From positions 51,080-115,079 of the forward strand of contig NZ_NTGZ01000002.1 in NCBI RefSeq assembly GCF_002551245.1: a DNA stretch of 64,000 bases, read 5' to 3'. Position numbers and translations under genes: made by a program. The stretch is from Streptomyces sp. rh34 (GTDB lineage: Bacteria; Actinomycetota; Actinomycetes; Streptomycetales; Streptomycetaceae). This document shows, piece after piece, positions 1-64,000 of this stretch (its first letter is position 1; every line of letters begins with the position of its first letter). The notes under the pieces are model-generated. The model saw only the letters and a program-made list of their open reading frames with translations, was not told the DNA's origin and ran no database searches.

Positions 1-12
1 TATAAGAGACAG
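1..12. other. Nextera/Tn5 mosaic-end remnant (sequencing artefact)
   Basis: The first 12 bases, TATAAGAGACAG, equal the 3' end of the 19-base Tn5 mosaic end used in Nextera libraries (AGATGTGTATAAGAGACAG). The genome-like, GC-rich sequence starts at base 13. This is most simply untrimmed adapter at a contig edge, not a mobile element. Confidence 0.85.
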
Positions 13-210
13 GACATCGGCGGCGGAGCCGAATCCCCGCCCCGGGCAGCCGGCGCCCGGCCCCGCAGCCGGAGCACCGGCGAGCGGCCCCCGCCCCGGG
101 CCGACGGCGGAACGGAAACCGCCCGCCGGGCCACCGGCCCCGCACCCGGCCCCGGGCCGAGAACCGGCGAGACCTCCGCCACCGCCGAGAACGCGGGCAG
201 GCGGACATGA
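13..210 (+). CDS. C-terminal end of an unidentified upstream protein (partial)
   Basis: The frame starting at base 13 is open for 65 codons and ends at a TGA that overlaps the ATG of the next gene as ATGA, the usual arrangement of translationally coupled Streptomyces genes. The residues are almost all Pro, Gly, Arg, Ala and Thr, as in a disordered tail, so no family can be named. Its 5' part is lost at the contig edge. In such GC-rich DNA open frames arise by chance, so support rests mainly on the ATGA overlap. Confidence 0.4.
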   Translation, partial: DIGGGAESPPRAAGARPRSRSTGERPPPRADGGTETARRATGPAPGPGPRTGETSATAENAGRRT

Positions 211-602
211 GCGACACCCCGCACCCCGAGCAGCCGCTGCCGCCCCCCGGCAGCCACTTCCCCACGTACCACCCCGGCAGCGCCGACCCCGAACTGAACC
301 GGCCCGTCCACGAGCGGTATCCGCAGATCCGCCCCACCAGCGGATACGGGGACCCTCGCGTCCGGCACACCGGCCCCGGGCCCGGAGCGGGCACCGACCA
401 GGACCCCGAGCGCTCCTCGAAGCTGACCGCCCGGCTCACCCTGGCCATGACCGTCGTCATCGGTCAGCTCTGGGGGCTGACGGTCCTGATCGACGAGTGG
501 ATGGAGGGCAACACCGGCACCGCCTGGTGGGGAGCAGGCTTCCTCTGCCTGTCGTTCCTCGTCGTGCTCGGCCTGTGGCTCATCGACCCGAAGGACCGCT
601 GA
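207..602 (+). CDS. Small two-helix membrane protein, unknown function
   Basis: The 131-residue product has a Pro-rich, probably disordered N-terminal half (about residues 1-70). Two hydrophobic segments follow at about 76-94 and 107-125, and a short charged tail ends in DPKDR. The layout suggests a small integral membrane protein with a cytoplasmic proline-rich arm. The start overlaps the stop of the preceding partial gene. I recognise no characterised family. The proline-rich arm may contact other proteins, but nothing in the sequence tells which. Confidence 0.75.
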   Translation: MSDTPHPEQPLPPPGSHFPTYHPGSADPELNRPVHERYPQIRPTSGYGDPRVRHTGPGPGAGTDQDPERSSKLTARLTLAMTVVIGQLWGLTVLIDEWMEGNTGTAWWGAGFLCLSFLVVLGLWLIDPKDR

Positions 603-663
603 CGCCCGCCGCCCGGCTCCACGGCGGCTCACATCTGGTGGTGAGCCGCCGTACCCTGGAGAC

Positions 664-888
664 ATGAGCGCCGCCCCCGCCCCCAGCCCGCGCGATGCGA
701 AGCAGCAGCAGCCACAGGAGCAGCCGCACGAGGAACCGAAGCCCAAGCCGGTTCTGGACTTCGACGATCCGCTGGACCGGCAGTCCGCGGACGATACGGA
801 CCAGGGGTGGGGTGAGCGGCCTCTCTCCGGTGGCAGTGCCGCCGACCTCGCGCGCTTCCTGGACGAGAAGCCGCCCCACCACATCTGA
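664..888 (+). CDS. Small acidic hypothetical protein
   Basis: This encodes 74 residues rich in Pro, Gln, Glu and Asp, with no membrane segment or signal peptide and with a C-terminal half containing DFDDPLDRQSADDTDQGWG. A GGAG stretch lies about 6 bases before the ATG. The gene converges on mscL. Its composition fits a disordered small protein. No function is recognised. Confidence 0.55.
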   Translation: MSAAPAPSPRDAKQQQPQEQPHEEPKPKPVLDFDDPLDRQSADDTDQGWGERPLSGGSAADLARFLDEKPPHHI

Positions 889-904
889 GCGATAGCCCTC
901 CGGG

Positions 905-1447
905 CTACCGGTCCTCGCGCGGGTCCGCCGCCGCTCCGTCCGTTCCGCCCGGGGCCTCGCCCGAGCCCGGCCCGTGAGAGCCGGGCTCGCCACCGGTGCG
1001 CTGCGCCACGAGGGCGTCGCGGATCTCCTTCAGCACCTCCAGCTCGCTCACCTCCATCGTCTCCCGCACGCCTTCCTTGGCGGCCTGCGTCGCCGCCCGC
1101 CTGGCCAGGTACTTGGCCATCGGCAGCACCATCAGGAAGTACACGACGGCAGCGGTGATGAGGAAGCTGAGGGCGGCGCTGAGCACCGAGCCCCACAGGA
1201 TCTCGATCCCGTCCATCTCCCCGGTCTTCGGGTCCGTGGTGCAGGGGCCCTGGAGGCAGGAGCTGTAGTTGTCCAGGTCCTGGGTGCCGAACGCGCCGAC
1301 CAGGGGGTTGATCACGCCCTTGACGACAGCGTTCACGATGTTGGTGAACGCGGCGCCGATGACGACAGCCACCGCGAGGTCGATCACATTGCCGCGTGTC
1401 AGGAAGGCTTTGAAGCCCTCCAGCAGACTGACCTTCTTCTCGCTCAC
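905..1447 (-). CDS. mscL: Large-conductance mechanosensitive channel MscL
   Basis: MscL is a homopentameric inner-membrane channel that opens under high membrane tension and releases solutes during osmotic down-shock. The N-terminal amphipathic helix and first pore helix are clear: GFKAFLTRGNVIDLAVAVVI, followed by GAAFTNIVNAVVK. TM2 (FLITAAVVYFLMVLPM) is followed by the cytoplasmic helix. I chose the GTG at 1447 because AAGAAGG lies 7 bases upstream and the family begins just before this helix; an ATG 17 codons upstream has no such support. At 180 residues it is longer than the usual 130-160, owing to a Gly/Pro/Asp-rich C-terminal tail and a longer periplasmic loop with two Cys. Confidence 0.95.
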   Translation of the reverse strand: MSEKKVSLLEGFKAFLTRGNVIDLAVAVVIGAAFTNIVNAVVKGVINPLVGAFGTQDLDNYSSCLQGPCTTDPKTGEMDGIEILWGSVLSAALSFLITAAVVYFLMVLPMAKYLARRAATQAAKEGVRETMEVSELEVLKEIRDALVAQRTGGEPGSHGPGSGEAPGGTDGAAADPREDR

Positions 1448-1560
1448 AGGTGAGCCTTCTTTCGCATGGGCGGTGACGGGAGCGAACTGCTCCGTCACCT
1501 AAGGCGGGAGAAGGCGGCGCTGTCCAACCCGCTACTTCCCACGGGTGAGGTGAGCGGACG

Positions 1561-2271
1561 TCAGTTCGCATCGGACACCGCCACGGCCAGTCGCCCCGAA
1601 GCGCTCGCGCCCAGCAGCGCCGTGGCCGTCGACCGCTCCACGGACAACACCACCAGCGCCCCGGCCTCCGCCCCCGTTCCTCCGATGCCCTCCGCTTCTC
1701 CGATGCCTTCCGCCCCTCCCGAACCACCCATTCCTCCCGAACCGTCCGCTCCGGCGCTGGACACGTCCGCCGCATGGCCGCCGGGGCCTGCGGCCGCGTA
1801 CGGCACCTTCGCCACGCGCACTCCTCGCGCCACCACGCGCGCTTGGCCGTCGGCGTCACCGACCGCGATCACATCGACCTGGTCCCCCGGGCGCAGCAGT
1901 CGTACCGTCTCCGGGTCCGCGATCCTGACCGGCGCGGAGACCAGCCGCACGGACGACCGGCCTGCCCCCTGCTGAGCATCCGGTGGGCCGGACTCCCCGT
2001 CGGTACTGCTCAGGCCCGTGGTGGCCAGCGCGGCACCCGCCAGCGCCAGCCCCGCAGCCGCCGCACGCCGCTGTCGGCGCAGCATACGGCGCAGCCGGTC
2101 CGCACCACCGCCCCGCACACGCAGGGGTCCGAACGGCCCCACCCCGCACGGCGCGGGCACCGGCGCAGGAGGCGGAGACGGGCACGGGGAACGGGACGGC
2201 GAGGGGGAGAGGGGGGAGGGCCGGGAAGGGGATCGAGACGGGAAAGGGGGCGTGGACATGGGCATGGACAT
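1561..2271 (-). CDS. SAF-domain (CpaB/RcpC-like) exported protein
   Basis: The 236-residue product begins with a Ser/Pro-rich arm. A basic patch precedes a single hydrophobic segment (AAAAGLALAGAALATTGL), as in a signal or anchor. An SAF-like region follows (VRLVSAPVRIADPETVRLLRPGDQVDVIAV). CpaB/RcpC proteins with such domains belong to Flp/Tad pilus assembly, but no pilus genes lie nearby, so a general envelope role is equally possible. The start at 2271 is preceded by AGGTG at a good distance and is followed by closely spaced in-frame ATGs. A Gly/Glu-rich low-complexity insert sits late in the protein. Confidence 0.75.
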   Translation of the reverse strand: MSMPMSTPPFPSRSPSRPSPLSPSPSRSPCPSPPPAPVPAPCGVGPFGPLRVRGGGADRLRRMLRRQRRAAAAGLALAGAALATTGLSSTDGESGPPDAQQGAGRSSVRLVSAPVRIADPETVRLLRPGDQVDVIAVGDADGQARVVARGVRVAKVPYAAAGPGGHAADVSSAGADGSGGMGGSGGAEGIGEAEGIGGTGAEAGALVVLSVERSTATALLGASASGRLAVAVSDAN

Positions 2272-2468
2272 GGCATCACCTGGATTCCGCCGGACGAGGG
2301 CAAGGGCAAGGGAAGGGGAAAGGGGAGTCCGGACCGGTTGTTCCGGCCGAACTCCCCTCACTCTCCACCGTCCGCGCAGATCCCGCTGAGGCCTGTGGAC
2401 AGTCCCCGCACTGGGGACAACTCCGTCACCCGTTCCGGCGACGCCCGCCCTGCCGAAGCGGCGGCGAT

Positions 2469-2512
2469 CCCTACGGCAGGGCGATCCCCGCCCTACGGCA
2501 GGGCGATCCCCG
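2469..2512. repeat. Perfect 22-bp tandem duplication at the 3' end of the MTA phosphorylase gene
   Basis: Bases 2469-2490 and 2491-2512 are identical (CCCTACGGCAGGGCGATCCC followed by CG). The stop codon of the minus-strand phosphorylase gene (2493-2495) lies in the inner copy, so the duplication repeats the C-terminal codons and stop. It looks like a recent slippage event. Confidence 0.9.
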
Positions 2513-3377
2513 TGTCGATCCCGTCCAGGGCGTGGGCGCACGTGCAGTTGCGGTTCTCGCTCTTCGGCAGCCCGGCCACCGCGTCGAACAGCACCGAGCG
2601 CAGCCGGTCCACGTTGGCCGCGAACACCTGGAGCACCTCTTCGTGAGAGACGCCCTCGCCCGCCTCGGCCCCCGCGTCCAGGTCGGTCACGAGGGTCATC
2701 GTCGTGTAGCAGAGGCCCAGCTCCCGGGCGAGGACCGCTTCGGGGTGTCCGGTCATGCCCACGACCGACCAGCCCATCGCCGCGTGCCAGCGCGATTCCG
2801 CACGGGTCGAGAAGCGGGGACCCTCGACGACCACCAGGGTGCCGCCGTCCACCGGCTCCCAGTCGCGTCCGCGAGCAGCGGCGAGCGCGGCCTTGCGCCC
2901 CTCGGCGCAGTACGGGTCGGCGAAGCCCAGGTGGACGACGTTCGGTACGGTCCCGTCGGCCCGGGTCTCACCATCGTAAAAAGTCTGCACGCGGGCCTTG
3001 GTGCGGTCCACCAGTTGGTCGGGGACGAGCAGGGTGCCCGGACCGTACTCCGGCCGCAGCCCGCCCACCGCGCACGGGCCGAGCACCTGCCGGACCCCGA
3101 CGGAGCGCAGCGCCCACAGATTGGCCCGGTAGTTGATGCGGTGCGGCGGCAGGTGGTGGCCGCGTCCGTGACGGGGCAGGAAGGCCACCCGTCGGCCGCC
3201 GAGCTCGCCGAGGAAGACCGAGTCGCTCGGCTTCCCGTAAGGGGTGTCCACGGAGACCTCGGTGACGTCCTCCAGGAAGGAGTAGAAGCCCGAGCCGCCG
3301 ATGACACCGATCTCCGCGGAGCTCCCGGTACCCGCCGTACCCGTACCGGAGCCCGTTTCGTCAAGTGCGTTCGCCAT
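2493..3377 (-). CDS. mtnP: S-methyl-5'-thioadenosine phosphorylase (PNP/MTAP family 2)
   Basis: This cytosolic enzyme splits 5'-methylthioadenosine with phosphate to adenine and methylthioribose-1-phosphate in methionine salvage. The family opening IGVIGGSGFYSFLEDV is at about residues 23-38, followed by PYGKPSDSVFLGELGGRRVAFLPRHGRGH, which contains the phosphate-binding segment, and the base/ribose pocket EGPRFSTRAESR with GMTGHPEAVLARELGLCY. The length (294) fits, although the N-terminal 20 residues are a Gly/Thr-rich extension. The family also includes other purine nucleoside phosphorylases, so substrate choice is inferred. The C-terminus ends inside the 22-bp duplication. Confidence 0.88.
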   Translation of the reverse strand: MANALDETGSGTGTAGTGSSAEIGVIGGSGFYSFLEDVTEVSVDTPYGKPSDSVFLGELGGRRVAFLPRHGRGHHLPPHRINYRANLWALRSVGVRQVLGPCAVGGLRPEYGPGTLLVPDQLVDRTKARVQTFYDGETRADGTVPNVVHLGFADPYCAEGRKAALAAARGRDWEPVDGGTLVVVEGPRFSTRAESRWHAAMGWSVVGMTGHPEAVLARELGLCYTTMTLVTDLDAGAEAGEGVSHEEVLQVFAANVDRLRSVLFDAVAGLPKSENRNCTCAHALDGIDTGIALP

Positions 3378-3479
3378 GCGGTCACCGTATCGGGAGGAGC
3401 GTTTTCCGGGGCGAACGCCCGGACCCCGCCGAGAGGCCTCGGCGGGGTCCGGTGAAAAGCAGGTGGGGCGTACGCGGGC

Positions 3480-3842
3480 TCAGGCGGCCGACGTACCGCT
3501 CGACGAGGCCGGCGCGGACGCCGACGACGAGGAGGAGCCGGACGAAGACGAAGACGAAGAGGACGACGTCGTCGCGCTCGCCTTCGTGTCCGAACCCGAC
3601 GACGAGGACGACGTGGAGTCGGACGACTTCGAGGCCGTCGACGCCGCTGTGCTGCTCGACGAGGAGCCGCGGCTGTCGTTCCGGTAGAAACCGGAACCCT
3701 TGAAGACGATGCCGACCGCGGAGAACACCTTCTTGAGGCGTCCGTCGCAGCTCGGGCACACGGTCAGGGCATCATCGGTGAACTTCTGCACCGCCTCGAG
3801 GCCCTCGCCGCATTCGGTGCACTGGTACTGGTAGGTCGGCAC
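3480..3842 (-). CDS. FmdB-family zinc ribbon protein with poly-Ser tail
   Basis: The first 50 residues are a classical FmdB zinc ribbon: MPTYQYQCTECG with Cys8 and Cys11, then CPSC with Cys29 and Cys32, followed by KKVFSAVGIVFKGSGFYRND. Such proteins are called putative regulators after FmdB of the methylotroph formamidase locus, but their biochemical role is unknown. The last 60 residues are almost only Ser, Ala, Thr and Asp, an extreme low-complexity tail. The start is GTG with GGAGGA 5 bases upstream. A CIRCE-like element lies just upstream, which suggests HrcA heat-shock control. Confidence 0.88.
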   Translation of the reverse strand: MPTYQYQCTECGEGLEAVQKFTDDALTVCPSCDGRLKKVFSAVGIVFKGSGFYRNDSRGSSSSSTAASTASKSSDSTSSSSSGSDTKASATTSSSSSSSSSGSSSSSASAPASSSGTSAA

Positions 3843-3851
3843 TTGCTCCTC

Positions 3852-3878
3852 CTGGCACTCTCACTCAATGAGTGCTAA
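3852..3878. promoter_or_regulatory. CIRCE-like HrcA operator upstream of the fmdB-type gene
   Basis: The half-sites CTGGCACTC and GAGTGCTAA are separated by exactly 9 bases, matching the CIRCE consensus TTAGCACTC-N9-GAGTGCTAA at 7 of 9 and 9 of 9 positions. The element sits about 10 bases upstream of the GTG start and abuts the ribosome binding site, where HrcA bound to the DNA would block transcription. CIRCE usually controls groES/groEL; its use on this gene is inferred. Confidence 0.75.
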
Positions 3879-3908
3879 CGACGCTCCATACTGACGTATT
3901 CCGTTGAA

Positions 3909-5189
3909 TCAGTCCACCGTGACCGGCTCGCGGTGACCGATCCCACGTGCCACGGTGCGTCCCGAGGGCCTCGGAGCCAGCCGCGAACGCAGGGCCAGCA
4001 GGGTCATCAGGGCCAGCGCGGTTCCGGCCAGAGGCACCAGGAAACCGGTGCTCGCACCATGGGCATCGGCGAGTTGCCCCGCCACGGTCACGGCCGCCGC
4101 CTGTCCGAGCGCCACGGCGCCCGTCAGCCAGGTGAAGGCCTCGGTGCGGGCGGTGGCGGGCACCAGCGCTTCGACCAGGGTGTAGCCGCTGATCAGCGCC
4201 GGAGCGATGCAGAGGCCGACCAGCAGGCCGAGCCCGGCCAGCAGCGGCACCGAGTGCACGGCCCACAGGCCGGACGCGGTCAGGGTCAGTGCCACGTATC
4301 CGACGATCAGCCGACGGCGCGGGCTGCTCTTCCAGGCGATGGCGCCGCAGGCGATGCCGGCCAGCATGTTGCCCGCCGCGAAGATCCCGTAGAGGACACC
4401 GTTCACCCCGGGGTGACCGATCTCCTCGGAGAACGCGGTCAGCGAGACCTGCATCCCGCCGAAGACCGCGCCGATGCCCAGGAAGGCGACGGCCAGGACA
4501 CGCACGCCCGGTACGGAGAGCGCCGAGGTGTGCGGTTCGGCCGCGGTGGCCGCGTTGCGAGGGGCGGGCTGGGTGGCGCGCTGCGCGGCGAAGAACAGGC
4601 CGCCGACCAGGGTCAGAGCGGCTTCCGTGATCAGTCCGGCCGCCGGGTGCACGCCGGTGCAGAGCGCGGTGGCGATCACCGGGCCGAGGACGAACGTGAA
4701 CTCGTCCGTCACCGACTCGAACGCGGCAGCGGTGGACATCAGCGGAGAGGCGGGCCGGTCGGGGGTCGCCCCCAGCATCGCCGCCCAGCGGGCCCGCACC
4801 ATGGGGCCGATCTGCGGGATCGAGGCACCGGTCGGCACGGCGGCGACGAACAGCGCCCACAGGGGTGCGTCCGCCAGCGCCAGCACGGTCAGGGCGCTGA
4901 CCGAGACGGTGTGGAGGAGGACCCCGGGCAGCAGGACGGCGCGCTGGCCGAAGCGGTCGGCGAGCTTGCCGCTCTGCGGGGCGAACAGCGCCATGGCGAC
5001 GCCGGAGACCGCCGCGACGGCTCCCGCGCTGCCGTACGAGCCGGTCGTGTGCTGCACGAGGAGGACGATGCCGATGGTGAGCATCGCGAACGGCTGCCGT
5101 GCGGCGAAGCCCGGGAGGAGGAAGGTCCACGCACCGGGGGTGCGCAGCAGTTGCCCGTATCCGGGGCGGTCGGAGACCGTGGTTGCCAC
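3909..5189 (-). CDS. MFS transporter (12-TM type)
   Basis: The 426-residue product has about twelve hydrophobic segments in two halves separated by a hydrophilic loop near residues 190-215. The first-half motif KLADRFGQRAVLLPG corresponds to the MFS loop 2-3 signature. The start is GTG with AAGGA close upstream. No substrate can be read from the sequence; the general class exports drugs or metabolites or takes up small solutes. It is a single-gene unit between the fmdB-like gene and the antiporter, transcribed on the minus strand like both. Confidence 0.85.
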   Translation of the reverse strand: MATTVSDRPGYGQLLRTPGAWTFLLPGFAARQPFAMLTIGIVLLVQHTTGSYGSAGAVAAVSGVAMALFAPQSGKLADRFGQRAVLLPGVLLHTVSVSALTVLALADAPLWALFVAAVPTGASIPQIGPMVRARWAAMLGATPDRPASPLMSTAAAFESVTDEFTFVLGPVIATALCTGVHPAAGLITEAALTLVGGLFFAAQRATQPAPRNAATAAEPHTSALSVPGVRVLAVAFLGIGAVFGGMQVSLTAFSEEIGHPGVNGVLYGIFAAGNMLAGIACGAIAWKSSPRRRLIVGYVALTLTASGLWAVHSVPLLAGLGLLVGLCIAPALISGYTLVEALVPATARTEAFTWLTGAVALGQAAAVTVAGQLADAHGASTGFLVPLAGTALALMTLLALRSRLAPRPSGRTVARGIGHREPVTVD

Positions 5190-5552
5190 GGTCCTTGCCT
5201 TTCTGCCGCCTGGTAGCCCTGCTTCCCGGCGCCTTTGTGGGGCGGGCCGGACGGAAGCGGCCGAGAGCTGTCCTCTTCGCGCTGAACTGCGGTAGATGCC
5301 GGGCGACTCGCTGCAATCGGCGAAGAAACGCCGGGCGAAGAGACACCACGACCGCCATACGGTCGCGCCAGCTCTGCTTCAGACAGAGTTGGTCGATCAG
5401 GTTTACCTTCATGGTACAGGCAGGAAGCCCTGTATGCCTGAGATTGCGCACAGGGCTTCCGTAACAGCCTGTGATCTACGCCGCTCCGGCGCCCGACGCC
5501 TGGGGCGTCGCCTCAGGGAGAACTCAGAGAGAACTCAGGAGCCTCGGGAGTC
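5190..5552. other. Gene-free spacer between antiporter and MFS genes
   Basis: This 363-base stretch carries the leader of the MFS gene, the long inverted repeat at 5423-5460 and a second hairpin, CGACGCC-TGG-GGCGTCG, at 5494-5510 just beyond the antiporter stop. I see no convincing gene. Confidence 0.6.
5423..5460 (-). terminator. Hairpin downstream of the antiporter gene
   Basis: GGAAGCCCTGT (5423-5433) pairs perfectly with ACAGGGCTTCC (5450-5460) around a 16-base loop. It lies beyond the end of the minus-strand antiporter gene and before the leader of the next minus-strand gene, the expected place for a terminator. No long U-run follows, which is common in actinomycetes. Confidence 0.6.
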
Positions 5553-7217
5553 TCAGAGACTGGCCTTCGTGCCGCTGCCGCTGCCGTTTGCGCTTCCGCT
5601 TCCCCTTCTTCCATGGGCGTTGGTACTGGTACCGGCGCCGCCGAGCTTCTTGGCCAGCTTCATCGCCTGGGGGATGGCCGAACCGCCATGGGATCCCGCC
5701 GTGCCGGGTGCGTCGGAAGCGGAGGATCTGCCCGTGCCCAGCCAGCCGGCCAGTTTGCCGCCCTCGCCGACCGCTCTCAGCCGCTCCTCCGCCCTGTCGC
5801 GCACCGGATCGGTGGCCACCACCAGCAGTTCGTCCCCGCGTCGCAGCACCGTCGCCGGGGCCGGCACGAAGCTCTTGCCCTCCCGGACCACCAGGGTGAC
5901 CGCGGCGCCGGCCGGGAGCCGGAGTTCGCCGACCTCGACGCCGTGCATCTTGGACTTCGTGGGGATGGCGACCGACAGCAGGTGTCCGCGCAGCCGTTCC
6001 AGCGGGGCCGACTCGATGCCCAGGTCGGCGGCTTCGGACGGATCGTCGGCGATGTTCAGCTTGTTCGCGACCCAGGGCAGCGTCGGGCCCTGGATCAGGG
6101 TGTAGACGATGACCAGGACGAAGACGATGTTGAAGATCTTGGTGCTGCCCTCCACCCCGGACACCATCGGAATGGTCGCCAGGACGATGGGCACCGCCCC
6201 GCGCAGCCCGGCCCAGGACATCAGGATCTTCTCGCGGGCCGGCAGCCGGAACGGCGCGAGGCTCAGGAAGACCGACAGCGGCCGCGCCACCATGGTCAGC
6301 ACCAGGCCCACGACGATGGCGGGCCAGAAGTCGTCGACCAGGTCGTGCGGGGTGACCAGCAGGCCGAGCAGCACGAACATGCCGATCTGGGCCAGCCAGC
6401 CGAGCCCGTCGGCGAAGCCGCGCGTGGCGGGCCAGTGCGGCAGCTTGGAGTTGCCGAGGATCATCGCGGCCAGGTAGACGGCGAGGAACCCGCTGCCGTG
6501 GGCCATGGCGCCGGCCGCGTAAGCGGAGACGGCGATGGCCATCACGGCGATCGGGTAGAGGCCGGAGGCGGGCAGCGCCACGTGCCGCAGCCCCAGGGAC
6601 CCCAGCCAGCCCACCGCGATGCCGATCGCGGCGCCGATGGCCAGCTCCATGGCGATCTCCGCGACCAGGATGTACCAGTGCTCGACCGGGCCGACCGCGG
6701 AGAACGCGACGACCAGGATGACGACGGGGGCGTCGTTGAACCCTGACTCGGCCTCCAGGACCCCGTTGATCCGGGGCGGCAGGGGCACTTTGCGCAGCAC
6801 GGAGAAGACGGCCGCCGCGTCGGTCGAGGAGACGACCGCGCCGATGATGAGGGCCTGGCGCCAGTCCAGGCCGACCAGGTAGTGCGCGGCGGCGGCGGTG
6901 ATGCCCACGCTGATGCCGACGCCGACGGTCGAGATCACCGCGGCCGCGGGCAGGACGGGTCTGACCTCTTTCCACTTCGCCCCGAGTCCGCCCTCGGCCA
7001 GGATGACGACCAGTGCGGCGTAGCCGAACACCTGCGTCAGCTCTGCGTTGTCGAACTTGACGTCGAAGATGCCGTCCTGCCCCAGGGCGATCCCGATGCC
7101 GAGATACAGGAGCAGGCTGGGGAGCCCGCTGCGCGACGAGATCCGTACCGCCACCACGGCGACGAGCAGGACGAGCGAGCAGACAAGCAGGAGTTCGTTG
7201 AGCGCGTGGACAGTCAG
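5553..7217 (-). CDS. Cation/proton antiporter with TrkA-C domain (NhaP2/CvrA-like)
   Basis: This CPA1-type membrane exchanger swaps K+ or Na+ for protons. About twelve hydrophobic helices fill residues 1-400, with the transport-core motif VVSSTDAAAVFSVLR and ESGFNDAPVVILV, whose Asp residues are the usual ion/proton site. A TrkA-C-like regulatory domain follows (about 415-500: GVEVGELRLPAGAAVTLVVR), then a Gly/Ser-rich tail. The first helix is complete only if translation starts at CTG 7217 (LTVHALNELLLVCSLVLLVAV), which has GGGAAGGAA 6 bases upstream. The frame has no ATG, GTG or TTG between its upstream stop and that CTG, and the next candidate, GTG 7157, has no ribosome binding site and cuts the helix. 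The TrkA-C domain suggests nucleotide-sensitive gating. Confidence 0.88.
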   Translation of the reverse strand: MTVHALNELLLVCSLVLLVAVVAVRISSRSGLPSLLLYLGIGIALGQDGIFDVKFDNAELTQVFGYAALVVILAEGGLGAKWKEVRPVLPAAAVISTVGVGISVGITAAAAHYLVGLDWRQALIIGAVVSSTDAAAVFSVLRKVPLPPRINGVLEAESGFNDAPVVILVVAFSAVGPVEHWYILVAEIAMELAIGAAIGIAVGWLGSLGLRHVALPASGLYPIAVMAIAVSAYAAGAMAHGSGFLAVYLAAMILGNSKLPHWPATRGFADGLGWLAQIGMFVLLGLLVTPHDLVDDFWPAIVVGLVLTMVARPLSVFLSLAPFRLPAREKILMSWAGLRGAVPIVLATIPMVSGVEGSTKIFNIVFVLVIVYTLIQGPTLPWVANKLNIADDPSEAADLGIESAPLERLRGHLLSVAIPTKSKMHGVEVGELRLPAGAAVTLVVREGKSFVPAPATVLRRGDELLVVATDPVRDRAEERLRAVGEGGKLAGWLGTGRSSASDAPGTAGSHGGSAIPQAMKLAKKLGGAGTSTNAHGRRGSGSANGSGSGTKASL

Positions 7218-7434
7218 GGTCCGTTCCTTCCCTGCGTGCGCCTGCCGGATCGTCCTCCGGCAGCCAGTTACTTCGTTACCTTACCTAATCTTTAACGATT
7301 CCTTGACGGGTTCGAGTGTTCGTGCGAGGAAGACGCAAATGGATGCATCCCTATACCGCGTCCGAGTGGCTTCTCCGCTGCGCCTATGGTTGCTCCTGCA
7401 CTCCCAGGACCACCCTGCCCCTCGAAGGACAGCG

Positions 7435-10179
7435 ATGCCCGCCAACACAACCGCCTCTTCCGGCCCTTCCGACGCGAAGAAGCCCGGCAGGAAGAAGGGG
7501 CGACGCGCCCGCCTGATCGTGCTCGTCCTGGTGCTGGCGCTCGTCGCGGGTGTCGGATACGGGGCGTACTGGTCCGTATCCACCGTGCGGGCCTCGTACC
7601 CGCAGACCACCGGGTCGATGACGCTCGACGGCCTTACCGGCGACGTCGAAGTCAAACGCGACTCGTACGGAATTCCACAGATCTACGCGGACTCCGATGC
7701 CGACCTCTTCCGCGCCCAGGGCTTCGTCCAGGCCCAGGACCGCTTCTGGGAGATGGACGTCCGGCGGCACATGACGTCCGGCCGGCTCTCCGAGATGTTC
7801 GGTTCCGGACAGGTGGAGACCGATTCCTTCCTGCGCACGCTGGGCTGGCGGAAGGTGGCGCAGAAGGAGTACGACGAGGTCCTGGACGAGAGCACCAAGA
7901 AGAACCTCCAGTCGTACGCGGAGGGCGTCAACGCGTATCTGAAGGGCAAGGAAGGCCGGGACATCTCGGTCGAGTACGCGGCTCTGGGGCTGACCAACGA
8001 CTACAAGCCCGGCGAGTGGACCCCGGTCGACTCGGTGGCCTGGCTGAAGGCGATGGCCTGGGACCTGCGCGGCAACATGCAGGACGAGATCGACCGTTCG
8101 CTGCTGACCAGCCGCCTCGACAAGGACCAGATCGAGGACCTGTACCCCGGCTACCCGTACAAGAAGAACAAGCCGATCGTCGAGCAGGGCGCGATCTCCC
8201 CGGCCACCGGGAAGTTCGACCCCGAGGCCACCCCGTCGGACAACATCGGCTCCCCGACCCCCGAGGGCGCCACCGAGGGCCTGAACACCCAGCTCTCCGC
8301 GCTCTCGGACACCCTCGACGAGATCCCGGCGCTGCTCGGCCCGAACGGCAACGGCATCGGCTCGAACTCCTGGGTCGTCGACGGCAAGCACACGACGTCC
8401 GGCAAGGCGCTGCTCGCGAACGACCCGCACCTCGCACCGATGCTGCCCTCCCTCTGGTACCAGATGGGCCTGCACTGCCGGGAGCTCTCCAAGACCTGCC
8501 AGTACGACACGGCCGGCTACACGTTCGCCGGCATGCCCGGCGTGATCATCGGTCACAACCAGGACATCGCCTGGGGTCTCACCAACCTGGGCGCCGACGT
8601 CACCGACCTCTTCCTGGAGAAGGTCTCCGACGACGGCTACCTGTACGACGGCGAGACCAAGTCGTTCAAGACCCGCGAGGAGACCATCAAGGTCGCCGGC
8701 GGCAGGGACCGGACGATCACGGTCCGTGAGACGAACAACGGGCCCCTGGTCTCCGACCGCAGCAAGGAGCTGGACAAGGTCGGCCAGAAGGCCCCCGTCA
8801 GCAACGCCGCGCCCGACCGGGCCGACGGCTACGCGGTGGCGCTGAAGTGGACCGCGCTGGAGCCCGGCAAGTCCATGGACGCCGTCTTCGCGCTCAACCG
8901 GGCCAAGAACTTCACCACCTTCCGGGCGGCGGCAGAGAACTTCGAGGTCCCCTCGCAGAACCTCATCTACGCCGACACCGAGGGCAACATCGGCTACCAG
9001 GCCCCCGGCAAGATCCCGGTCCGCTCCGAGGGCTACGACGGCACGGCCCCGGCCCCGGGCTGGGACCCGAAGTACGCGTGGAAGGGGTACATCCCCTTCG
9101 ACGAGCTGCCGTACGAGTACAACCCGGACCGCGGCTTCATCGTCACCGCGAACCAGGCCGTCATCGACGAGAAGAAGTACCCCCACCTCCTGACCAAGGA
9201 CTGGGGCTACGGCGCCCGCAGCCAGCGGATCAACGACCTCCTGACCCAGAAGATCAAGGGCGGCGAGAAGGTCTCGACCGATGACATGCAGAAGATGCAG
9301 ATGGACAACTTCAGCGAGATCGCCGCGCTGCTGGTGCCCAAGCTGAAGGAGATCAACATCTCCGACCCGAGCGTCCGCGAGGCCCAGAAGCTGCTGGAGG
9401 GCTGGGACTACACCCAGGAACCCGACTCGGCCGCCGCCGCGTACTTCAACGGCGTCTGGCGCAACATCCTGAAGCTCGCCTTCGGCAACAAGCTGCCCAA
9501 GGAGATGCGGGTCAAGGGCGACTGCCTCAACGTGCCGCCGGCCAAGAACAGCGGCCCGGTCGACCAGCAGAAGAAGCTCGTCCGCGAGTGCGGCCAGCGC
9601 GACGGCGACACCGCGCAGCCGGACGGCGGCGACCGCTGGTTCCAGGTGGTCCGCGACATCGTGGACGACCAGGACAACGCGTGGTGGAAGGCCCCTGCCC
9701 GGGGCCGCGAGGACGCCCTGGAGAGCCGGGACGACCTGTTCGCCCGGGCGATGGAGGACGCCCGCTGGGAGTTGACCGCCAAGCTCGGCAAGAACATCTC
9801 CACCTGGAGCTGGGGCCGGCTGCACCGGCTGACGCTGAAGAACCAGACCCTCGGCATCGAAGGCCCCGGCCTGCTCCAGCGGGCGCTCAACCGAGGCCCC
9901 TGGAACCTCGGCGGCGGCGAGGCGGCGGTCAACGCCACCGGGTGGAACGCGGCGAGCGGATACGACGTCGTCTGGGTGCCGTCGATGCGGATGGTCGTCA
10001 ATGTGGGGGACTGGGACAAGTCCCGCTGGATCAACCTCAGCGGAGCATCCGGCCACGCGTTCAACGCGCACTACACCGACCAGACCGACAAGTGGGTCGA
10101 CGGCGAACTGCTCGACTGGTCCTTCGGGACGGACGCGGTCGACGCGTCCACCGTCGACACGCTGACGCTGAAACCGTAA
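7435..10179 (+). CDS. Penicillin acylase family N-terminal nucleophile hydrolase
   Basis: The 914-residue precursor resembles the penicillin/cephalosporin/AHL acylases, which self-cleave into alpha and beta chains and hydrolyse amide bonds of acylated amines. An N-terminal hydrophobic anchor follows a basic patch (about residues 23-45), placing it outside the membrane. The alpha part contains RDSYGIPQIYADSDADLFRA and the AQDRFWEMD motif. The beta chain probably starts at Ser310 in GNGIGSNSWVVDG, the nucleophile after self-processing, with the downstream NDPHL segment. The chosen ATG has GAAGGA in front. Family members act on beta-lactams, N-acyl homoserine lactones or lipopeptides; the true substrate cannot be told. 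It diverges from the antiporter gene. Confidence 0.9.
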   Translation: MPANTTASSGPSDAKKPGRKKGRRARLIVLVLVLALVAGVGYGAYWSVSTVRASYPQTTGSMTLDGLTGDVEVKRDSYGIPQIYADSDADLFRAQGFVQAQDRFWEMDVRRHMTSGRLSEMFGSGQVETDSFLRTLGWRKVAQKEYDEVLDESTKKNLQSYAEGVNAYLKGKEGRDISVEYAALGLTNDYKPGEWTPVDSVAWLKAMAWDLRGNMQDEIDRSLLTSRLDKDQIEDLYPGYPYKKNKPIVEQGAISPATGKFDPEATPSDNIGSPTPEGATEGLNTQLSALSDTLDEIPALLGPNGNGIGSNSWVVDGKHTTSGKALLANDPHLAPMLPSLWYQMGLHCRELSKTCQYDTAGYTFAGMPGVIIGHNQDIAWGLTNLGADVTDLFLEKVSDDGYLYDGETKSFKTREETIKVAGGRDRTITVRETNNGPLVSDRSKELDKVGQKAPVSNAAPDRADGYAVALKWTALEPGKSMDAVFALNRAKNFTTFRAAAENFEVPSQNLIYADTEGNIGYQAPGKIPVRSEGYDGTAPAPGWDPKYAWKGYIPFDELPYEYNPDRGFIVTANQAVIDEKKYPHLLTKDWGYGARSQRINDLLTQKIKGGEKVSTDDMQKMQMDNFSEIAALLVPKLKEINISDPSVREAQKLLEGWDYTQEPDSAAAAYFNGVWRNILKLAFGNKLPKEMRVKGDCLNVPPAKNSGPVDQQKKLVRECGQRDGDTAQPDGGDRWFQVVRDIVDDQDNAWWKAPARGREDALESRDDLFARAMEDARWELTAKLGKNISTWSWGRLHRLTLKNQTLGIEGPGLLQRALNRGPWNLGGGEAAVNATGWNAASGYDVVWVPSMRMVVNVGDWDKSRWINLSGASGHAFNAHYTDQTDKWVDGELLDWSFGTDAVDASTVDTLTLKP

Positions 10180-10185
10180 GGCGGA

Positions 10186-10233
10186 CCGGAAGCCCTCTTG
10201 CAGCTCACGCGTGAGCTGCAAGAGGGCTTCCGG
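10186..10233. terminator. 48-bp perfect palindrome, bidirectional terminator
   Basis: Bases 10186-10209 and 10210-10233 are exact reverse complements, a 24-bp stem with no forced loop. It sits between the convergent acylase and 5-formyl-THF cyclo-ligase genes, 6 bases beyond the acylase stop, and should stop transcription from both sides. Confidence 0.88.
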
Positions 10234-10254
10234 CTGTGAGGGCCAGGTAAGGGC

Positions 10255-10911
10255 TCATGAGGCGAAGCGCCGTACTCCGGCCGGCGTGACCACCGCGTCC
10301 ACGGGATGGTCGTGCGGTTCCGAGGGGACCCGCGCGACCACCTCGTCGTCGTACAGCAGCACGACGAGCGAAGGGTGCGCCCCGGCGGCCGTCAGCCGGG
10401 CCAGCACCCGGTCGTAGCTCCCGCCGCCCCGCCCCAGCCGCATCCCGCCCCCGTCCACCGCGAGGCCGGGCAGCAGCACCGCGTCGGCTTCCAGGACGGC
10501 GGCGGGGCCCAGGCGCGGGCCGCCCGGCTCAAGGAGCCCCCGCCCGGCCGGGAGCAGGTGCTCCGGGCCCTCGTAGGCCGCCCAGTCCAGGTCGTTGTCG
10601 GCCAGGAGGACCGGCAGCAGCACTCGGACGCCGCGCCCGCGCAGTGCTTCCAGGAGGGCGCGGGTGCCCGGTTCACGCCCCACGGAGACGTACGCGGCGA
10701 CCGTACGGGCGTCGGCCAGTTCGGACAGGCGCAACGCCGCCCCGGCAAGAACCGCGGCGGTCCGGACGACGTCCTCCTTCGTCAGGAGGGCACGCGCGGC
10801 GAGCAGTTCGCGCCGCAGGGCGCTCTTCGCGGACGCCTTTCCGGGCTTGGCGGACGCCTTTTTGGGCTTTTCGGTGTTCAATGGCGACTCGCACGATTCT
10901 CGTATGGGCAT
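10255..10911 (-). CDS. 5-formyltetrahydrofolate cyclo-ligase
   Basis: The enzyme converts 5-formyl-THF to 5,10-methenyl-THF with ATP. The ATP/substrate loop is recognisable as LGRGGGSYDRVLARL, and the N-terminal helix SAKSALRRELLAARALL is typical. A Lys/Ala-rich stretch precedes the fold. The start is uncertain because the ATG at 10911 has no clear ribosome binding site; TTG 10881 is the alternative. It is divergent from galU; the same block (cyclo-ligase, galU, moeA/glp, rimJ, sepX/glpR) is conserved in actinobacteria. Confidence 0.88.
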   Translation of the reverse strand: MPIRESCESPLNTEKPKKASAKPGKASAKSALRRELLAARALLTKEDVVRTAAVLAGAALRLSELADARTVAAYVSVGREPGTRALLEALRGRGVRVLLPVLLADNDLDWAAYEGPEHLLPAGRGLLEPGGPRLGPAAVLEADAVLLPGLAVDGGGMRLGRGGGSYDRVLARLTAAGAHPSLVVLLYDDEVVARVPSEPHDHPVDAVVTPAGVRRFAS

Positions 10912-10974
10912 ATTTGAGTACGAAGTTAACCGGAATATCAGCTTCTGGACGTGTGTGGCCGTTAAGGTCTGCAC

Positions 10975-11877
10975 ATGACTCAGTCGCCCCCCAGGATCAG
11001 CAAGGCTGTCATCCCGGCAGCAGGTCTCGGCACCCGGTTCCTGCCCGCCACGAAGGCCACTCCCAAAGAGATGCTGCCTGTCGTCGACAAGCCGGCCATC
11101 CAGTATGTCGTCGAAGAGGCCGTGGCAGCGGGTCTCTCCGACGTGCTGATGATCACCGGCCGTAACAAGCGTCCCCTTGAGGACCACTTCGACCGCAACT
11201 ACGAGTTGGAGTCCGCGCTCACCCGCAAGGGTGACGCCGACCGTCTCGCCAAGGTCCAGCAGTCCAGCGACCTGGCCACCATGCACTACGTGCGACAGGG
11301 CGACCCCCGCGGCCTCGGGCACGCCGTGCTGTGCGCCGCCCCGCACGTGGGCGACCAGCCCTTCGCGGTGCTGCTCGGCGACGACCTGATCGACCCGCGC
11401 GACGCGCTGCTGGCCCGGATGGTCGAGGTCCAGGAGCGTGAGGGCGGCAGCGTCATCGCGCTGATGGAGGTCGACCCCTCGCAGGTCCACCTCTACGGCT
11501 GCGCCGCCGCGGACGCCACGGTCGACAGCGACGTGGTCCGCATCACCGACCTGGTCGAGAAGCCGGACCCGGCCGACGCCCCCAGCAACCTCGCCATCAT
11601 CGGCCGGTACGTCCTGGACCCCGCGGTCTTCGACATGCTGCGGCACACCGAGCCGGGCCGCGGCGGCGAGATCCAGCTCACCGACGCGCTCCAGGTGCTC
11701 GCCGCGGACGAGAAGATCGGCGGCCCCGTGCACGGCGTCGTCTTCAAGGGCCGCCGCTATGACACCGGCGACCGCAGCGACTACCTGCGCACCATTGTCA
11801 GACTGGCGTGCGAACGTGAAGACCTGGGGCCGGACTTCCGGACCTGGCTGCGCAAGTACGTCGCTGAGGAGATGTAA
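10975..11877 (+). CDS. galU: UTP-glucose-1-phosphate uridylyltransferase
   Basis: GalU makes UDP-glucose from UTP and glucose-1-phosphate for cell-envelope sugars and glycosylation. The nucleotidyltransferase signature AVIPAAGLGTRFLPATKATP is at residues 11-30, followed by KEMLPVVDKPAIQYVVEEAV, the sugar-phosphate loop GDPRGLGHAV and the metal-binding region LLGDDLID. Its length (300) is normal. TAAGGT at 10963-10968 resembles a vegetative -10 box very close to the ATG, so the leader is short. The next gene starts 4 bases after the stop, so the two are probably co-transcribed. Confidence 0.95.
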   Translation: MTQSPPRISKAVIPAAGLGTRFLPATKATPKEMLPVVDKPAIQYVVEEAVAAGLSDVLMITGRNKRPLEDHFDRNYELESALTRKGDADRLAKVQQSSDLATMHYVRQGDPRGLGHAVLCAAPHVGDQPFAVLLGDDLIDPRDALLARMVEVQEREGGSVIALMEVDPSQVHLYGCAAADATVDSDVVRITDLVEKPDPADAPSNLAIIGRYVLDPAVFDMLRHTEPGRGGEIQLTDALQVLAADEKIGGPVHGVVFKGRRYDTGDRSDYLRTIVRLACEREDLGPDFRTWLRKYVAEEM

Positions 11878-11881
11878 CGCC

Positions 11882-13192
11882 GTGAGCAGCACGATCTGGT
11901 CGGTGGACGAGCACCTGGACGACATCCTCGACGCGGTGAGGCCGCTGGAGCCCATCGAGCTGCAGCTGCCCGACGCCCAGGGCTGCGTTCTCGTCAAGGA
12001 CGTCGTCGTGGAGGTGGCCCTGCCGCCGTTCGACAACAGCTCCATGGACGGTTACGCGGTCCGGGTCGCCGATGTCGAGGGCGCCAGCGAGGAGTTCCCC
12101 GCGGTCCTCACCGTCATCGGCGACGTCGCCGCGGGCAGTGCGGGGCTCGCCGACGACCAGGTCGTGGGGCCGGGACAGGCCGCCCGCATCATGACGGGCG
12201 CGCCGCTGCCCGCCGGTGCGGAGGCCGTGGTCCCGGTCGAGTGGACCGACGGCGGTACGGGCGAGGGTCCGGCCGCCGCCATGCGCGCCCACAGCGACGC
12301 GCCCGAGGGCGCCACCGGCGAGGTCAGGGTGCACCGGCCCGTCGTGGCCGGCGCCCATGTGCGTGAGCGCGGCAGCGACGTCAAGCCGGGCGATCTGGCC
12401 CTGGCCGCCGGGTCGGTCGTCGGCCCGCCGCAGATCGGGCTGCTCGCGGCGATCGGCTGCGCCACCGTGGTCGTACGGCCCCGCCCCCGCGTGGTCGTCC
12501 TGTCCACCGGCAGCGAACTGGTCCAGCCCGGCGAGCAGCTGACCGGCGGCCAGATCTACGACTCCAACAGCTTCGCGCTGACGGCCGCCGCCCGGGACGC
12601 CGGAGCCATCGCCTACCGGGTCGGCGCGGTGGCCGACGACGCCGAGACACTGCGCGCCACGATCGAGGACCAGCTGATCCGCGCGGACATGGTCGTCACC
12701 ACGGGCGGTGTCAGTGTCGGCGCGTACGACGTGGTCAAGGAGGCGCTGTCCTCCGTCGGGGACGAGGACGAGCCGGGCGGCGGGGTCGAGTTCCGCAAGC
12801 TCGCCATGCAGCCCGGCAAGCCGCAGGGCTTCGGCTCGATCGGCCCGGACCACACCCCGCTGCTGGCCCTGCCGGGCAACCCGGTCTCCGCTTACGTCTC
12901 CTTCGAGTTGTTCGTCCGCCCCGCCATCCGTGCCCTGATGGGCCTCACCGACGTGCACCGCCCCACAGTCCGTGCCCGGCTGAGCGCCGACAAGGCGCTC
13001 ACGTCGCCGGACGGCCGCCGCCAGTTCCTGCGCGGCCGCTACGACACGGAGGCGGGCACGGTCACTCCGGTCGGCGGTTCCGGTTCGCATCTGATCGCCG
13101 CGCTCGCGCAGGCGGACGTGCTGATCGTGGTGGACGAGGACGTCACCTCGGTGGAGCCCGGCACGGAGACGGACGTGATCCTGCTCGGCTGA
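11882..13192 (+). CDS. MoeA-family protein, probably Glp (gephyrin-like, divisome-linked)
   Basis: MoeA enzymes insert molybdate into adenylylated molybdopterin. This 436-residue protein has the MoeA N-terminal region with the PPFDNSSMDGYAV motif and the TGAPLPAGAEAVVPVE segment. The MPT-binding domain carries VVTTGGVSVGAYDVVKEAL and LPGNPVSAYVSFELFV. Actinobacteria usually carry several paralogues. The one beside galU and the SepX/GlpR gene corresponds by position to Glp of Corynebacterium, which binds FtsZ and the membrane receptor GlpR. I therefore infer a cell-division role, possibly beside or instead of cofactor synthesis. The GTG start lies 4 bases after galU. Confidence 0.9.
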   Translation: MSSTIWSVDEHLDDILDAVRPLEPIELQLPDAQGCVLVKDVVVEVALPPFDNSSMDGYAVRVADVEGASEEFPAVLTVIGDVAAGSAGLADDQVVGPGQAARIMTGAPLPAGAEAVVPVEWTDGGTGEGPAAAMRAHSDAPEGATGEVRVHRPVVAGAHVRERGSDVKPGDLALAAGSVVGPPQIGLLAAIGCATVVVRPRPRVVVLSTGSELVQPGEQLTGGQIYDSNSFALTAAARDAGAIAYRVGAVADDAETLRATIEDQLIRADMVVTTGGVSVGAYDVVKEALSSVGDEDEPGGGVEFRKLAMQPGKPQGFGSIGPDHTPLLALPGNPVSAYVSFELFVRPAIRALMGLTDVHRPTVRARLSADKALTSPDGRRQFLRGRYDTEAGTVTPVGGSGSHLIAALAQADVLIVVDEDVTSVEPGTETDVILLG

Positions 13193-13294
13193 CCGCCGCC
13201 CGGTGGCGGTACGGTATCTGCCGCCGTGCCTTCCGGGGGACCCCCTCCGGTTCCCCGAGGCGTAACCGGCGCCCCTACCGCTAGGCGGAGTGAG

Positions 13295-13795
13295 TTGAGT
13301 ACGCAGAACAGGCTGACGCACATCGACGAGGCGGGCGCGGCCCGCATGGTCGACGTGTCGGAGAAGGACGTCACCACCCGCGTCGCCCGCGCCTCCGGCC
13401 GGGTGCTCGTCTCGCCGCGCGTGATCGAGCTGCTGCGCGGCGAGGGAGTTCCCAAGGGTGACGCCCTCGCCACCGCCCGGATCGCCGGGATCATGGGTGC
13501 CAAGCGCACCCCGGACCTGATCCCGCTCTGCCATCCGCTGGCCGTCTCCGGCGTGAAGGTCGACCTGAGCGTGGCCGACGACGCCGTGGAGATCACGGCC
13601 ACCGTGAAGACGACGGACCGCACCGGTGTCGAGATGGAGGCCCTGACCGCGGTCTCGGTTGCGGCCCTCACGGTGATCGACATGATCAAGGCCGTCGACA
13701 AGAGCGCGGTCATCACCGACGTACGGGTCGAGGCGAAGTCGGGTGGCAAGTCCGGCGACTACCGGCGCACCGCGCCGGAGGGAACGGGCACGTGA
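13295..13795 (+). CDS. moaC: Cyclic pyranopterin monophosphate synthase MoaC
   Basis: MoaC turns the MoaA product into cyclic pyranopterin monophosphate, the second half of the first step of molybdenum cofactor synthesis. The family core is complete: LTHIDEAGAARMVDVSEKDV, GDALATARIAGIMGAKRTPD, LIPLCHPLAVSGV and GVEMEALTAVSVAALTVIDM, plus the C-terminal KSGGKSGDYRR. I chose the TTG at 13295, with GGAG 4 bases upstream; longer starts add residues foreign to the family. The stop overlaps the next start as GTGA. Confidence 0.94.
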   Translation: MSTQNRLTHIDEAGAARMVDVSEKDVTTRVARASGRVLVSPRVIELLRGEGVPKGDALATARIAGIMGAKRTPDLIPLCHPLAVSGVKVDLSVADDAVEITATVKTTDRTGVEMEALTAVSVAALTVIDMIKAVDKSAVITDVRVEAKSGGKSGDYRRTAPEGTGT

Positions 13796-14394
13796 CGCCG
13801 GCCGGGCCGGGAGCCCCCGGCCACGGACAGCGGACGTCCGGGTCGGGCGCCCCCGGCCACGAGCAGAAGGCGGCCGAGCCCACCGGCGCCGGACTCCCCT
13901 CCCCGTACACCGCTCTCGTCGTCACCGCCTCCAACCGGGCCTCCGCCGGGGTGTACGCGGACAGGGGCGGCCCGCTGATCGCCGAAGCGCTGACCGGCCT
14001 CGGCTTCACGGTCGACGGCCCGCAGGTCGTCCCCGACGGTGACCCGGTCGAGGCGGCCCTGCGCGCGGGCGTCGCCGCCGGGTACGACGTGATCGTCACC
14101 ACCGGCGGTACGGGCATCTCGCCCACCGACGCCACGCCCGAGGCCACCCGTCGCGTCCTCGACCACGAGATCCCCGGTATTCCGGAGGCGATCCGGGCCG
14201 AGGGCCTGGCCAAGGTCCCGACCGCCGCCCTCTCCCGGGGCCTGGCGGGCGTGGCCTCCCGCACCCTGATCGTCAACCTCCCCGGCTCCACCGGCGGGGT
14301 GAAGGACGGGCTCGCGGTCCTCGGCCGGCTCCTGGTGCACGCCGTCGACCAGCTCCGCGGCGGCGACCACTCCCGACCGGGGAGCCCGAGCTGA
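13792..14394 (+). CDS. Molybdenum cofactor protein MogA/MoaB
   Basis: The 200-residue protein carries the MPT-binding fold that adenylylates molybdopterin before metal insertion. After an N-terminal Pro/Gly-rich arm of about 35 residues comes YTALVVTASNRASAGVYADRGGPL, the motif VIVTTGGTGISPTDATPEAT, and NLPGSTGGVKDGLAVL near the end. It overlaps moaC by 4 bases (GTGA), so the pair is translationally coupled. MogA and MoaB cannot be told apart from the sequence alone. Confidence 0.9.
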   Translation: MTPAGPGAPGHGQRTSGSGAPGHEQKAAEPTGAGLPSPYTALVVTASNRASAGVYADRGGPLIAEALTGLGFTVDGPQVVPDGDPVEAALRAGVAAGYDVIVTTGGTGISPTDATPEATRRVLDHEIPGIPEAIRAEGLAKVPTAALSRGLAGVASRTLIVNLPGSTGGVKDGLAVLGRLLVHAVDQLRGGDHSRPGSPS

Positions 14395-15041
14395 ACAACG
14401 CGACCTGGCCGGTGACGCTGACCGACGGCGAGATCGTCCTGCGCCCGATGAAGATGCGTGACCAGCGGATGTGGCGCGAGGTCAACCGGCGCAACCGCGA
14501 CTGGCTGCGCCCCTGGGAGGCGACCGTCCCGCCGCCCGCCCCCGGCGGTCCGATGGCGCAGCGCCCCACGTACCGGCAGATGGTCCGCCACCTGCGAGCC
14601 GAGGCGAACGCGGGGCGGATGCTGCCGTTCGCCATCGAGTACGAGGGCCGGCTGGTCGGCCAGCTCACGGTCGCGGGGATCACCTGGGGGTCGATGTGCT
14701 CCGGTCACATCGGTTACTGGGTCGACCGGAGCGTCGCCGGGCGGGGGGTCATGCCGACGGCCGTGGCACTCGCGGTGGACCACTGCTTCCGCGCGGTGGG
14801 CCTGCACCGCATCGAGGTCTGCATTCGCCCGGAGAACGGGCCCAGCCGCAGGGTGGTGGAGAAACTCGGATTCCGTTCGGAGGGCGTACGCCCGCGCTAT
14901 CTCCACATCGACGGCGCCTGGCGCGATCACCTGATCTTCGCCCTCACCGCTGAGGAAGTGCCCGAGGGGATGCTCCGGCGCTGGCGCCGGTCGCGCCCCG
15001 TGCCGCCGCGGGGCCCCGGGCTGCCCGACGAAATAAAATAA
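14391..15041 (+). CDS. GNAT N-acetyltransferase, RimJ-like
   Basis: RimJ/RimL-type enzymes transfer acetyl from acetyl-CoA to protein N-termini or small amines. The fold shows at VTLTDGEIVLRPMKMRDQ, the VAGRGVMPTAVAL acetyl-CoA loop and the IEVCIRPENGPSRRVVEKLG segment. Translation probably begins at CTG 14391: this gives a CTGA overlap with the previous stop and has GGGGAG 6 bases upstream. The alternative GTG at 14412 has no ribosome binding site. The gene lies between the Mo-cofactor genes and sepX, as in the conserved actinobacterial block. The substrate is unknown. Confidence 0.87.
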   Translation: MNNATWPVTLTDGEIVLRPMKMRDQRMWREVNRRNRDWLRPWEATVPPPAPGGPMAQRPTYRQMVRHLRAEANAGRMLPFAIEYEGRLVGQLTVAGITWGSMCSGHIGYWVDRSVAGRGVMPTAVALAVDHCFRAVGLHRIEVCIRPENGPSRRVVEKLGFRSEGVRPRYLHIDGAWRDHLIFALTAEEVPEGMLRRWRRSRPVPPRGPGLPDEIK

Positions 15042-15198
15042 GTGTTCGAATTTGATCGCCGGGTGATCGCATGGCGTCGGGCTATCGGCGGCTGTTGATC
15101 CGAACCATCACAAAAAAAGTCCGTGATATCAGCCGGATCGTGCGACACACCGGGCCAATTGGCGGATCCTTCCGCGCAAACCCCTCTACGGTGTGAGC

Positions 15199-16410
15199 GT
15201 GAGCAGCAGCGGCCTCATCTACGCAGTCATCGTCGGGGCCTGGGCCGCCTACTTGGTGCCGATGTGGCTCCGCAGGCAGGACGAGCTCAACGAGGCCCGT
15301 CCGACGGAACGCTTCAGCACCGCCATCCGGCTGCTGTCCGGACGGGCGGCGATGGAGCGCCGGTACGCCAAGGAGCTGCGGGAGCGCACCGCTGAGGAGG
15401 CGGCGCCCGACGTCGACCCGGACCGGGAAACGGACCGTATGGAATCCGTGGACGTCCGGGCCTTTGCCGCGCCTCCGGCGCACACGGAAGCCCGGCTGAC
15501 CGACCCGGCGCACGCGCCCGAGCGCGCCCCGGACCACCAGGCCTCCGACCGCCCGGCGCACGACCGGCGGGCGGGGCACCAGCCGCCCGACCGTCAGTCG
15601 CACGAACGCCGGTCCGGTGAGCGCCTTGCGGAGCATGTGCCCCCCGCCCGGCGACGCCCCGGCTCCGGCGTGGCCGACGCCGAGCGTGCCCGGCGCGCCC
15701 AGCGCTCCCAGGTCCTGGCGCGGCGCAGGCGGACCACCGTCGTCCTCTTCCTGGCCTTCACTCTCGGAGCGGTCGTCGCGGCGGTCGGCGGTCTCGGCTT
15801 CCTGTGGGCCCCCGCCGCGCCGGCCGTGCTGCTGAGCACGTACATCGTGCATCTGCGCGCCCAGGAACGCCGACGGTTCGCCTTCACCATGGACCGCCGC
15901 CGGGCCGAGGTCGCGGCACAGCGACTGCGCGAGAGCCGCCCCCGCAGGCACCAGCCCGCGGCCCCCGCCCCCGCCGAGCCCGACGACGACTCCGAAGCGC
16001 ACCACCCGGCGCCGGAGCCGACGCCCACGGTCTCCCCCCAGGAGGCCGGCCGCCGCGCACTCGTCGAGCAGACGGATCACGCGGAGTGGGTGGACCAGCA
16101 GCGCGAGCGCGGCCGCGCCCAGGGCGACAGCTGGGAGCCCGTCCCCGTGCCGCTGCCCACCTACGTCACGGCGCCCGTCGCCCCCCGGGCCACGGGCGGC
16201 GTGGAGGTCGGCGACCCGGAGACCTGGAGCGCGGCCCGCTCCAGCACCGCCGAGCCCACCCAGACGGGTACGTCGCACCCGACGGCCCCCGCGGTCGACC
16301 CGGCCCCGCGCCGGCGAACGAACCAGTCCCGTCGCAACCGCGACCGGGGCCGGACCCCGCTCTTCGACCAGTACGACGACGAGGACCGGCCGCGTGCGGC
16401 CAACGAGTGA
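15199..16410 (+). CDS. sepX: Septal membrane protein SepX/GlpR
   Basis: The start matches the SepX/GlpR family: a short N-terminal membrane helix (GLIYAVIVGAWAAYLVPMWL), then the conserved cytoplasmic stretch RRQDELNEARPTERFSTAIR and LLSGRAAMERRYAKELRERT. A long Pro/His/Arg-rich, probably disordered linker follows, then two membrane segments at about residues 181-218 and a charged tail. SepX is needed for normal septation and sporulation in Streptomyces, and the corynebacterial counterpart GlpR is the membrane receptor of gephyrin-like Glp. TACGGT (15187-15192) ends 6 bases before GTG 15199, suggesting a leaderless transcript; GTG 15193 is the alternative start. The moeA/glp partner lies 2 kb upstream. 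Confidence 0.85.
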   Translation: MSSSGLIYAVIVGAWAAYLVPMWLRRQDELNEARPTERFSTAIRLLSGRAAMERRYAKELRERTAEEAAPDVDPDRETDRMESVDVRAFAAPPAHTEARLTDPAHAPERAPDHQASDRPAHDRRAGHQPPDRQSHERRSGERLAEHVPPARRRPGSGVADAERARRAQRSQVLARRRRTTVVLFLAFTLGAVVAAVGGLGFLWAPAAPAVLLSTYIVHLRAQERRRFAFTMDRRRAEVAAQRLRESRPRRHQPAAPAPAEPDDDSEAHHPAPEPTPTVSPQEAGRRALVEQTDHAEWVDQQRERGRAQGDSWEPVPVPLPTYVTAPVAPRATGGVEVGDPETWSAARSSTAEPTQTGTSHPTAPAVDPAPRRRTNQSRRNRDRGRTPLFDQYDDEDRPRAANE

Positions 16411-16530
16411 GGCCGGTGGGTCCCGGGGGTCCGGGGCCCACGGTGCTCCGGGAAACCCGACACCGCTGACCAGCGCGGGAACGGATTTCCAAGCACCCCT
16501 GTGAGGGTGCTAGAGTTTCACACGTCGCAA

Positions 16531-16604
16531 GGGCCTGTGGCGCAGTCTGGTAGCGCACCTCGTTCGCATCGAGGGGGTCTGGGGTTCAAATCCCCACAGG
16601 TCCA
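16531..16604 (+). tRNA. tRNA-Ala (anticodon CGC)
   Basis: A cloverleaf can be drawn: acceptor GGGCCTG pairs with CAGGTCC (one G-U), the D-arm contains GCGCAGTCTGGTAGCGC, the anticodon stem CCTCG/CGAGG holds the loop TTCGCAT with CGC at positions 34-36, and the T-arm is CTGGG-GTTCAAAT-CCCCA. The discriminator base is A and CCA is not encoded. It reads GCG alanine codons. Confidence 0.93.
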
Positions 16605-16639
16605 CAGCGGTCCGTTCACGAGCTAGCTCGGGAACGGTT

Positions 16640-16682
16640 CACGAAATCCCGTCCAGTTACTTCAACTGGGCGGGATTTCGTG
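16640..16682. terminator. 19-bp stem hairpin after tRNA-Ala
   Basis: CACGAAATCCCGTCCAGTT (16640-16658) pairs with AACTGGGCGGGATTTCGTG (16664-16682) with a single G-U pair and a 5-base loop ACTTC. It lies 35 bases beyond the tRNA and is a strong terminator candidate in both directions. Confidence 0.82.
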
Positions 16683-17051
16683 GTTCTCAGGCTTGATACG
16701 ACGCGGCTGCTGCTCGGGGGAGCCCGCTCGGGCCCGTCATCGTCGCGTCCGCGCCGACCCTGCGCATCCGCCTCCGCCTGTACGACCTTCCTTCCCGAGG
16801 GGCGCCCCGTCATTGGCGGGGAAGACCGCCCCCAAGAAGCGGCGCACGCGCCCGGGGAGCTCCGTCGTCGCCATCAAGCGCCCCGGCGAGGGCAGGGCCG
16901 GGCCCTGTTGTAGCGGGTGGCGACATGCCCGGAAGGGTCCGCGACCCCCGGTCGAGGGCCTTGCGCCCTGGCAGGGGGCGCGCCGACGGGATCACCCCTC
17001 ATCGCCGCCAACCGCGACAGCCGCAGGGGTACTTGAAGGGGCGTCACCCTG
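16683..17051. other. Gene-free stretch between tRNA hairpin and efflux operon
   Basis: These 369 bases have short open frames in several phases but none with a ribosome binding site, a recognisable motif or a sensible length. The stretch separates the conserved core block from the accessory genes and may be degraded sequence; I recognise nothing specific in it. Confidence 0.5.
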
Positions 17052-17083
17052 ATGTTAGTTTGCAACATGTTGGTCACTAACAT
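17052..17083. promoter_or_regulatory. Nested palindromic operator before the MFS pump
   Basis: ATGTTAGT (17052-17059) and ACTAACAT (17076-17083) are perfect inverted repeats around a central 8-bp palindrome, AACATGTT (17064-17071), all with the same centre. The site ends 10 bases before the pump start and the pump is co-encoded with a TetR regulator, so it is probably the TetR operator. Confidence 0.75.
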
Positions 17084-17093
17084 GAGGAGCGCG

Positions 17094-18644
17094 ATGGTGC
17101 AGCGACCCGACAGCGCGCGGTGGTGGGTGCTCGGTGTCCTCTGTCTCGCGCTCCTGGTGGTGGGCCTGGACATCACGATTCTGAACGTCGCACTGCCGAC
17201 CATCTCCAGCTCCCTGGGGGCGAGCACGGCTGAGCTTCAGTGGATCGTGGACTCGTACACCCTCGCCTTCGCGGCAGTGATGCTGCCGGCCGGTGTCCTG
17301 GGTGACCGTTACGGACGCAAGAAGGTGCTGCTCCTCGGGCTGGCGACTTTCACCGTGGCGTCGGTGTGGTCCGCGTTGGCCGGGTCGTCCACCGAACTCA
17401 TCGTGGCCCGCACCCTGCTGGGTGCCGGCGCCGCCGTCGTGCTTCCGCTGACACTCGCCTTCGTGGCCGACACCTTCGATGATCGCGAACGCCCCAAGGC
17501 GATCGCGATCATCACCACGGCCTTCGCCGCCGGGCTGCCTCTCGGCCCCATCATCGGCGGCTTCCTGGTCCAGCACTTCTACTGGGGATCGGTCTTCTGG
17601 ATCAACGTTCCCGTGGTCGCTGTGGCCGTCGTGGCCGGGTGGATGCTTCTGCGGGAATCCAGGAGCCCGGCCCCTCCTCCGATGGACGTGGTCGGCCTGA
17701 TTCTGGTCATCGCGAGTGTCGTGGCCCTGGTGTGGGGTTTCATCACCGCCCCGGAGGAAGGCTGGGGGGCGGCGCTCACCATCTGCCTGCTCGGCGGTTC
17801 GGTTCTCCTTCTCCTTGCGTTCTTCGTGTGGGAGGCGCGTACCGGGGACCGGATCGTGGATCCGGCACTGTTCCGCAAGCCCCGTTTCACCTGGGGCACG
17901 ATCGCCGCCGTAGTCGTCTCCATCGCGTTGTTCGCCGTTCTGTTCGTCGTGCCGCTGTTCCTGCAGGGAGTCTCCGGCAACGATGCCTTCGACACGGGGA
18001 TCCGGCTCGTCCCGCTCATGGGCGGCCTCATGGTGACGGGTGCCCTCGCCGGCTTCGTCGACCGGAAGATCGGCACGAAGATCACCGTGGTGGCAGGCCT
18101 CGTGTTGTTGGCAGTGGGACTGGTGCTCCTCTCGCGGGTCGAGGCCGACAGTGGCTACGGCGTGGTCGCGGTCGCGCTCGCTCTGTGCGGGCTCGGTGTG
18201 GGGGCAGCGATGGCACCCGCGATGGAGGCCGTTACCGCGGAGGTCGGTGATGAGTCCGGAGCGGGAGCCGCGGTGGCCAACACGCTGCGGCAGGTCGGCG
18301 GCGCCCTGGCGGTAGCTGTTCTCGGAAGCATGCTGTCCACCGTGTACGCCAACAGGCTCTCCGAAGCCTCGGAGAGCCTGCCGGACGGGACGGTGGAGAC
18401 CGCGAGCGAATCGGTGATGAACGCCGCCGCCATCGCCGACGAACTGGGCCCGGCGGGCGAGGCATTGAGCACGGCCGCCGGGGAGGCGTTCGCCACGGCC
18501 ATGTCCGGCGTCATGATCAGCTGCGCCGTCGTGGTCCTGATCGGTGCGCTTCTCTGCGGCATCTTCCTGCCTGCCCGGGCAGGCGGTACCACCGAGGGAA
18601 GCGCGGTGAAGGCTGGATCGGAAGACCTCGTCGACGTGGAATGA
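17094..18644 (+). CDS. DHA2 (EmrB/QacA-type) MFS drug efflux pump
   Basis: The 516-residue protein has about 14 hydrophobic segments, as in the DHA2 family of proton-driven multidrug exporters. The first-helix motif LDITILNVALPTISSSLG and LQWIVDSYTLAFAAVMLPAG are diagnostic, and loop 2-3 has GDRYGRKK. The ATG at 17094 has GAGGAG 4 bases in front; upstream ATGs lie inside the operator palindrome and lack this. The stop overlaps the start of the TetR gene as ATGA, a self-regulated two-gene unit. It lies 1.1 kb before the polyketide genes and could export their product, but such pairs are often unrelated to neighbouring clusters. Confidence 0.9.
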   Translation: MVQRPDSARWWVLGVLCLALLVVGLDITILNVALPTISSSLGASTAELQWIVDSYTLAFAAVMLPAGVLGDRYGRKKVLLLGLATFTVASVWSALAGSSTELIVARTLLGAGAAVVLPLTLAFVADTFDDRERPKAIAIITTAFAAGLPLGPIIGGFLVQHFYWGSVFWINVPVVAVAVVAGWMLLRESRSPAPPPMDVVGLILVIASVVALVWGFITAPEEGWGAALTICLLGGSVLLLLAFFVWEARTGDRIVDPALFRKPRFTWGTIAAVVVSIALFAVLFVVPLFLQGVSGNDAFDTGIRLVPLMGGLMVTGALAGFVDRKIGTKITVVAGLVLLAVGLVLLSRVEADSGYGVVAVALALCGLGVGAAMAPAMEAVTAEVGDESGAGAAVANTLRQVGGALAVAVLGSMLSTVYANRLSEASESLPDGTVETASESVMNAAAIADELGPAGEALSTAAGEAFATAMSGVMISCAVVVLIGALLCGIFLPARAGGTTEGSAVKAGSEDLVDVE

Positions 18645-19255
18645 TCCGGGCCATGACGGGTTCAGAGGGCAAGTCCGACTGGCGTGAGCGCAAGAAGGCC
18701 GCCACACGTCGCACTCTGCAGAGCCACGCGATGCGCCTCTTCCTCGAGAAGGGGTACGAGGCGACGAAGGTGGAGGAGATCGCGGCTGCGGCAGGAGTGT
18801 CGACGATGACCTTCTTCCGCTACTTCCCCACGAAGGAGCACGCGGCCGCCGAGGACGACTACGACTTCCTGATCACGCAGCTGGTCGAGGACTGTTCTGC
18901 GGGTGAGCCGCTCGTACGGCGGATCCACACCGCGCTCCGGGGCGGGCTGGCGCAGGTCTACGCGGCTGACCGGCAGGCGCTGCTCGACCGCACTCGGCTG
19001 GTCCTGATGACGCCGGCGCTCCAGGGGAGAATGTGGCAGAACCAGGCGATCACTCAGCAGCACATCGTCCAGGCGCTTTCCCGGGAGGACGAGACCGAGA
19101 AAGATCCTCTCCGGATCAAAGTGCTGGTCGCAGCGAGCCTTGCCGTCGCCACGACCGCGATTCTGGAATGGGCCGCGGCGCCGGCTGAGGCGGAGTTGCC
19201 CGATCTCATCGACGCTGCGTTCGCGACGCTGGAGGCAGCGCAGCACCAGCCGTGA
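18641..19255 (+). CDS. TetR-family transcriptional repressor
   Basis: The N-terminal helix-turn-helix is clear: KAATRRTLQSHAMRLFLEKG, then YEATKVEEIAAAAGVSTMTF and FRYFPTKEHAAAED, within residues 15-70. The variable C-terminal ligand domain runs to residue 204. The ATG at 18641 overlaps the pump stop codon; ATG 18653 is the alternative start. It likely binds the palindrome at 17052-17083 and is released when a pump substrate binds, so it would also regulate itself. Whether it senses the polyketide is unknown. Confidence 0.9.
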   Translation: MIRAMTGSEGKSDWRERKKAATRRTLQSHAMRLFLEKGYEATKVEEIAAAAGVSTMTFFRYFPTKEHAAAEDDYDFLITQLVEDCSAGEPLVRRIHTALRGGLAQVYAADRQALLDRTRLVLMTPALQGRMWQNQAITQQHIVQALSREDETEKDPLRIKVLVAASLAVATTAILEWAAAPAEAELPDLIDAAFATLEAAQHQP

Positions 19256-19749
19256 CCTCGAAGGTTGGTCATGTCGCTTCTCGGTATCCGCGAAGCGCTC
19301 CTCCGTAAGACGCTGAGCCGCTTCCCCGTCGAGCGAGTCAACCCGGATCCTGTTACTCATCGGTATATCCATCCGGCGAGCTACATAGTCGAATCCCTAA
19401 CGCCGGTAAGCCTTGAGAGCGGCGCCTGATCCTATGTAAGCTCCGTCGTGTCGGGATCAGTCACCTGGACGACTCGACGGCAACGGGGTGGGGGTTTCAG
19501 GTGAGGTTAGGCGTTGGCCGGTGAAGATTTTCACCGGCTAGAGTGCCTGCGCTCGGCTGACGAGCAGCAGTTTTGGCAGCGCTATCTCCCGAATCGATGC
19601 GTACGGGACTGACGGAGCGATCCGCTCTGCGCGTCGAGCTCGGTAACCATCTGCTGCGTCATGGAGCCCGAGGGTGTGCTGAATTCGTGCGCGCACACTC
19701 AGGCAGTCATTCAGCGTGAGGGATTGAGGTAGCCAACGGGGGGCTTGTC
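19256..19749. other. Leader region upstream of the PKS operon
   Basis: These 494 bases are noticeably less GC-rich than the flanking coding DNA in places and hold no convincing gene. They contain the inverted repeat at 19517-19538 and end with GGGGGG six bases before the first PKS-cluster start. The promoter for the whole 44-kb operon most likely lies here. Confidence 0.6.
19517..19538. promoter_or_regulatory. Inverted repeat in the PKS leader (operator candidate)
   Basis: GCCGGTGAA and TTCACCGGC form a perfect 9-bp inverted repeat around GATT, immediately followed by TAGAGT, which resembles a -10 hexamer. It could be a regulator binding site overlapping the promoter or a short RNA hairpin. 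Confidence 0.5.
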
Positions 19750-22700
19750 GTGTCCGAATCCTTAGTTTTTATGTTCTCCGGCCAGGGGTCTCAATATTAC
19801 GGGATGGGCCGGGAGTTGTGGCGCTCAAATCCAGCCTTTGCGCGTTCGATGCGGTCTTTGGACGCGGTGTTCGCGGACGCTGGACTGCCAGGCGTTCTGC
19901 GAGAGATCTACCGGGAGGACCGGGGGGCTGCGCACCCGTTCGATCAACTCAGGTACACGCATCCGGCGATCCTGATGGTGGAGCTCTCCCTGGTGGAGAT
20001 GGTCCGGGCTGAGGGGATCCAGCCCGACCGCGTGCTGGGGGCGAGTCTGGGCGAGTTCGCGGCTGCGGCGGCGGCCGACGTACTGGACGTCGAGGACCTG
20101 GCCCGCTCGATCGCGGCGCAAGTGCGGCTGGTGGACCGGCACTGCCCGCCCGGCAGCATGATCGCTGTCCTGGATGACATCCGTAAATACCGGAAAGGCG
20201 GCCACGAAGGGCCCCTTGACGAGAGCCTCTGTGGAGGGCTCGAACTGGCTGCGGTCAATTTCGGCCATCACTTCGTGCTCACCGGAGAACCGGGGCAAGT
20301 AGCGCGGGAGGAAGCCCGGCTCAAGGCGAGCGGAGTGCTCTGCCAAGTGCTGCCGGTGACCTTTGCCTTTCACTCGCGGCTCATGGACGTGGCGGCAGAG
20401 CCCTACCGGCAAGCACTGTCCGGTCTCACCGTGCGCCGGCCAGGCGTGCCCTTCGTCTCCTGCGCCACCGGGGCGGCCATGGATGATCTCGGAGTCGACC
20501 ATTTCTGGCGCATGGTCAGGGAACCGATCAACTTCCAGAAAGCGATCCGCTCGCTGGAAGACCAAGGCGATCCATGTCTCTACGTCGACCTCGGGCCCTC
20601 TGCGACCATGTCCAATTTCGCTGCACGGAATCTGTCCGAGAATTCCCGTTCCAGGTCTGTCGCGCTGATCGACCCGTTCGCTCGAGAAGGGCATGGGCTG
20701 GAGCGCCTGCGGAAGCTGTCCAGGCGTTCCCGACGTGCCCTGTCAGGAAAAACCACAAACCGTGGAGAGCGCATGAAGGCAATCATCTTTCCCGGCCAGG
20801 GTTCGCAGTCCCGCGGAATGGGAGGTGATCTCTTCGCCCGCTTTCCGGAGCTGGTTTCCGGCGCCGATGATGTTCTCGGATACTCGATAGCGGACCTCTG
20901 CAAGGAGGACGCGGACCGCCGACTGGATCTGACTGAATTCACTCAGCCTGCTCTCTATGCCGTTTCGGCACTGGCCCATCTGGACAGGACGGGCGGGGGA
21001 TGGCATGGGGCCGGCTTCTTCGCAGGTCATAGCCTCGGCGAGTACACAGCGCTCTTCGCCGCAGGCGCGTTCGACTTCCTGACGGGCCTGCGTCTGGTCA
21101 AGGAGCGGGGTCGCCTGATGGGCACGGTCAGGAACGGTGGTATGGCGGCGGTCGTCGGAATGGGTGAGGAGCGGATCGCATCGGTCCTGGCGGACGCCGG
21201 CCTCACCGAAATCGACATCGCCAACTACAACTCAGCCGACCAGGTGATCATCTCCGGGCCCAAAAACATCGTTCACGGTGCACGCGACGTGTTCACCGCA
21301 GCCGGAGCCAGCGGCTTTGTCCCCCTCCGGGTGAGTGGCGCCTTTCACTCACGCCACATGGCCTCCGTCCAGAGGGAGTTCGAAAGGTTCCTTGAGGGGG
21401 TCACCTTCGGGAGGCTTTCCGTGCCCGTCATCGCGAATGTCACGGGGCGGGAGTACGAACAGGACAGTGTGCGTCGCCTGCTGTCCGAGCAACTGGTCCG
21501 TCCGGTCCGATGGGAACAGAGCGTCAGACACCTCTTGGCGCAAGGCGTCACCGAGTTCGAAGAGGTCGGTCCGGGCACGGTTCTGACCCGACTGGTCGGC
21601 AAGATCCGGGAAACGACCGCACCAGTGCCGACGCTCCCGTCGCCCAGGCCCGCACCGGCTCCGGCGCCCGCCCCGCAGGCGGTTCGGGAAGCGGTGGAGG
21701 TCGGCCGAGACACAGCCGACGAGACGTCAGGCCCGCAGTCGCTCGGAAGTGCCGCGTTCCGGCGTGCCTACGGCGCCAGGTACGCCTACGTCTGCGGTTC
21801 GATGTACCGCGGTATCGCCTCCGAGGAGCTGGTCATACGCGCGGCCCGCGCTGGGCTGCTCGCCTTCTTCGGCAGTGGTGGTCTGGAGCAGGACCGTATC
21901 GCTTCGGCCATCACGCGCATCGTGGCCGGAGTCGGTACCGACGCCCCGTTCGGGGTGAACCTGGTCCACAATCCGACCTTCCCCGCGACGGAGGACGACA
22001 CGGTCCGGCTGCTGCTCTCACGCGGGATCCGGGCCGTGGAGGCCTCTGCCTTCATGAGGGTCACCCGGGCGCTCGTGCACTACCGGCTCAGCGGGCTCAC
22101 CAAGGGCCCGGACGGCGAGGTGAGAATCGCCAACCGGATCCTCGCCAAGGTCTCCCGGCCGGAAGTGGCCGAGAGCTTCCTGAGCCCTCCACCGGAGCGG
22201 CTGGTCGGGCTCCTTGAACAGGAAGGGCTGATCACCGCCGAACAGGCGGCACTGGCGGCGGGGGTGCCCATGGCGGACGACCTGTGTGTCGAGGCGGACT
22301 CCGGAGGGCACACGGACCGCGGGAATCTCATGGTGCTGCTCCCGACCATGTTGCGCCTCCGTGACCGCATGGCGGAGGAGCTCGGCTACCCGGCACGGGT
22401 GCGGGTGGGAGCCGCGGGCGGGATCGGGACGCCGGAGGCAGCCGCGGCGGCGTTCCTGCTGGGCGCCGACTTCGTACTCACCGGCTCGATCAACCAGTGC
22501 ACGGTCGAAGCCGACATGAGCGACCTCGCCAAGGACATGCTGCAGCAGATCAACGTGCAGGACACCGATTACGCCCCGGCCGGGGACATGTTCGAGATCG
22601 GCGCGCAGGTGCAGGTCCTCAAGCGCGGTGTGTTCTTCCCCGCCCGCGCGAGGAAGCTCCACGAGTTGTACCGGCGTCACGAATCGCTGGAAGAGATCGA

Positions 22701-23079
22701 TCCGGAGACGCGCGCGTTGATCGAGCAGCGCTACTTCCGCAGGTCACTGGATGACGTCTGGCAGGAGACGAGGGACTACTTCGCCCGGCGGGAGCCCAAG
22801 GAGCTGGAGAAGGCCGAGCAGAACCCCAAGCACCGGATGGCCCTGGTGTTCCGGTGGTACTTCGGTCACAGCCAGCGGGCCGCCATGGCCGGATCGGCCG
22901 ACAACCGCGTGGACTTCCAAGTGCACTGCGGTCCCGCCCTGGGCGCCTTCAACCAATGGGTCAAGGGCACGCGGATGGAGAGCTGGCGCGAGCGCCACGT
23001 CGACGAGATCGGAACCCGGTTGATGGAGGCGGCCGCCCGGCAACTGAACGCCACGCCCGTGCGGGAGGCCGGCCGATGA
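19750..23079 (+). CDS. Stand-alone tandem acyltransferase-enoyl reductase (AT-AT-ER) for trans-AT PKS
   Basis: The 1109-residue protein supplies functions missing from the PKS modules. AT1 (about residues 5-300) has GQGSQ and an active-site GASLG (Ser99) with His208. AT2 (about 342-630) has GQGSQSRGMGG, the malonyl-type GHSLGEYTALFAAGAF (Ser428) and GAFHS (His533), and is the likely malonyl-CoA:ACP transacylase loading every module. The C-terminal part (about 665-1100) is a PfaD-like FMN-dependent trans-enoyl reductase (FRRAYGARYAYVCGSMYRGI, RVRVGAAGGIGTPEAAAAAF). AT1 with Ala instead of His in GHSxG resembles the proofreading acyl hydrolases of such clusters. The GTG start has GGGGGG in front. 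The stop overlaps the start of the next PKS gene (ATGA). Confidence 0.93.
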   Translation: MSESLVFMFSGQGSQYYGMGRELWRSNPAFARSMRSLDAVFADAGLPGVLREIYREDRGAAHPFDQLRYTHPAILMVELSLVEMVRAEGIQPDRVLGASLGEFAAAAAADVLDVEDLARSIAAQVRLVDRHCPPGSMIAVLDDIRKYRKGGHEGPLDESLCGGLELAAVNFGHHFVLTGEPGQVAREEARLKASGVLCQVLPVTFAFHSRLMDVAAEPYRQALSGLTVRRPGVPFVSCATGAAMDDLGVDHFWRMVREPINFQKAIRSLEDQGDPCLYVDLGPSATMSNFAARNLSENSRSRSVALIDPFAREGHGLERLRKLSRRSRRALSGKTTNRGERMKAIIFPGQGSQSRGMGGDLFARFPELVSGADDVLGYSIADLCKEDADRRLDLTEFTQPALYAVSALAHLDRTGGGWHGAGFFAGHSLGEYTALFAAGAFDFLTGLRLVKERGRLMGTVRNGGMAAVVGMGEERIASVLADAGLTEIDIANYNSADQVIISGPKNIVHGARDVFTAAGASGFVPLRVSGAFHSRHMASVQREFERFLEGVTFGRLSVPVIANVTGREYEQDSVRRLLSEQLVRPVRWEQSVRHLLAQGVTEFEEVGPGTVLTRLVGKIRETTAPVPTLPSPRPAPAPAPAPQAVREAVEVGRDTADETSGPQSLGSAAFRRAYGARYAYVCGSMYRGIASEELVIRAARAGLLAFFGSGGLEQDRIASAITRIVAGVGTDAPFGVNLVHNPTFPATEDDTVRLLLSRGIRAVEASAFMRVTRALVHYRLSGLTKGPDGEVRIANRILAKVSRPEVAESFLSPPPERLVGLLEQEGLITAEQAALAAGVPMADDLCVEADSGGHTDRGNLMVLLPTMLRLRDRMAEELGYPARVRVGAAGGIGTPEAAAAAFLLGADFVLTGSINQCTVEADMSDLAKDMLQQINVQDTDYAPAGDMFEIGAQVQVLKRGVFFPARARKLHELYRRHESLEEIDPETRALIEQRYFRRSLDDVWQETRDYFARREPKELEKAEQNPKHRMALVFRWYFGHSQRAAMAGSADNRVDFQVHCGPALGAFNQWVKGTRMESWRERHVDEIGTRLMEAAARQLNATPVREAGR

Positions 23080-26000
23080 CCGGTTCGGACGGATCTCGCG
23101 ACAAGGCCACGGACAGCATGACGGGTCGCATAGCAGTCGTCGGCATCGGCTGCCGGCTCCCCGGCGCGGAGGACCAGAACGCCTACTGGTCCAATCTCCA
23201 CGCGGGAGTCTGCTCAGTCGGCGAGGTGCCCCCCGACCGCTGGGACATCGGACGCCACTACTCACCCGACATCTCCGTCCCCCACACCTCCGTCAGCAAG
23301 TGGTGCGGCCTCATCGACCGCCCCTACGCCTTCGACCATGCCTTCTTCCGAGTTCCGCCGAAGGACGCGGCGCTCATGGACCCCCAGCAGCGTCTGCTGC
23401 TGGAGGAGACCTGGCACTGTGTCGAGGACGCCGGCATCCCCATGGCCGACCTGAGTCACGCCCGTACCTCCGTGTACGTCGGAGTGATGGCGCGGGACCA
23501 CCTCCAGGAGGCCGCCAAGGACGGCGCACCGGTGGAGAGCCACTCGGGACTGGGAGGCTACGACTGCCTGCTGGCGAACCGTGTCTCCCACTTCTTCGGC
23601 CTGCGGGGTGCCAGCATCTCCATCGATGCCGCCTGCGCCTCATCGCTCGTGGCCGTACACGCCGGTTCACAGGCACTGCGCACCGGAGAGGCCGATTACG
23701 TTCTGGCCGGCGGCGTCAGCCTGAACCTCCACCCCTGGAAGTACATCTCGTTCTCCAAGGCACGGATGCTCAGCCCCGAGGGCCGGTGCAAGACCTTCTC
23801 CCAGGACGCGGACGGATACGTGCCGGGAGACGGCGTCGCGATGGTGCTCCTGCGCCGCCTGGAAGACGCCGTGCGCGAGGGCAACCACATCTACGGGGTC
23901 CTGGCCGGAAGCGCCGTCAACCACGTCGGCCGTCGCGACACCATCACCGCTCCCAGCCTCGCATCCCAGCGCGACGTCGTCTCGACCGCGCTCACCCGTG
24001 CCGGCTGGGACCCGCGGACCGTCACGTACGTGGAGGCGCACGGAACCGGCACCTCGCTGGGCGACCCGATCGAGGTGGAGGCGCTGCGGGGCGTGTACGC
24101 GGCGGCGTCGGAGAACACCGGCTGGTGCCGCATCGGGTCGGTGAAGCCCAACATCGGGCACCTGGAGGCCGCGGCGGGGATCGCCGGGCTGATCAAGGTC
24201 CTGATGATGATGCGCGCGCGGACGATCCCTCCGAGCATCGGCATCCGCGAACTCAACCCGCTGATCCGATTCGACAAAAGCCCCTTCCAGGTGGCACGGG
24301 AAAGCTCCGCCTGGTCACCGCACGAGGAGGACGAACTCCTTCGCGCCGGTGTCAGCTCCTTCGGCATGGGCGGCGTGAACGCACACGTCCTCGTGGAGGA
24401 GTTCGCCGGCGCCCGGGCCGGCGCCAAGGAGCCCGCACGGGCCGGTGGCAGTCGCCGCGCGGGCACCGGACGCCACCCGTTCATGCTGTCGGCCCGCAGT
24501 CCCGAGGCCCTGGAACGGCTTCTCGACCGCTGGCGCGAGGAGCCCGGGCAGCACGGATGGACGTCAGAACCGGCCGCCGATGTCTGCCGGACGCTTTCCG
24601 TGGGGCGTGAGCACTTTCCGTACCGCGTCGGAGGCCTCGTCTCCGACGCCGGGGACATCACCGCCCTGGTCGATGCGGCCGCACCACCCCAAGAAGCCGT
24701 GACGGACCGTTCCTGGCTGCTGCGTGTGGGCCTGCTCGCCGTCCCCTCCCGTCGACAACTGCGGGAGCTTCTGGCCTCCCCGCTCTACACGGAAGCCGTC
24801 ACCGGCCTGCGCAAGCAGTCGCCCGAGGGTGCGAAGGCCTTGCGGGACCTGCGCCAGGGCAGCGGCGGGCCGGGCGACGAGGTCGTTTTCACCTACCTGA
24901 CCGTCCGCGCTCTGCTGCACGCGGGGTTCGCCCCGGAGTCGGTCACCGCGTACGGCCCCGGTGTCTGGGCCGCGCTCGCGGCCGTCGACGCCCTGGACGT
25001 TCCGGTCGCCGCCGCGCTCGCCCAGGGTGCCGGGCCCAGCACCGCCGTTCCGCTCCGTGCCCCGCGCATTCCCTTCACCGAACCGGTGAACGGCCAGGTC
25101 CTGCACCCCTACCGGCTCGACACGGACTATCTGACGGGCCTCCGGGCCGACCTGCGCGTGAGCGACGAGGAGTCCGCGCGCGTGCACGACCGCGCCCGTC
25201 GCCTCGCTGACGACCAGCACACCTTCCGCGGCCACATCAAGGAATGGGACCACCTCCTGGCAGAGCGGCAGGGGACAGGCCCCGGGTTGCCCACGGGCGG
25301 TGACGCCTGGCACACCGCGGCCGCCGACCCTTCCGACCCGGGCCGCACGCTGCGCGTGCTGGCCGCCGAGAACGCCCTCGACCTCCTGCACAAGAAGTGG
25401 GACATGGTCCACGAACGCGAGGTCGACAGCGCCCCGGTACGGGATCTTCTGGATCTGCTGTCCCATGGCGTCCTGACCCGGCAGGACGCCATCGCCCTCG
25501 TCCTGGGGGACGACTCGGAGCTTGCCGAGACAGCAGAGCGGGCCCGGCAGCGTACGAAGCTGCTGCCGGACGACGAAGGCGTTCCCCTGCTGCGGTCCCG
25601 CACCGGGACGAGCGTCGACTCCGACGACGTGTGCGCATGGGCCTCCGCCACCGCGACCGCCTCCGGGACGCACCGCCCGCAGGAGGCCGTTCTCTCCGTC
25701 GGAGCCGGTCTGCCCCTCTCGGCGGACGTCGTCGTCGACGGGGACGATGACCTCGCCGACGTGCTCGCCGGACCGCTGCTGAACCTCTGGCTGCGTGGCG
25801 TTCCCCTCGACTGGCGCCGCACGGCAACAGGGGCCCGGGGCAGGCTGCTGCCTCTGCCCACGACGGAGTTCGTCCGGAGCGAGCACCGGCTGGAGCGGCA
25901 CCCCGCCCCTCGGCCCGCCCTCGCCGCCTCGGGCACTCCCACAGCGGCCGGCCCGGATCGAGCCGTGACGCTCCGGGAACTGTCCCGGCAGATCGAGGCC

Positions 26001-29000
26001 GTTTCCCTGCCGGACGGGGGGCGCACCGTGAGCGGGCCGCTCACGGTGGCCCTCCCCGCGAGGCTCCACGACGAACTGCGCGACCTCGTACAGAGCGCCC
26101 TGCCGGCCGATGAGCTCTGCTGGATCCGTCTGGGAGAGCGGTACGAGGACGACGGCACCGGCACCTGGACAGTGCGTGCCACGGAAGAGGGCGATTGGCG
26201 CAGGCTGTTCTCCACGCTCCGAGCCGACGGCCGCCTGCCCCGCCGCATCATCCATCTCTTGGCGCCGCGGGCGGACGCGCCGCTCGACGAACGGCTCACC
26301 GAGACGGTGTACAGCGCGTTCCTCCTGTCGAAGACCATCGCGTCCCTCCAGGAAAGCGGTCACACGGAAATCGTCTGCCTGCGGCCGGGCGTCGCCGCGG
26401 GTGAACCACTCCGGACCGGATACGCGGCGACCGCGGAGTCCGAGACCGCGGCCATCGCCGGCCTGGCCCGGAGCCTTCGCAGGGAGACGGCCAGGGTGCT
26501 GCTCCGCGCCGTCACCGTGGACACCCGGCCGACCGACCCGTCCGCCTGGCGGCGTGCAACGGAGGAGTTCGGGGCGACGGACGCAGCAGAATCCGTCCTC
26601 TACTTCGACGGCACCCGCCATGCGGAGCGGTACACCGAGAAGGAGTGGGACGCGCGCCGCGGCACAGGCGCGGACCCGTACACCGGCATCCGGCCCGGCG
26701 GCGTGTACGTCATCAGCGGCGGAGCCGGTGGACTCGGCCGGCTGATCACCGAGCACCTGCTGCGTACCCCGCGGGTCCGGGTGGTCCTGGTCGGCCGGTC
26801 CGAGCTCCCGTCGGCGCGCACCGACGCCATGACCGCGCTGCCCGGCGGGGACGACCCCCGGGCCGAGTACCTCACCGCGGACCTGCGCGATCCCGAGCAG
26901 GCCGAGGCCGTCACAGCCGTCGTCCGGGAAAGGCACGGGCGGATCGACGGGGTCATCCACGCCGCGGGCGTGCTCCGTGACGGACTGCTCGTCAACAAGA
27001 CCCTCGACGACGTCCGGGCGGTGCTGACTCCGAAGATCCTCGGCGCCGTCAACCTCGACCGGGCCACCCGGGACGATCCGCTGGACTTCTTCGTCCTGTT
27101 CTCCTCCGTGGTCGCGGTGTCGGGCAACGCCGGGCAGACCGACTACGCCGCGGCCAACGCCTACCTCGACGCCTACACGGCCGAGCGGGAGCGCCTCCGC
27201 GGGGACGGGCAGAGGTCCGGCCGCACCCTGGCCATCGGCTGGCCCTTGTGGGAATCCGGTGGCATGACGGTGGCCGACTCCGGGAGCAGCGTCTTCCGGC
27301 AGGACCGCGGCGTGTTCCCGCTGCCGAGCCGCGAGGGCCTCGAAGCGCTCGACACGCTCCTCGCCGGCCCGCCCGGACACCGAGTCTTCGTCCACGGGAC
27401 GCAGCAGGGCAGTACCTGGCTCCTGGCGGAGCAGCAGCGGGCTCCGGAGCCGACGCCCGCCCCAGCGACGGACAGGAGGCGCGGCGCGACCGCTGCTGCC
27501 GTGAACGATCCTGTCCAGCAGGCCGTCCACTACCTCGCGGGGGTCTTCGCCGAACTGCTCGGGGTCGAACCGGACCAGGTGGACCCGCGTACGGGGTTCG
27601 ACGAGTACGGCATCGACTCGATCCGCATCAGCCAGTTCAACGCCCGCATCGAACAGGATCTGGGCGCTGTCCCACAGACGCTGCTGTTCGAATGCCGCAC
27701 CCTGAGGCAGGCCGCGGAGCGGGTGGCCGCGCACCGGCCGGACGAACTGGCCGCCTGGTTCGCCGAAGGCGCGCAGCCGCGGGATGAGGCGGATGAGGTC
27801 CATCCCGCACCCGGCGGGCCTGCGCCCTCCGCGCGGGTTTCCGCGTCCGACCGCAGCGCCCTCCCCGCCCCGGAGCGCGACCCGATCGCCGTCATCGGCA
27901 TGTCCGGCCGGTATCCGATGGCTCCGGACGTCGACACGTTCTGGGAGAACCTGGCCGCCGGCCGGGACTGCGTCACGGAACTTCCGCCGTCACGTCGCGC
28001 GTTGTGGCGTCTTGCTGCCGACGCGGCCGGCGACAGCGACATCTCCCACACCTCAGGTGGCTTCCTCGACGACGTCACACGGTTCGACCCGCTGTTCTTC
28101 AACATCTCGCCGCGCGAGGCAGAACTGATGGACCCCCAGGAGAGGATCTTCCTGGAGGTCGCCTGGGAGGCGTTCGAGGACGCCGGGTATCCCCCGTACC
28201 GGCTCGGTGACCCGGACGACCCCGCGCAACGCCGGGTCGGGGTGTTCGCGGGCGTCACCACGCAGACCTATCTGCTGTGGGGCCCCGACGAGTGGCGCGA
28301 GGGAAGCACTGACATCCCCACCTCCACCCAGTGGTCGGTCGCCAACAGGATCTCCTACTGGCTCGACCTGCACGGTCCCAGCATGCCCGTCGACACGGCC
28401 TGCGCGTCCTCGCTGCACGCGGTCCATCTGGCCTGCGAGAGCCTCTCCCGAGGCGAGTCCGACCTCGCCCTCGTCGGTGGTGTCAACCTCTACCTGCACC
28501 CCAGCAAGTACCGCTGGCTCTCCCAGATGCAGATGCTGTCGCAGACCGGGCGGTGCCACACCTTCGGAGAGGGAGCCGACGGGTTCGTACCCGGAGAAGG
28601 CGCGGGCGCGCTCGTCCTGAAGCCACTCCGGCGGGCGGTGGCGGACGGGGACCGTGTCCTCGGTCTGATCAGGGGGACCTCGGTCAACCACGGTGGCCGC
28701 ACCAACGGATTCACGGTGCCGAACCCGCGCGCCCAGGCGGAACTCGTCCGCCGCGCACTCGACGACGCGGGCGTCGGCCCCGGGACGATCGGCTACATCG
28801 AGGCACACGGCACCGGAACGGCACTCGGTGACCCCATCGAGATCGCTGGGCTGACCGAGGCCTTCGAGGGCGTGCCGAGGAGTGCCCTGTCAGAGGACGA
28901 CGGATGTTCCGTCGGATCGGTCAAGACCAACATCGGCCATCTGGAGGCCGCCGCCGGCATCGCCGGTCTGACCAAGGTTCTCCTGCAACTGCGACACGGG

Positions 29001-32000
29001 ACTCTCGTTCCCTCGCTCCACGCGGAACGGGAGAACCCTCGATTCGACCTGGGCACCACACCCTTCCGGGTCCAGCGAGCGGCCGCCCGCTGGACCCGGA
29101 AGAGCGGTCCGGACGGTCAGGAGCTGCCCCGCCGTGCCGGGATCAGCTCCTTCGGAGCGGGAGGATCGAACGCACACGTGATCGTCGAGGAGTACGACGG
29201 ACCCCGGGCGGCGCGCGGCGCCCCGGACGGAGAGCACCTGATCGTCGTGTCCGCCAAGGACCACGAACGGCTCCGCGAGCACTGCGCCAACCTGGCGCAG
29301 GCCGTCGCCGCCGGGAAGAGTGACCTGCTGCTGTCCGAGGTCGCCCACCAGTTGCAGGTCCGGCGGCAGCCGCTGCCCGAACGCGTGGCGCTGCTCGCAT
29401 CGGATCTGGGGGAACTCGTGCAGCGCCTGGAGGCGGTGGCCGCGGGCCGCCCGCCGGCCGCCGGATGCTGGACGACCGACCGCACACCCGGAGCCCGGCA
29501 GGCGGCACACGAGGCGGTGCCGGGCGCTCTGCGCACCCGTGACCTCGGCCGGCTGGCCGCGAGCTGGGTGGCCGGCGCCGACGTCCCCTGGGCACAGCTG
29601 TACCCCACGCCCCTGGCCCATGTGGAGCTGCCCGCATATCCGTTCGCCCCTGAGCGCTACTGGCTGGAGCAGAAGCAGGGAGAAGAGGAAGAGCAGGCGA
29701 TCGAACGCCGATCGGGCCAGGCGGACTCCCACCCGCTCATCAGCGGAGTCACGGAGGATGCCCAGGGCACGTTCGTCGACTTCACCGGGCACGAGTTCTT
29801 CCTGAAGGACCACCAGGTCGACGGCGTACCGATCTTCCCCGCCGTGGGCTACCTCGAGATGGTCAGAGCGGCCGCCCACCTTGCGGGCAGTCCCGCCGTA
29901 CGGCTTCGGAACAACGTCTGGTCCGAGGCCATGACGGTGCCGGCGCCCCAGCGCTTCCACCTCGGTCTGGAACCGGCGTCCGGAGGCTGGGCCTACGAGG
30001 TGTACAGCGTCGACGGCGATGGCGCACGCCTCGTGCACGGGCGAGGCCGGGCGGACACGGGTACGGCCGATCCGGGCACAGCCGACCAGACCGTCGACAT
30101 CGACGGTATTCGTGCCCGCTGTGGCGACCGGGCGGGGGCGGAGGAGTTCTACGCGCTCGTCCACCGGCTCGGCCTGCAACTGGGGGACGCCTATCAGGGC
30201 GTACGACGGCTGTGGTGGAACCAGGACGAGGCGCTCTCGGAGATCCGGCTTCCCGAAGCCGCGCAGGACGGATCCGACGGGTTCGTGCTGCATCCCTCGA
30301 TGCTCGACTCCGCGCTTCAGGCGTCGTTGTGGCTGATCGAACGGCGCGAGGGGCGCGGCAGGCTCCACCTCCCCTTCACGATAGGAAGCGTCGACGCCAC
30401 CCGAGCCACCCCGCGCCGCGGATTCGCCCACGTCGTCGTCCGCTCCTGGACCGAGGCCGGCAAGAAGATCGAGGTGCGGCTCTGTGACGAACAGGGGCGC
30501 GTTCTCCTGACCGTTCGCGACTTCTGGCTGCGGCCCTGGCGGACGGCGCCGGACGAGCAGCCCGCCCCGGTGCCGACAGGAGCCTTCTTCCGCCCGGCCT
30601 GGACGCCGCGGCCGGTCCTGACCGCTGGTCCGGCGGACGGCCGGCAACCCGCCACGGCCACCCTGGTGCTCGCCCCGACCACCGAGGCGGGACACGCGCT
30701 CGCCGCGGCCGTGTCCGCGTTCCCCGACGGTGCGGGTACACCCGTCGTGGTCACCCCGGGAACCGGTTTCCACGCCCCGGCCCAGGAAGGCCGGGGCCAC
30801 GAGATCACCCTGCGCACCTCGGAGGCCGGGGACTTCCGGGACCTGGTGCGCGTACTGATCGACCGGGGAATGCTGGGCCGGGGAAGCGAGACACGCCTCG
30901 ACATCCTCTCCACCTGGCCGGCGTCGGACTTCCAGGGCGGACCCGACGATGTCGAGGCACAACTCGACGACGGTCTGCGGCCGCTGTTCCACCTGGTCCA
31001 CGCGCTTCTCACATCCGGTGACCACAGCCGGATCCATGTGGTGTGCGCGTTCCCCGGGAACGGGACGGGACAGCCCGGGTACGCCGCCCTGGGCGGATTC
31101 CTGCGCACCCTCTCCCGGGAGAGCACCCGCTTTTCCACCTCGCTGGTCGAACTGCCGGCCCATGACCTGACCGCCCTCGCGGAGGGCGGCGGTGCCGCCC
31201 GGACGCTGGCGGCCGAACTGTACGACCGGTCTTCGGCGAACGCGGAGGTGCGCCACCGGGACGGCCTGCGAGCCGTCAGGACCTGGGCCACGCACAACGT
31301 GCCGGCACCGGACAGGAGCACCCGCCTTCGCCGACGAGGCGTCTATGTGATCAGCGGCGGTGCGGGCGGTATCGGTGCGCACGTGGCGTGCGGACTCGCC
31401 GCCCGCCACGGCGCTCGTCTGGTGCTGGCCGGACGCTCTCCCCGCGACGAGCGGATCGACGCGCTCCTGGCACGGGTCGCCGCCGAGGGCGGCGAGGCCC
31501 GATACGTGCAGGCGGACCTCTCACGCGCCGAGGAAGCCGCCGCCGTGGTCCACGCGGCGGAATCGGCCTTCGGCGAGCTGCACGGAGTCTTCCACTGCGC
31601 CGGGGTGCTGCGGGACGCCTTCCTGGTCAGCCAGGATCTGGACCGCATCCAGGAGGTGCTGTCCCCGAAACTCCTGGGCGCCGTCCATCTGGATGCCGCG
31701 ACCCGCGATCGGCCGCTGGACGTCTTCTGTCTGTTCTCGTCCGTCGCGGCGCCGCTCGGCAGCTCGGGCCAGGCCGGATACGCCTACGCCAACAGCTTCC
31801 TGGACGCCTTCGCCCACTGGCGGGAGGAGCAGTGCCGACGAGGCGCCCGCAGCGGGCACACCACCTCGTTGAACTGGCCGCTGTGGCAGGACGGAGGGAT
31901 GGGCGTCGACGCGGAGGTGCAGACGTGGCTGAGGGTGAACCTCGGGCTGCTCCCGCTCCGGACAAAGACGGCGCTTTCCGCCCTGGACGCCGTCCTGGAA

Positions 32001-35000
32001 GGCCCTCCCGGCCAGGTCCTGTTCGTGGCAGGAGACGGGGCGAAGGTCGCCGAACAGCTCGGGGCCGGGGCGGCCGGCACCACCGTCCCCATGGATGTCG
32101 ACCGCACGGAGGTCAGGGGTAGCGTTCCGCCGCAGCGGGCCGCTTCCCCGGAGGAAGAGAGGCAGGAACCGGTGGACGATACGGCCCCGCGGCTGCGAAC
32201 AGCTCTGTGCGCGGCACTGACCGACGAGGTGGCCACCCTGGTGAAGCTCGACCCGGCACGGGTCGACCCGCGGGTCTCGATCGGCGACTACGGTTTCGAC
32301 TCGCTCACCTTCAACCGGCTCGCCAACCGGCTCAACGAGTGCCTCGGGGTCGACATCACCCCGGCCACGTTCTTCGAGTACACCACCGTCGACGAGCTCG
32401 CCGGCCATCTCCTGGAGGCGTTCGCGGAGGAGATCGCGACCCGGATCCAGCCGCCCGCGCCGACCGGACCGGCCAACGGGCCGCAGGACGCCGTAGAGAC
32501 CGCGGACACCCGGCCCGCCACTGCGCGGACCGCGGCCGCCGTGGCGGAGAAGCCGGCGACCCCGGCCGTACCGGCGGGGGAGCCCGCGGGCCCCGGCCCC
32601 ATCGCCATCGTCGGGATGCACGCCGAGATGCCCGGCAGTGCCTCCCTCGACGCGTACTGGCAGCACATCGAGAACGGCGACGACCTGATCTCCGAGATCC
32701 CGGCCGACCGCTGGGACTGGCGGGACTTCTACGACCCCTCGGGACAGGGAAGCAACAAGACCGTCAGCAAGTGGGGCGGCTTCCTGCAGGACGTCGCCAC
32801 CTTCGACGCCCGCTTCTTCGGCATATCGCCCCGCGAAGCACAACTGATGGATCCGCAGCAACGGCTGTTCCTGCAGACCGCCTACCGTGCCGTCGAAGAA
32901 GCCGGATACCGGCCCTCGGACCTCTCCTCCGACCGGACCCGTACCGGGCTGTTCGTCGGCGTGGCCACACACGAGTACTACGACCTGCTCCGGGAAGCCG
33001 GAGTGCCCACCGAGGCGTACACGACGACCGGACTGTTCCACGCGATCCTGGCCAACCGCGTCTCCTACCTGCTCGATCTGCGGGGCCCCAGTTTCCCCAT
33101 CGACACGGCGTGCTCCAGTTCCCTCGTCGCCCTGCGGACCGCCGTCGAATCCCTCCAGGCCGGCAGCTGTGACGCGGCCCTGGTCGGCGGAGTGAACCTG
33201 CTGCTCTCGCCCACGATCTACGTCTCCTTCTCACGAGCGGGCATGCTCAGCCCGGACGGGCGCTGCAAGACCTTCGACGCGTCGGCCAACGGCTACGTCC
33301 GCGGTGAGGGGGTCGCCGCCCTGCTGCTCAAGCCGCTGTCCGCGGCGCTCCGGGACGGCGATCACGTCCACGCCGTCATCCGAGGCAGCTCCGTCAACCA
33401 CGGTGGCCGCGTCAACACGCTCACGACCCCCAATCCGAACGCCCAGTCGTCCTTGATCGTCGATGCCTTCGAAGAAGCCGGTGTCGATCCGGAGACCGTC
33501 GGCTACATGGAGATCCACGGCACCGGTACGGCCCTCGGCGACCCGATCGAGATCAACGGCCTGAAGAAGGCCTTCCGGGAACTGCGCGACCGTGCCGGTC
33601 TGCCGCGACTCACCGAACCCACCACCGCGATCGGGTCCGTCAAACCGGTCATCGGCCATCTTGAGGCCGCAGCGGGCGTCGCCGGCATCGTGAAGGCCGT
33701 TCTCGCCATGAAACACGGCAAGCTGCCCGGCAGCCCCCACATCAAGGAGCTGAACCCGCACATCCAGTTGGAAGGAAGTCCGCTCCGGATTCCCGGCACG
33801 ACCGAGCACTGGCCCCGGCGGACCGGCCCCGACGGGCGGGAACTTCCCCGCCGTGCCGGCGTGAGTTCCTTCGGGTTCGGCGGAACGAACGGGCACGTCC
33901 TGCTGGAGGAGTACCTCGACCACCGCCCGGCCGCCGTCCCCGCTTCCCGTAACGACCGTGGAGAGCACGTGTTCGTGCTGTCCGCGCGCACCGACGAACA
34001 GCTGAGGGAGTACGCGGCGCGGATGGCCATGGCGGTCCGGGCGGGAGACCGGGGTGCCCCGGACGGCACCGACCCGGGGGCGATCGAGTCCGAACTCGTC
34101 GCCGTCGTCGCGGACGCACTGGGCGTCCACCCCGGCGACGTACCCGTCGAGGAGCCACTGGGCGACCTCGGTCTGAGCCCGGTCTCCCTCGACACCCTGC
34201 GCGAATGGGCCGCCGACCGGCACTCGCCGGTGGACGGTGCGTCACTGGCCGGGCACTCGATCAGGTCCGTGGTCGCCGGCCTGCCCTCGGCCACCGGGCC
34301 GGGCCGGCTCCTCGACCTCGCGTACACACTCCAGCTCGGACGCGACGCCATGGAGCACCGCCTCGCGGTGGTGTGCGACGACGCCGACGTCCTGGCCCAG
34401 CGCCTGGACGCCTTCGCACGGGGTGGGACGCCGGGCAGGAACGTGTGGCACAGCGCCGCGGCGAAGCCATCCGGCCCCGCGTCCCTCCACCCGGACGAGG
34501 CCGACCCGCGGTCGACGGCAGAGCAGTGGACCACGGGCGCGAGCGTCGCATGGGAACGGCTGTACCGGGACGAGCGCCCCCTTCGCCTTTCGCTCCCCAC
34601 CTACCCCTTCGCCCGTACGCGGTACTGGGTACCGGGCTCGGAGGACCGCGAGCGCACCTGGACCGTCCGGACCCGGCTGGAAGCCACGGACCGCCTGGTG
34701 GCCGAGCACCGTATCCACGGCCGCATGGTGCTCCCCGGCGTCGCGCACATCGGGCTCGCCCACACGGCGCTGGCCTCACGTCGCAACGGCAGGTACAAGC
34801 TCTCCCAGGCCGTATGGATCCGGCCGCTCGTCGTCGAGCCGGAGAGCCGCGCCGAGGTGGAGGTGAGGCTCCGGGAGAAGGACGGGCGCATCACCTACGA
34901 ACTCCTTGCCGTCGATGACAGCGGCACGTCCGTGACCCACTCCCGGGGCACCTGGGAAGAACTGCCGAACGACAACCTGTCCGCCGGCCGGGCGACGGTC

Positions 35001-38000
35001 GACGTGTCGGCGATCCGGCGACGTTGCGGCCGCACGCTCGATCACGACGATGTCTACGAGCGGTTCCGTGCCCTGGGGCTGGACTACGGAGCGCTCTTCC
35101 GCGGCCTGCGCGAAGTCCATGTCGGCGAGAACGACGTCCTCGGAGCCTTCACGACCCGGTACGCGGGGGCAGCCCCGGAGGACCAGGCCTTCCACCCCAC
35201 GGTTCTGGACGCGGCCCTGCAGGCCGTGAGCACGTTCGACTTCACCGGCCGGGCGGGGAAGGGAACGACCAGGCTGCCCTTCGCCCTCGAATCGGCCGAC
35301 CTGGGGGAGCCGCTGCCGGACTCCGGGCACATCCATGTGCGCCGCGCCCAGGACGGCCAGTACGACGTGACCGTTCTGGACGGTGCTCACCGGATTCGCG
35401 CCGAACTGCGCGGGGTGACCGTGCGTGAGGGGGGATCCGGGCCCACCATGCCGACGAGCGACGAGCAGCAGCTCGCCCGCCTCCTCCACGAGCCCTACTG
35501 GACCGAACAGCCGCTGCCGGACGAGACCTCCCTCTCCTCGTCCCCGCCTTCGGACGGCGGGACGCTCGTCGTGCACCCGCCGCACTGCTTCGACCTCGAC
35601 CACGCCCTGAGCTCCCGGGGTTCCGCGGGCGAGAGCCGGCGCATTCGGCTGGGCGCCCCCGGCACACCCACCCGTGCCCTGTCCGAGCGGGCGTGGGAAG
35701 TCGACGCCACTGACGACGTCGCCTTGCGCGACCTGTTGGAACGGATGGGGAACATCCGCCACGTCTGGTTCCTCGGCGGCGTGCGCGAGACGCGGCGGGA
35801 ATCCGCGGGCGCTCGGGAACCCGGCGTCTCCGCAGACCCGGCCGAGGTCTTCTTCCGCCTTTTCAAGGCACTCTCGGACACCGACCGGACATCGACGCTG
35901 CACTCGCTCCGGGTCGTCACCAGCGACGTGCACGACGTGGACGGCAGCCGGGCCGGCAACCCGCGGGCAGCCGGCCTCGTGGGGCTGTGCAAGACCCTGG
36001 CCAAGGAGTACCCGCACCTGGGCGTCCGTTGCGTCGACATCGGGACACCGGCCTCCGGCCCGGCTCGGACGGCCGGGCAGGACCGCACGGTGGATGCCCT
36101 GCTCGCAGAACCGGCGCATCGCGACGGCGAGGAAGTGGCCCTCCGCGCCGGACGCCGGTTCGTGAAACGCCTGCGACCGCTGCCGCTCACCGCGCCCGCA
36201 CAGCCTGTCTACCGGCAGGGCGGCACCTACCTCATCGTCGGTGGGACGGGAGGCATCGGCCGGACCCTGGCCCAGCACCTGGCGAAGTCCGCCGCGGCCC
36301 GCCTGGTGCTCGTCGGCCGCAGCGCACCGGGACCGAAGACGGACGAGGTCGTCGCCCAGATCGCCGAACTGGGCGGTGACGCACACTATGTCCGGGCCGA
36401 TGCCACGGACCTCACCGCCATGAGGCGGGCCGTCGAAACGGCCGAGGCGCGCTTCGGCGGACTGCACGGCGTCTTCCACGCGGCGATGGTGCTGCGTGAC
36501 TCGACCATCGAGCGCATGGACACCGAGGCGTACCGCGCCGTCTGCGCGCCGAAGGTCCGGGGCAGCGAGGTCCTCGGCGAGCTGTTCGCGGACACACCCC
36601 TCGACTTCCTGCTCTTCCTGTCCTCCGTACAGTCCTTCACCGGTGCCATGGGGCAAGGCAACTACGCTGCGGCCTCCACCGCCCAGGACGCCTCGGCCCG
36701 GGCCCTCGCCGGCCGGGCCGGCTACCCCGTCCAGGTCATCAACTGGGGCGTCTGGGGGGCGGTCGGCGCCGTGGCTTCCCCGCGCTACCGGGAGGAGCTG
36801 CGCTCCCGCGGCTACCGTCCCATCGAGCCGGCCGACGGCATGGCCGTGATGGAGCGTGTCCTCGCATCGGGCCGACGGCAGGTCGTCGCACTCGACGCCG
36901 ACGAGCACGTCCTGCGGAGTATCGGTGTACGCACCGCCACGCCGGTCGCCGTCGCCGCGGCCGGCCGGCCCGCCGCCCCGATGACCGGATCAGCGGACCA
37001 CCTCGCCGAGGAACAAGCACTCGAGGACTTCATCGCCCGTGAAGTGTGCGGTCTGATGCGGGAGGCCGGCCTGCTCCAGCAGCCCGGACAGGAACACGAA
37101 CTCACCCGGCCCGCCCGCGCGCTGGGAGCACAGCCCCGGCACCTGCGTCTCGTCGACGGTCTGGTCGAGGTACTGGCCCGAGGCGGATACGCCGAGCTGG
37201 ACGGAGACCGGATCCGCGCCACGGAGCGCGTCAGCACTACGGAGGACGGCCGGACCGGGGAGGAACGCGCGGCCGAACTGCGGTACGCCCACCCGGACCT
37301 CGGCTCCCGCATCGAGCTGGTACGCGTCTGTCTCGACGGACTCCCGCAGGTGCTCACCGGAGCGGTCTCACCGACCGAGGTGGTCTTCCCCGCAGGCTCC
37401 ACCGAGCGGGTGGCCTCCGTCTACCGGGGCGCGCGGCTCGTCGACCACTGCAACCGGCTCCTGGCCGAGCACGTCGTGCGCCACGTCCGCGACACCGCTC
37501 CGGGCCAACGCCCCCGCATCCTGGAGATCGGAGCAGGTACCGGGGCCACCACGGCCGAGGTACTGACAGCGTTGCGCGATGCCGGGATCGAGGCCGACTA
37601 CGACTACACCGACGTCTCCGCACGCTTCCTGCACGAAGCCGAACGGAAGTGGGCCGGGCGACACGACGTGCGGATGTCCTTCCGTCCGCTCGACGTCGGA
37701 CGACCGCTCCAGGCACAGGGCTACGGGCAGGACAGGTACGACGTGGTGATCGCGGCCAACGTGCTCCACGCGGTGGCCGATCTCGACGGGGCGCTCCAGC
37801 GGACACGCACCCTGCTGGCGCCGTCCGGGCGGCTGCTCCTCACCGAGGTGACCCGGGCACTCGCCTTCCACACGGTCACCTTCGGTCTTCTGGACGGCTG
37901 GTGGGCGTACACGGACGCCTCCCGGCGTCTGCCGTCATCCCCGCTGCTCGACACCGAGATGTGGCGGCGTCGGCTCGAATTCACCGGGTTCACGGAAGTG

Positions 38001-41000
38001 GACGTGCACGGAGAAGCGGATGCGCCCGGCGAGCTGTCGCAGCGCGTCGTGACGGCGGCGCCCTCCGCCACGACCCGGTTCACGGAGCCGGCCGGACCTC
38101 CGGAGCACGCCTCCTCCGGTTCGGCGTCCGCCGCCGGTCACGCTCTGCGGGCCGACCCCGCCGCGATGCCGGCCGTAACCGATCTCGCTGCCCGCGTAGC
38201 GGAGTTGATCACCGCGTTCACCGCCGAGACCTTGGACATGCCCGCCGACGAACTGGAGCCCGACCGGCCTCTGTCGTCGTACGGCGTGGACTCCATTGTG
38301 GGCGTCGAACTGATCAACCGGATCAACGAGGAGCTCGGGATCGTCCTCAAGACGATCGCGATCTTCGACCACCCGACCGTGGGAGATCTGGCCGCCTTCG
38401 TGATCGAGCGGTACGCAAGCGCGGTCGAGGGACGTCTGCGACCCAAGACCGAAGAAGTCCGCCCACAGGAGACGGCGACCGCGCCGGCGCCCACGAGGGA
38501 ACCGGTGACGGCTCCGGATCCGGTGTCCGCGGCTGCGGCATCGGTCGCCCCGCCGGCCCCCCGGCCGGCGGCCGGCCCTGCCGGCTTCCGCGCGGTGCGC
38601 TTCGAGCGGCCGGGCAGCCCGGCCGATCTGGTCGTCGTGCCGATGAACCCGGTGGCACCAGGGCCGGGCGAGGTCGAGGTTCAGGTCAAGGCGTTCCCGG
38701 TCAACTTCTCGGACTTCCTGGCGGCCCAGGGCCTCTATCCGATGATGCCCGACTTCCCCTTCACGCCCGGTGTGGAGGTTTCCGGCGTCGTCCGCCGGGT
38801 GGGAGCCGGTGTGCACAGGGTGAAGCCCGGTGACGAGGTGATCGCGCTCACCCGCCCCGAGATGGGCGGGCAGGCGTCCGTCGTCCTCACCGACGAGACG
38901 TTCGTGGTGCGCAAGCCGGCCAACCTCACGCACGAGGAGGCGTGCGGGATGCCCGTGGCCTTCCTGGCCATGTCGCTGGCCTTCGAACGGGCCGCGGTGC
39001 GGCCCGGGGAGCGTGTGCTGATCAGAGCGGCCACCGGGACCAACGGGCTGATGGCCGTGCAACTGGCCCAGCTGGCCGGCGCCGAGATCATCGCCACGGC
39101 GGGTTCCCGGCACAAGGTCGACCACCTCATCGCGATGGGGATCCCCGATCCGATCGACCACCTGGCCCACGACGTCGTCGAGGAGGTACTCCGCCGGACG
39201 GAGGGCCGCGGCGTCGACGTGGTCATCAACACCCTCGGGAACGGGGCGACGCAGGAAGGACTGAACCTGCTCGCCCCGGACGGCCGGTACGTGGAGATCG
39301 CGGTCTTCGGACTCCAGGCGTCCGGCGGTCTGGACCTGTCGCGGATGGTGGAGAACCAGAGCTTCCACAGCTTCAACACCAAGAAGTACTTCCTGAACCA
39401 TCCCGAGCGGCGGGTCCCCTGTCTCGAGGCGATGGCGACGCGACTGGAGTCCGGAACGATCCGCCCGTTCACCGCGCACGTCATCCCGTTCGACCGGGTG
39501 ACCGAGGCGTACGCGCTCAAGGGCGACCGCGGTACCGTCGGCCGCGTCGTGGTCACCGTGCCGGACCCGGACGAATCGGCCGCCGCCGGGGAGCGGGCGG
39601 TCCTCGTTCCCCGGAGCGACGAACGGCCCGGGACCGGCCGCGGAAAGGCGGCTGCTACCGCCGACATCGCGGTGATCGGCATGTCCGGCCGGTACGCCGG
39701 CGCCGAGGACCTCGGCGAACTGTGGACGAACCTCGCCGAGGGCGTGTGCTCGGCGGGCGACGTTCCCGCGGACCGCTGGTCCCACGAGCGTTTCCACGAC
39801 TCCGACCCGACGCGGCTGGACGCCACGTACTGCTCGCGCGGCGCCTTCCTCGACGACATCGACGCGTTCGACGCGCCCTTCTTCAACATGTCGGGGAAGG
39901 AAGCCGCCCAGACAGACCCCCAGCAGCGACTCTTCCTGGAGCAGGCCTGGAAGGCGCTGGAGGACGCCGGCTACCCCGCGGGCGCGTTGAACGGGCGTCC
40001 CTGCGGAGTCTTCGTCGGCGTCGGGCCGAGTGAATACCTCACCCGGATGAACAAGGCGGACGTCCTCAAGGAGGCCCAGTCGTTCTGGGGCAACGAGGCA
40101 TCGGTACTGGCCGCGAGGATCTCCTACTTCCTCAACCTCAAGGGGCCCAGCCTGGCCGTGAACACCGCGTGCTCCTCGTCGCTCGTGGCCGTGCACCTCG
40201 CCTGTCAGAGCCTGCTCGCCGGTGAGTGCGAGACAGCCGTCGTCGGCGGGGTGTTCCTGACCCTGGCGCCGGACTACTTCATCGTCGCCAGCAACGGCAC
40301 CATGCTCTCGCCCGACGGGGTCTGCAAGACCTTCGACGACACGGCGGACGGTTTCGGACCGGGCGAGGGCGTCGGCGCCCTCATCCTCAAACCCCTGGAC
40401 GCGGCCCTGCGTGACGGCGACCACATCCACGGGGTGATCAAGGGCTCGGCGATCAACCAGGACGGCAGGACCAACGGCATCACCGCGCCGAGCGGCGCCG
40501 CGCAGACGGCCGTGGAGATCGCCGCGTACGAGCGCGCCGGAATCAGCCCGGAGTCCATCAGCTACGTGGAAGCCCACGGCACGGGGACCCGCCTGGGCGA
40601 CCCCATCGAGATCGAGGCGCTCAGCAATGCCTTCGGCCACTACACCGACCACAAGTCGTTCTGCCCGATCGGATCGGTCAAGACGAACATCGGTCACACC
40701 GCCGCGGCGGCCGGCATCGCCGGGATCATCAAGGTTCTGCTCTCCTTCCGCCACGGGCAGATACCACCGTCGGTGAACTTCGAGCAGCCCAACCAGCTCA
40801 TCGACTTCGCCGACACACCGTTCTACGTCAACACCGAACTGCGTCCGTGGACCTCCCGGGACGGACTGCCCCGACGGGCTGCGGTCAGCAGCTTCGGATT
40901 CAGCGGCACCAACGCCCACCTCGTGCTCGAAGAGCCGCCACCTGTCCGCGGGACAGTCCCGACCGACCGTCACACGTTCGCCGTACCCCTGTCGGCCCAG

Positions 41001-42323
41001 ACCCCGCAGGCGCTCGCGGCGCGCGTGGCGCGGCTCGCCGACTGGCTCGAACGGGACGGAGCGAGCGCGTCCCTCACCGAGATCGCCGGCACCCTCCAAC
41101 TGCACCGCGACCACTTCCGGGAGCGCGCCGTCTTCGTCGTACGTGACCGGGACGAGCTGAGGGCCCGGCTTCGCGAGACCATCGACGGCACGACGGGTGG
41201 GGCGTTGGCGAGCGCCGACCCGGCCCTGTCCGCGGCCGCCGCGCGCTACCTGGCCGGAGAGGACGTGGACTGGCGGTCCCTGTGGGCAGGGGACACCGTC
41301 CGCAGAATCCCGATGCCCACCTATCCCTTCGACCGCCACCGGTACTGGTACACGGAACGCGACACGGTCTACGCCGCGGCCACGGACGACGCCCCGGAGC
41401 TGAAGCGCGTCAGCCCGGCCGGCGCGGTGCCCGTCGTCATGGCCGCGGAACTGACCGGCGCCGAGTTCTACGTGACCGATCACCGGGTGCAGGGCAACCC
41501 GACACTGCCGGGGGTGCTCTACCCCGAACTCGCGCTCCGGGCCGCCCGACAGGCCGGCCTGCGGGCGGATACGGTCACGCGCCTCCAGTGGCTGCGCCCC
41601 CTCGTGATCGACGGTGGACCCGTCCGGATCACGGTCCATCTGGAACCCGACGGGAGCGCCGCGCACTTCGAGATCCGCTCGGCCGAGACCCTGCACGCGA
41701 GGGGAACCGTCGAACCGGGGGACTCCGGGGGCGGTGAGCGGAGGATGGACCTCGACGCCTTGCGACACGCGTGCCCCCGGTCCCTACCGGTCGCCGAGCA
41801 CTACCGTTTCCTGGCCGGCATGGGACTCGAACACGGCCCCGCGCTGGCCTGCGTCCGTGACCTGCGGGTGGGAGAGGATCTGGTGCTGGGACGCCTCCGG
41901 CTTCCCGAGCAGCTCGCGGCCAGCGGGTCCGCGTACGACCTGCACCCGACGCTGGTGGACGGCGCACTGCAGGTCCTCGCCGCGATGCCCTCCATCCGTG
42001 CCATGGGACCGGGGCGGCCCCTGCTTCCCGTCGCGCTCGGCGCGCTGGTCCGCACGGGCACACTGCCGCCGTCGGTCATGGTCCGGGCGGCCACCCACCC
42101 CGGCACGCCCGCGTCCGGATCCGTCCACACCTTCGACATCCAGCTCCTCGACGACGAGGGCCGAGTGCTCCTCTCCCTGGAACGACTGACGATCAAGCTG
42201 CCCGACGTTCGTACCGCTGTGCCTTCCGAGGATGCCCTCGAAGACCTGCTCCGCAGGTTCCGGGACGGCGAGATCGACGAACGTACGGCCGAATCGGCCC
42301 TGGAGGCTTTCTGTGCAGAATGA
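23076..42323 (+). CDS. Trans-AT type I polyketide synthase 1, modules 1-4 (split)
   Basis: The 6415-residue megasynthase reads KS1-(AT-like)-KR-ACP, KS2-DH-KR-ACP, KS3-(ACP-like)-DH-KR-MT-ACP-ER, KS4-DH. Every KS has the Cys and both catalytic His motifs (HGTGT, N/VIGH). No intact AT is present, so malonyl units must come from the AT-AT-ER protein. ATG 23076 overlaps the previous stop; the frame is open further upstream but only inside that gene. There is no loading domain before KS1. The chain ends after DH4 with LEDLLRRFRDGEIDERTAES, a helical docking tail, and the matching ACP is the first domain of the next protein. All KRs carry the LxD aspartate expected for B-type stereochemistry. Start and end overlap neighbouring genes, so the three PKS genes form one operon. 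Confidence 0.95.
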   Translation: MTGSDGSRDKATDSMTGRIAVVGIGCRLPGAEDQNAYWSNLHAGVCSVGEVPPDRWDIGRHYSPDISVPHTSVSKWCGLIDRPYAFDHAFFRVPPKDAALMDPQQRLLLEETWHCVEDAGIPMADLSHARTSVYVGVMARDHLQEAAKDGAPVESHSGLGGYDCLLANRVSHFFGLRGASISIDAACASSLVAVHAGSQALRTGEADYVLAGGVSLNLHPWKYISFSKARMLSPEGRCKTFSQDADGYVPGDGVAMVLLRRLEDAVREGNHIYGVLAGSAVNHVGRRDTITAPSLASQRDVVSTALTRAGWDPRTVTYVEAHGTGTSLGDPIEVEALRGVYAAASENTGWCRIGSVKPNIGHLEAAAGIAGLIKVLMMMRARTIPPSIGIRELNPLIRFDKSPFQVARESSAWSPHEEDELLRAGVSSFGMGGVNAHVLVEEFAGARAGAKEPARAGGSRRAGTGRHPFMLSARSPEALERLLDRWREEPGQHGWTSEPAADVCRTLSVGREHFPYRVGGLVSDAGDITALVDAAAPPQEAVTDRSWLLRVGLLAVPSRRQLRELLASPLYTEAVTGLRKQSPEGAKALRDLRQGSGGPGDEVVFTYLTVRALLHAGFAPESVTAYGPGVWAALAAVDALDVPVAAALAQGAGPSTAVPLRAPRIPFTEPVNGQVLHPYRLDTDYLTGLRADLRVSDEESARVHDRARRLADDQHTFRGHIKEWDHLLAERQGTGPGLPTGGDAWHTAAADPSDPGRTLRVLAAENALDLLHKKWDMVHEREVDSAPVRDLLDLLSHGVLTRQDAIALVLGDDSELAETAERARQRTKLLPDDEGVPLLRSRTGTSVDSDDVCAWASATATASGTHRPQEAVLSVGAGLPLSADVVVDGDDDLADVLAGPLLNLWLRGVPLDWRRTATGARGRLLPLPTTEFVRSEHRLERHPAPRPALAASGTPTAAGPDRAVTLRELSRQIEAVSLPDGGRTVSGPLTVALPARLHDELRDLVQSALPADELCWIRLGERYEDDGTGTWTVRATEEGDWRRLFSTLRADGRLPRRIIHLLAPRADAPLDERLTETVYSAFLLSKTIASLQESGHTEIVCLRPGVAAGEPLRTGYAATAESETAAIAGLARSLRRETARVLLRAVTVDTRPTDPSAWRRATEEFGATDAAESVLYFDGTRHAERYTEKEWDARRGTGADPYTGIRPGGVYVISGGAGGLGRLITEHLLRTPRVRVVLVGRSELPSARTDAMTALPGGDDPRAEYLTADLRDPEQAEAVTAVVRERHGRIDGVIHAAGVLRDGLLVNKTLDDVRAVLTPKILGAVNLDRATRDDPLDFFVLFSSVVAVSGNAGQTDYAAANAYLDAYTAERERLRGDGQRSGRTLAIGWPLWESGGMTVADSGSSVFRQDRGVFPLPSREGLEALDTLLAGPPGHRVFVHGTQQGSTWLLAEQQRAPEPTPAPATDRRRGATAAAVNDPVQQAVHYLAGVFAELLGVEPDQVDPRTGFDEYGIDSIRISQFNARIEQDLGAVPQTLLFECRTLRQAAERVAAHRPDELAAWFAEGAQPRDEADEVHPAPGGPAPSARVSASDRSALPAPERDPIAVIGMSGRYPMAPDVDTFWENLAAGRDCVTELPPSRRALWRLAADAAGDSDISHTSGGFLDDVTRFDPLFFNISPREAELMDPQERIFLEVAWEAFEDAGYPPYRLGDPDDPAQRRVGVFAGVTTQTYLLWGPDEWREGSTDIPTSTQWSVANRISYWLDLHGPSMPVDTACASSLHAVHLACESLSRGESDLALVGGVNLYLHPSKYRWLSQMQMLSQTGRCHTFGEGADGFVPGEGAGALVLKPLRRAVADGDRVLGLIRGTSVNHGGRTNGFTVPNPRAQAELVRRALDDAGVGPGTIGYIEAHGTGTALGDPIEIAGLTEAFEGVPRSALSEDDGCSVGSVKTNIGHLEAAAGIAGLTKVLLQLRHGTLVPSLHAERENPRFDLGTTPFRVQRAAARWTRKSGPDGQELPRRAGISSFGAGGSNAHVIVEEYDGPRAARGAPDGEHLIVVSAKDHERLREHCANLAQAVAAGKSDLLLSEVAHQLQVRRQPLPERVALLASDLGELVQRLEAVAAGRPPAAGCWTTDRTPGARQAAHEAVPGALRTRDLGRLAASWVAGADVPWAQLYPTPLAHVELPAYPFAPERYWLEQKQGEEEEQAIERRSGQADSHPLISGVTEDAQGTFVDFTGHEFFLKDHQVDGVPIFPAVGYLEMVRAAAHLAGSPAVRLRNNVWSEAMTVPAPQRFHLGLEPASGGWAYEVYSVDGDGARLVHGRGRADTGTADPGTADQTVDIDGIRARCGDRAGAEEFYALVHRLGLQLGDAYQGVRRLWWNQDEALSEIRLPEAAQDGSDGFVLHPSMLDSALQASLWLIERREGRGRLHLPFTIGSVDATRATPRRGFAHVVVRSWTEAGKKIEVRLCDEQGRVLLTVRDFWLRPWRTAPDEQPAPVPTGAFFRPAWTPRPVLTAGPADGRQPATATLVLAPTTEAGHALAAAVSAFPDGAGTPVVVTPGTGFHAPAQEGRGHEITLRTSEAGDFRDLVRVLIDRGMLGRGSETRLDILSTWPASDFQGGPDDVEAQLDDGLRPLFHLVHALLTSGDHSRIHVVCAFPGNGTGQPGYAALGGFLRTLSRESTRFSTSLVELPAHDLTALAEGGGAARTLAAELYDRSSANAEVRHRDGLRAVRTWATHNVPAPDRSTRLRRRGVYVISGGAGGIGAHVACGLAARHGARLVLAGRSPRDERIDALLARVAAEGGEARYVQADLSRAEEAAAVVHAAESAFGELHGVFHCAGVLRDAFLVSQDLDRIQEVLSPKLLGAVHLDAATRDRPLDVFCLFSSVAAPLGSSGQAGYAYANSFLDAFAHWREEQCRRGARSGHTTSLNWPLWQDGGMGVDAEVQTWLRVNLGLLPLRTKTALSALDAVLEGPPGQVLFVAGDGAKVAEQLGAGAAGTTVPMDVDRTEVRGSVPPQRAASPEEERQEPVDDTAPRLRTALCAALTDEVATLVKLDPARVDPRVSIGDYGFDSLTFNRLANRLNECLGVDITPATFFEYTTVDELAGHLLEAFAEEIATRIQPPAPTGPANGPQDAVETADTRPATARTAAAVAEKPATPAVPAGEPAGPGPIAIVGMHAEMPGSASLDAYWQHIENGDDLISEIPADRWDWRDFYDPSGQGSNKTVSKWGGFLQDVATFDARFFGISPREAQLMDPQQRLFLQTAYRAVEEAGYRPSDLSSDRTRTGLFVGVATHEYYDLLREAGVPTEAYTTTGLFHAILANRVSYLLDLRGPSFPIDTACSSSLVALRTAVESLQAGSCDAALVGGVNLLLSPTIYVSFSRAGMLSPDGRCKTFDASANGYVRGEGVAALLLKPLSAALRDGDHVHAVIRGSSVNHGGRVNTLTTPNPNAQSSLIVDAFEEAGVDPETVGYMEIHGTGTALGDPIEINGLKKAFRELRDRAGLPRLTEPTTAIGSVKPVIGHLEAAAGVAGIVKAVLAMKHGKLPGSPHIKELNPHIQLEGSPLRIPGTTEHWPRRTGPDGRELPRRAGVSSFGFGGTNGHVLLEEYLDHRPAAVPASRNDRGEHVFVLSARTDEQLREYAARMAMAVRAGDRGAPDGTDPGAIESELVAVVADALGVHPGDVPVEEPLGDLGLSPVSLDTLREWAADRHSPVDGASLAGHSIRSVVAGLPSATGPGRLLDLAYTLQLGRDAMEHRLAVVCDDADVLAQRLDAFARGGTPGRNVWHSAAAKPSGPASLHPDEADPRSTAEQWTTGASVAWERLYRDERPLRLSLPTYPFARTRYWVPGSEDRERTWTVRTRLEATDRLVAEHRIHGRMVLPGVAHIGLAHTALASRRNGRYKLSQAVWIRPLVVEPESRAEVEVRLREKDGRITYELLAVDDSGTSVTHSRGTWEELPNDNLSAGRATVDVSAIRRRCGRTLDHDDVYERFRALGLDYGALFRGLREVHVGENDVLGAFTTRYAGAAPEDQAFHPTVLDAALQAVSTFDFTGRAGKGTTRLPFALESADLGEPLPDSGHIHVRRAQDGQYDVTVLDGAHRIRAELRGVTVREGGSGPTMPTSDEQQLARLLHEPYWTEQPLPDETSLSSSPPSDGGTLVVHPPHCFDLDHALSSRGSAGESRRIRLGAPGTPTRALSERAWEVDATDDVALRDLLERMGNIRHVWFLGGVRETRRESAGAREPGVSADPAEVFFRLFKALSDTDRTSTLHSLRVVTSDVHDVDGSRAGNPRAAGLVGLCKTLAKEYPHLGVRCVDIGTPASGPARTAGQDRTVDALLAEPAHRDGEEVALRAGRRFVKRLRPLPLTAPAQPVYRQGGTYLIVGGTGGIGRTLAQHLAKSAAARLVLVGRSAPGPKTDEVVAQIAELGGDAHYVRADATDLTAMRRAVETAEARFGGLHGVFHAAMVLRDSTIERMDTEAYRAVCAPKVRGSEVLGELFADTPLDFLLFLSSVQSFTGAMGQGNYAAASTAQDASARALAGRAGYPVQVINWGVWGAVGAVASPRYREELRSRGYRPIEPADGMAVMERVLASGRRQVVALDADEHVLRSIGVRTATPVAVAAAGRPAAPMTGSADHLAEEQALEDFIAREVCGLMREAGLLQQPGQEHELTRPARALGAQPRHLRLVDGLVEVLARGGYAELDGDRIRATERVSTTEDGRTGEERAAELRYAHPDLGSRIELVRVCLDGLPQVLTGAVSPTEVVFPAGSTERVASVYRGARLVDHCNRLLAEHVVRHVRDTAPGQRPRILEIGAGTGATTAEVLTALRDAGIEADYDYTDVSARFLHEAERKWAGRHDVRMSFRPLDVGRPLQAQGYGQDRYDVVIAANVLHAVADLDGALQRTRTLLAPSGRLLLTEVTRALAFHTVTFGLLDGWWAYTDASRRLPSSPLLDTEMWRRRLEFTGFTEVDVHGEADAPGELSQRVVTAAPSATTRFTEPAGPPEHASSGSASAAGHALRADPAAMPAVTDLAARVAELITAFTAETLDMPADELEPDRPLSSYGVDSIVGVELINRINEELGIVLKTIAIFDHPTVGDLAAFVIERYASAVEGRLRPKTEEVRPQETATAPAPTREPVTAPDPVSAAAASVAPPAPRPAAGPAGFRAVRFERPGSPADLVVVPMNPVAPGPGEVEVQVKAFPVNFSDFLAAQGLYPMMPDFPFTPGVEVSGVVRRVGAGVHRVKPGDEVIALTRPEMGGQASVVLTDETFVVRKPANLTHEEACGMPVAFLAMSLAFERAAVRPGERVLIRAATGTNGLMAVQLAQLAGAEIIATAGSRHKVDHLIAMGIPDPIDHLAHDVVEEVLRRTEGRGVDVVINTLGNGATQEGLNLLAPDGRYVEIAVFGLQASGGLDLSRMVENQSFHSFNTKKYFLNHPERRVPCLEAMATRLESGTIRPFTAHVIPFDRVTEAYALKGDRGTVGRVVVTVPDPDESAAAGERAVLVPRSDERPGTGRGKAAATADIAVIGMSGRYAGAEDLGELWTNLAEGVCSAGDVPADRWSHERFHDSDPTRLDATYCSRGAFLDDIDAFDAPFFNMSGKEAAQTDPQQRLFLEQAWKALEDAGYPAGALNGRPCGVFVGVGPSEYLTRMNKADVLKEAQSFWGNEASVLAARISYFLNLKGPSLAVNTACSSSLVAVHLACQSLLAGECETAVVGGVFLTLAPDYFIVASNGTMLSPDGVCKTFDDTADGFGPGEGVGALILKPLDAALRDGDHIHGVIKGSAINQDGRTNGITAPSGAAQTAVEIAAYERAGISPESISYVEAHGTGTRLGDPIEIEALSNAFGHYTDHKSFCPIGSVKTNIGHTAAAAGIAGIIKVLLSFRHGQIPPSVNFEQPNQLIDFADTPFYVNTELRPWTSRDGLPRRAAVSSFGFSGTNAHLVLEEPPPVRGTVPTDRHTFAVPLSAQTPQALAARVARLADWLERDGASASLTEIAGTLQLHRDHFRERAVFVVRDRDELRARLRETIDGTTGGALASADPALSAAAARYLAGEDVDWRSLWAGDTVRRIPMPTYPFDRHRYWYTERDTVYAAATDDAPELKRVSPAGAVPVVMAAELTGAEFYVTDHRVQGNPTLPGVLYPELALRAARQAGLRADTVTRLQWLRPLVIDGGPVRITVHLEPDGSAAHFEIRSAETLHARGTVEPGDSGGGERRMDLDALRHACPRSLPVAEHYRFLAGMGLEHGPALACVRDLRVGEDLVLGRLRLPEQLAASGSAYDLHPTLVDGALQVLAAMPSIRAMGPGRPLLPVALGALVRTGTLPPSVMVRAATHPGTPASGSVHTFDIQLLDDEGRVLLSLERLTIKLPDVRTAVPSEDALEDLLRRFRDGEIDERTAESALEAFCAE
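23127..27750 (+). other. PKS module 1: KS-(AT-like)-KR-ACP
   Basis: KS1 is at 23127-24406 (Cys187 in DAACASS). The AT-like region 24420-25904 follows, then KR1 (core from 26698, Tyr1357 in DYAAAN, LRD motif) to about 27440, and ACP1 at 27510-27750 with Ser1515 in GIDSI. Predicted output is a beta-hydroxyl. KS1 is the first domain of the line here, with no visible loader. Confidence 0.85.
24420..25904 (+). other. Serine-less AT-like region after KS1
   Basis: About 490 residues lie between KS1 and the KR, against about 175 between KS2 and DH2. The pattern LLHAGFAPESVTAYGPGVWA aligns with the AT nucleophile elbow, but the Ser of GHSxG is Gly627 (AYGPG). The end, LWLRGVPLDW and LPLPTTEFVRSEHRLERH, mimics the post-AT linker ending. 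It is probably a non-catalytic remnant or docking platform for the trans AT. Confidence 0.6.
27879..32425 (+). other. PKS module 2: KS-DH-KR-ACP
   Basis: KS2 is at 27879-29196 (Cys1776 in DTACASS). DH2 is at 29729-30545, with His2246 in HQVDGVPIFP and Asp2411 in MLDSALQ, a complete pair. KR2 runs to about 32060 (Tyr2902 in GYAYAN, LRD motif). ACP2 is at 32185-32425 (Ser3076 in GFDSL). Expected output is a disubstituted double bond. Confidence 0.9.
32595..39565 (+). other. PKS module 3: KS-(ACP-like)-DH-KR-MT-ACP-ER
   Basis: KS3 is at 32595-33914 (Cys3346). A degenerate ACP-like insert follows at 34081-34282. DH3 is at 34648-35440 (His3878 in HRIHGRMVLP, Asp4045), then KR3 to about 36960 (Tyr4530 in NYAAAS). 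The C-methyltransferase is at 37000-38055, with SAM motif LEIGAGTG from residue 4816. ACP3 is at 38175-38425 (Ser5073 in GVDSI). An MDR-type ER is at 38586-39565 (RAATGTNGLMAVQ near 5318). Expected output is a fully reduced alpha-methyl unit. The ER follows the ACP rather than preceding it. Confidence 0.9.
34081..34282 (+). other. Degenerate ACP-like insert in the KS3 linker
   Basis: The stretch ESELVAVVADALGVHPGDVP to SIRSVVAGL has the spacing of an ACP, but the Asp-Ser of the carrier motif is Ser3701-Pro3702 (GLSPVSL), so it cannot carry phosphopantetheine. It sits within the KS-flanking linker, between the VFVLSAR and LDLAYTLQLGR elements. Confidence 0.65.
39663..42205 (+). other. PKS module 4, first part: KS-DH (split; ACP on next protein)
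   Basis: KS4 is at 39663-40935 (Cys5699 in NTACSS, NIGHT). DH4 is at 41400-42205, with His6136 in HRVQGNPTLP and Asp6295 in LVDGALQ, both present. No KR lies between them. The cognate ACP4 (42445-42680, Ser80 in GFDSV) opens the next protein, with docking helices on either side. Confidence 0.85.
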
Positions 42324-45300
42324 CGCGACGGGTCGCAAGGCCCTCCTCAGCAGGATCCGGTCCGGCGCCGTCGGTGTGGAGGAGGCAGCACGCCTGCTCC
42401 GTACGAACGATGCGGGTCGCCGGCCGGAGAGCGCGAACGACCGGGCCGAAGACCTGGCCCGATGGCTGTGCGGGGTCATCGCGTCCGAGGCGCAGATACC
42501 CGTGGACACCATCGACGCCGACGAGTCACTGGACCGCTACGGCTTCGACTCGGTGATGGCGCTGAACGTGGTGCGTGCGCTGGAGGAACACTTCGGACCG
42601 CTGCCGGCGACCCTGCTCTTCGAGCATCAGAAGATCGGCGCCCTGGCGGACTTCCTCGTCGGGCAACACGCCGACGCCGTCGACCGTCTCCTGCCGGAGG
42701 GTGCGGATCCCGGCCCCCGGCACGCCCCGGACGGCGAGCGGACATCCCGAACGGAGTCGGCTCCGGCCGCTGCTCCCTCCGCCCCACGCTCGGCGGACAC
42801 CCGCGTGGCCGTCGTCGGACTCAGCGCACGATTCCCCCAGGCCGAGAATCTCGATGTCTTCTGGGAGAACCTCAAGGCCGGCAGGGACGGTGTCACCGAG
42901 ATCCCGGCCGACCGTTGGGACCACCGGCAGTACTTCGATCCACGCCCCGGAACCCCCGGCAAGAGCTACACCAAGTGGGGTGGCTTCCTCGACGGCGTCG
43001 ATACGTTCGACGCCGAGTTCTTCCGCATATCGCCGCGGGAGGCCGAGAGGATGGACCCCCAGGAACGGCTCCTCCTCCAAGAGGTCTGGCACGCACTGGA
43101 GGACGGCGGTCTGACCCGGGCCCAGCTCGCGGGAGAAGCCGTCGGCGTCTACGCCGGCGTCATGTACTCCCAGTACCAGCTGCTCCAGGCGGAGGAGGCC
43201 GCGCGCGGCAACCCACTGCACCTCGGTTCCTCCTACGCGTCCATCGCCAACCGGATCTCCCACTTCTTCGACTTCCGCGGCCCCAGCATGGCCGTCGACA
43301 CCATGTGCTCCTCCTCGCTCACGGCCATCCACCTGGCCTGCGAGGCGCTGAACAGCGGGACCGTGAAGGTCGCCGTCGCGGGCGGGGTCAACCTGACCAT
43401 CCATCCCGCGAAGCACATCGACCTCAGCCAGGGCCGGTACGCCTCCACCGACGGACGCTGCCGCAGCTTCGGAGAGGGGGGAGACGGCTACGTTCCGGGC
43501 GAGGGAGTCGGCGCGGTCGTCCTCAAACGGCTGGACGCCGCCCTCGCGGACGGAGACCGGATCCACGCCGTGATCCGGGGCAGCGCCGTCGCCCACGGCG
43601 GCAGGACCAACGGCTACACCGTGCCCAACCCGAACGAACAGGCCCGGTTGATCGTGGAGGCCTGCCACCGTGCCGGGATCGCACCGCGCGACATCGGCTT
43701 CGTCGAAGCCCACGGGACCGGTACCTCGCTGGGCGACCCCATCGAGATCGCGGCGCTGGCCCGGGCACTCGGCCCGCGCGCCGACGGCCAGGCACCCTGC
43801 GCGATCGGCTCCGTGAAGTCCAACATCGGGCACCTGGAGGGTGCGGCGGGTATCGCCGGTCTGGCCAAGGTGGTGCTCCAACTCCGCCATCGCCGTCTGG
43901 TCCCCTCGCTGCACGCGGAGACCACGAACCCCCACATCGACTTCGACGCCGCCGGACTGCGTCTTCAGCGAACCCTGGAGGAATGGCACGAGCCCCGGGA
44001 CGACGAGGGCCGCGCCACACCGCGCATCGCCGGCATCAGCTCGTTCGGAGCCGGGGGCGCCAACGCGCATCTGATCGTCGAGGAACCGCCGGCCGAGCGC
44101 GGAACGCCGCACCGGCCCGCTCCGGGGCCGCAGCTGATCGTGCTGTCCGCCCCGACCCAGGAGCGGCTGCGGGCCCTGGCGGGCCTGCTCGCCGAGTACG
44201 CCGGACGGTACGCGGGCGATCCGGTGGAAGAGGGTGCTGCCTGGCTTGCCGGCGCGGCGTACACGCTCCGGCAGGGACGGGAGGCTTTCGAGCACCGACT
44301 CGCCCTCGTGGTCCCCACCGCCTCCGAACTCGGTCGGCGCTTGCGGGACTTCTCCGACCGCGCCTCCTCCGAGGGCATCTTCCTCGGGTCGGCGGAAGGC
44401 CCGCGTGACACGGCCCGGAACATCTCAGGAGCGGACCCGGCCCGGAGCCACGGCATCGAGGAGTCGGCCCGCCGCTGGGTACGGGGCGAAACGGTCGACT
44501 GGAGCGCCCTGGACACCCCCGCCCCACCCAGGGTCGGACTGCCCGGGTACCCCTTCCTGCCCGAACGGCACTGGCCGGACCTCACTGACGACGTACCGGC
44601 CGGAGAACCGTCCACCCCCGACACGGCTGCTCGTCACCCCCTCCTCGGCCGTAACGCCTCCACCTTCGGCAGCCAGCGGTTCATCACCGCGTTCACGCTC
44701 GCCTCGCCTCTGGTGCGCGACCACGTGGTGGACGGCCGTGCCCTCCTCCCGGCCGCCGCCATCGTCGAGATGGTCCTCGCGGCAGCCGAGGAATCGGGAC
44801 TGGGAAGAGATCTGACACTCGCTGACCTCGTGTGGCACTCCCCGGTCGAAGTGCCACCGCAGGGCGAATACCGCATCGAGGTATGCCTGACGCCGCGCGC
44901 CCCTGATCTCGCGACGACCGACTTCACCGTCGCTGAAGCAGGAGCGGACGGCGGAGCCGTACATGTCCGCGGGCGCGTCATGACAGCCCAGGCGGGACCC
45001 GGGGCGGCCGCCGACGGCGGGCTCGGCTTCCTGGACCTGGAGGCAGCGACCAAGGATGGCGACGCCGGGCTCGACGGACCCACCTGCTACCAGCGCTTCG
45101 AGGAGCAGGGCCTGTCGTACGGACCTGCCCTTCGGGTGCTGGAGACGGTGCGCTCGGGAGCCGGAGAGGCACTGGGCCGGGTAAGGCTCGCGGACACCGG
45201 CCGACGGGGTGCGCACCGGCACGGCTACCGGCTCCATCCGGCACTCCTCGACGGGGCGTTCCAGACCCTGGTGGCGTTCGACGCGGCTGCTCCGGACCGA

Positions 45301-48300
45301 CGGGCCCGGGTGCCCTTCGCCGCGTCGCGCGTGCTGATCGGCCCCGCTCCACTGCCCGACGCCTGCTGGGTTCACGCCCGCCCGCGGCCGGGTGCGAAGG
45401 ACGATCAGGGACGCCCGGAGGTTTTCGACCTCGCACTGGCGGACGACAGCGGCCAGGTCCTCGCACGAGTCGAAGGGCTTGTCGTCCGCCCCTCGCAGGG
45501 CGCCAGGTCGTCCGTCGTGACGCTCCGGCCGGCCTGGCAGCCGCAACCGCTGCCGGCCCCGGCCGCACGCCGCCCGGGGACCGTGCTGGTGTTCGACACG
45601 GCGGGCGATCAGGGGCTGGGCGATGCGCTCGCCGGTGCGTACCTGCCGACGACGCGCATCGTGCGTGTGCTCCCGGGAAAGGCGTACCGCAGGTCCGGTG
45701 AGAACCGCTTCGAGGTCGTGGCGGGCGACAGCGAGCACTACGCGAGGCTGCTGGAGGAACTGTCGGAGACATCGTCCGCACAGCCTCCGGTCGACACCGT
45801 GGTCCACGCATGGCCGACGGAACCAGGCGACAAGGACACCTCGGTGACCTCCGAGGAGCTGGAGACCGGCTTTCACGCCTTGCGGGCGCTGACCACCGCA
45901 CTGGCCGTCCGGGCGCCCGGGGCGTCCCTCCGACTGGTCTCCCTGGTACCGGCGGGAGCTCCGGCCCGCGGGGCGGTGGCGGGATTCTGCAGGGCCGTCG
46001 CGGCGGAGCATCCTTCCTACGCGTTCAGCACGCTCACCCTGCCCGGCACTTCCACCGGTTCCCCCCTGTGTCCGGATGACGTTCGGCGCCTCGTCGACGA
46101 ACTCGCCGCCCCGGCGGCCGGCGGTGAGGAGATCCGTTACGACACCGAGGGGACGCGTCGGCGCCTTCAGCTGACGGAGGGCGAGGATCTGGCTGCCCCG
46201 CCGGGAGCCGCGGCCCCGGTCGACGGCCCACATCTGCGCACGAACGGCGTGTACCTGGTGACCGGCGCCCTCGGCGGACTCGGCCGTCGGCTCGCCCTGG
46301 ACCTGGCCCATCGTCACCAGGCCCGACTGGTGCTGAGCGGCCGCTCCGCGCCCACTGCGGACACCAACGCGTTCCTCCGTGAACTGGAGGATGCCGGCGC
46401 CCGCCCCTGCTATGTGGCCGCGGACTGTGCGACCGAGGACGGCGCGCGCCGGCTGGTCGACGAGGCCCGGACCCGCTTCGGCCGGCTGGACGGTGTCATC
46501 CACCTCGCCGGCGTGCTGCGCGACGGACTCGTGGCCCGGAAGACGCGGGCGGACGCGGATGCGGTGCTGCGGCCCAAGGTCTGGGGGGCGCACCACCTCG
46601 ACCGTGCGACGCGGCACGAGCCGCTCGACTTCTTCGCCCTCTTCTCCTCGGCCAGCGGGGTGACCGGCGTCGCGGGACAGAGCGACTACGGGTTCGCCAA
46701 CGCCTTCCTGGACGGTTTCGCCGACTGGCGGGAGGAGCACCGTCGCAGCGGCGACCGCTCAGGAGCCACGGTCTCCATCGCCTGGCCGCTCTGGGAGACG
46801 GGCGGCATGGACGTGGACGAGAAGGCCAAGCAGTGGATCGAGGAGCACCTCGGCTGGGTTCCGCTGCCCGTCGGCACGGGCATGCGGGTCTTCACGGCGG
46901 CGCTCAGCCGGGCCCGTACCCGGACAGCGGTGTTCCACGGCCGCCGTTCCACGATCCTGCGCGCGCTCCGGCCGGCCGGCAGTACCGGCGAGGCGACCCG
47001 GTCGGAGCCCGAGCAGGAGACGGACGGGAAGTTGGAGAGCTCCGTCGCGCCGGTGGCTCAGCGGAAACTGCTGGACCACCTCACCCGCCTGGTGGCCGCC
47101 GAGCTGAAGACGGCGCCGGAGAGAATGGAGCCCCGGAAGCCGTTCGAGCGGTACGGGCTCGAGTCCGTCATGGTCATGAACGTCACCCGGGACCTGGAGG
47201 AGATGTTCGGGGAACTGTCCAAGACGCTGTTCTTCGAGCACCGTTGTCTGGCCGATCTGTGCCGGCACCTTGCCCGGAGCCACCCCCGTGTCGTGGATGA
47301 GCACTTCGGGCAGCCTCCCGCCCGAGCAGCCGTGAGCGCCGTCACGGCCCCGGCACCGGAACCGAGCGCCGCGGCAGCCGTCGTGGACCGAGCCCCTGAG
47401 CAGCCCCCCGCTGCCGTCGCGACGCCGTCCGCGGTGCGGGAGGAGCCGATCGCGATCGTGGGAGTCAGCGGGCGCTACCCGATGGCCGACACCCTTGAGG
47501 AGTTCTGGCAGAACCTGCGCGACGGCCGGGACTGCGTCACCGAGGTGCCGCGGTCCCGCTGGGATCACACGAAGTACTTCGATCCGGACGCGGACCGTCC
47601 GGGTACCGCCTATGCGAAGTGGGGCGGGTTCCTGAAGGACGTCGACCGCTTCGACCCGCTCTTCTTCAACATCCCGCCCCGGGAGGCGCGGATGATGGAT
47701 CCGCAGGAGCGGATCTTCCTCGAGGCCGCCTGGCACGCACTGGAGGACGCCGGCCACGCCCGCTCGGCACCGAACGGCCGGAAGACCGGCGTATACGTCG
47801 GCGTCATGTACGCCCAGTACCAGTTGTACGGTGCCGATCCGGCACTCCAGGGCCAGGGCTTCGTCCCGGCCTCGCTGTCGGCCGCCGTCGCCAACCGTGT
47901 GTCGTACGCCCTCGGTCTGACCGGCCCCAGCATCGCACTCGACACCATGTGCTCCTCCTCGCTGACCGCGCTGCACATGGCCTGTGCCGGCATCCGGCTC
48001 GGAGACTGCGACGAGGCCCTGGTCGGCGGCGTCAACGCGATTCTCCACCCCAACCGCTATCTGCAGTTGAGCCAGGCGAAGTTCGCCTCGACCGACGGGC
48101 GTTGCCGCAGCTTCGGTGAGGGCGGAGACGGGTACGTGCCCGGCGAGGGCGTGGGCGCCATGCTGCTGAAGCCGCTGAGCCGGGCCGAGGCCGACGGCGA
48201 CCACATCTACGCGGTGATCCGGGGAACCGCCGTCAACCACGGTGGACGCAGCAATGGCTTTACCGTGCCGACACCTGCCGCCCAGGCCCAGGTGATCGGT

Positions 48301-51300
48301 GAAGCGCTCCGCAGGGCGGGCGTCGAGCCCGGGGAGATCGGCTACGTGGAGGCGCACGGAACCGGCACAGCCCTCGGGGATCCCATCGAGATCGCGGGCC
48401 TGAGCCGTGCCTTCACGGGCACGGGGGACGAGGTCTCGGCCGCCTGCCCCATCGGTTCGGTGAAGTCGAACATCGGGCATCTGGAGTCGGCCGCCGGGGT
48501 CGCGGCGATCACCAAGGTGCTGTTGCAGTTCAGGCACCGGGCTCTGGTGCCGTCGCTGCACGCCGAGAAACTGAATCCGAACGTGGCCTTCGGGCAGGGC
48601 CCCTTCCACGTACAGCGCGCCTACGAACCCTGGCCGGCGCTCAGCCGCGAGGGCCGGGAGCTGCCGCGCCTGGCGGCGGTCAGCTCCTTCGGCGCGGGCG
48701 GCTCCAACGCCCATGCCGTCCTGCAGGAATACGTACCGTCACCCACCACGGCTGCGGAGACCGGCACGGACAGCGCTCGTGATGCCGAACTCGTCCTCCT
48801 GTCCGCCAGGACCGAGGACCAGCTGCGCGAACTGGCGGTACGCCTGTCCGACGCGGTACTGCCGCGTCGCCGCGAGGATGCGACGGAGCTCCAGGGGGCT
48901 CCGGCCGTCGAAAGGGAGCTGCGCCTCGTCGTGGCCGATGTGCTGGGTGTGCCCGGGGAACACGTCGATCCGGACGACGACCTGGAGAGCCTGGGCTTCG
49001 ACACGGTCACCCTCTCGGAGCTCGCCGAACGCCTCCGCACCGCCTTCGGGGAGGCCGCTGCCGCGCCCGCACCGGCCGGCCACCAGAAGGTCCGGGAGCT
49101 GGTGGAGCGGGTGGCAGCCTCGTCCGGTCCGGCCCCGGAGCGGCCGGACCGGGAATCCCGCGGACTGCGCGATATCGCCTTCACCCTCGGGACCGGCCGG
49201 GAGCCCCAGAACGAGCGCCTCGCCGTGATCGCCACCGACGTACGGGAACTGGCGCTCGCCCTGACGGAGTTCGCGGCGGGGAGGACGTCGGCGTCGGTCG
49301 TCCGCGGCACGGCGGACGGACAGCTGGGACTGCTTGAGGACCTCCTCGACGGGGAGGAAGGCGCGGCCTTCCTCGCCACGATCCGGCGGGCCGGCGACCT
49401 GGACAGGCTCGCCCGTCTCTGGGCTTCCGGACTGGACGCGGCGGGCGAACCGTCGGCGCGCGGCGGCGCCCGGCGGGTCTCCCTGCCCGGATATCCCTTC
49501 GCCCGAGACCGCTACTGGGTACCGGAGACCCACGAGGAAGGCCCTGCTCCTGCCGCCGACGCGCACGGCCCCGAAACGAGCCGCCCGCCCCGGGCCGCCG
49601 AAGTCCCCGTGGAGGACACCCCCAGGACGGTGACGGCATCGCCGGCATCGCCGGTGGAGGAGACGGTGGCCGTGCGGAGCGGTCCGGACCTCGCGGACGT
49701 CCGCGAGGTCGTCATCACCGCGATGGCGGCCGTGCTCGAAGTTCCTGTCGAAGAGTTCCAGCCCGACATCCCTCATTCCGAATTCGGCGTGGACTCCGTC
49801 CTCGCCGTGGAGATCGTCGAGCAGATCAACAGGCGACTGGGCACGGACCTCCGGCCGACCGACTTCTTCAACTACCCGACGCTCCGCAAGCTCGCCGAGC
49901 ACGTCGCCGAGAACGCGGTATCCGTGCCGGGAACGGGCGGCACGGCAGTCGGCACGGCCATGCGGACATCTCCTGCGCCTGCTCCGCAGCCGGTGGGAAC
50001 CCCGGCGGAGTCGAGCCGTGTCGTACCGGCGCACCGCGCAGACCCCGAGCCCGTCGGAGCGAGCCGGCACGACGTCGCGGTCATCGGCATGTCGGGCCGA
50101 TTCGCGGACGCGGCCGACCTGGAGGAGCTGTGGGTCAACCTGGCCGCCGGCCGTGACTCGGTGCGGGAGATTCCCCCGCATCGGTGGGACCCGGACGCCC
50201 ACTGGGACGCCGACCCCAAGGCACCCGGCAAGACGTACAGCAAGTGGGGCTCCGTCCTGGACGGCATCGACCGGTTCGACCCCGACTTCTTCGGCATCTC
50301 GCCCCGAGAGGCCCGCCTCATGGACCCGCAACAGCGCCTGTTCCTCATGGAGGCGTGGCGGGCCATCGAAGACGCCGGCTACAGCGACCGGTCGCTCGAC
50401 GGTGTCGAGTGCCCGGTGTTCGTGGGCACTTCGATGGGTGACTACCACCATCTGCTGCGGGAGCACGGCGTGCCCGTCGAGGGCTACACCTTCATGGGCA
50501 CCCACCCCGCCGTGCTCTCGTCACGACTCTCCTACCACCTCAACCTGAAGGGAGCGAGCCTCGCGGTGGACACCTCGTGCTCCTCCTCCCTGATGGCCGT
50601 CCACCTGGCGTGCGAGGCGGTCCGGGAGGGACGCAGCGAGCTGGCGATGGCCGGCGGCGTGGCCGCCCTGGCCACCCCGGAACTCCACATCCTCGCGAGC
50701 AAGGCGGGCATGCTCTCTCCCCGCGGGCGCTGCCGCCCCTTCGACGAGGGCGCCGACGGCTTCGTCCCCGGGGAGGGGGTGGGCGCGCTGCTGTTCAAGC
50801 GGCTGGATCACGCGCTGCGCGACGGAGACCACATTCACGGTGTCATCGCCGGCTCCGGCGCCAACCAGGACGGCCGGACCAGCGGAATCACGGCGCCCAG
50901 CGCCCCCTCGCAGCGCGGGCTGCTCACCTCGGTCTACGAGCGGTTCGGCATCGACCCGGGCGGGATCGGCTACGTGGAGTGCCACGGCACGGGAACCCGC
51001 CTGGGCGACCCCATCGAGATCGAGGCACTGACCCAGGCGTTCCGGACGTCCACCTCGCGCCGCGGATTCTGCGCCGTCGGATCCGTGAAGTCCAACCTCG
51101 GCCATACCCTCACCGCCTCCGGCGTGGCGGGTCTCTTCAAGGCGCTGCTGTCGCTCAAACACCGCAAGCTCGCACCGACGGTGCACTTCCAGTCACCGAA
51201 CAAGCACATCCTCTTCGACGAGAGCCCCTTCTACGTGAGCACCGAACTGCGGGACTGGCCTGCGGAGAACGGCTTGCCACGGCAGGCTGCGGTGAGCTCC

Positions 51301-54300
51301 TTCGGGTTCAGCGGCACCAACGTGCACACGGTGGTACGCGAGGCGCCCGCCGCCCCGCCGCGGCCGTCCGAGGACGTCGGGAGGCTCCGGCTCTGCCCGG
51401 TCTCGGCCAAGACCCGGCAGGCGCTGGACGAACGGCTGGCGGACCTCTCCGACTGGCTGGAGCGGCAGGGCCGGGAACACGAATGGCGGGACATCGCACA
51501 TACGCTGGGAACGGGTCGCTCCCACTTCCCCGTTCGGGCGGCCTTCGTCGCCCGAGGAGCCGACGACCTCCGGGAACAGATCGCCGCACGACTGCAGCGG
51601 CCCGAGACACGCCCGACCGGCGACACCGGAGAACTGGGCCGCCTGGCAGACGAGTTCGTCGCCGGTGGAGAGATCTCCTGGGAAACCGTGAACGGAGCGG
51701 ACGGCGGACGCCGGATCTCACTGCCCACCTACCCCTTCGCGCAGGAAAGCTGCTGGGTACCGGCCGCACAGCCGGTCCCGGCGCCCGCCGCGGCGCCGGG
51801 CGACCGGAGATCCGGCACGCGTTCCCGCGTACGGACGGAGCCGGAGAACCAGAACACCTTCACGTATCCGCTGGCGCCGGACCAGCCGCTCGTGCGCGAT
51901 CACGTGGTCGACGGCAAGCCGTTGCTGCCGGCGGCGGGACACCTCTCGCTGGTGCATCGGGCGGTCCTGTCGATGCTGGGGGACGTGCCCGTCACGGTGT
52001 CCCGGGCGGTCTGGCTGCGCCCCTTCTTCGTCACCGGACAGCTGACGGCCCTGGTGGCCCTCTCGCCCACGAAGAACGGCGCGTACGCCTTCGAGGTGCG
52101 GGGCCCGGACATGAGCGGTGCCGTGCAGACGTTCAGCCGGGGTGAGATCCGGACCGGCGCCGGCGCCGAGGACCGAGTCGACCTCGATGCCGTCCGGGCG
52201 AGGTGTGTCACCTCGACCCCGCCGGCGGACCACTACGCCCGTTTCGACCGCATGGGCGTCCACTACGGTCCTCACTTCCGGACGGTCGTCGACATCCGCA
52301 GCGGATCAGGCGAGGGCCTGGTGGCCCTCGCTCGCGAGGACAGCGGCACGGAGTTGCCCGCGGGCGTCATGGACGGCGCGGTGCAGGCGGTCGCCTCGAT
52401 TCAGCCGGAGGGAGAGGAGCAGCGTCCCCTGGTGCCCTTCTCGATGGCCGCGGTCCGGCTGTTCCGCCCCGTCCCGGCCGAAAGCTGGGCGTACGTCCGG
52501 CAGACCGGGGCCCAGGAGTGCGACGTCACGATCCTCGACGCCGCCGGCCGCCCCTGCGTGGCCGTCGAAGGCCTCTCGTACCGGGAGCTCAGAGCGCCTG
52601 TCCCGCTGCGCATCCTGGAACCGGTGTGGCAGGAAGCGGAACAGAGCGACCGGTCGGCGACGACGGCAGCGGGCCGGGTGTGGGTGGTGACACCCTCCCG
52701 GGACCACGGCTTGGCCGCCCGCTTGGCGGCTCACCACCCTGAAGCCGACGTCCGGATCGTGTCCCTCGACCCCGGGAACAGCGAACCCTGGACCGCGGCG
52801 ACGGCCCGTCTGCCCGAGCCGGAACGCGTCTACTTCCTCGGCGCCCTCGACTCCGCCGAGGCGTCCTCCTCGATCGCCGGTCTCGAACGTGCGCAGGATC
52901 TCGGCGTCCGCTCCCTCGTCCGCCTGGTCAAGGAACTCCTGCGGAGAAACCTCGGCGACAGGCCGCTGGACCTGATCCCGGTGACGGGAGACGGGCATGC
53001 ACGCACCGGTACGGAAGAGCCCCGGCCGGTGGCCGCCGCCCTGTTCGGGCTGTGCCGCTCGCTGGCGAAGGAGTACCCCGGCTGGCGGGTCGGCTGCGTC
53101 GACGTCGCCACCCGGGACCTGACCGGGCCCGCGGCCGAAGAGGTCGCCCGGACCGTCGCGCTGGAGAGCGGGCACCCCGACGGAGACGAGATCGTCCTGC
53201 GGGACGGCCGCCGCTGGAAGCGACTCCTGCGAATCGCCGACACGACCGCGCCGCAGGAGTCACCGTTCCGGAAGGGCGGCACGTATGTGATTCTCGGTGG
53301 TGCCGGAGGCATCGGTGCGGTCACCGCTCTGCACCTGGCCCGCCGTGCCGGGGCGAATGTGGCTCTGCTCGGCCGCAGGGCCGCGACTCCCGCCGTCGAG
53401 GAGCACCTGCGTGCCGTCGAGGAGGCCGGCGGCCGCGCGATGTACGTACAGGCGGACGCGGCCGACGAGGAGTCCCTCGCCGCCGCCGTCGCGTCGGTGA
53501 ACCGGCGATTCGGAAGGATCCACGGCGCGTTCCATTCCGCGCTGGTCCTCGCGGACTCCCGGCTCGCAGACATGGACGAGGCCGCTCTCGACGCGGTGCT
53601 CGCGCCCAAGGCGCGCGGATCCGTGTCGCTGGCCCGGGCGCTGCGTGACGAGCCGCTGGACTTCCTGGTGCTGTACTCGTCGGCCCAGTCGTTCAGCGGC
53701 AACGCGGGACAGTCGAACTACGCCGCGGCATCCACCTTCCAGGACGCCTTCGGTGTGGGTCTCGCCCGTGCGGGCCGGCCTGTGCACGTCGTCAACTGGG
53801 GCTACTGGGGCGACGTCGGCGTGGTGGCGAAGGCGAGCTACCGCCGCCGGATGCAGGCCATGGGCGTGCACTCCGTCAGCTCCGAGGAGGGCATGGCCGC
53901 CCTGGAGGTCGTCATCGGACGCGGGCTGACCCAGGCCATGGTGATCAAGGCGGAGCAACGGCTCCTGGACCGGCTCGGCACTCTTCCGGCGCCGCACCGG
54001 GAGGAGCTCTCCGCCGTTCCCGGGGCCGCGGCGGGGACGCAGGAGCCGGACGGGGTACGACTGCGTCGCGCGCATGACGAACTGAACGCCCTGGGAGCCC
54101 GGATGATGGTCCGCTCCCTGCAGGACCTGGGGGCCTTCCGGAAGCCCGGTGAACAGTTGCCGGCCGCCGCGGTGGCCGCCGAACTGGGACTGGCCCCCGC
54201 GCACCGCCGGCTGGGCGACGCCGTGATGGACATCGCGGTGGCCGCGGGCTATGTGGAACGCGACGGAGAGCTGCTCCGCGCCACCCACGCCGTGACGGCC

Positions 54301-55566
54301 CTGGAAGGGCGCGACTTGTCTGTTGAGGCGGGAGAACTGGCGGCACGCCACCCCGAGGTGGCCGCTCACGTACAGCTCCTGGACGCCTGCCTGAGGGAGT
54401 ACCCGAGGCTGCTGACCGGAAGGATCGACCCCACCGAAGTGATCTTCCCCGACTCGTCCACGAGGCTGGTGGAGAACGTCTACAAGGGCGACCCGCTCGC
54501 GAGCGGAGCCAACCGGGCGGCGGCACGTGAGGTCGTCGCCCGCGCCGCCGGCTCCCGAAACCCGGAGGGACGCCCCCTGCGGATTCTCGAGGTGGGTGCG
54601 GGAACGGGCGGCACGACACGCACCGTGCTTTCGGCCCTGAGCCCCTACGCGGACCGGGTCGAATACGTCTACACGGACGTCTCCACGGGGTTCCTGCGCC
54701 ATGGGCGCAAGGAGTTCGCCGCCCGCCACCCCTTCGTGTCCTTCAAGCGCCTGGACATCGAGAGGCCCCCCGGTGACCAGGGATTCGAGGAGGGCGGTTT
54801 CGACGTGGTCGTGGCCGCGAACGTGCTGCACGCCACGCAGAACCTGGACCGCACTCTGACGCACGTGCGGCGCCTGCTGACGGAGGACGGCCGCCTCGTC
54901 CTGTGCGAGACGACCGCCTTCAGCGCCTTCACGACCCTCACGTTCGGGCTTCTCGACGGCTGGTGGCGCTTCGAGGACGGGTTCCGGAGGATTCCCTCCT
55001 CGCCCCTGGCCGAACCAGCCACCTGGCAGGCCCTGTTGCGGGAGAAGGGCTTCGAACAGACAGCCGTCCTCGACGCGGTGGCAGGTGCCCCGCGCAGCCT
55101 CGGCCTCCACGTGCTGGTCGCCGACCTCCAGCGCCCCGCACAACCGTCCCGGCACGCCCCGGAACCCGGCAAGAACCAGCAACGGGACCTGGAGGAGACC
55201 CAAGGGCAGCTGGCCGAGCTCATAGCCAGGACCTTGGGGCGGCACGAGGCCGACCTCGACCCGGAACGGCCGTTCACGGAGTACGGGGTGGACTCGATCA
55301 TCCTCGTCGAGCTCGTGAGCACGCTCAACGCCGAGCTCGGCATCGACCTGGGCACCACCGCACTGTTCGACCACCCCACGCTCGCGGCGCTCGCCGCGTT
55401 CGTGCACGACGAGCACACACCCGTACCGGCCGACGACGCCCCGGGGCACACACCGCGCGACGGCGGTGACGACGGGAAGACGGATGAGCAGGACATGCTC
55501 CGACGCCTGGCCGCCGGCGAGCTGTCGTTGGAAGAGGCGTACATGAATCTCGGGGGATCCGCATGA
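42313..55566 (+). CDS. Trans-AT type I polyketide synthase 2, modules 4 (ACP) to 7
   Basis: The 4417-residue protein reads docking-ACP4, KS5-DH-KR-ACP, KS6-(ACP-like)-ACP, KS7-DH-KR-MT-ACP, docking. The GTG at 42313 overlaps the end of PKS 1 by 11 bases and has GGAGG 6 bases upstream. Residues 7-30 (RKALLSRIRSGAVGVEEAAR) are an N-terminal docking helix pair that should mate with the C-terminal tail of PKS 1. The C-terminal DMLRRLAAGELSLEEAYMNL is the counterpart for PKS 3. All three KSs keep the Cys-His-His triad and no AT is present. Module 6 has no beta-processing domains. None of its ACPs has the Trp seen in beta-branching ACPs. Confidence 0.95.
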   Translation: MQNDATGRKALLSRIRSGAVGVEEAARLLRTNDAGRRPESANDRAEDLARWLCGVIASEAQIPVDTIDADESLDRYGFDSVMALNVVRALEEHFGPLPATLLFEHQKIGALADFLVGQHADAVDRLLPEGADPGPRHAPDGERTSRTESAPAAAPSAPRSADTRVAVVGLSARFPQAENLDVFWENLKAGRDGVTEIPADRWDHRQYFDPRPGTPGKSYTKWGGFLDGVDTFDAEFFRISPREAERMDPQERLLLQEVWHALEDGGLTRAQLAGEAVGVYAGVMYSQYQLLQAEEAARGNPLHLGSSYASIANRISHFFDFRGPSMAVDTMCSSSLTAIHLACEALNSGTVKVAVAGGVNLTIHPAKHIDLSQGRYASTDGRCRSFGEGGDGYVPGEGVGAVVLKRLDAALADGDRIHAVIRGSAVAHGGRTNGYTVPNPNEQARLIVEACHRAGIAPRDIGFVEAHGTGTSLGDPIEIAALARALGPRADGQAPCAIGSVKSNIGHLEGAAGIAGLAKVVLQLRHRRLVPSLHAETTNPHIDFDAAGLRLQRTLEEWHEPRDDEGRATPRIAGISSFGAGGANAHLIVEEPPAERGTPHRPAPGPQLIVLSAPTQERLRALAGLLAEYAGRYAGDPVEEGAAWLAGAAYTLRQGREAFEHRLALVVPTASELGRRLRDFSDRASSEGIFLGSAEGPRDTARNISGADPARSHGIEESARRWVRGETVDWSALDTPAPPRVGLPGYPFLPERHWPDLTDDVPAGEPSTPDTAARHPLLGRNASTFGSQRFITAFTLASPLVRDHVVDGRALLPAAAIVEMVLAAAEESGLGRDLTLADLVWHSPVEVPPQGEYRIEVCLTPRAPDLATTDFTVAEAGADGGAVHVRGRVMTAQAGPGAAADGGLGFLDLEAATKDGDAGLDGPTCYQRFEEQGLSYGPALRVLETVRSGAGEALGRVRLADTGRRGAHRHGYRLHPALLDGAFQTLVAFDAAAPDRRARVPFAASRVLIGPAPLPDACWVHARPRPGAKDDQGRPEVFDLALADDSGQVLARVEGLVVRPSQGARSSVVTLRPAWQPQPLPAPAARRPGTVLVFDTAGDQGLGDALAGAYLPTTRIVRVLPGKAYRRSGENRFEVVAGDSEHYARLLEELSETSSAQPPVDTVVHAWPTEPGDKDTSVTSEELETGFHALRALTTALAVRAPGASLRLVSLVPAGAPARGAVAGFCRAVAAEHPSYAFSTLTLPGTSTGSPLCPDDVRRLVDELAAPAAGGEEIRYDTEGTRRRLQLTEGEDLAAPPGAAAPVDGPHLRTNGVYLVTGALGGLGRRLALDLAHRHQARLVLSGRSAPTADTNAFLRELEDAGARPCYVAADCATEDGARRLVDEARTRFGRLDGVIHLAGVLRDGLVARKTRADADAVLRPKVWGAHHLDRATRHEPLDFFALFSSASGVTGVAGQSDYGFANAFLDGFADWREEHRRSGDRSGATVSIAWPLWETGGMDVDEKAKQWIEEHLGWVPLPVGTGMRVFTAALSRARTRTAVFHGRRSTILRALRPAGSTGEATRSEPEQETDGKLESSVAPVAQRKLLDHLTRLVAAELKTAPERMEPRKPFERYGLESVMVMNVTRDLEEMFGELSKTLFFEHRCLADLCRHLARSHPRVVDEHFGQPPARAAVSAVTAPAPEPSAAAAVVDRAPEQPPAAVATPSAVREEPIAIVGVSGRYPMADTLEEFWQNLRDGRDCVTEVPRSRWDHTKYFDPDADRPGTAYAKWGGFLKDVDRFDPLFFNIPPREARMMDPQERIFLEAAWHALEDAGHARSAPNGRKTGVYVGVMYAQYQLYGADPALQGQGFVPASLSAAVANRVSYALGLTGPSIALDTMCSSSLTALHMACAGIRLGDCDEALVGGVNAILHPNRYLQLSQAKFASTDGRCRSFGEGGDGYVPGEGVGAMLLKPLSRAEADGDHIYAVIRGTAVNHGGRSNGFTVPTPAAQAQVIGEALRRAGVEPGEIGYVEAHGTGTALGDPIEIAGLSRAFTGTGDEVSAACPIGSVKSNIGHLESAAGVAAITKVLLQFRHRALVPSLHAEKLNPNVAFGQGPFHVQRAYEPWPALSREGRELPRLAAVSSFGAGGSNAHAVLQEYVPSPTTAAETGTDSARDAELVLLSARTEDQLRELAVRLSDAVLPRRREDATELQGAPAVERELRLVVADVLGVPGEHVDPDDDLESLGFDTVTLSELAERLRTAFGEAAAAPAPAGHQKVRELVERVAASSGPAPERPDRESRGLRDIAFTLGTGREPQNERLAVIATDVRELALALTEFAAGRTSASVVRGTADGQLGLLEDLLDGEEGAAFLATIRRAGDLDRLARLWASGLDAAGEPSARGGARRVSLPGYPFARDRYWVPETHEEGPAPAADAHGPETSRPPRAAEVPVEDTPRTVTASPASPVEETVAVRSGPDLADVREVVITAMAAVLEVPVEEFQPDIPHSEFGVDSVLAVEIVEQINRRLGTDLRPTDFFNYPTLRKLAEHVAENAVSVPGTGGTAVGTAMRTSPAPAPQPVGTPAESSRVVPAHRADPEPVGASRHDVAVIGMSGRFADAADLEELWVNLAAGRDSVREIPPHRWDPDAHWDADPKAPGKTYSKWGSVLDGIDRFDPDFFGISPREARLMDPQQRLFLMEAWRAIEDAGYSDRSLDGVECPVFVGTSMGDYHHLLREHGVPVEGYTFMGTHPAVLSSRLSYHLNLKGASLAVDTSCSSSLMAVHLACEAVREGRSELAMAGGVAALATPELHILASKAGMLSPRGRCRPFDEGADGFVPGEGVGALLFKRLDHALRDGDHIHGVIAGSGANQDGRTSGITAPSAPSQRGLLTSVYERFGIDPGGIGYVECHGTGTRLGDPIEIEALTQAFRTSTSRRGFCAVGSVKSNLGHTLTASGVAGLFKALLSLKHRKLAPTVHFQSPNKHILFDESPFYVSTELRDWPAENGLPRQAAVSSFGFSGTNVHTVVREAPAAPPRPSEDVGRLRLCPVSAKTRQALDERLADLSDWLERQGREHEWRDIAHTLGTGRSHFPVRAAFVARGADDLREQIAARLQRPETRPTGDTGELGRLADEFVAGGEISWETVNGADGGRRISLPTYPFAQESCWVPAAQPVPAPAAAPGDRRSGTRSRVRTEPENQNTFTYPLAPDQPLVRDHVVDGKPLLPAAGHLSLVHRAVLSMLGDVPVTVSRAVWLRPFFVTGQLTALVALSPTKNGAYAFEVRGPDMSGAVQTFSRGEIRTGAGAEDRVDLDAVRARCVTSTPPADHYARFDRMGVHYGPHFRTVVDIRSGSGEGLVALAREDSGTELPAGVMDGAVQAVASIQPEGEEQRPLVPFSMAAVRLFRPVPAESWAYVRQTGAQECDVTILDAAGRPCVAVEGLSYRELRAPVPLRILEPVWQEAEQSDRSATTAAGRVWVVTPSRDHGLAARLAAHHPEADVRIVSLDPGNSEPWTAATARLPEPERVYFLGALDSAEASSSIAGLERAQDLGVRSLVRLVKELLRRNLGDRPLDLIPVTGDGHARTGTEEPRPVAAALFGLCRSLAKEYPGWRVGCVDVATRDLTGPAAEEVARTVALESGHPDGDEIVLRDGRRWKRLLRIADTTAPQESPFRKGGTYVILGGAGGIGAVTALHLARRAGANVALLGRRAATPAVEEHLRAVEEAGGRAMYVQADAADEESLAAAVASVNRRFGRIHGAFHSALVLADSRLADMDEAALDAVLAPKARGSVSLARALRDEPLDFLVLYSSAQSFSGNAGQSNYAAASTFQDAFGVGLARAGRPVHVVNWGYWGDVGVVAKASYRRRMQAMGVHSVSSEEGMAALEVVIGRGLTQAMVIKAEQRLLDRLGTLPAPHREELSAVPGAAAGTQEPDGVRLRRAHDELNALGARMMVRSLQDLGAFRKPGEQLPAAAVAAELGLAPAHRRLGDAVMDIAVAAGYVERDGELLRATHAVTALEGRDLSVEAGELAARHPEVAAHVQLLDACLREYPRLLTGRIDPTEVIFPDSSTRLVENVYKGDPLASGANRAAAREVVARAAGSRNPEGRPLRILEVGAGTGGTTRTVLSALSPYADRVEYVYTDVSTGFLRHGRKEFAARHPFVSFKRLDIERPPGDQGFEEGGFDVVVAANVLHATQNLDRTLTHVRRLLTEDGRLVLCETTAFSAFTTLTFGLLDGWWRFEDGFRRIPSSPLAEPATWQALLREKGFEQTAVLDAVAGAPRSLGLHVLVADLQRPAQPSRHAPEPGKNQQRDLEETQGQLAELIARTLGRHEADLDPERPFTEYGVDSIILVELVSTLNAELGIDLGTTALFDHPTLAALAAFVHDEHTPVPADDAPGHTPRDGGDDGKTDEQDMLRRLAAGELSLEEAYMNLGGSA
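42799..47290 (+). other. PKS module 5: KS-DH-KR-ACP
   Basis: KS5 is at 42799-44085 (Cys332 in DTMCSSS). DH5 is at 44632-45510 (His804 in HVVDGRALLP, Asp980 in LLDGAFQ), KR5 to about 46960 (Tyr1459 in DYGFAN, LRD motif), and ACP5 at 47055-47290 with Ser1618 in GLESV, where Glu replaces the usual Asp before Ser. Expected output is a double bond. Its KR might also serve the KR-less module 4. Confidence 0.88.
47446..49925 (+). other. PKS module 6: KS-(ACP-like)-ACP
   Basis: KS6 is at 47446-48735 (Cys1880, HGTGT and NIGH present). A degenerate ACP-like insert is at 48900-49125, followed by the KS-flanking linker ending in LPGYPFARDRYW near 49520. The true ACP6 is at 49688-49925 (Ser2495 in GVDSV). 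With no KR, DH or ER, the expected output is a beta-ketone. Confidence 0.87.
48900..49125 (+). other. Degenerate ACP-like insert in the KS6 linker
   Basis: VERELRLVVADVLGVPGEHV and LESLGFDTVTLSELAERLR follow ACP spacing, but the carrier Ser is Thr2231 (GFDTV). The insert lies at the same linker position as in module 3 and precedes a normal ACP. Confidence 0.65.
50067..55425 (+). other. PKS module 7: KS-DH-KR-MT-ACP
   Basis: KS7 is at 50067-51345 (Cys2756 in DTSCSSS; ECHGTGT in place of the usual EAHGTGT). DH7 is at 51850-52610 (His3197 in HVVDGKPLLP, Asp3354 in VMDGAVQ). KR7 runs to about 53985 (Tyr3803 in NYAAAS, LAD motif). The C-methyltransferase is at 54055-55120 (LEVGAGTGG from residue 4092). 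ACP7 is at 55190-55425 (Ser4328 in GVDSI). Expected output is an alpha-methyl double bond. Confidence 0.9.
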
Positions 55567-58500
55567 GAAGCGCCATGAAGAAACTGCTGGAACTCGTCGA
55601 GACGAAGCAGATCACGCCGGAGGAGGGGCAGCGGCGCCTCGCCGAGCTGCGCGCCGCCGGGCGGCAGGCGGACCGGCCGCGAGCCGCACACACCGCCGGA
55701 TCACCTGCGGAGCAGCGGATCGCGGTCATCGGCCTCTCCACCCGCTACGCCGGAGCCGGGTCGCCGGACGCCCTGTGGCGTCTGCTGGCCGAGGGCACGT
55801 GCGCGGTCACCGAGGTGCCGCCGGACCGTTGGCGCCCCGAGGACTACTACGACCCCGATCCCCGGACCCCCGGCAGGACCAACTCGCGGTGGGGCGCCTT
55901 CGTGGAGGATGTCGCCGCCTTCGACCCCTTGTTCTTCCACCTCTCCGGCCGCGAGGCGGAGCGGATGGACCCGCAGCAGCGGCTCTTCCTCGAGGGCTGC
56001 TGGAACGCACTCGAGGACTCCGGTCACGCGGGCGACTCGCTCGCGGGCTCCAGCTGCGGAGTGTTCGTCGGCACTCCGGCCAGCGACTACCCGCTGGAAT
56101 CACAGCGCTCCGGCCCGGACGCGGACGCTCAGGTCCTGCTCGGCAACGACACCTCCATCCTGGCCTCACGCATCTCCTACCTGCTCGACCTGCGGGGCCC
56201 CAGCGTGGCCCTCAACACCGCCTGTTCCTCCTCGCTGGTCGCCCTCGACCTGGCCTGCCAGGCCATCCGCAGCGGACAGTGCGAGATGGCGCTCGCCGGC
56301 GGTGTGTGCCTGTTCGTCGGCCCCGGGTTCTACGTGTCGGCCAGCAAGGCGGGCATGCTCTCGCCGCGAGGCCGGTGCAGCGCCTTCGACCAGGACGCCG
56401 ACGGCTTCGTTCCCGGTGAAGGGTGCGGGGTGGTCGTCCTCAAGAGCCTGGACGCGGCCCTGCGCGACGGTGATGACATCCGCGGTGTCATCCTCGGCTC
56501 GGCGGTCAACCAGGACGGCAAGTCCAACGGCATCACCGCCCCCAGCTCCCGCGCACAGACGGAGGTGCAGCTCCAGGCGTACGAGCAGGCCGGGATCGAC
56601 CCCCGGACGATCTCGCTGATCGAAGCGCACGGCACCGGCACCGCCCTGGGCGACCCGATCGAGATCGAGGCCCTCACACGGTCGTTCGCCCGCTTCACCG
56701 ACGACCGGGAGTTCTGCGCCATCGGGTCGGTCAAGTCCAATCTGGGACACACCGGCCAAGCGGCGGGAGTGGCCGGGCTCATCAAGTGTCTGCTGGCCTT
56801 CGAGCACGAGCAGATCCCGCCCACGCTCCACTACTCGGCGTCGAACGAACGCATCACCTTCTCCGAGACGCCGTTCCGCCCCGTTACCTCCCTCCAGCCA
56901 TGGCCTCGACGCGAGGACGCGCCGCGCCGCGCCGCGATCAGCTCCTTCGGCTACAGCGGCACCAACGCCCATGTGGTCGTGGAGGAACCGCCCGCCCCGC
57001 GCCCCGTGGCTTCCGCCCCGGCCGACAGCGGCCGGCCCCACCTCATTCTCGTTTCCGCCAAGACCGGGGAGGCCCTGCGCCGCCGCCTGAAGGACCTGGA
57101 CGCCTGGCTCGACGAGCGGGGCGAGGCCCACCGGCTCGAGGACATCGCCCACACCCTGCACGACGGCCGCAAGCACTTCGAGATACGTCTCGCGTTGGTC
57201 GCCGACACGACGCACGGTCTGCGCCGCTCGATCCAGGAGGCCCTCGACGGCCGAGCCGCGGACCGCACGCCCGCCGCGCGGCTGAGCGGTGCCGAGAAGA
57301 CGCGGCTCCTGGACATGCTGGGAGAGCGCCTCGCCGACGTCCTCCCGGGCAGCACCGATCACGCTCGCGCCCTGAGGTTCGCGGCCGACCTGTACGAACG
57401 CGGGATCACGCTGCCCGTGCGCCAGGTCCTTCCCGAGGGCGGACAGCGGCGGGTGCCCCTCCCTACCTATCCCTTCGAGCGGGACCACTACTGGCACTCC
57501 GACGCCGCCGTGCACGGTCCGGACACCGGCCCGGACCTGGAAGAGCTCCCCTCGGCACACGGGGCGTCCTTCCGCTTCCGCGCGCGGCCCGGTGATCCGC
57601 TGGTGGCCGACCACGTCATCGGCGGCCGGCGCGTGCTGGCCGGCATGGTCTCCCTGGAACTCGCCCGCGCCGCGGCCGCCCGGGCCGGCTTCGGCGCTCA
57701 GCCGGTCGTCGAACAGATCACCTGGAACCGGCCCGTCGTCCCGACGGACGACGGAGGGATCGAGATCACGGTCTCCCCGAGCGAGGACGGAACCCTGCGC
57801 TTCACGGTGGACGCGCCCGACGGGTCCACGGGCGTCGCGGGCGCGACCGGCGTACTGAGCCCCCGGAGCCGGGAGCCCGAAGACCTCACCGTCGACATCG
57901 AGGCAGTACGCGCCCGCTGCACCTCGGTCATCGACCGGGAGGACTGCTACCGACGATTCACCGCGCTGGGGTTCGCCTACGGGCCGGGCTTCCGGGTGGT
58001 GAGCGAACTGCGGTTCTCCGGCAACGAAGTCCTGGCCCGCCTGGAACTGCCCGCGGAACAGGCCGTCCGCCAGGCCCCGAACTCCCTGAGGCCGACGCTG
58101 CTGGACGGCGCGCTGCAGGCCCTCGTCGCCCTCGCCGGTGACGACGACCGCGTCCGTCGCGTCCCCTACGCACTGCGCCGGCTGACCGTGCACACACCGC
58201 TCGGCGACTCCTGCTACGCCCGTCTGAAACGCCGTGACGACGGCGTGCTGGATGTCGAGGTCATGGACGACACGGGAACGGTGCTCGTGACCATGGAGGG
58301 TCTTGAGGTTCTCGAAAGCCGGGAACCGGACCCGGCGACACCGCCGGACCTCACCCTGTTCGCCCCGGAGTGGCAGGAGACGGAGCGCCTCACAGATACG
58401 GCGCGGTCCTCCGTGGAGCCGGTCCTGGTGCTGGACACGGAGGGCTCGTCGGCCGATCGTCTGCGTGCGGAGAACCCCGGGCGGCCCGTCGTCCTCGTCA

Positions 58501-61500
58501 CCCCCGGCGAAGCATTCCGGTCCCTCGCGCCCGGTCACTACGAAGTGCGGCCCGAATCCACCGAGGACTACGCCCGGTTGCTGGCCGCCCTGCCGGAGGC
58601 ACAGCGGCCCACCCGGATCCTGCTCCTGTCGACCGCCCGGACAGCGGCGACCGGAACCCTCTCCGCCAGCCTGGAGGCCCCGCTCGGCCGGACGCATGGG
58701 CTCCGCACGCTGTTCGCGCTGACCCAGGCCCTCTGCGCCGCACCGCTGCCGGGTCCGGTGGCGGTCAGGACCGCCTACCCGGCCGCCGCGGGGACGGCCC
58801 CCGAACTCGCCGCACTGGGGGCCTTCGCCCGAACGGTACGGAGGGAGAACCCCGACCTGTGCCTGGGGACCATCGGACTGCCCACCGGAATCGACGACCG
58901 CGCTCTCCCCGCCACCGCCTGGGACCTCCTGCTCGCCGACGTGTCCCCCGACGAACCGGTGGAGCTCCGCCTGGAGCCGACCGGCTCCATCGGACAGCGG
59001 ACCTTGAGGGAGCTGCCCGCACAGACGGAAACCCCCGCGAGCGTCGTCCGGCCCGGACACACCTACGTGATCACGGGAGGTACGGGTCACCTGGGCCTCG
59101 CACTCGCGGGGCGCCTGGCGGCCGACGGCGCCCGTCCGGTCCTCGTCAGTCGCTCCGCCCCCGGGCCCGAGGCACGGGAGACGCTGCGCTCCCTCCGGGC
59201 GGAGGGAGCCGATGTGGTCCACATGAGGGCGGACGTGTCCGACCGGACCGCCCTGGGTGAAGCACTGCGTGAGGTCAGGAGCCGTTTCGGTCCGCTGCAC
59301 GGCGTCATCCACGCGGCCGGCGTCATCCGTGACGCGTTCCTCCTGCACAAGACGGCGGACGACCTCCAGGACGTGCTCGGCGCGAAGTGCGACGGCGCGG
59401 TGTGGCTGGACGACCTGACCCGCGAGGACCCGCTCGAGTTCATGGTCTTCTTCTCCTCCGTGGTGGCCACCGTGGGCAACCCCGGCCAGAGCGACTACGC
59501 CTACGCCAACGGATTCCTCGACGAGTTCGCCGAGACGCGGGAGACGTGGCGCGGCGAGGGGCGCCGCAACGGCCGGACCCTGTCGATCGGCTGGCCCGCC
59601 TGGTCCGGCGGAGGCATGGCTCACGTGCTCCCGGGCCCGGACACACTCGGCGTCGACGAGGGATGGAGCGCGTTCAAGAAGGCGCTCAGCAGCCCCGGGC
59701 CCCGGCTCGTCGTCGTCAAGGGCCGGGCGGCTGCCGCCGCCGTCCAGGCATCCGCCGGGCAGACGGAGAGCTCGGCCGTCGGGCGTCGCCCGGACGACAC
59801 GGCGGACCAGGCGGCCGGCACGGAGGACCTGCGGCGGTTCGCCACCACCCTGCTGGGCGAGGTCCTGGCCGAGGAGTTGCGCGTACCGGCGCGACGCATC
59901 GACCCCGAGGCCTCGTTCGACACGTATGGCATCGACTCCGTCATGGTGATGCGGCTCTCCGAACGCCTGGAGCGTGAGTTCGGTCCGCTGCCCAAGACCT
60001 TGTTCTTCCAGTACGCCAACCTCTCCGAGATCGCGGGACACCTGGCCCGGAGGTACGGGCCACTGCTGAAGAGCAAGATGTCTCCCGATGGGAGCACCGC
60101 CACGGACCAGGCACCGGAGGAACCGGCGGCCGGCCCGGGCCCGTCGAGCGTCACCGCCTCAGCCACCGGGCGCACGCAGGTCCTCCGGGCGGGGGCCGAG
60201 GAATCGACACATGCGAACGGGGAGATCGCCGTCATCGGTGTGGCCGGGCGATACCCCATGGCCGGGGACATCGAGGAGTTCTGGCACAACCTCGTCGAGG
60301 GCCGGGACTGCGTCACCACCGTCCCGGCGGATCGATGGCCGATGGAGGGCTTCTACGACCCCGAGGGCGGGCCCGGCAGGAGCTACGCCAAGTGGGGTGG
60401 ATTCCTCGATGACATCGACAGGTTCGACCCCCTGTTCTTCGGCATCGCTCCGCGCGACGCCGACATGATGGACCCCCAGGAACGCGTCTTCCTGGAGACG
60501 GTCTGGCACGCACTGGAGGACGCGGGCCGAACCCGTGCCGACCTGCGGGATGGCACCACCGGCGTCTTCGTGGGGGTGATGTACGGCGACTACCAGCGCT
60601 ACGGTGCCGCGCCGGACGGCCGCATGGGCGTGTCGTCCTACGCCTCCATCGCCAACCGGGTGTCGTACTTCTTCGACTTCCGCGGGCCCAGCATGGCGCT
60701 GGACACCATGTGTTCGTCGTCCCTCACCGCCATTCACCTGGCGTGCGAGAGCCTGCGCAGGGGGGAATGCGACACAGCTGTCGCCGGCGGCGTCAATCTC
60801 AGCACCCACCCGGACAAGTACCGGCAGCTCAGCCTGGCGCGCTTCCTCTCCACCGACGGGCGTTGCCGCAGCTTCGGCGCCGACGGGGACGGCTATGTTC
60901 CGGGCGAGGGCGCGGGAGCGCTGCTGCTCAAGCCGCTGGACGCGGCGCTGCGCGACGGCGACACCGTTCACGCGATCATCCGCGGCAGCGCCGTGAACCA
61001 CGGCGGACGCACGAACGGCTACACGGTGCCCAGTACCCGCTCGCAGAGCGCGGCGATCACCGCGGCCATGCACCGGGCCGGGGTGAGGGCCGAGGACATC
61101 GGGTACGTCGAGGCGCACGGGACCGGAACCGCGCTCGGGGACCCCATCGAAGTGGCCGCGCTCACCGAGGCGTTCCACGACCAGGATCACGCCGGCCCGG
61201 ACCCCCGTGCGGCAGTCGTGCCCGACGGCTCGCACAGGATCCCGATCGGCTCGGTCAAGTCGGGTATCGGGCACCTGGAGTCGGCGGCGGGCATCGCCGC
61301 GGTGACCAAGGTCATCCTGCAGATGAGGCACCGGACCCTGGTGCCGTCGCTCCACGCGGAGCGGCTCAACCCCGACGTGGATCTGGAGGCCTCACCCTTC
61401 CGTCTGCAGCGCGAGCTGTCCGAGTGGACGCCACGCGGTGACGCGCGGCCTCGCTGGATCGCGGGTGTGAGTTCCTTCGGGGCAGGAGGCTCGAACGCCC

Positions 61501-64000
61501 ACCTCATCCTCGAAGCACCCCGGTTGCCGGAGCCGCTGCCGGACGACGCGGACGGCCGACACGTACTCGTGCTCTCCGCGAAGAGCCCCGACCGTCTCAC
61601 GGACCTGGCCTCGCGACTCGCCGACCGGCTGGACCACTCGGCCGACTCCGGCCCCGGGGCTCCGGAGCACACGCTGGCGAGCAGGGTGAAGGACTACCTG
61701 ACCGATCGGCTGAGCGAGTTGCTCGGCCTGCGGCCCGGGGACCTCGGGCAGGCCGACGATCTCGCCGAGTGCGGATTCGACGAGGTGACCAGGGTGCGGC
61801 TGGGCACTGCCGTGGCCGAGGAATGCGGGGTGCCGTCCGATGAACTGCCCCTCGCCGCACACACGGTGGAGAAGTTGTCCGACCACCTGATCGGACAGCA
61901 CGAAAGTGTTCTGCGCGGCCACTTCGAGGTTCCGGCCGACCGCCCGCGGCGGTCGATTCCCACACGGCCGCACCGTCTCGGAGACGTTGCCTACACCCTG
62001 CAGGTCGGCAGGGAAGCCATGGACGAACGCCTCGCGGTCGTCACCGCCGACCTCGCGGGCGCGGTCGCCGGGCTTCGTGCCTTCGCCGAGGGACGTGTTC
62101 CCGCGGCCGGTGTCTTCGCCGGCAGCCTGGCGGTCGACCCGGACGAAGCCGCCGACCGGGTCGGCGTCCCCACGGACACCGACAGCCCCGAGGCCCTCGC
62201 CCAGCGGTGGGTGCGCGGTGCCCAGGTCGACTGGCGTTCCCAGCACGCCGGGCGCGGACGCGGAGCCGTCCCTCTGGTCGGCTACCCCTTCGCCCGCGAA
62301 CGCCACTGGCTCGACACGGCCGCACGGACGGCCGCGGTATCCGCTCCCGAACCATCCCCGCAGGACGATCCGGAGGTCATGATGGACAGCAAGACGGACA
62401 CGGGGCGTTCACCGCAGGAGAGCGACGGCAACCTCAGGTCGTGGCTCGAACGGACACTGACGACGTTCGCCGGCGAGTCGATCGGACTGGCGCCCGAGCG
62501 CATCAACCGTCGTACCGCGCTGGGGGAGTACGGATTCGAGTCGGTCTCCCTGAAGGCGCTGGCGGACCGCGTCTCCAGCCATCTGGGAGTGACCATGTCC
62601 CCCACGCTCTTCTTCGAGCGGCGTGGAGTCGCCGGAGCCGTCGACTGGCTCATCGAGGAGTACGAAGACCGGCTCGCCTCCCGCGTACCGCGGTCCGCGG
62701 AAGCCGACGCCCCGACCGCGGAGGCCGACGCCAGTGGGCAGACGGCCGTCGCCTCCCGTGTGCTGACGGCTGGGGAGGTTCCGGAGTACAGGGACGGCGC
62801 CGAACCCATCGCGGTCATCGGCATGAGCGGCAGGTTCCCCGGTTCGCGGGATCTCGACGACTACTGGGAGAACCTCTACCACTGCCGGGACATGGTCACC
62901 GAAGTGCCGGCCGACCGCTGGGACTGGAAGGCCCTCGACAGCGAAGACCTGCCGCCCGAGCAGCGCACGCCCTACCGATGGGGCGGATTCATCGAGGGAG
63001 CGGACACCTTCGACCCGCTGTTCTTCGGGATCTCCCCGGCCGAGGCCGAGATGATGGACCCGCAACAGCGGATGCTCCTCCAGACGGTGTGGACCGCGAT
63101 CGAGGACGCCGGATACCGTCCGTCCGCGCTCGCGGGCCGCCGGGTGGGCCTCTTCTCGGGCATCCAGTTCAGCGACTACCAGCACCTCATGCACGAGGCC
63201 GGCGTCATGAGCGCCCAGTCCGGCCTGGGCAACGAACACTCCATCTCGGTGAACCGGATCTCCTACCTCCTCGATCTCCGCGGCCCGAGCGAACCGGTCA
63301 ACACCGCCTGCTCCAGCTCACTGGTATCGGTGCATCGTGCCGTGCGGTCGCTGCGCCAGGGGGAGAGTGAACTCGCCATCGCCGGCGGCATATCCCTCAA
63401 TCTCTCGCCCCACTCGACCGTGGCCGCGGGCATGATGGGACTGCTCTCGCCGGACGGCCGCTGCAAGACGCTCGACGCCAGGGCGAACGGCTACGTGAAG
63501 GGCGAGGGCGTCGGGATGCTGGTGCTCAAGCCGCTCGCCCGCGCACTGGCCGACGGAGACCAGATCCATGCCGTCATCCGCGGAACGGCCGTCAACCACG
63601 GAGGACGTGCGGCGTCCCTCACGGCGCCCAACGCCGAAGCACAGGCGGACCTGCTGTGCACGGCGCTGGACGAAGCCGGCGTAGGACCCGACAGCATCGG
63701 ATACGTGGAGCTGCACGGCACCGGCACCGAACTCGGAGACCCCGTCGAGATCAACGGCATCAAGCTCGCGTTCCGCCGCCTGGCCCGGAAGCGCGGTGTC
63801 GAGCTGTCCGGCGAGCCGTACTGCGGCATCGGTTCGGTGAAGACGAACATCGGGCATCTCGAACCCGCATCCGGGATCGCCGGCCTGCTGAAGATCATCC
63901 TGTCCATGCGTCACCGGGCGTTGCCCGGCATGGTGCACCTGGACCAGGTCAATCCGTACGTCGATCTGGACGGGAGCCCGTTCCGCATCGTCGACAGGAC
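55563..64000 (+). CDS. Trans-AT type I polyketide synthase 3, modules 8-10 (partial, runs off the window)
   Basis: The frame opens at ATG 55563 (ATGA overlap with PKS 2) and stays open for 2812 codons to the window edge. Residues 5-26 (MKKLLELVETKQITPEEGQR) are an N-terminal docking helix pair. The order is KS8-DH-KR-ACP, KS9-(ACP-like)-ACP, KS10 (cut). The KSs have intact catalytic residues where visible. No AT domain is seen. Frame continuity was checked at the KS8, KS9 and KS10 starts and at the active-site Cys and ACP Ser codons. The rest of the gene, and any thioesterase, lie beyond the window. Confidence 0.93.
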   Translation, partial: MRSAMKKLLELVETKQITPEEGQRRLAELRAAGRQADRPRAAHTAGSPAEQRIAVIGLSTRYAGAGSPDALWRLLAEGTCAVTEVPPDRWRPEDYYDPDPRTPGRTNSRWGAFVEDVAAFDPLFFHLSGREAERMDPQQRLFLEGCWNALEDSGHAGDSLAGSSCGVFVGTPASDYPLESQRSGPDADAQVLLGNDTSILASRISYLLDLRGPSVALNTACSSSLVALDLACQAIRSGQCEMALAGGVCLFVGPGFYVSASKAGMLSPRGRCSAFDQDADGFVPGEGCGVVVLKSLDAALRDGDDIRGVILGSAVNQDGKSNGITAPSSRAQTEVQLQAYEQAGIDPRTISLIEAHGTGTALGDPIEIEALTRSFARFTDDREFCAIGSVKSNLGHTGQAAGVAGLIKCLLAFEHEQIPPTLHYSASNERITFSETPFRPVTSLQPWPRREDAPRRAAISSFGYSGTNAHVVVEEPPAPRPVASAPADSGRPHLILVSAKTGEALRRRLKDLDAWLDERGEAHRLEDIAHTLHDGRKHFEIRLALVADTTHGLRRSIQEALDGRAADRTPAARLSGAEKTRLLDMLGERLADVLPGSTDHARALRFAADLYERGITLPVRQVLPEGGQRRVPLPTYPFERDHYWHSDAAVHGPDTGPDLEELPSAHGASFRFRARPGDPLVADHVIGGRRVLAGMVSLELARAAAARAGFGAQPVVEQITWNRPVVPTDDGGIEITVSPSEDGTLRFTVDAPDGSTGVAGATGVLSPRSREPEDLTVDIEAVRARCTSVIDREDCYRRFTALGFAYGPGFRVVSELRFSGNEVLARLELPAEQAVRQAPNSLRPTLLDGALQALVALAGDDDRVRRVPYALRRLTVHTPLGDSCYARLKRRDDGVLDVEVMDDTGTVLVTMEGLEVLESREPDPATPPDLTLFAPEWQETERLTDTARSSVEPVLVLDTEGSSADRLRAENPGRPVVLVTPGEAFRSLAPGHYEVRPESTEDYARLLAALPEAQRPTRILLLSTARTAATGTLSASLEAPLGRTHGLRTLFALTQALCAAPLPGPVAVRTAYPAAAGTAPELAALGAFARTVRRENPDLCLGTIGLPTGIDDRALPATAWDLLLADVSPDEPVELRLEPTGSIGQRTLRELPAQTETPASVVRPGHTYVITGGTGHLGLALAGRLAADGARPVLVSRSAPGPEARETLRSLRAEGADVVHMRADVSDRTALGEALREVRSRFGPLHGVIHAAGVIRDAFLLHKTADDLQDVLGAKCDGAVWLDDLTREDPLEFMVFFSSVVATVGNPGQSDYAYANGFLDEFAETRETWRGEGRRNGRTLSIGWPAWSGGGMAHVLPGPDTLGVDEGWSAFKKALSSPGPRLVVVKGRAAAAAVQASAGQTESSAVGRRPDDTADQAAGTEDLRRFATTLLGEVLAEELRVPARRIDPEASFDTYGIDSVMVMRLSERLEREFGPLPKTLFFQYANLSEIAGHLARRYGPLLKSKMSPDGSTATDQAPEEPAAGPGPSSVTASATGRTQVLRAGAEESTHANGEIAVIGVAGRYPMAGDIEEFWHNLVEGRDCVTTVPADRWPMEGFYDPEGGPGRSYAKWGGFLDDIDRFDPLFFGIAPRDADMMDPQERVFLETVWHALEDAGRTRADLRDGTTGVFVGVMYGDYQRYGAAPDGRMGVSSYASIANRVSYFFDFRGPSMALDTMCSSSLTAIHLACESLRRGECDTAVAGGVNLSTHPDKYRQLSLARFLSTDGRCRSFGADGDGYVPGEGAGALLLKPLDAALRDGDTVHAIIRGSAVNHGGRTNGYTVPSTRSQSAAITAAMHRAGVRAEDIGYVEAHGTGTALGDPIEVAALTEAFHDQDHAGPDPRAAVVPDGSHRIPIGSVKSGIGHLESAAGIAAVTKVILQMRHRTLVPSLHAERLNPDVDLEASPFRLQRELSEWTPRGDARPRWIAGVSSFGAGGSNAHLILEAPRLPEPLPDDADGRHVLVLSAKSPDRLTDLASRLADRLDHSADSGPGAPEHTLASRVKDYLTDRLSELLGLRPGDLGQADDLAECGFDEVTRVRLGTAVAEECGVPSDELPLAAHTVEKLSDHLIGQHESVLRGHFEVPADRPRRSIPTRPHRLGDVAYTLQVGREAMDERLAVVTADLAGAVAGLRAFAEGRVPAAGVFAGSLAVDPDEAADRVGVPTDTDSPEALAQRWVRGAQVDWRSQHAGRGRGAVPLVGYPFARERHWLDTAARTAAVSAPEPSPQDDPEVMMDSKTDTGRSPQESDGNLRSWLERTLTTFAGESIGLAPERINRRTALGEYGFESVSLKALADRVSSHLGVTMSPTLFFERRGVAGAVDWLIEEYEDRLASRVPRSAEADAPTAEADASGQTAVASRVLTAGEVPEYRDGAEPIAVIGMSGRFPGSRDLDDYWENLYHCRDMVTEVPADRWDWKALDSEDLPPEQRTPYRWGGFIEGADTFDPLFFGISPAEAEMMDPQQRMLLQTVWTAIEDAGYRPSALAGRRVGLFSGIQFSDYQHLMHEAGVMSAQSGLGNEHSISVNRISYLLDLRGPSEPVNTACSSSLVSVHRAVRSLRQGESELAIAGGISLNLSPHSTVAAGMMGLLSPDGRCKTLDARANGYVKGEGVGMLVLKPLARALADGDQIHAVIRGTAVNHGGRAASLTAPNAEAQADLLCTALDEAGVGPDSIGYVELHGTGTELGDPVEINGIKLAFRRLARKRGVELSGEPYCGIGSVKTNIGHLEPASGIAGLLKIILSMRHRALPGMVHLDQVNPYVDLDGSPFRIVDR
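55716..60060 (+). other. PKS module 8: KS-DH(altered)-KR-ACP
   Basis: KS8 is at 55716-57000 (Cys221 in NTACSSS, NLGHT). DH8 is at about 57560-58320: His684 and Asp848 (LLDGALQ) are kept, but the Pro of HxxxGxxxxP is Ala693 (HVIGGRRVLA). KR8 runs to about 59740 (Tyr1312 in DYAYAN, IRD motif) and ACP8 is at 59823-60060 (Ser1459 in GIDSV). Output is a double bond or, if the DH is weak, a hydroxyl. Confidence 0.85.
60222..62670 (+). other. PKS module 9: KS-(ACP-like)-ACP
   Basis: KS9 is at 60222-61515 (Cys1717 in DTMCSSS, HGTGT, GIGH). A degenerate ACP-like insert is at 61680-61920, then linker residues ending in VGYPFARERHW. The real ACP9 is at 62430-62670 (Ser2327 in GFESV). With no reductive domains the expected output is a beta-ketone, as in module 6. 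Confidence 0.85.
61680..61920 (+). other. Degenerate ACP-like insert in the KS9 linker
   Basis: VKDYLTDRLSELLGLRPGDL and LAECGFDEVTRVRLGTAV keep ACP spacing, but the carrier Ser is Glu2074 (GFDEV). It is the third such insert in the line, again between the VLVLSAKS and LGDVAYTLQVGR linker elements. Confidence 0.65.
62802..64000 (+). other. PKS module 10: KS10 (partial)
   Basis: KS10 starts with EPIAVIGMSGRFPGSRDLDD and carries Cys2583 in NTACSSS, ELHGTGT and NIGHLEPASG. The window ends shortly before the C-terminus of the KS, so the downstream domains are unknown. Its NHGGRAASLTAPNAEAQ segment resembles that of KS3, suggesting related substrate clades. Confidence 0.9.

Follow-up and report, generated by a model that had tools for sequence, protein, structure and literature searches.

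Known anthracimycin-type systems

The anthracimycin producer Streptomyces sp. TP-A0875 possesses one acyltransferase (AT) gene and three AT-less polyketide synthase (PKS) genes, and anthracimycin and chlorotonil A have a common carbon skeleton (PMC4599085). The C2 and C16 methyl groups of anthracimycin are documented (PMC6267485). The current proposal, as cited in that article, is that a methyltransferase (MT) is incorporated in module 10 of atcF (PMC6267485). The t1pks-2 cluster of Phytohabitans flavus was compared by its authors with the anthracimycin PKS (PMC7692728, Table 3). Its first half is listed as KS/KR/ACP-KS/DH/KR/ACP-KS, DH/KR/MT/ACP, ER-KS/DH, ACP-KS/DH, KR/ACP-KS/ACP and its second half as KS/DH, KR/MT, KS, DH/KR/ACP, KS/ACP, KS, ACP/TE-MT (PMC7692728). 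For S. tagetis RG38, one transAT-PKS is listed, at positions 318,727-407,049, with anthracimycin as the best antiSMASH match (100%) (PMC10940327).

Organization of the locus

The window, i.e. the whole 64,000-nucleotide stretch analysed, corresponds to positions 51080-115079 of a 124,239-base contig in a genome of 8.2 Mb and 629 contigs. The contig runs on 9 kb beyond the window. Contig positions 111000-124239 were joined to the window in order to read past its edge (70.6% GC for the joined sequence), and positions beyond the edge are given as window equivalents. This extension had been suggested in the original prediction and revealed ACP10, a thioesterase (TE), an MT and ABC transporter genes.

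Ten KS domains, at 23127, 27879, 32598, 39663, 42799, 47443, 50071, 55713, 60222 and 62802, are distributed over three genes. All ten retain the active-site Cys and the HGTGT motif. Domains were assigned by searching Pfam with slices of the proteins, and no AT domain was detected in the three PKSs, just remnants in the KS linkers. The description of the locus as a trans-AT PKS cluster was correct: several KSs without a cis AT are combined with a discrete AT, encoded by the adjoining gene.

PKS 1 (23076-42323, + strand) comprises KS1-KR-ACP, KS2-DH-KR-ACP, KS3-(ACP-like insert)-DH-KR-MT-ACP-ER and KS4-DH. Module 4 is split over two proteins, and its ACP opens PKS 2 (42232-55566, + strand), which continues with KS5-DH-KR-ACP, KS6-(ACP-like insert)-ACP and KS7-DH-KR-MT-ACP. 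The part of PKS 3 that lies in the window (55563-64000, + strand) consists of KS8-DH-KR-ACP, KS9-(ACP-like insert)-ACP and KS10. Beyond the edge, the same gene encodes ACP10, a TE (~65091-65891) and an MT (~66489-66797) identified with Pfam, and ends at 67043, so that module 10 reads KS-ACP-TE-MT. Ten true ACPs with the Ser residue were counted across the three proteins, and no loading module precedes KS1, as had been noted. The domain order first proposed held as far as it went, except that module 8 is now read as KS-DH-KR-ACP. The apparent lack of a TE applied to the window itself; the TE follows ACP10 just past the edge.

In the DH of module 8 (57558-58310), Ala replaces Pro in the HxxxGxxxxP motif and Arg replaces His in the second. 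Both substitutions are common to the Streptomyces orthologues described below, and the Actinophytocola copy has the second one.

The gene preceding PKS 1 (19750-23079, + strand) encodes a protein with two Acyl_transf_1 stretches, an NMO (ER-type) domain and a FabD_helical_ins match, and its stop codon overlaps the start of PKS 1 (ATGA). It had been described as an AT-AT-ER protein. The two stretches and the ER-type domain are present, but the first 'AT' (19750-20720) has the residues of an acyl hydrolase (AH): GASLG and, 25 residues on, Gln124. The second domain has GHSLG and Arg. This pair of signatures was found in five of five compared clusters. In acyl hydrolases, absence of the Arg is diagnostic and the motif is G(A/S/V)SL (PMC11775670). 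By these diagnostic residues the first domain is an acyl hydrolase, and the protein is therefore better named AH-AT-ER.

Upstream of this gene are an MFS transporter gene, likely for export (17052-18644, + strand; Pfam MFS_1, E = 8.6e-56), and a TetR-family regulator gene (18641-19255, + strand; Pfam TetR_N and TetR_C_14). The pair is preceded by housekeeping genes (5-FTHF cyclo-ligase, MoeA, molybdopterin-binding). Downstream of PKS 3, Pfam identified genes for an ABC ATPase and two ABC-2 permeases, reaching to about 69421, followed by a gene with an alpha-lytic protease prodomain. The cluster thus continues past the window, as anticipated. The PKS cluster, of the anthracimycin type by its domain content, is very probably complete on its contig, from about 17052 to 69421. 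Elsewhere in the genome, further large modular KS-bearing genes were seen on contigs C158, C187 and C235.

Among the genes scanned, which did not include every small frame, no cytochrome P450 or glycosyltransferase was found. The Pfam scan, which began ~10 kb before the PKSs and ran through the last of the ABC genes, again without every small frame, detected no halogenase. This bears on a chlorotonil-type cluster, in which the skeleton that chlorotonil A shares with anthracimycin (PMC4599085) would be gem-dichlorinated. In the chlorotonil cluster of Sorangium cellulosum (cto), the methyltransferase CtoF is free-standing, whereas here the C-methylating domain follows the TE within one protein. 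The cto cluster also contains a halogenase; neither a halogenase nor a separate C-methyltransferase was seen among the scanned genes here. A chlorotonil-type cluster is highly improbable, and chlorotonil was rejected as the identity of the product because the scanned genes included no halogenase.

Comparison with related clusters

The ACP-TE-MT region was used as the query for orthologous clusters in a genus sample (n = 393) and in named genomes. Besides the genome of origin, a single genome of the genus sample (G092) gave a full-length match (81%). Three named genomes matched: Streptomyces sp. JJ38, at 85% in its best segment, S. tagetis RG38, at 81%, and an Actinophytocola MAG, at 72%. Two of the three nearest named clusters are thus in Streptomyces. 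No additional full-length TE-MT match was found in a phylum-wide sample. Plasmid matches to the TE-MT region were all below 60% identity and, among those listed, covered at most 57% of the query.

KSs were counted by HMM. Each of the clusters of JJ38, S. tagetis, the Actinophytocola MAG and G092 has ten KSs with the same spacing. In every pair of clusters the same-numbered KS is the closest, at 70-92% identity vs 47-65% to any other KS (broken KS2 of the MAG aside), which indicates that no module has been swapped. In the MAG (G780:C98, ~22000-22900), KS2 is split between two frames, which reflects either a sequencing error or a genuine lesion.

Identities across the four orthologous clusters are 60-71% for PKS 1 (the MAG copy matching only from residue 1830 on), 60-72% for PKS 2, 62-75% for PKS 3 and 68-83% for the ABC ATPase. 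AH-AT-ER is 76-77% identical in the three Streptomyces-type clusters and 67% in the MAG. The MFS transporter is 81% identical in both the S. tagetis and G092 clusters, and the TetR-family regulator 77-78% in two orthologous clusters. TE and terminal MT motifs are present in five of five clusters, the SAM motif of the MT being intact. The same five have the KS4/KS5 protein split and an identical short KS6-KS7 spacing. As the P. flavus PKS also has modules 4 and 6 without KR, these are traits of the family and not of the strain.

The S. tagetis RG38 cluster (contig positions 335,965-389,457, within the span of the listed 318,727-407,049 region) shares collinear MFS, TetR, AH-AT-ER, three PKS and ABC genes and ten orthologous KSs, with 67-81% protein identity (PKSs 67-71%) and ~77% identity over aligned DNA. 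The published table gives no contig name, and the link to the listed anthracimycin cluster is made by the coordinates and by its being the single such cluster in that table (PMC10940327). The KSs of the present cluster are thus orthologous, position by position, to those of a cluster published as anthracimycin, and the former statement that the order did not match anthracimycin falls (PMC10940327).

The module order is also that of P. flavus t1pks-2, including KS-DH||ACP, KS-ACP, a cis ER after ACP3 and TE-MT (PMC7692728). The ten modules thus follow the anthracimycin order and end with TE then MT. Neither the module-7 ACP nor an ER for the AT protein appears in the P. flavus listing; the annotation there divides the genes into more pieces, and further PKS genes adjoin. 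Apart from that one unlisted ACP, the order first called unrecognised equals a published one (PMC7692728). The atc cluster, likened through published descriptions, shares with the present one a single AT gene, three AT-less modular PKS genes and a last-module methyltransferase. The position of the MT behind the TE agrees with the MT proposed for module 10 of atcF.

The original prediction, which found no matching order, took the cluster for a new assembly line with an unknown product. The domain order, the gene set, the orthology of all ten KSs and the assignment published for an orthologous cluster all speak against this reading, which is now hardly credible and, as regards module order, refuted. 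The comparisons point with high confidence to a further member of the known anthracimycin-type pathway, with a product predicted accordingly. A false lead is thereby eliminated, as there is no need to pursue the locus as an unknown pathway.

Predicted product

For the anthracimycin-type pathway, we infer the following route, including its starter, the reductions at modules 4 and 6, the timing of C2 methylation, the cyclisation and the product. Numbering is from the lactone carbonyl. Anthracimycin also has a methyl group at C8, and its formation involves a Diels-Alder step. The malonyl AT of AH-AT-ER would load all ten modules, and the acyl hydrolase domain would presumably clear carriers loaded wrongly. 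An acetate starter, taken here, would begin the chain, and module 1 would leave the C21 hydroxyl for the lactone. Module 2 would give C18=C19 and module 3 a saturated unit bearing the C16 methyl. Modules 4 and 5 would form a diene by means of the one KR they have, that of module 5. Having neither KR nor DH, module 6 would likewise have to be processed from outside. Module 7 would provide the C8-methyl alkene and module 8 C6=C7, and modules 9 and 10 would leave a 1,3-diketone (C5 and C3 oxygens). The TE would close the 14-membered lactone, and the MT behind it would add the C2 methyl. The decalin would arise by an intramolecular Diels-Alder reaction. The MTs are located where the known C2 and C16 methyls require them.

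If modules 4 and 6 are both reduced and dehydrated from outside, the computed formula is C25H32O4, that of anthracimycin. Under the same assumption, omission of the last methyl gives C24H30O4, that of anthracimycin B. A strictly collinear reading of the modules gives C25H32O6. Because outside processing of these two modules is presupposed, the formula match is to some extent built in and serves as a consistency check, not a proof. In dehydrating bimodules, one KR or DH is shared between neighbouring modules (PMC8456789); the domain layout found here fits neither of the two types described there.

A congener with the same backbone, which would lack the C2 methyl, have another stereochemistry or retain the C11 oxygen, is a variant within the anthracimycin-type reading. 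The PKSs are 67-71% identical to those of S. tagetis, which leaves room for another stereochemistry, anthracimycin B lacks the C2 methyl, an anthracimycin isomer is known from a Nocardiopsis, and module 6 has neither KR nor DH. However, the terminal MT is intact, as is its SAM motif, and both are conserved. Module 6 also lacks KR and DH in P. flavus, and the short KS6-KS7 spacing extends to S. tagetis. Such a congener is possible but rather unlikely. As a complete further cluster of the anthracimycin type, the locus is useful for comparing how the carbonyl oxygens are lost at modules 4 and 6 and how an MT behind a TE works.

ACP-like inserts in KS linkers

An ACP-like insert without the Ser residue interrupts the linker that follows the KS in three cases, KS3, KS6 and KS9 (all + strand). 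The KS3 linker spans 33978-34418 (core ~34092-34262) and its PP-binding match (E = 0.011) is below the cut-off. The KS6 linker spans 48799-49275 (core ~48916-49113; PP-binding, 1.1e-10) and that of KS9 61572-62087 (core ~61692-61889; PP-binding, 7e-6). The distance between flanking motifs, a motif-based measure with a few mis-hits, is ~90-140 residues in these three linkers vs ~33-46 in most other KSs. The phosphopantetheine Ser is missing in all 15 copies of the insert in the five clusters. Searched with a profile of the insert-containing linkers, the remaining genomes of the genus sample yielded about twenty full-length matches, in other Streptomyces PKSs, and the matches that were read out had no DS-type Ser at that position.

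A search of solved structures returned none containing the whole insert at that place. A literature search returned no paper describing such inserts, which does not prove that none exists. Tentatively, the inserts could represent a conserved, non-catalytic carrier-protein fold, previously undescribed, that actinobacterial trans-AT PKSs use for docking or as a spacer. These conserved dead ACP-like inserts pose a small question that is open to testing. In a structure model of KS6 with its insert (mean pLDDT 68, modest confidence), helices were predicted at the insert, at residues 486-499, 519-533 and 548-558.
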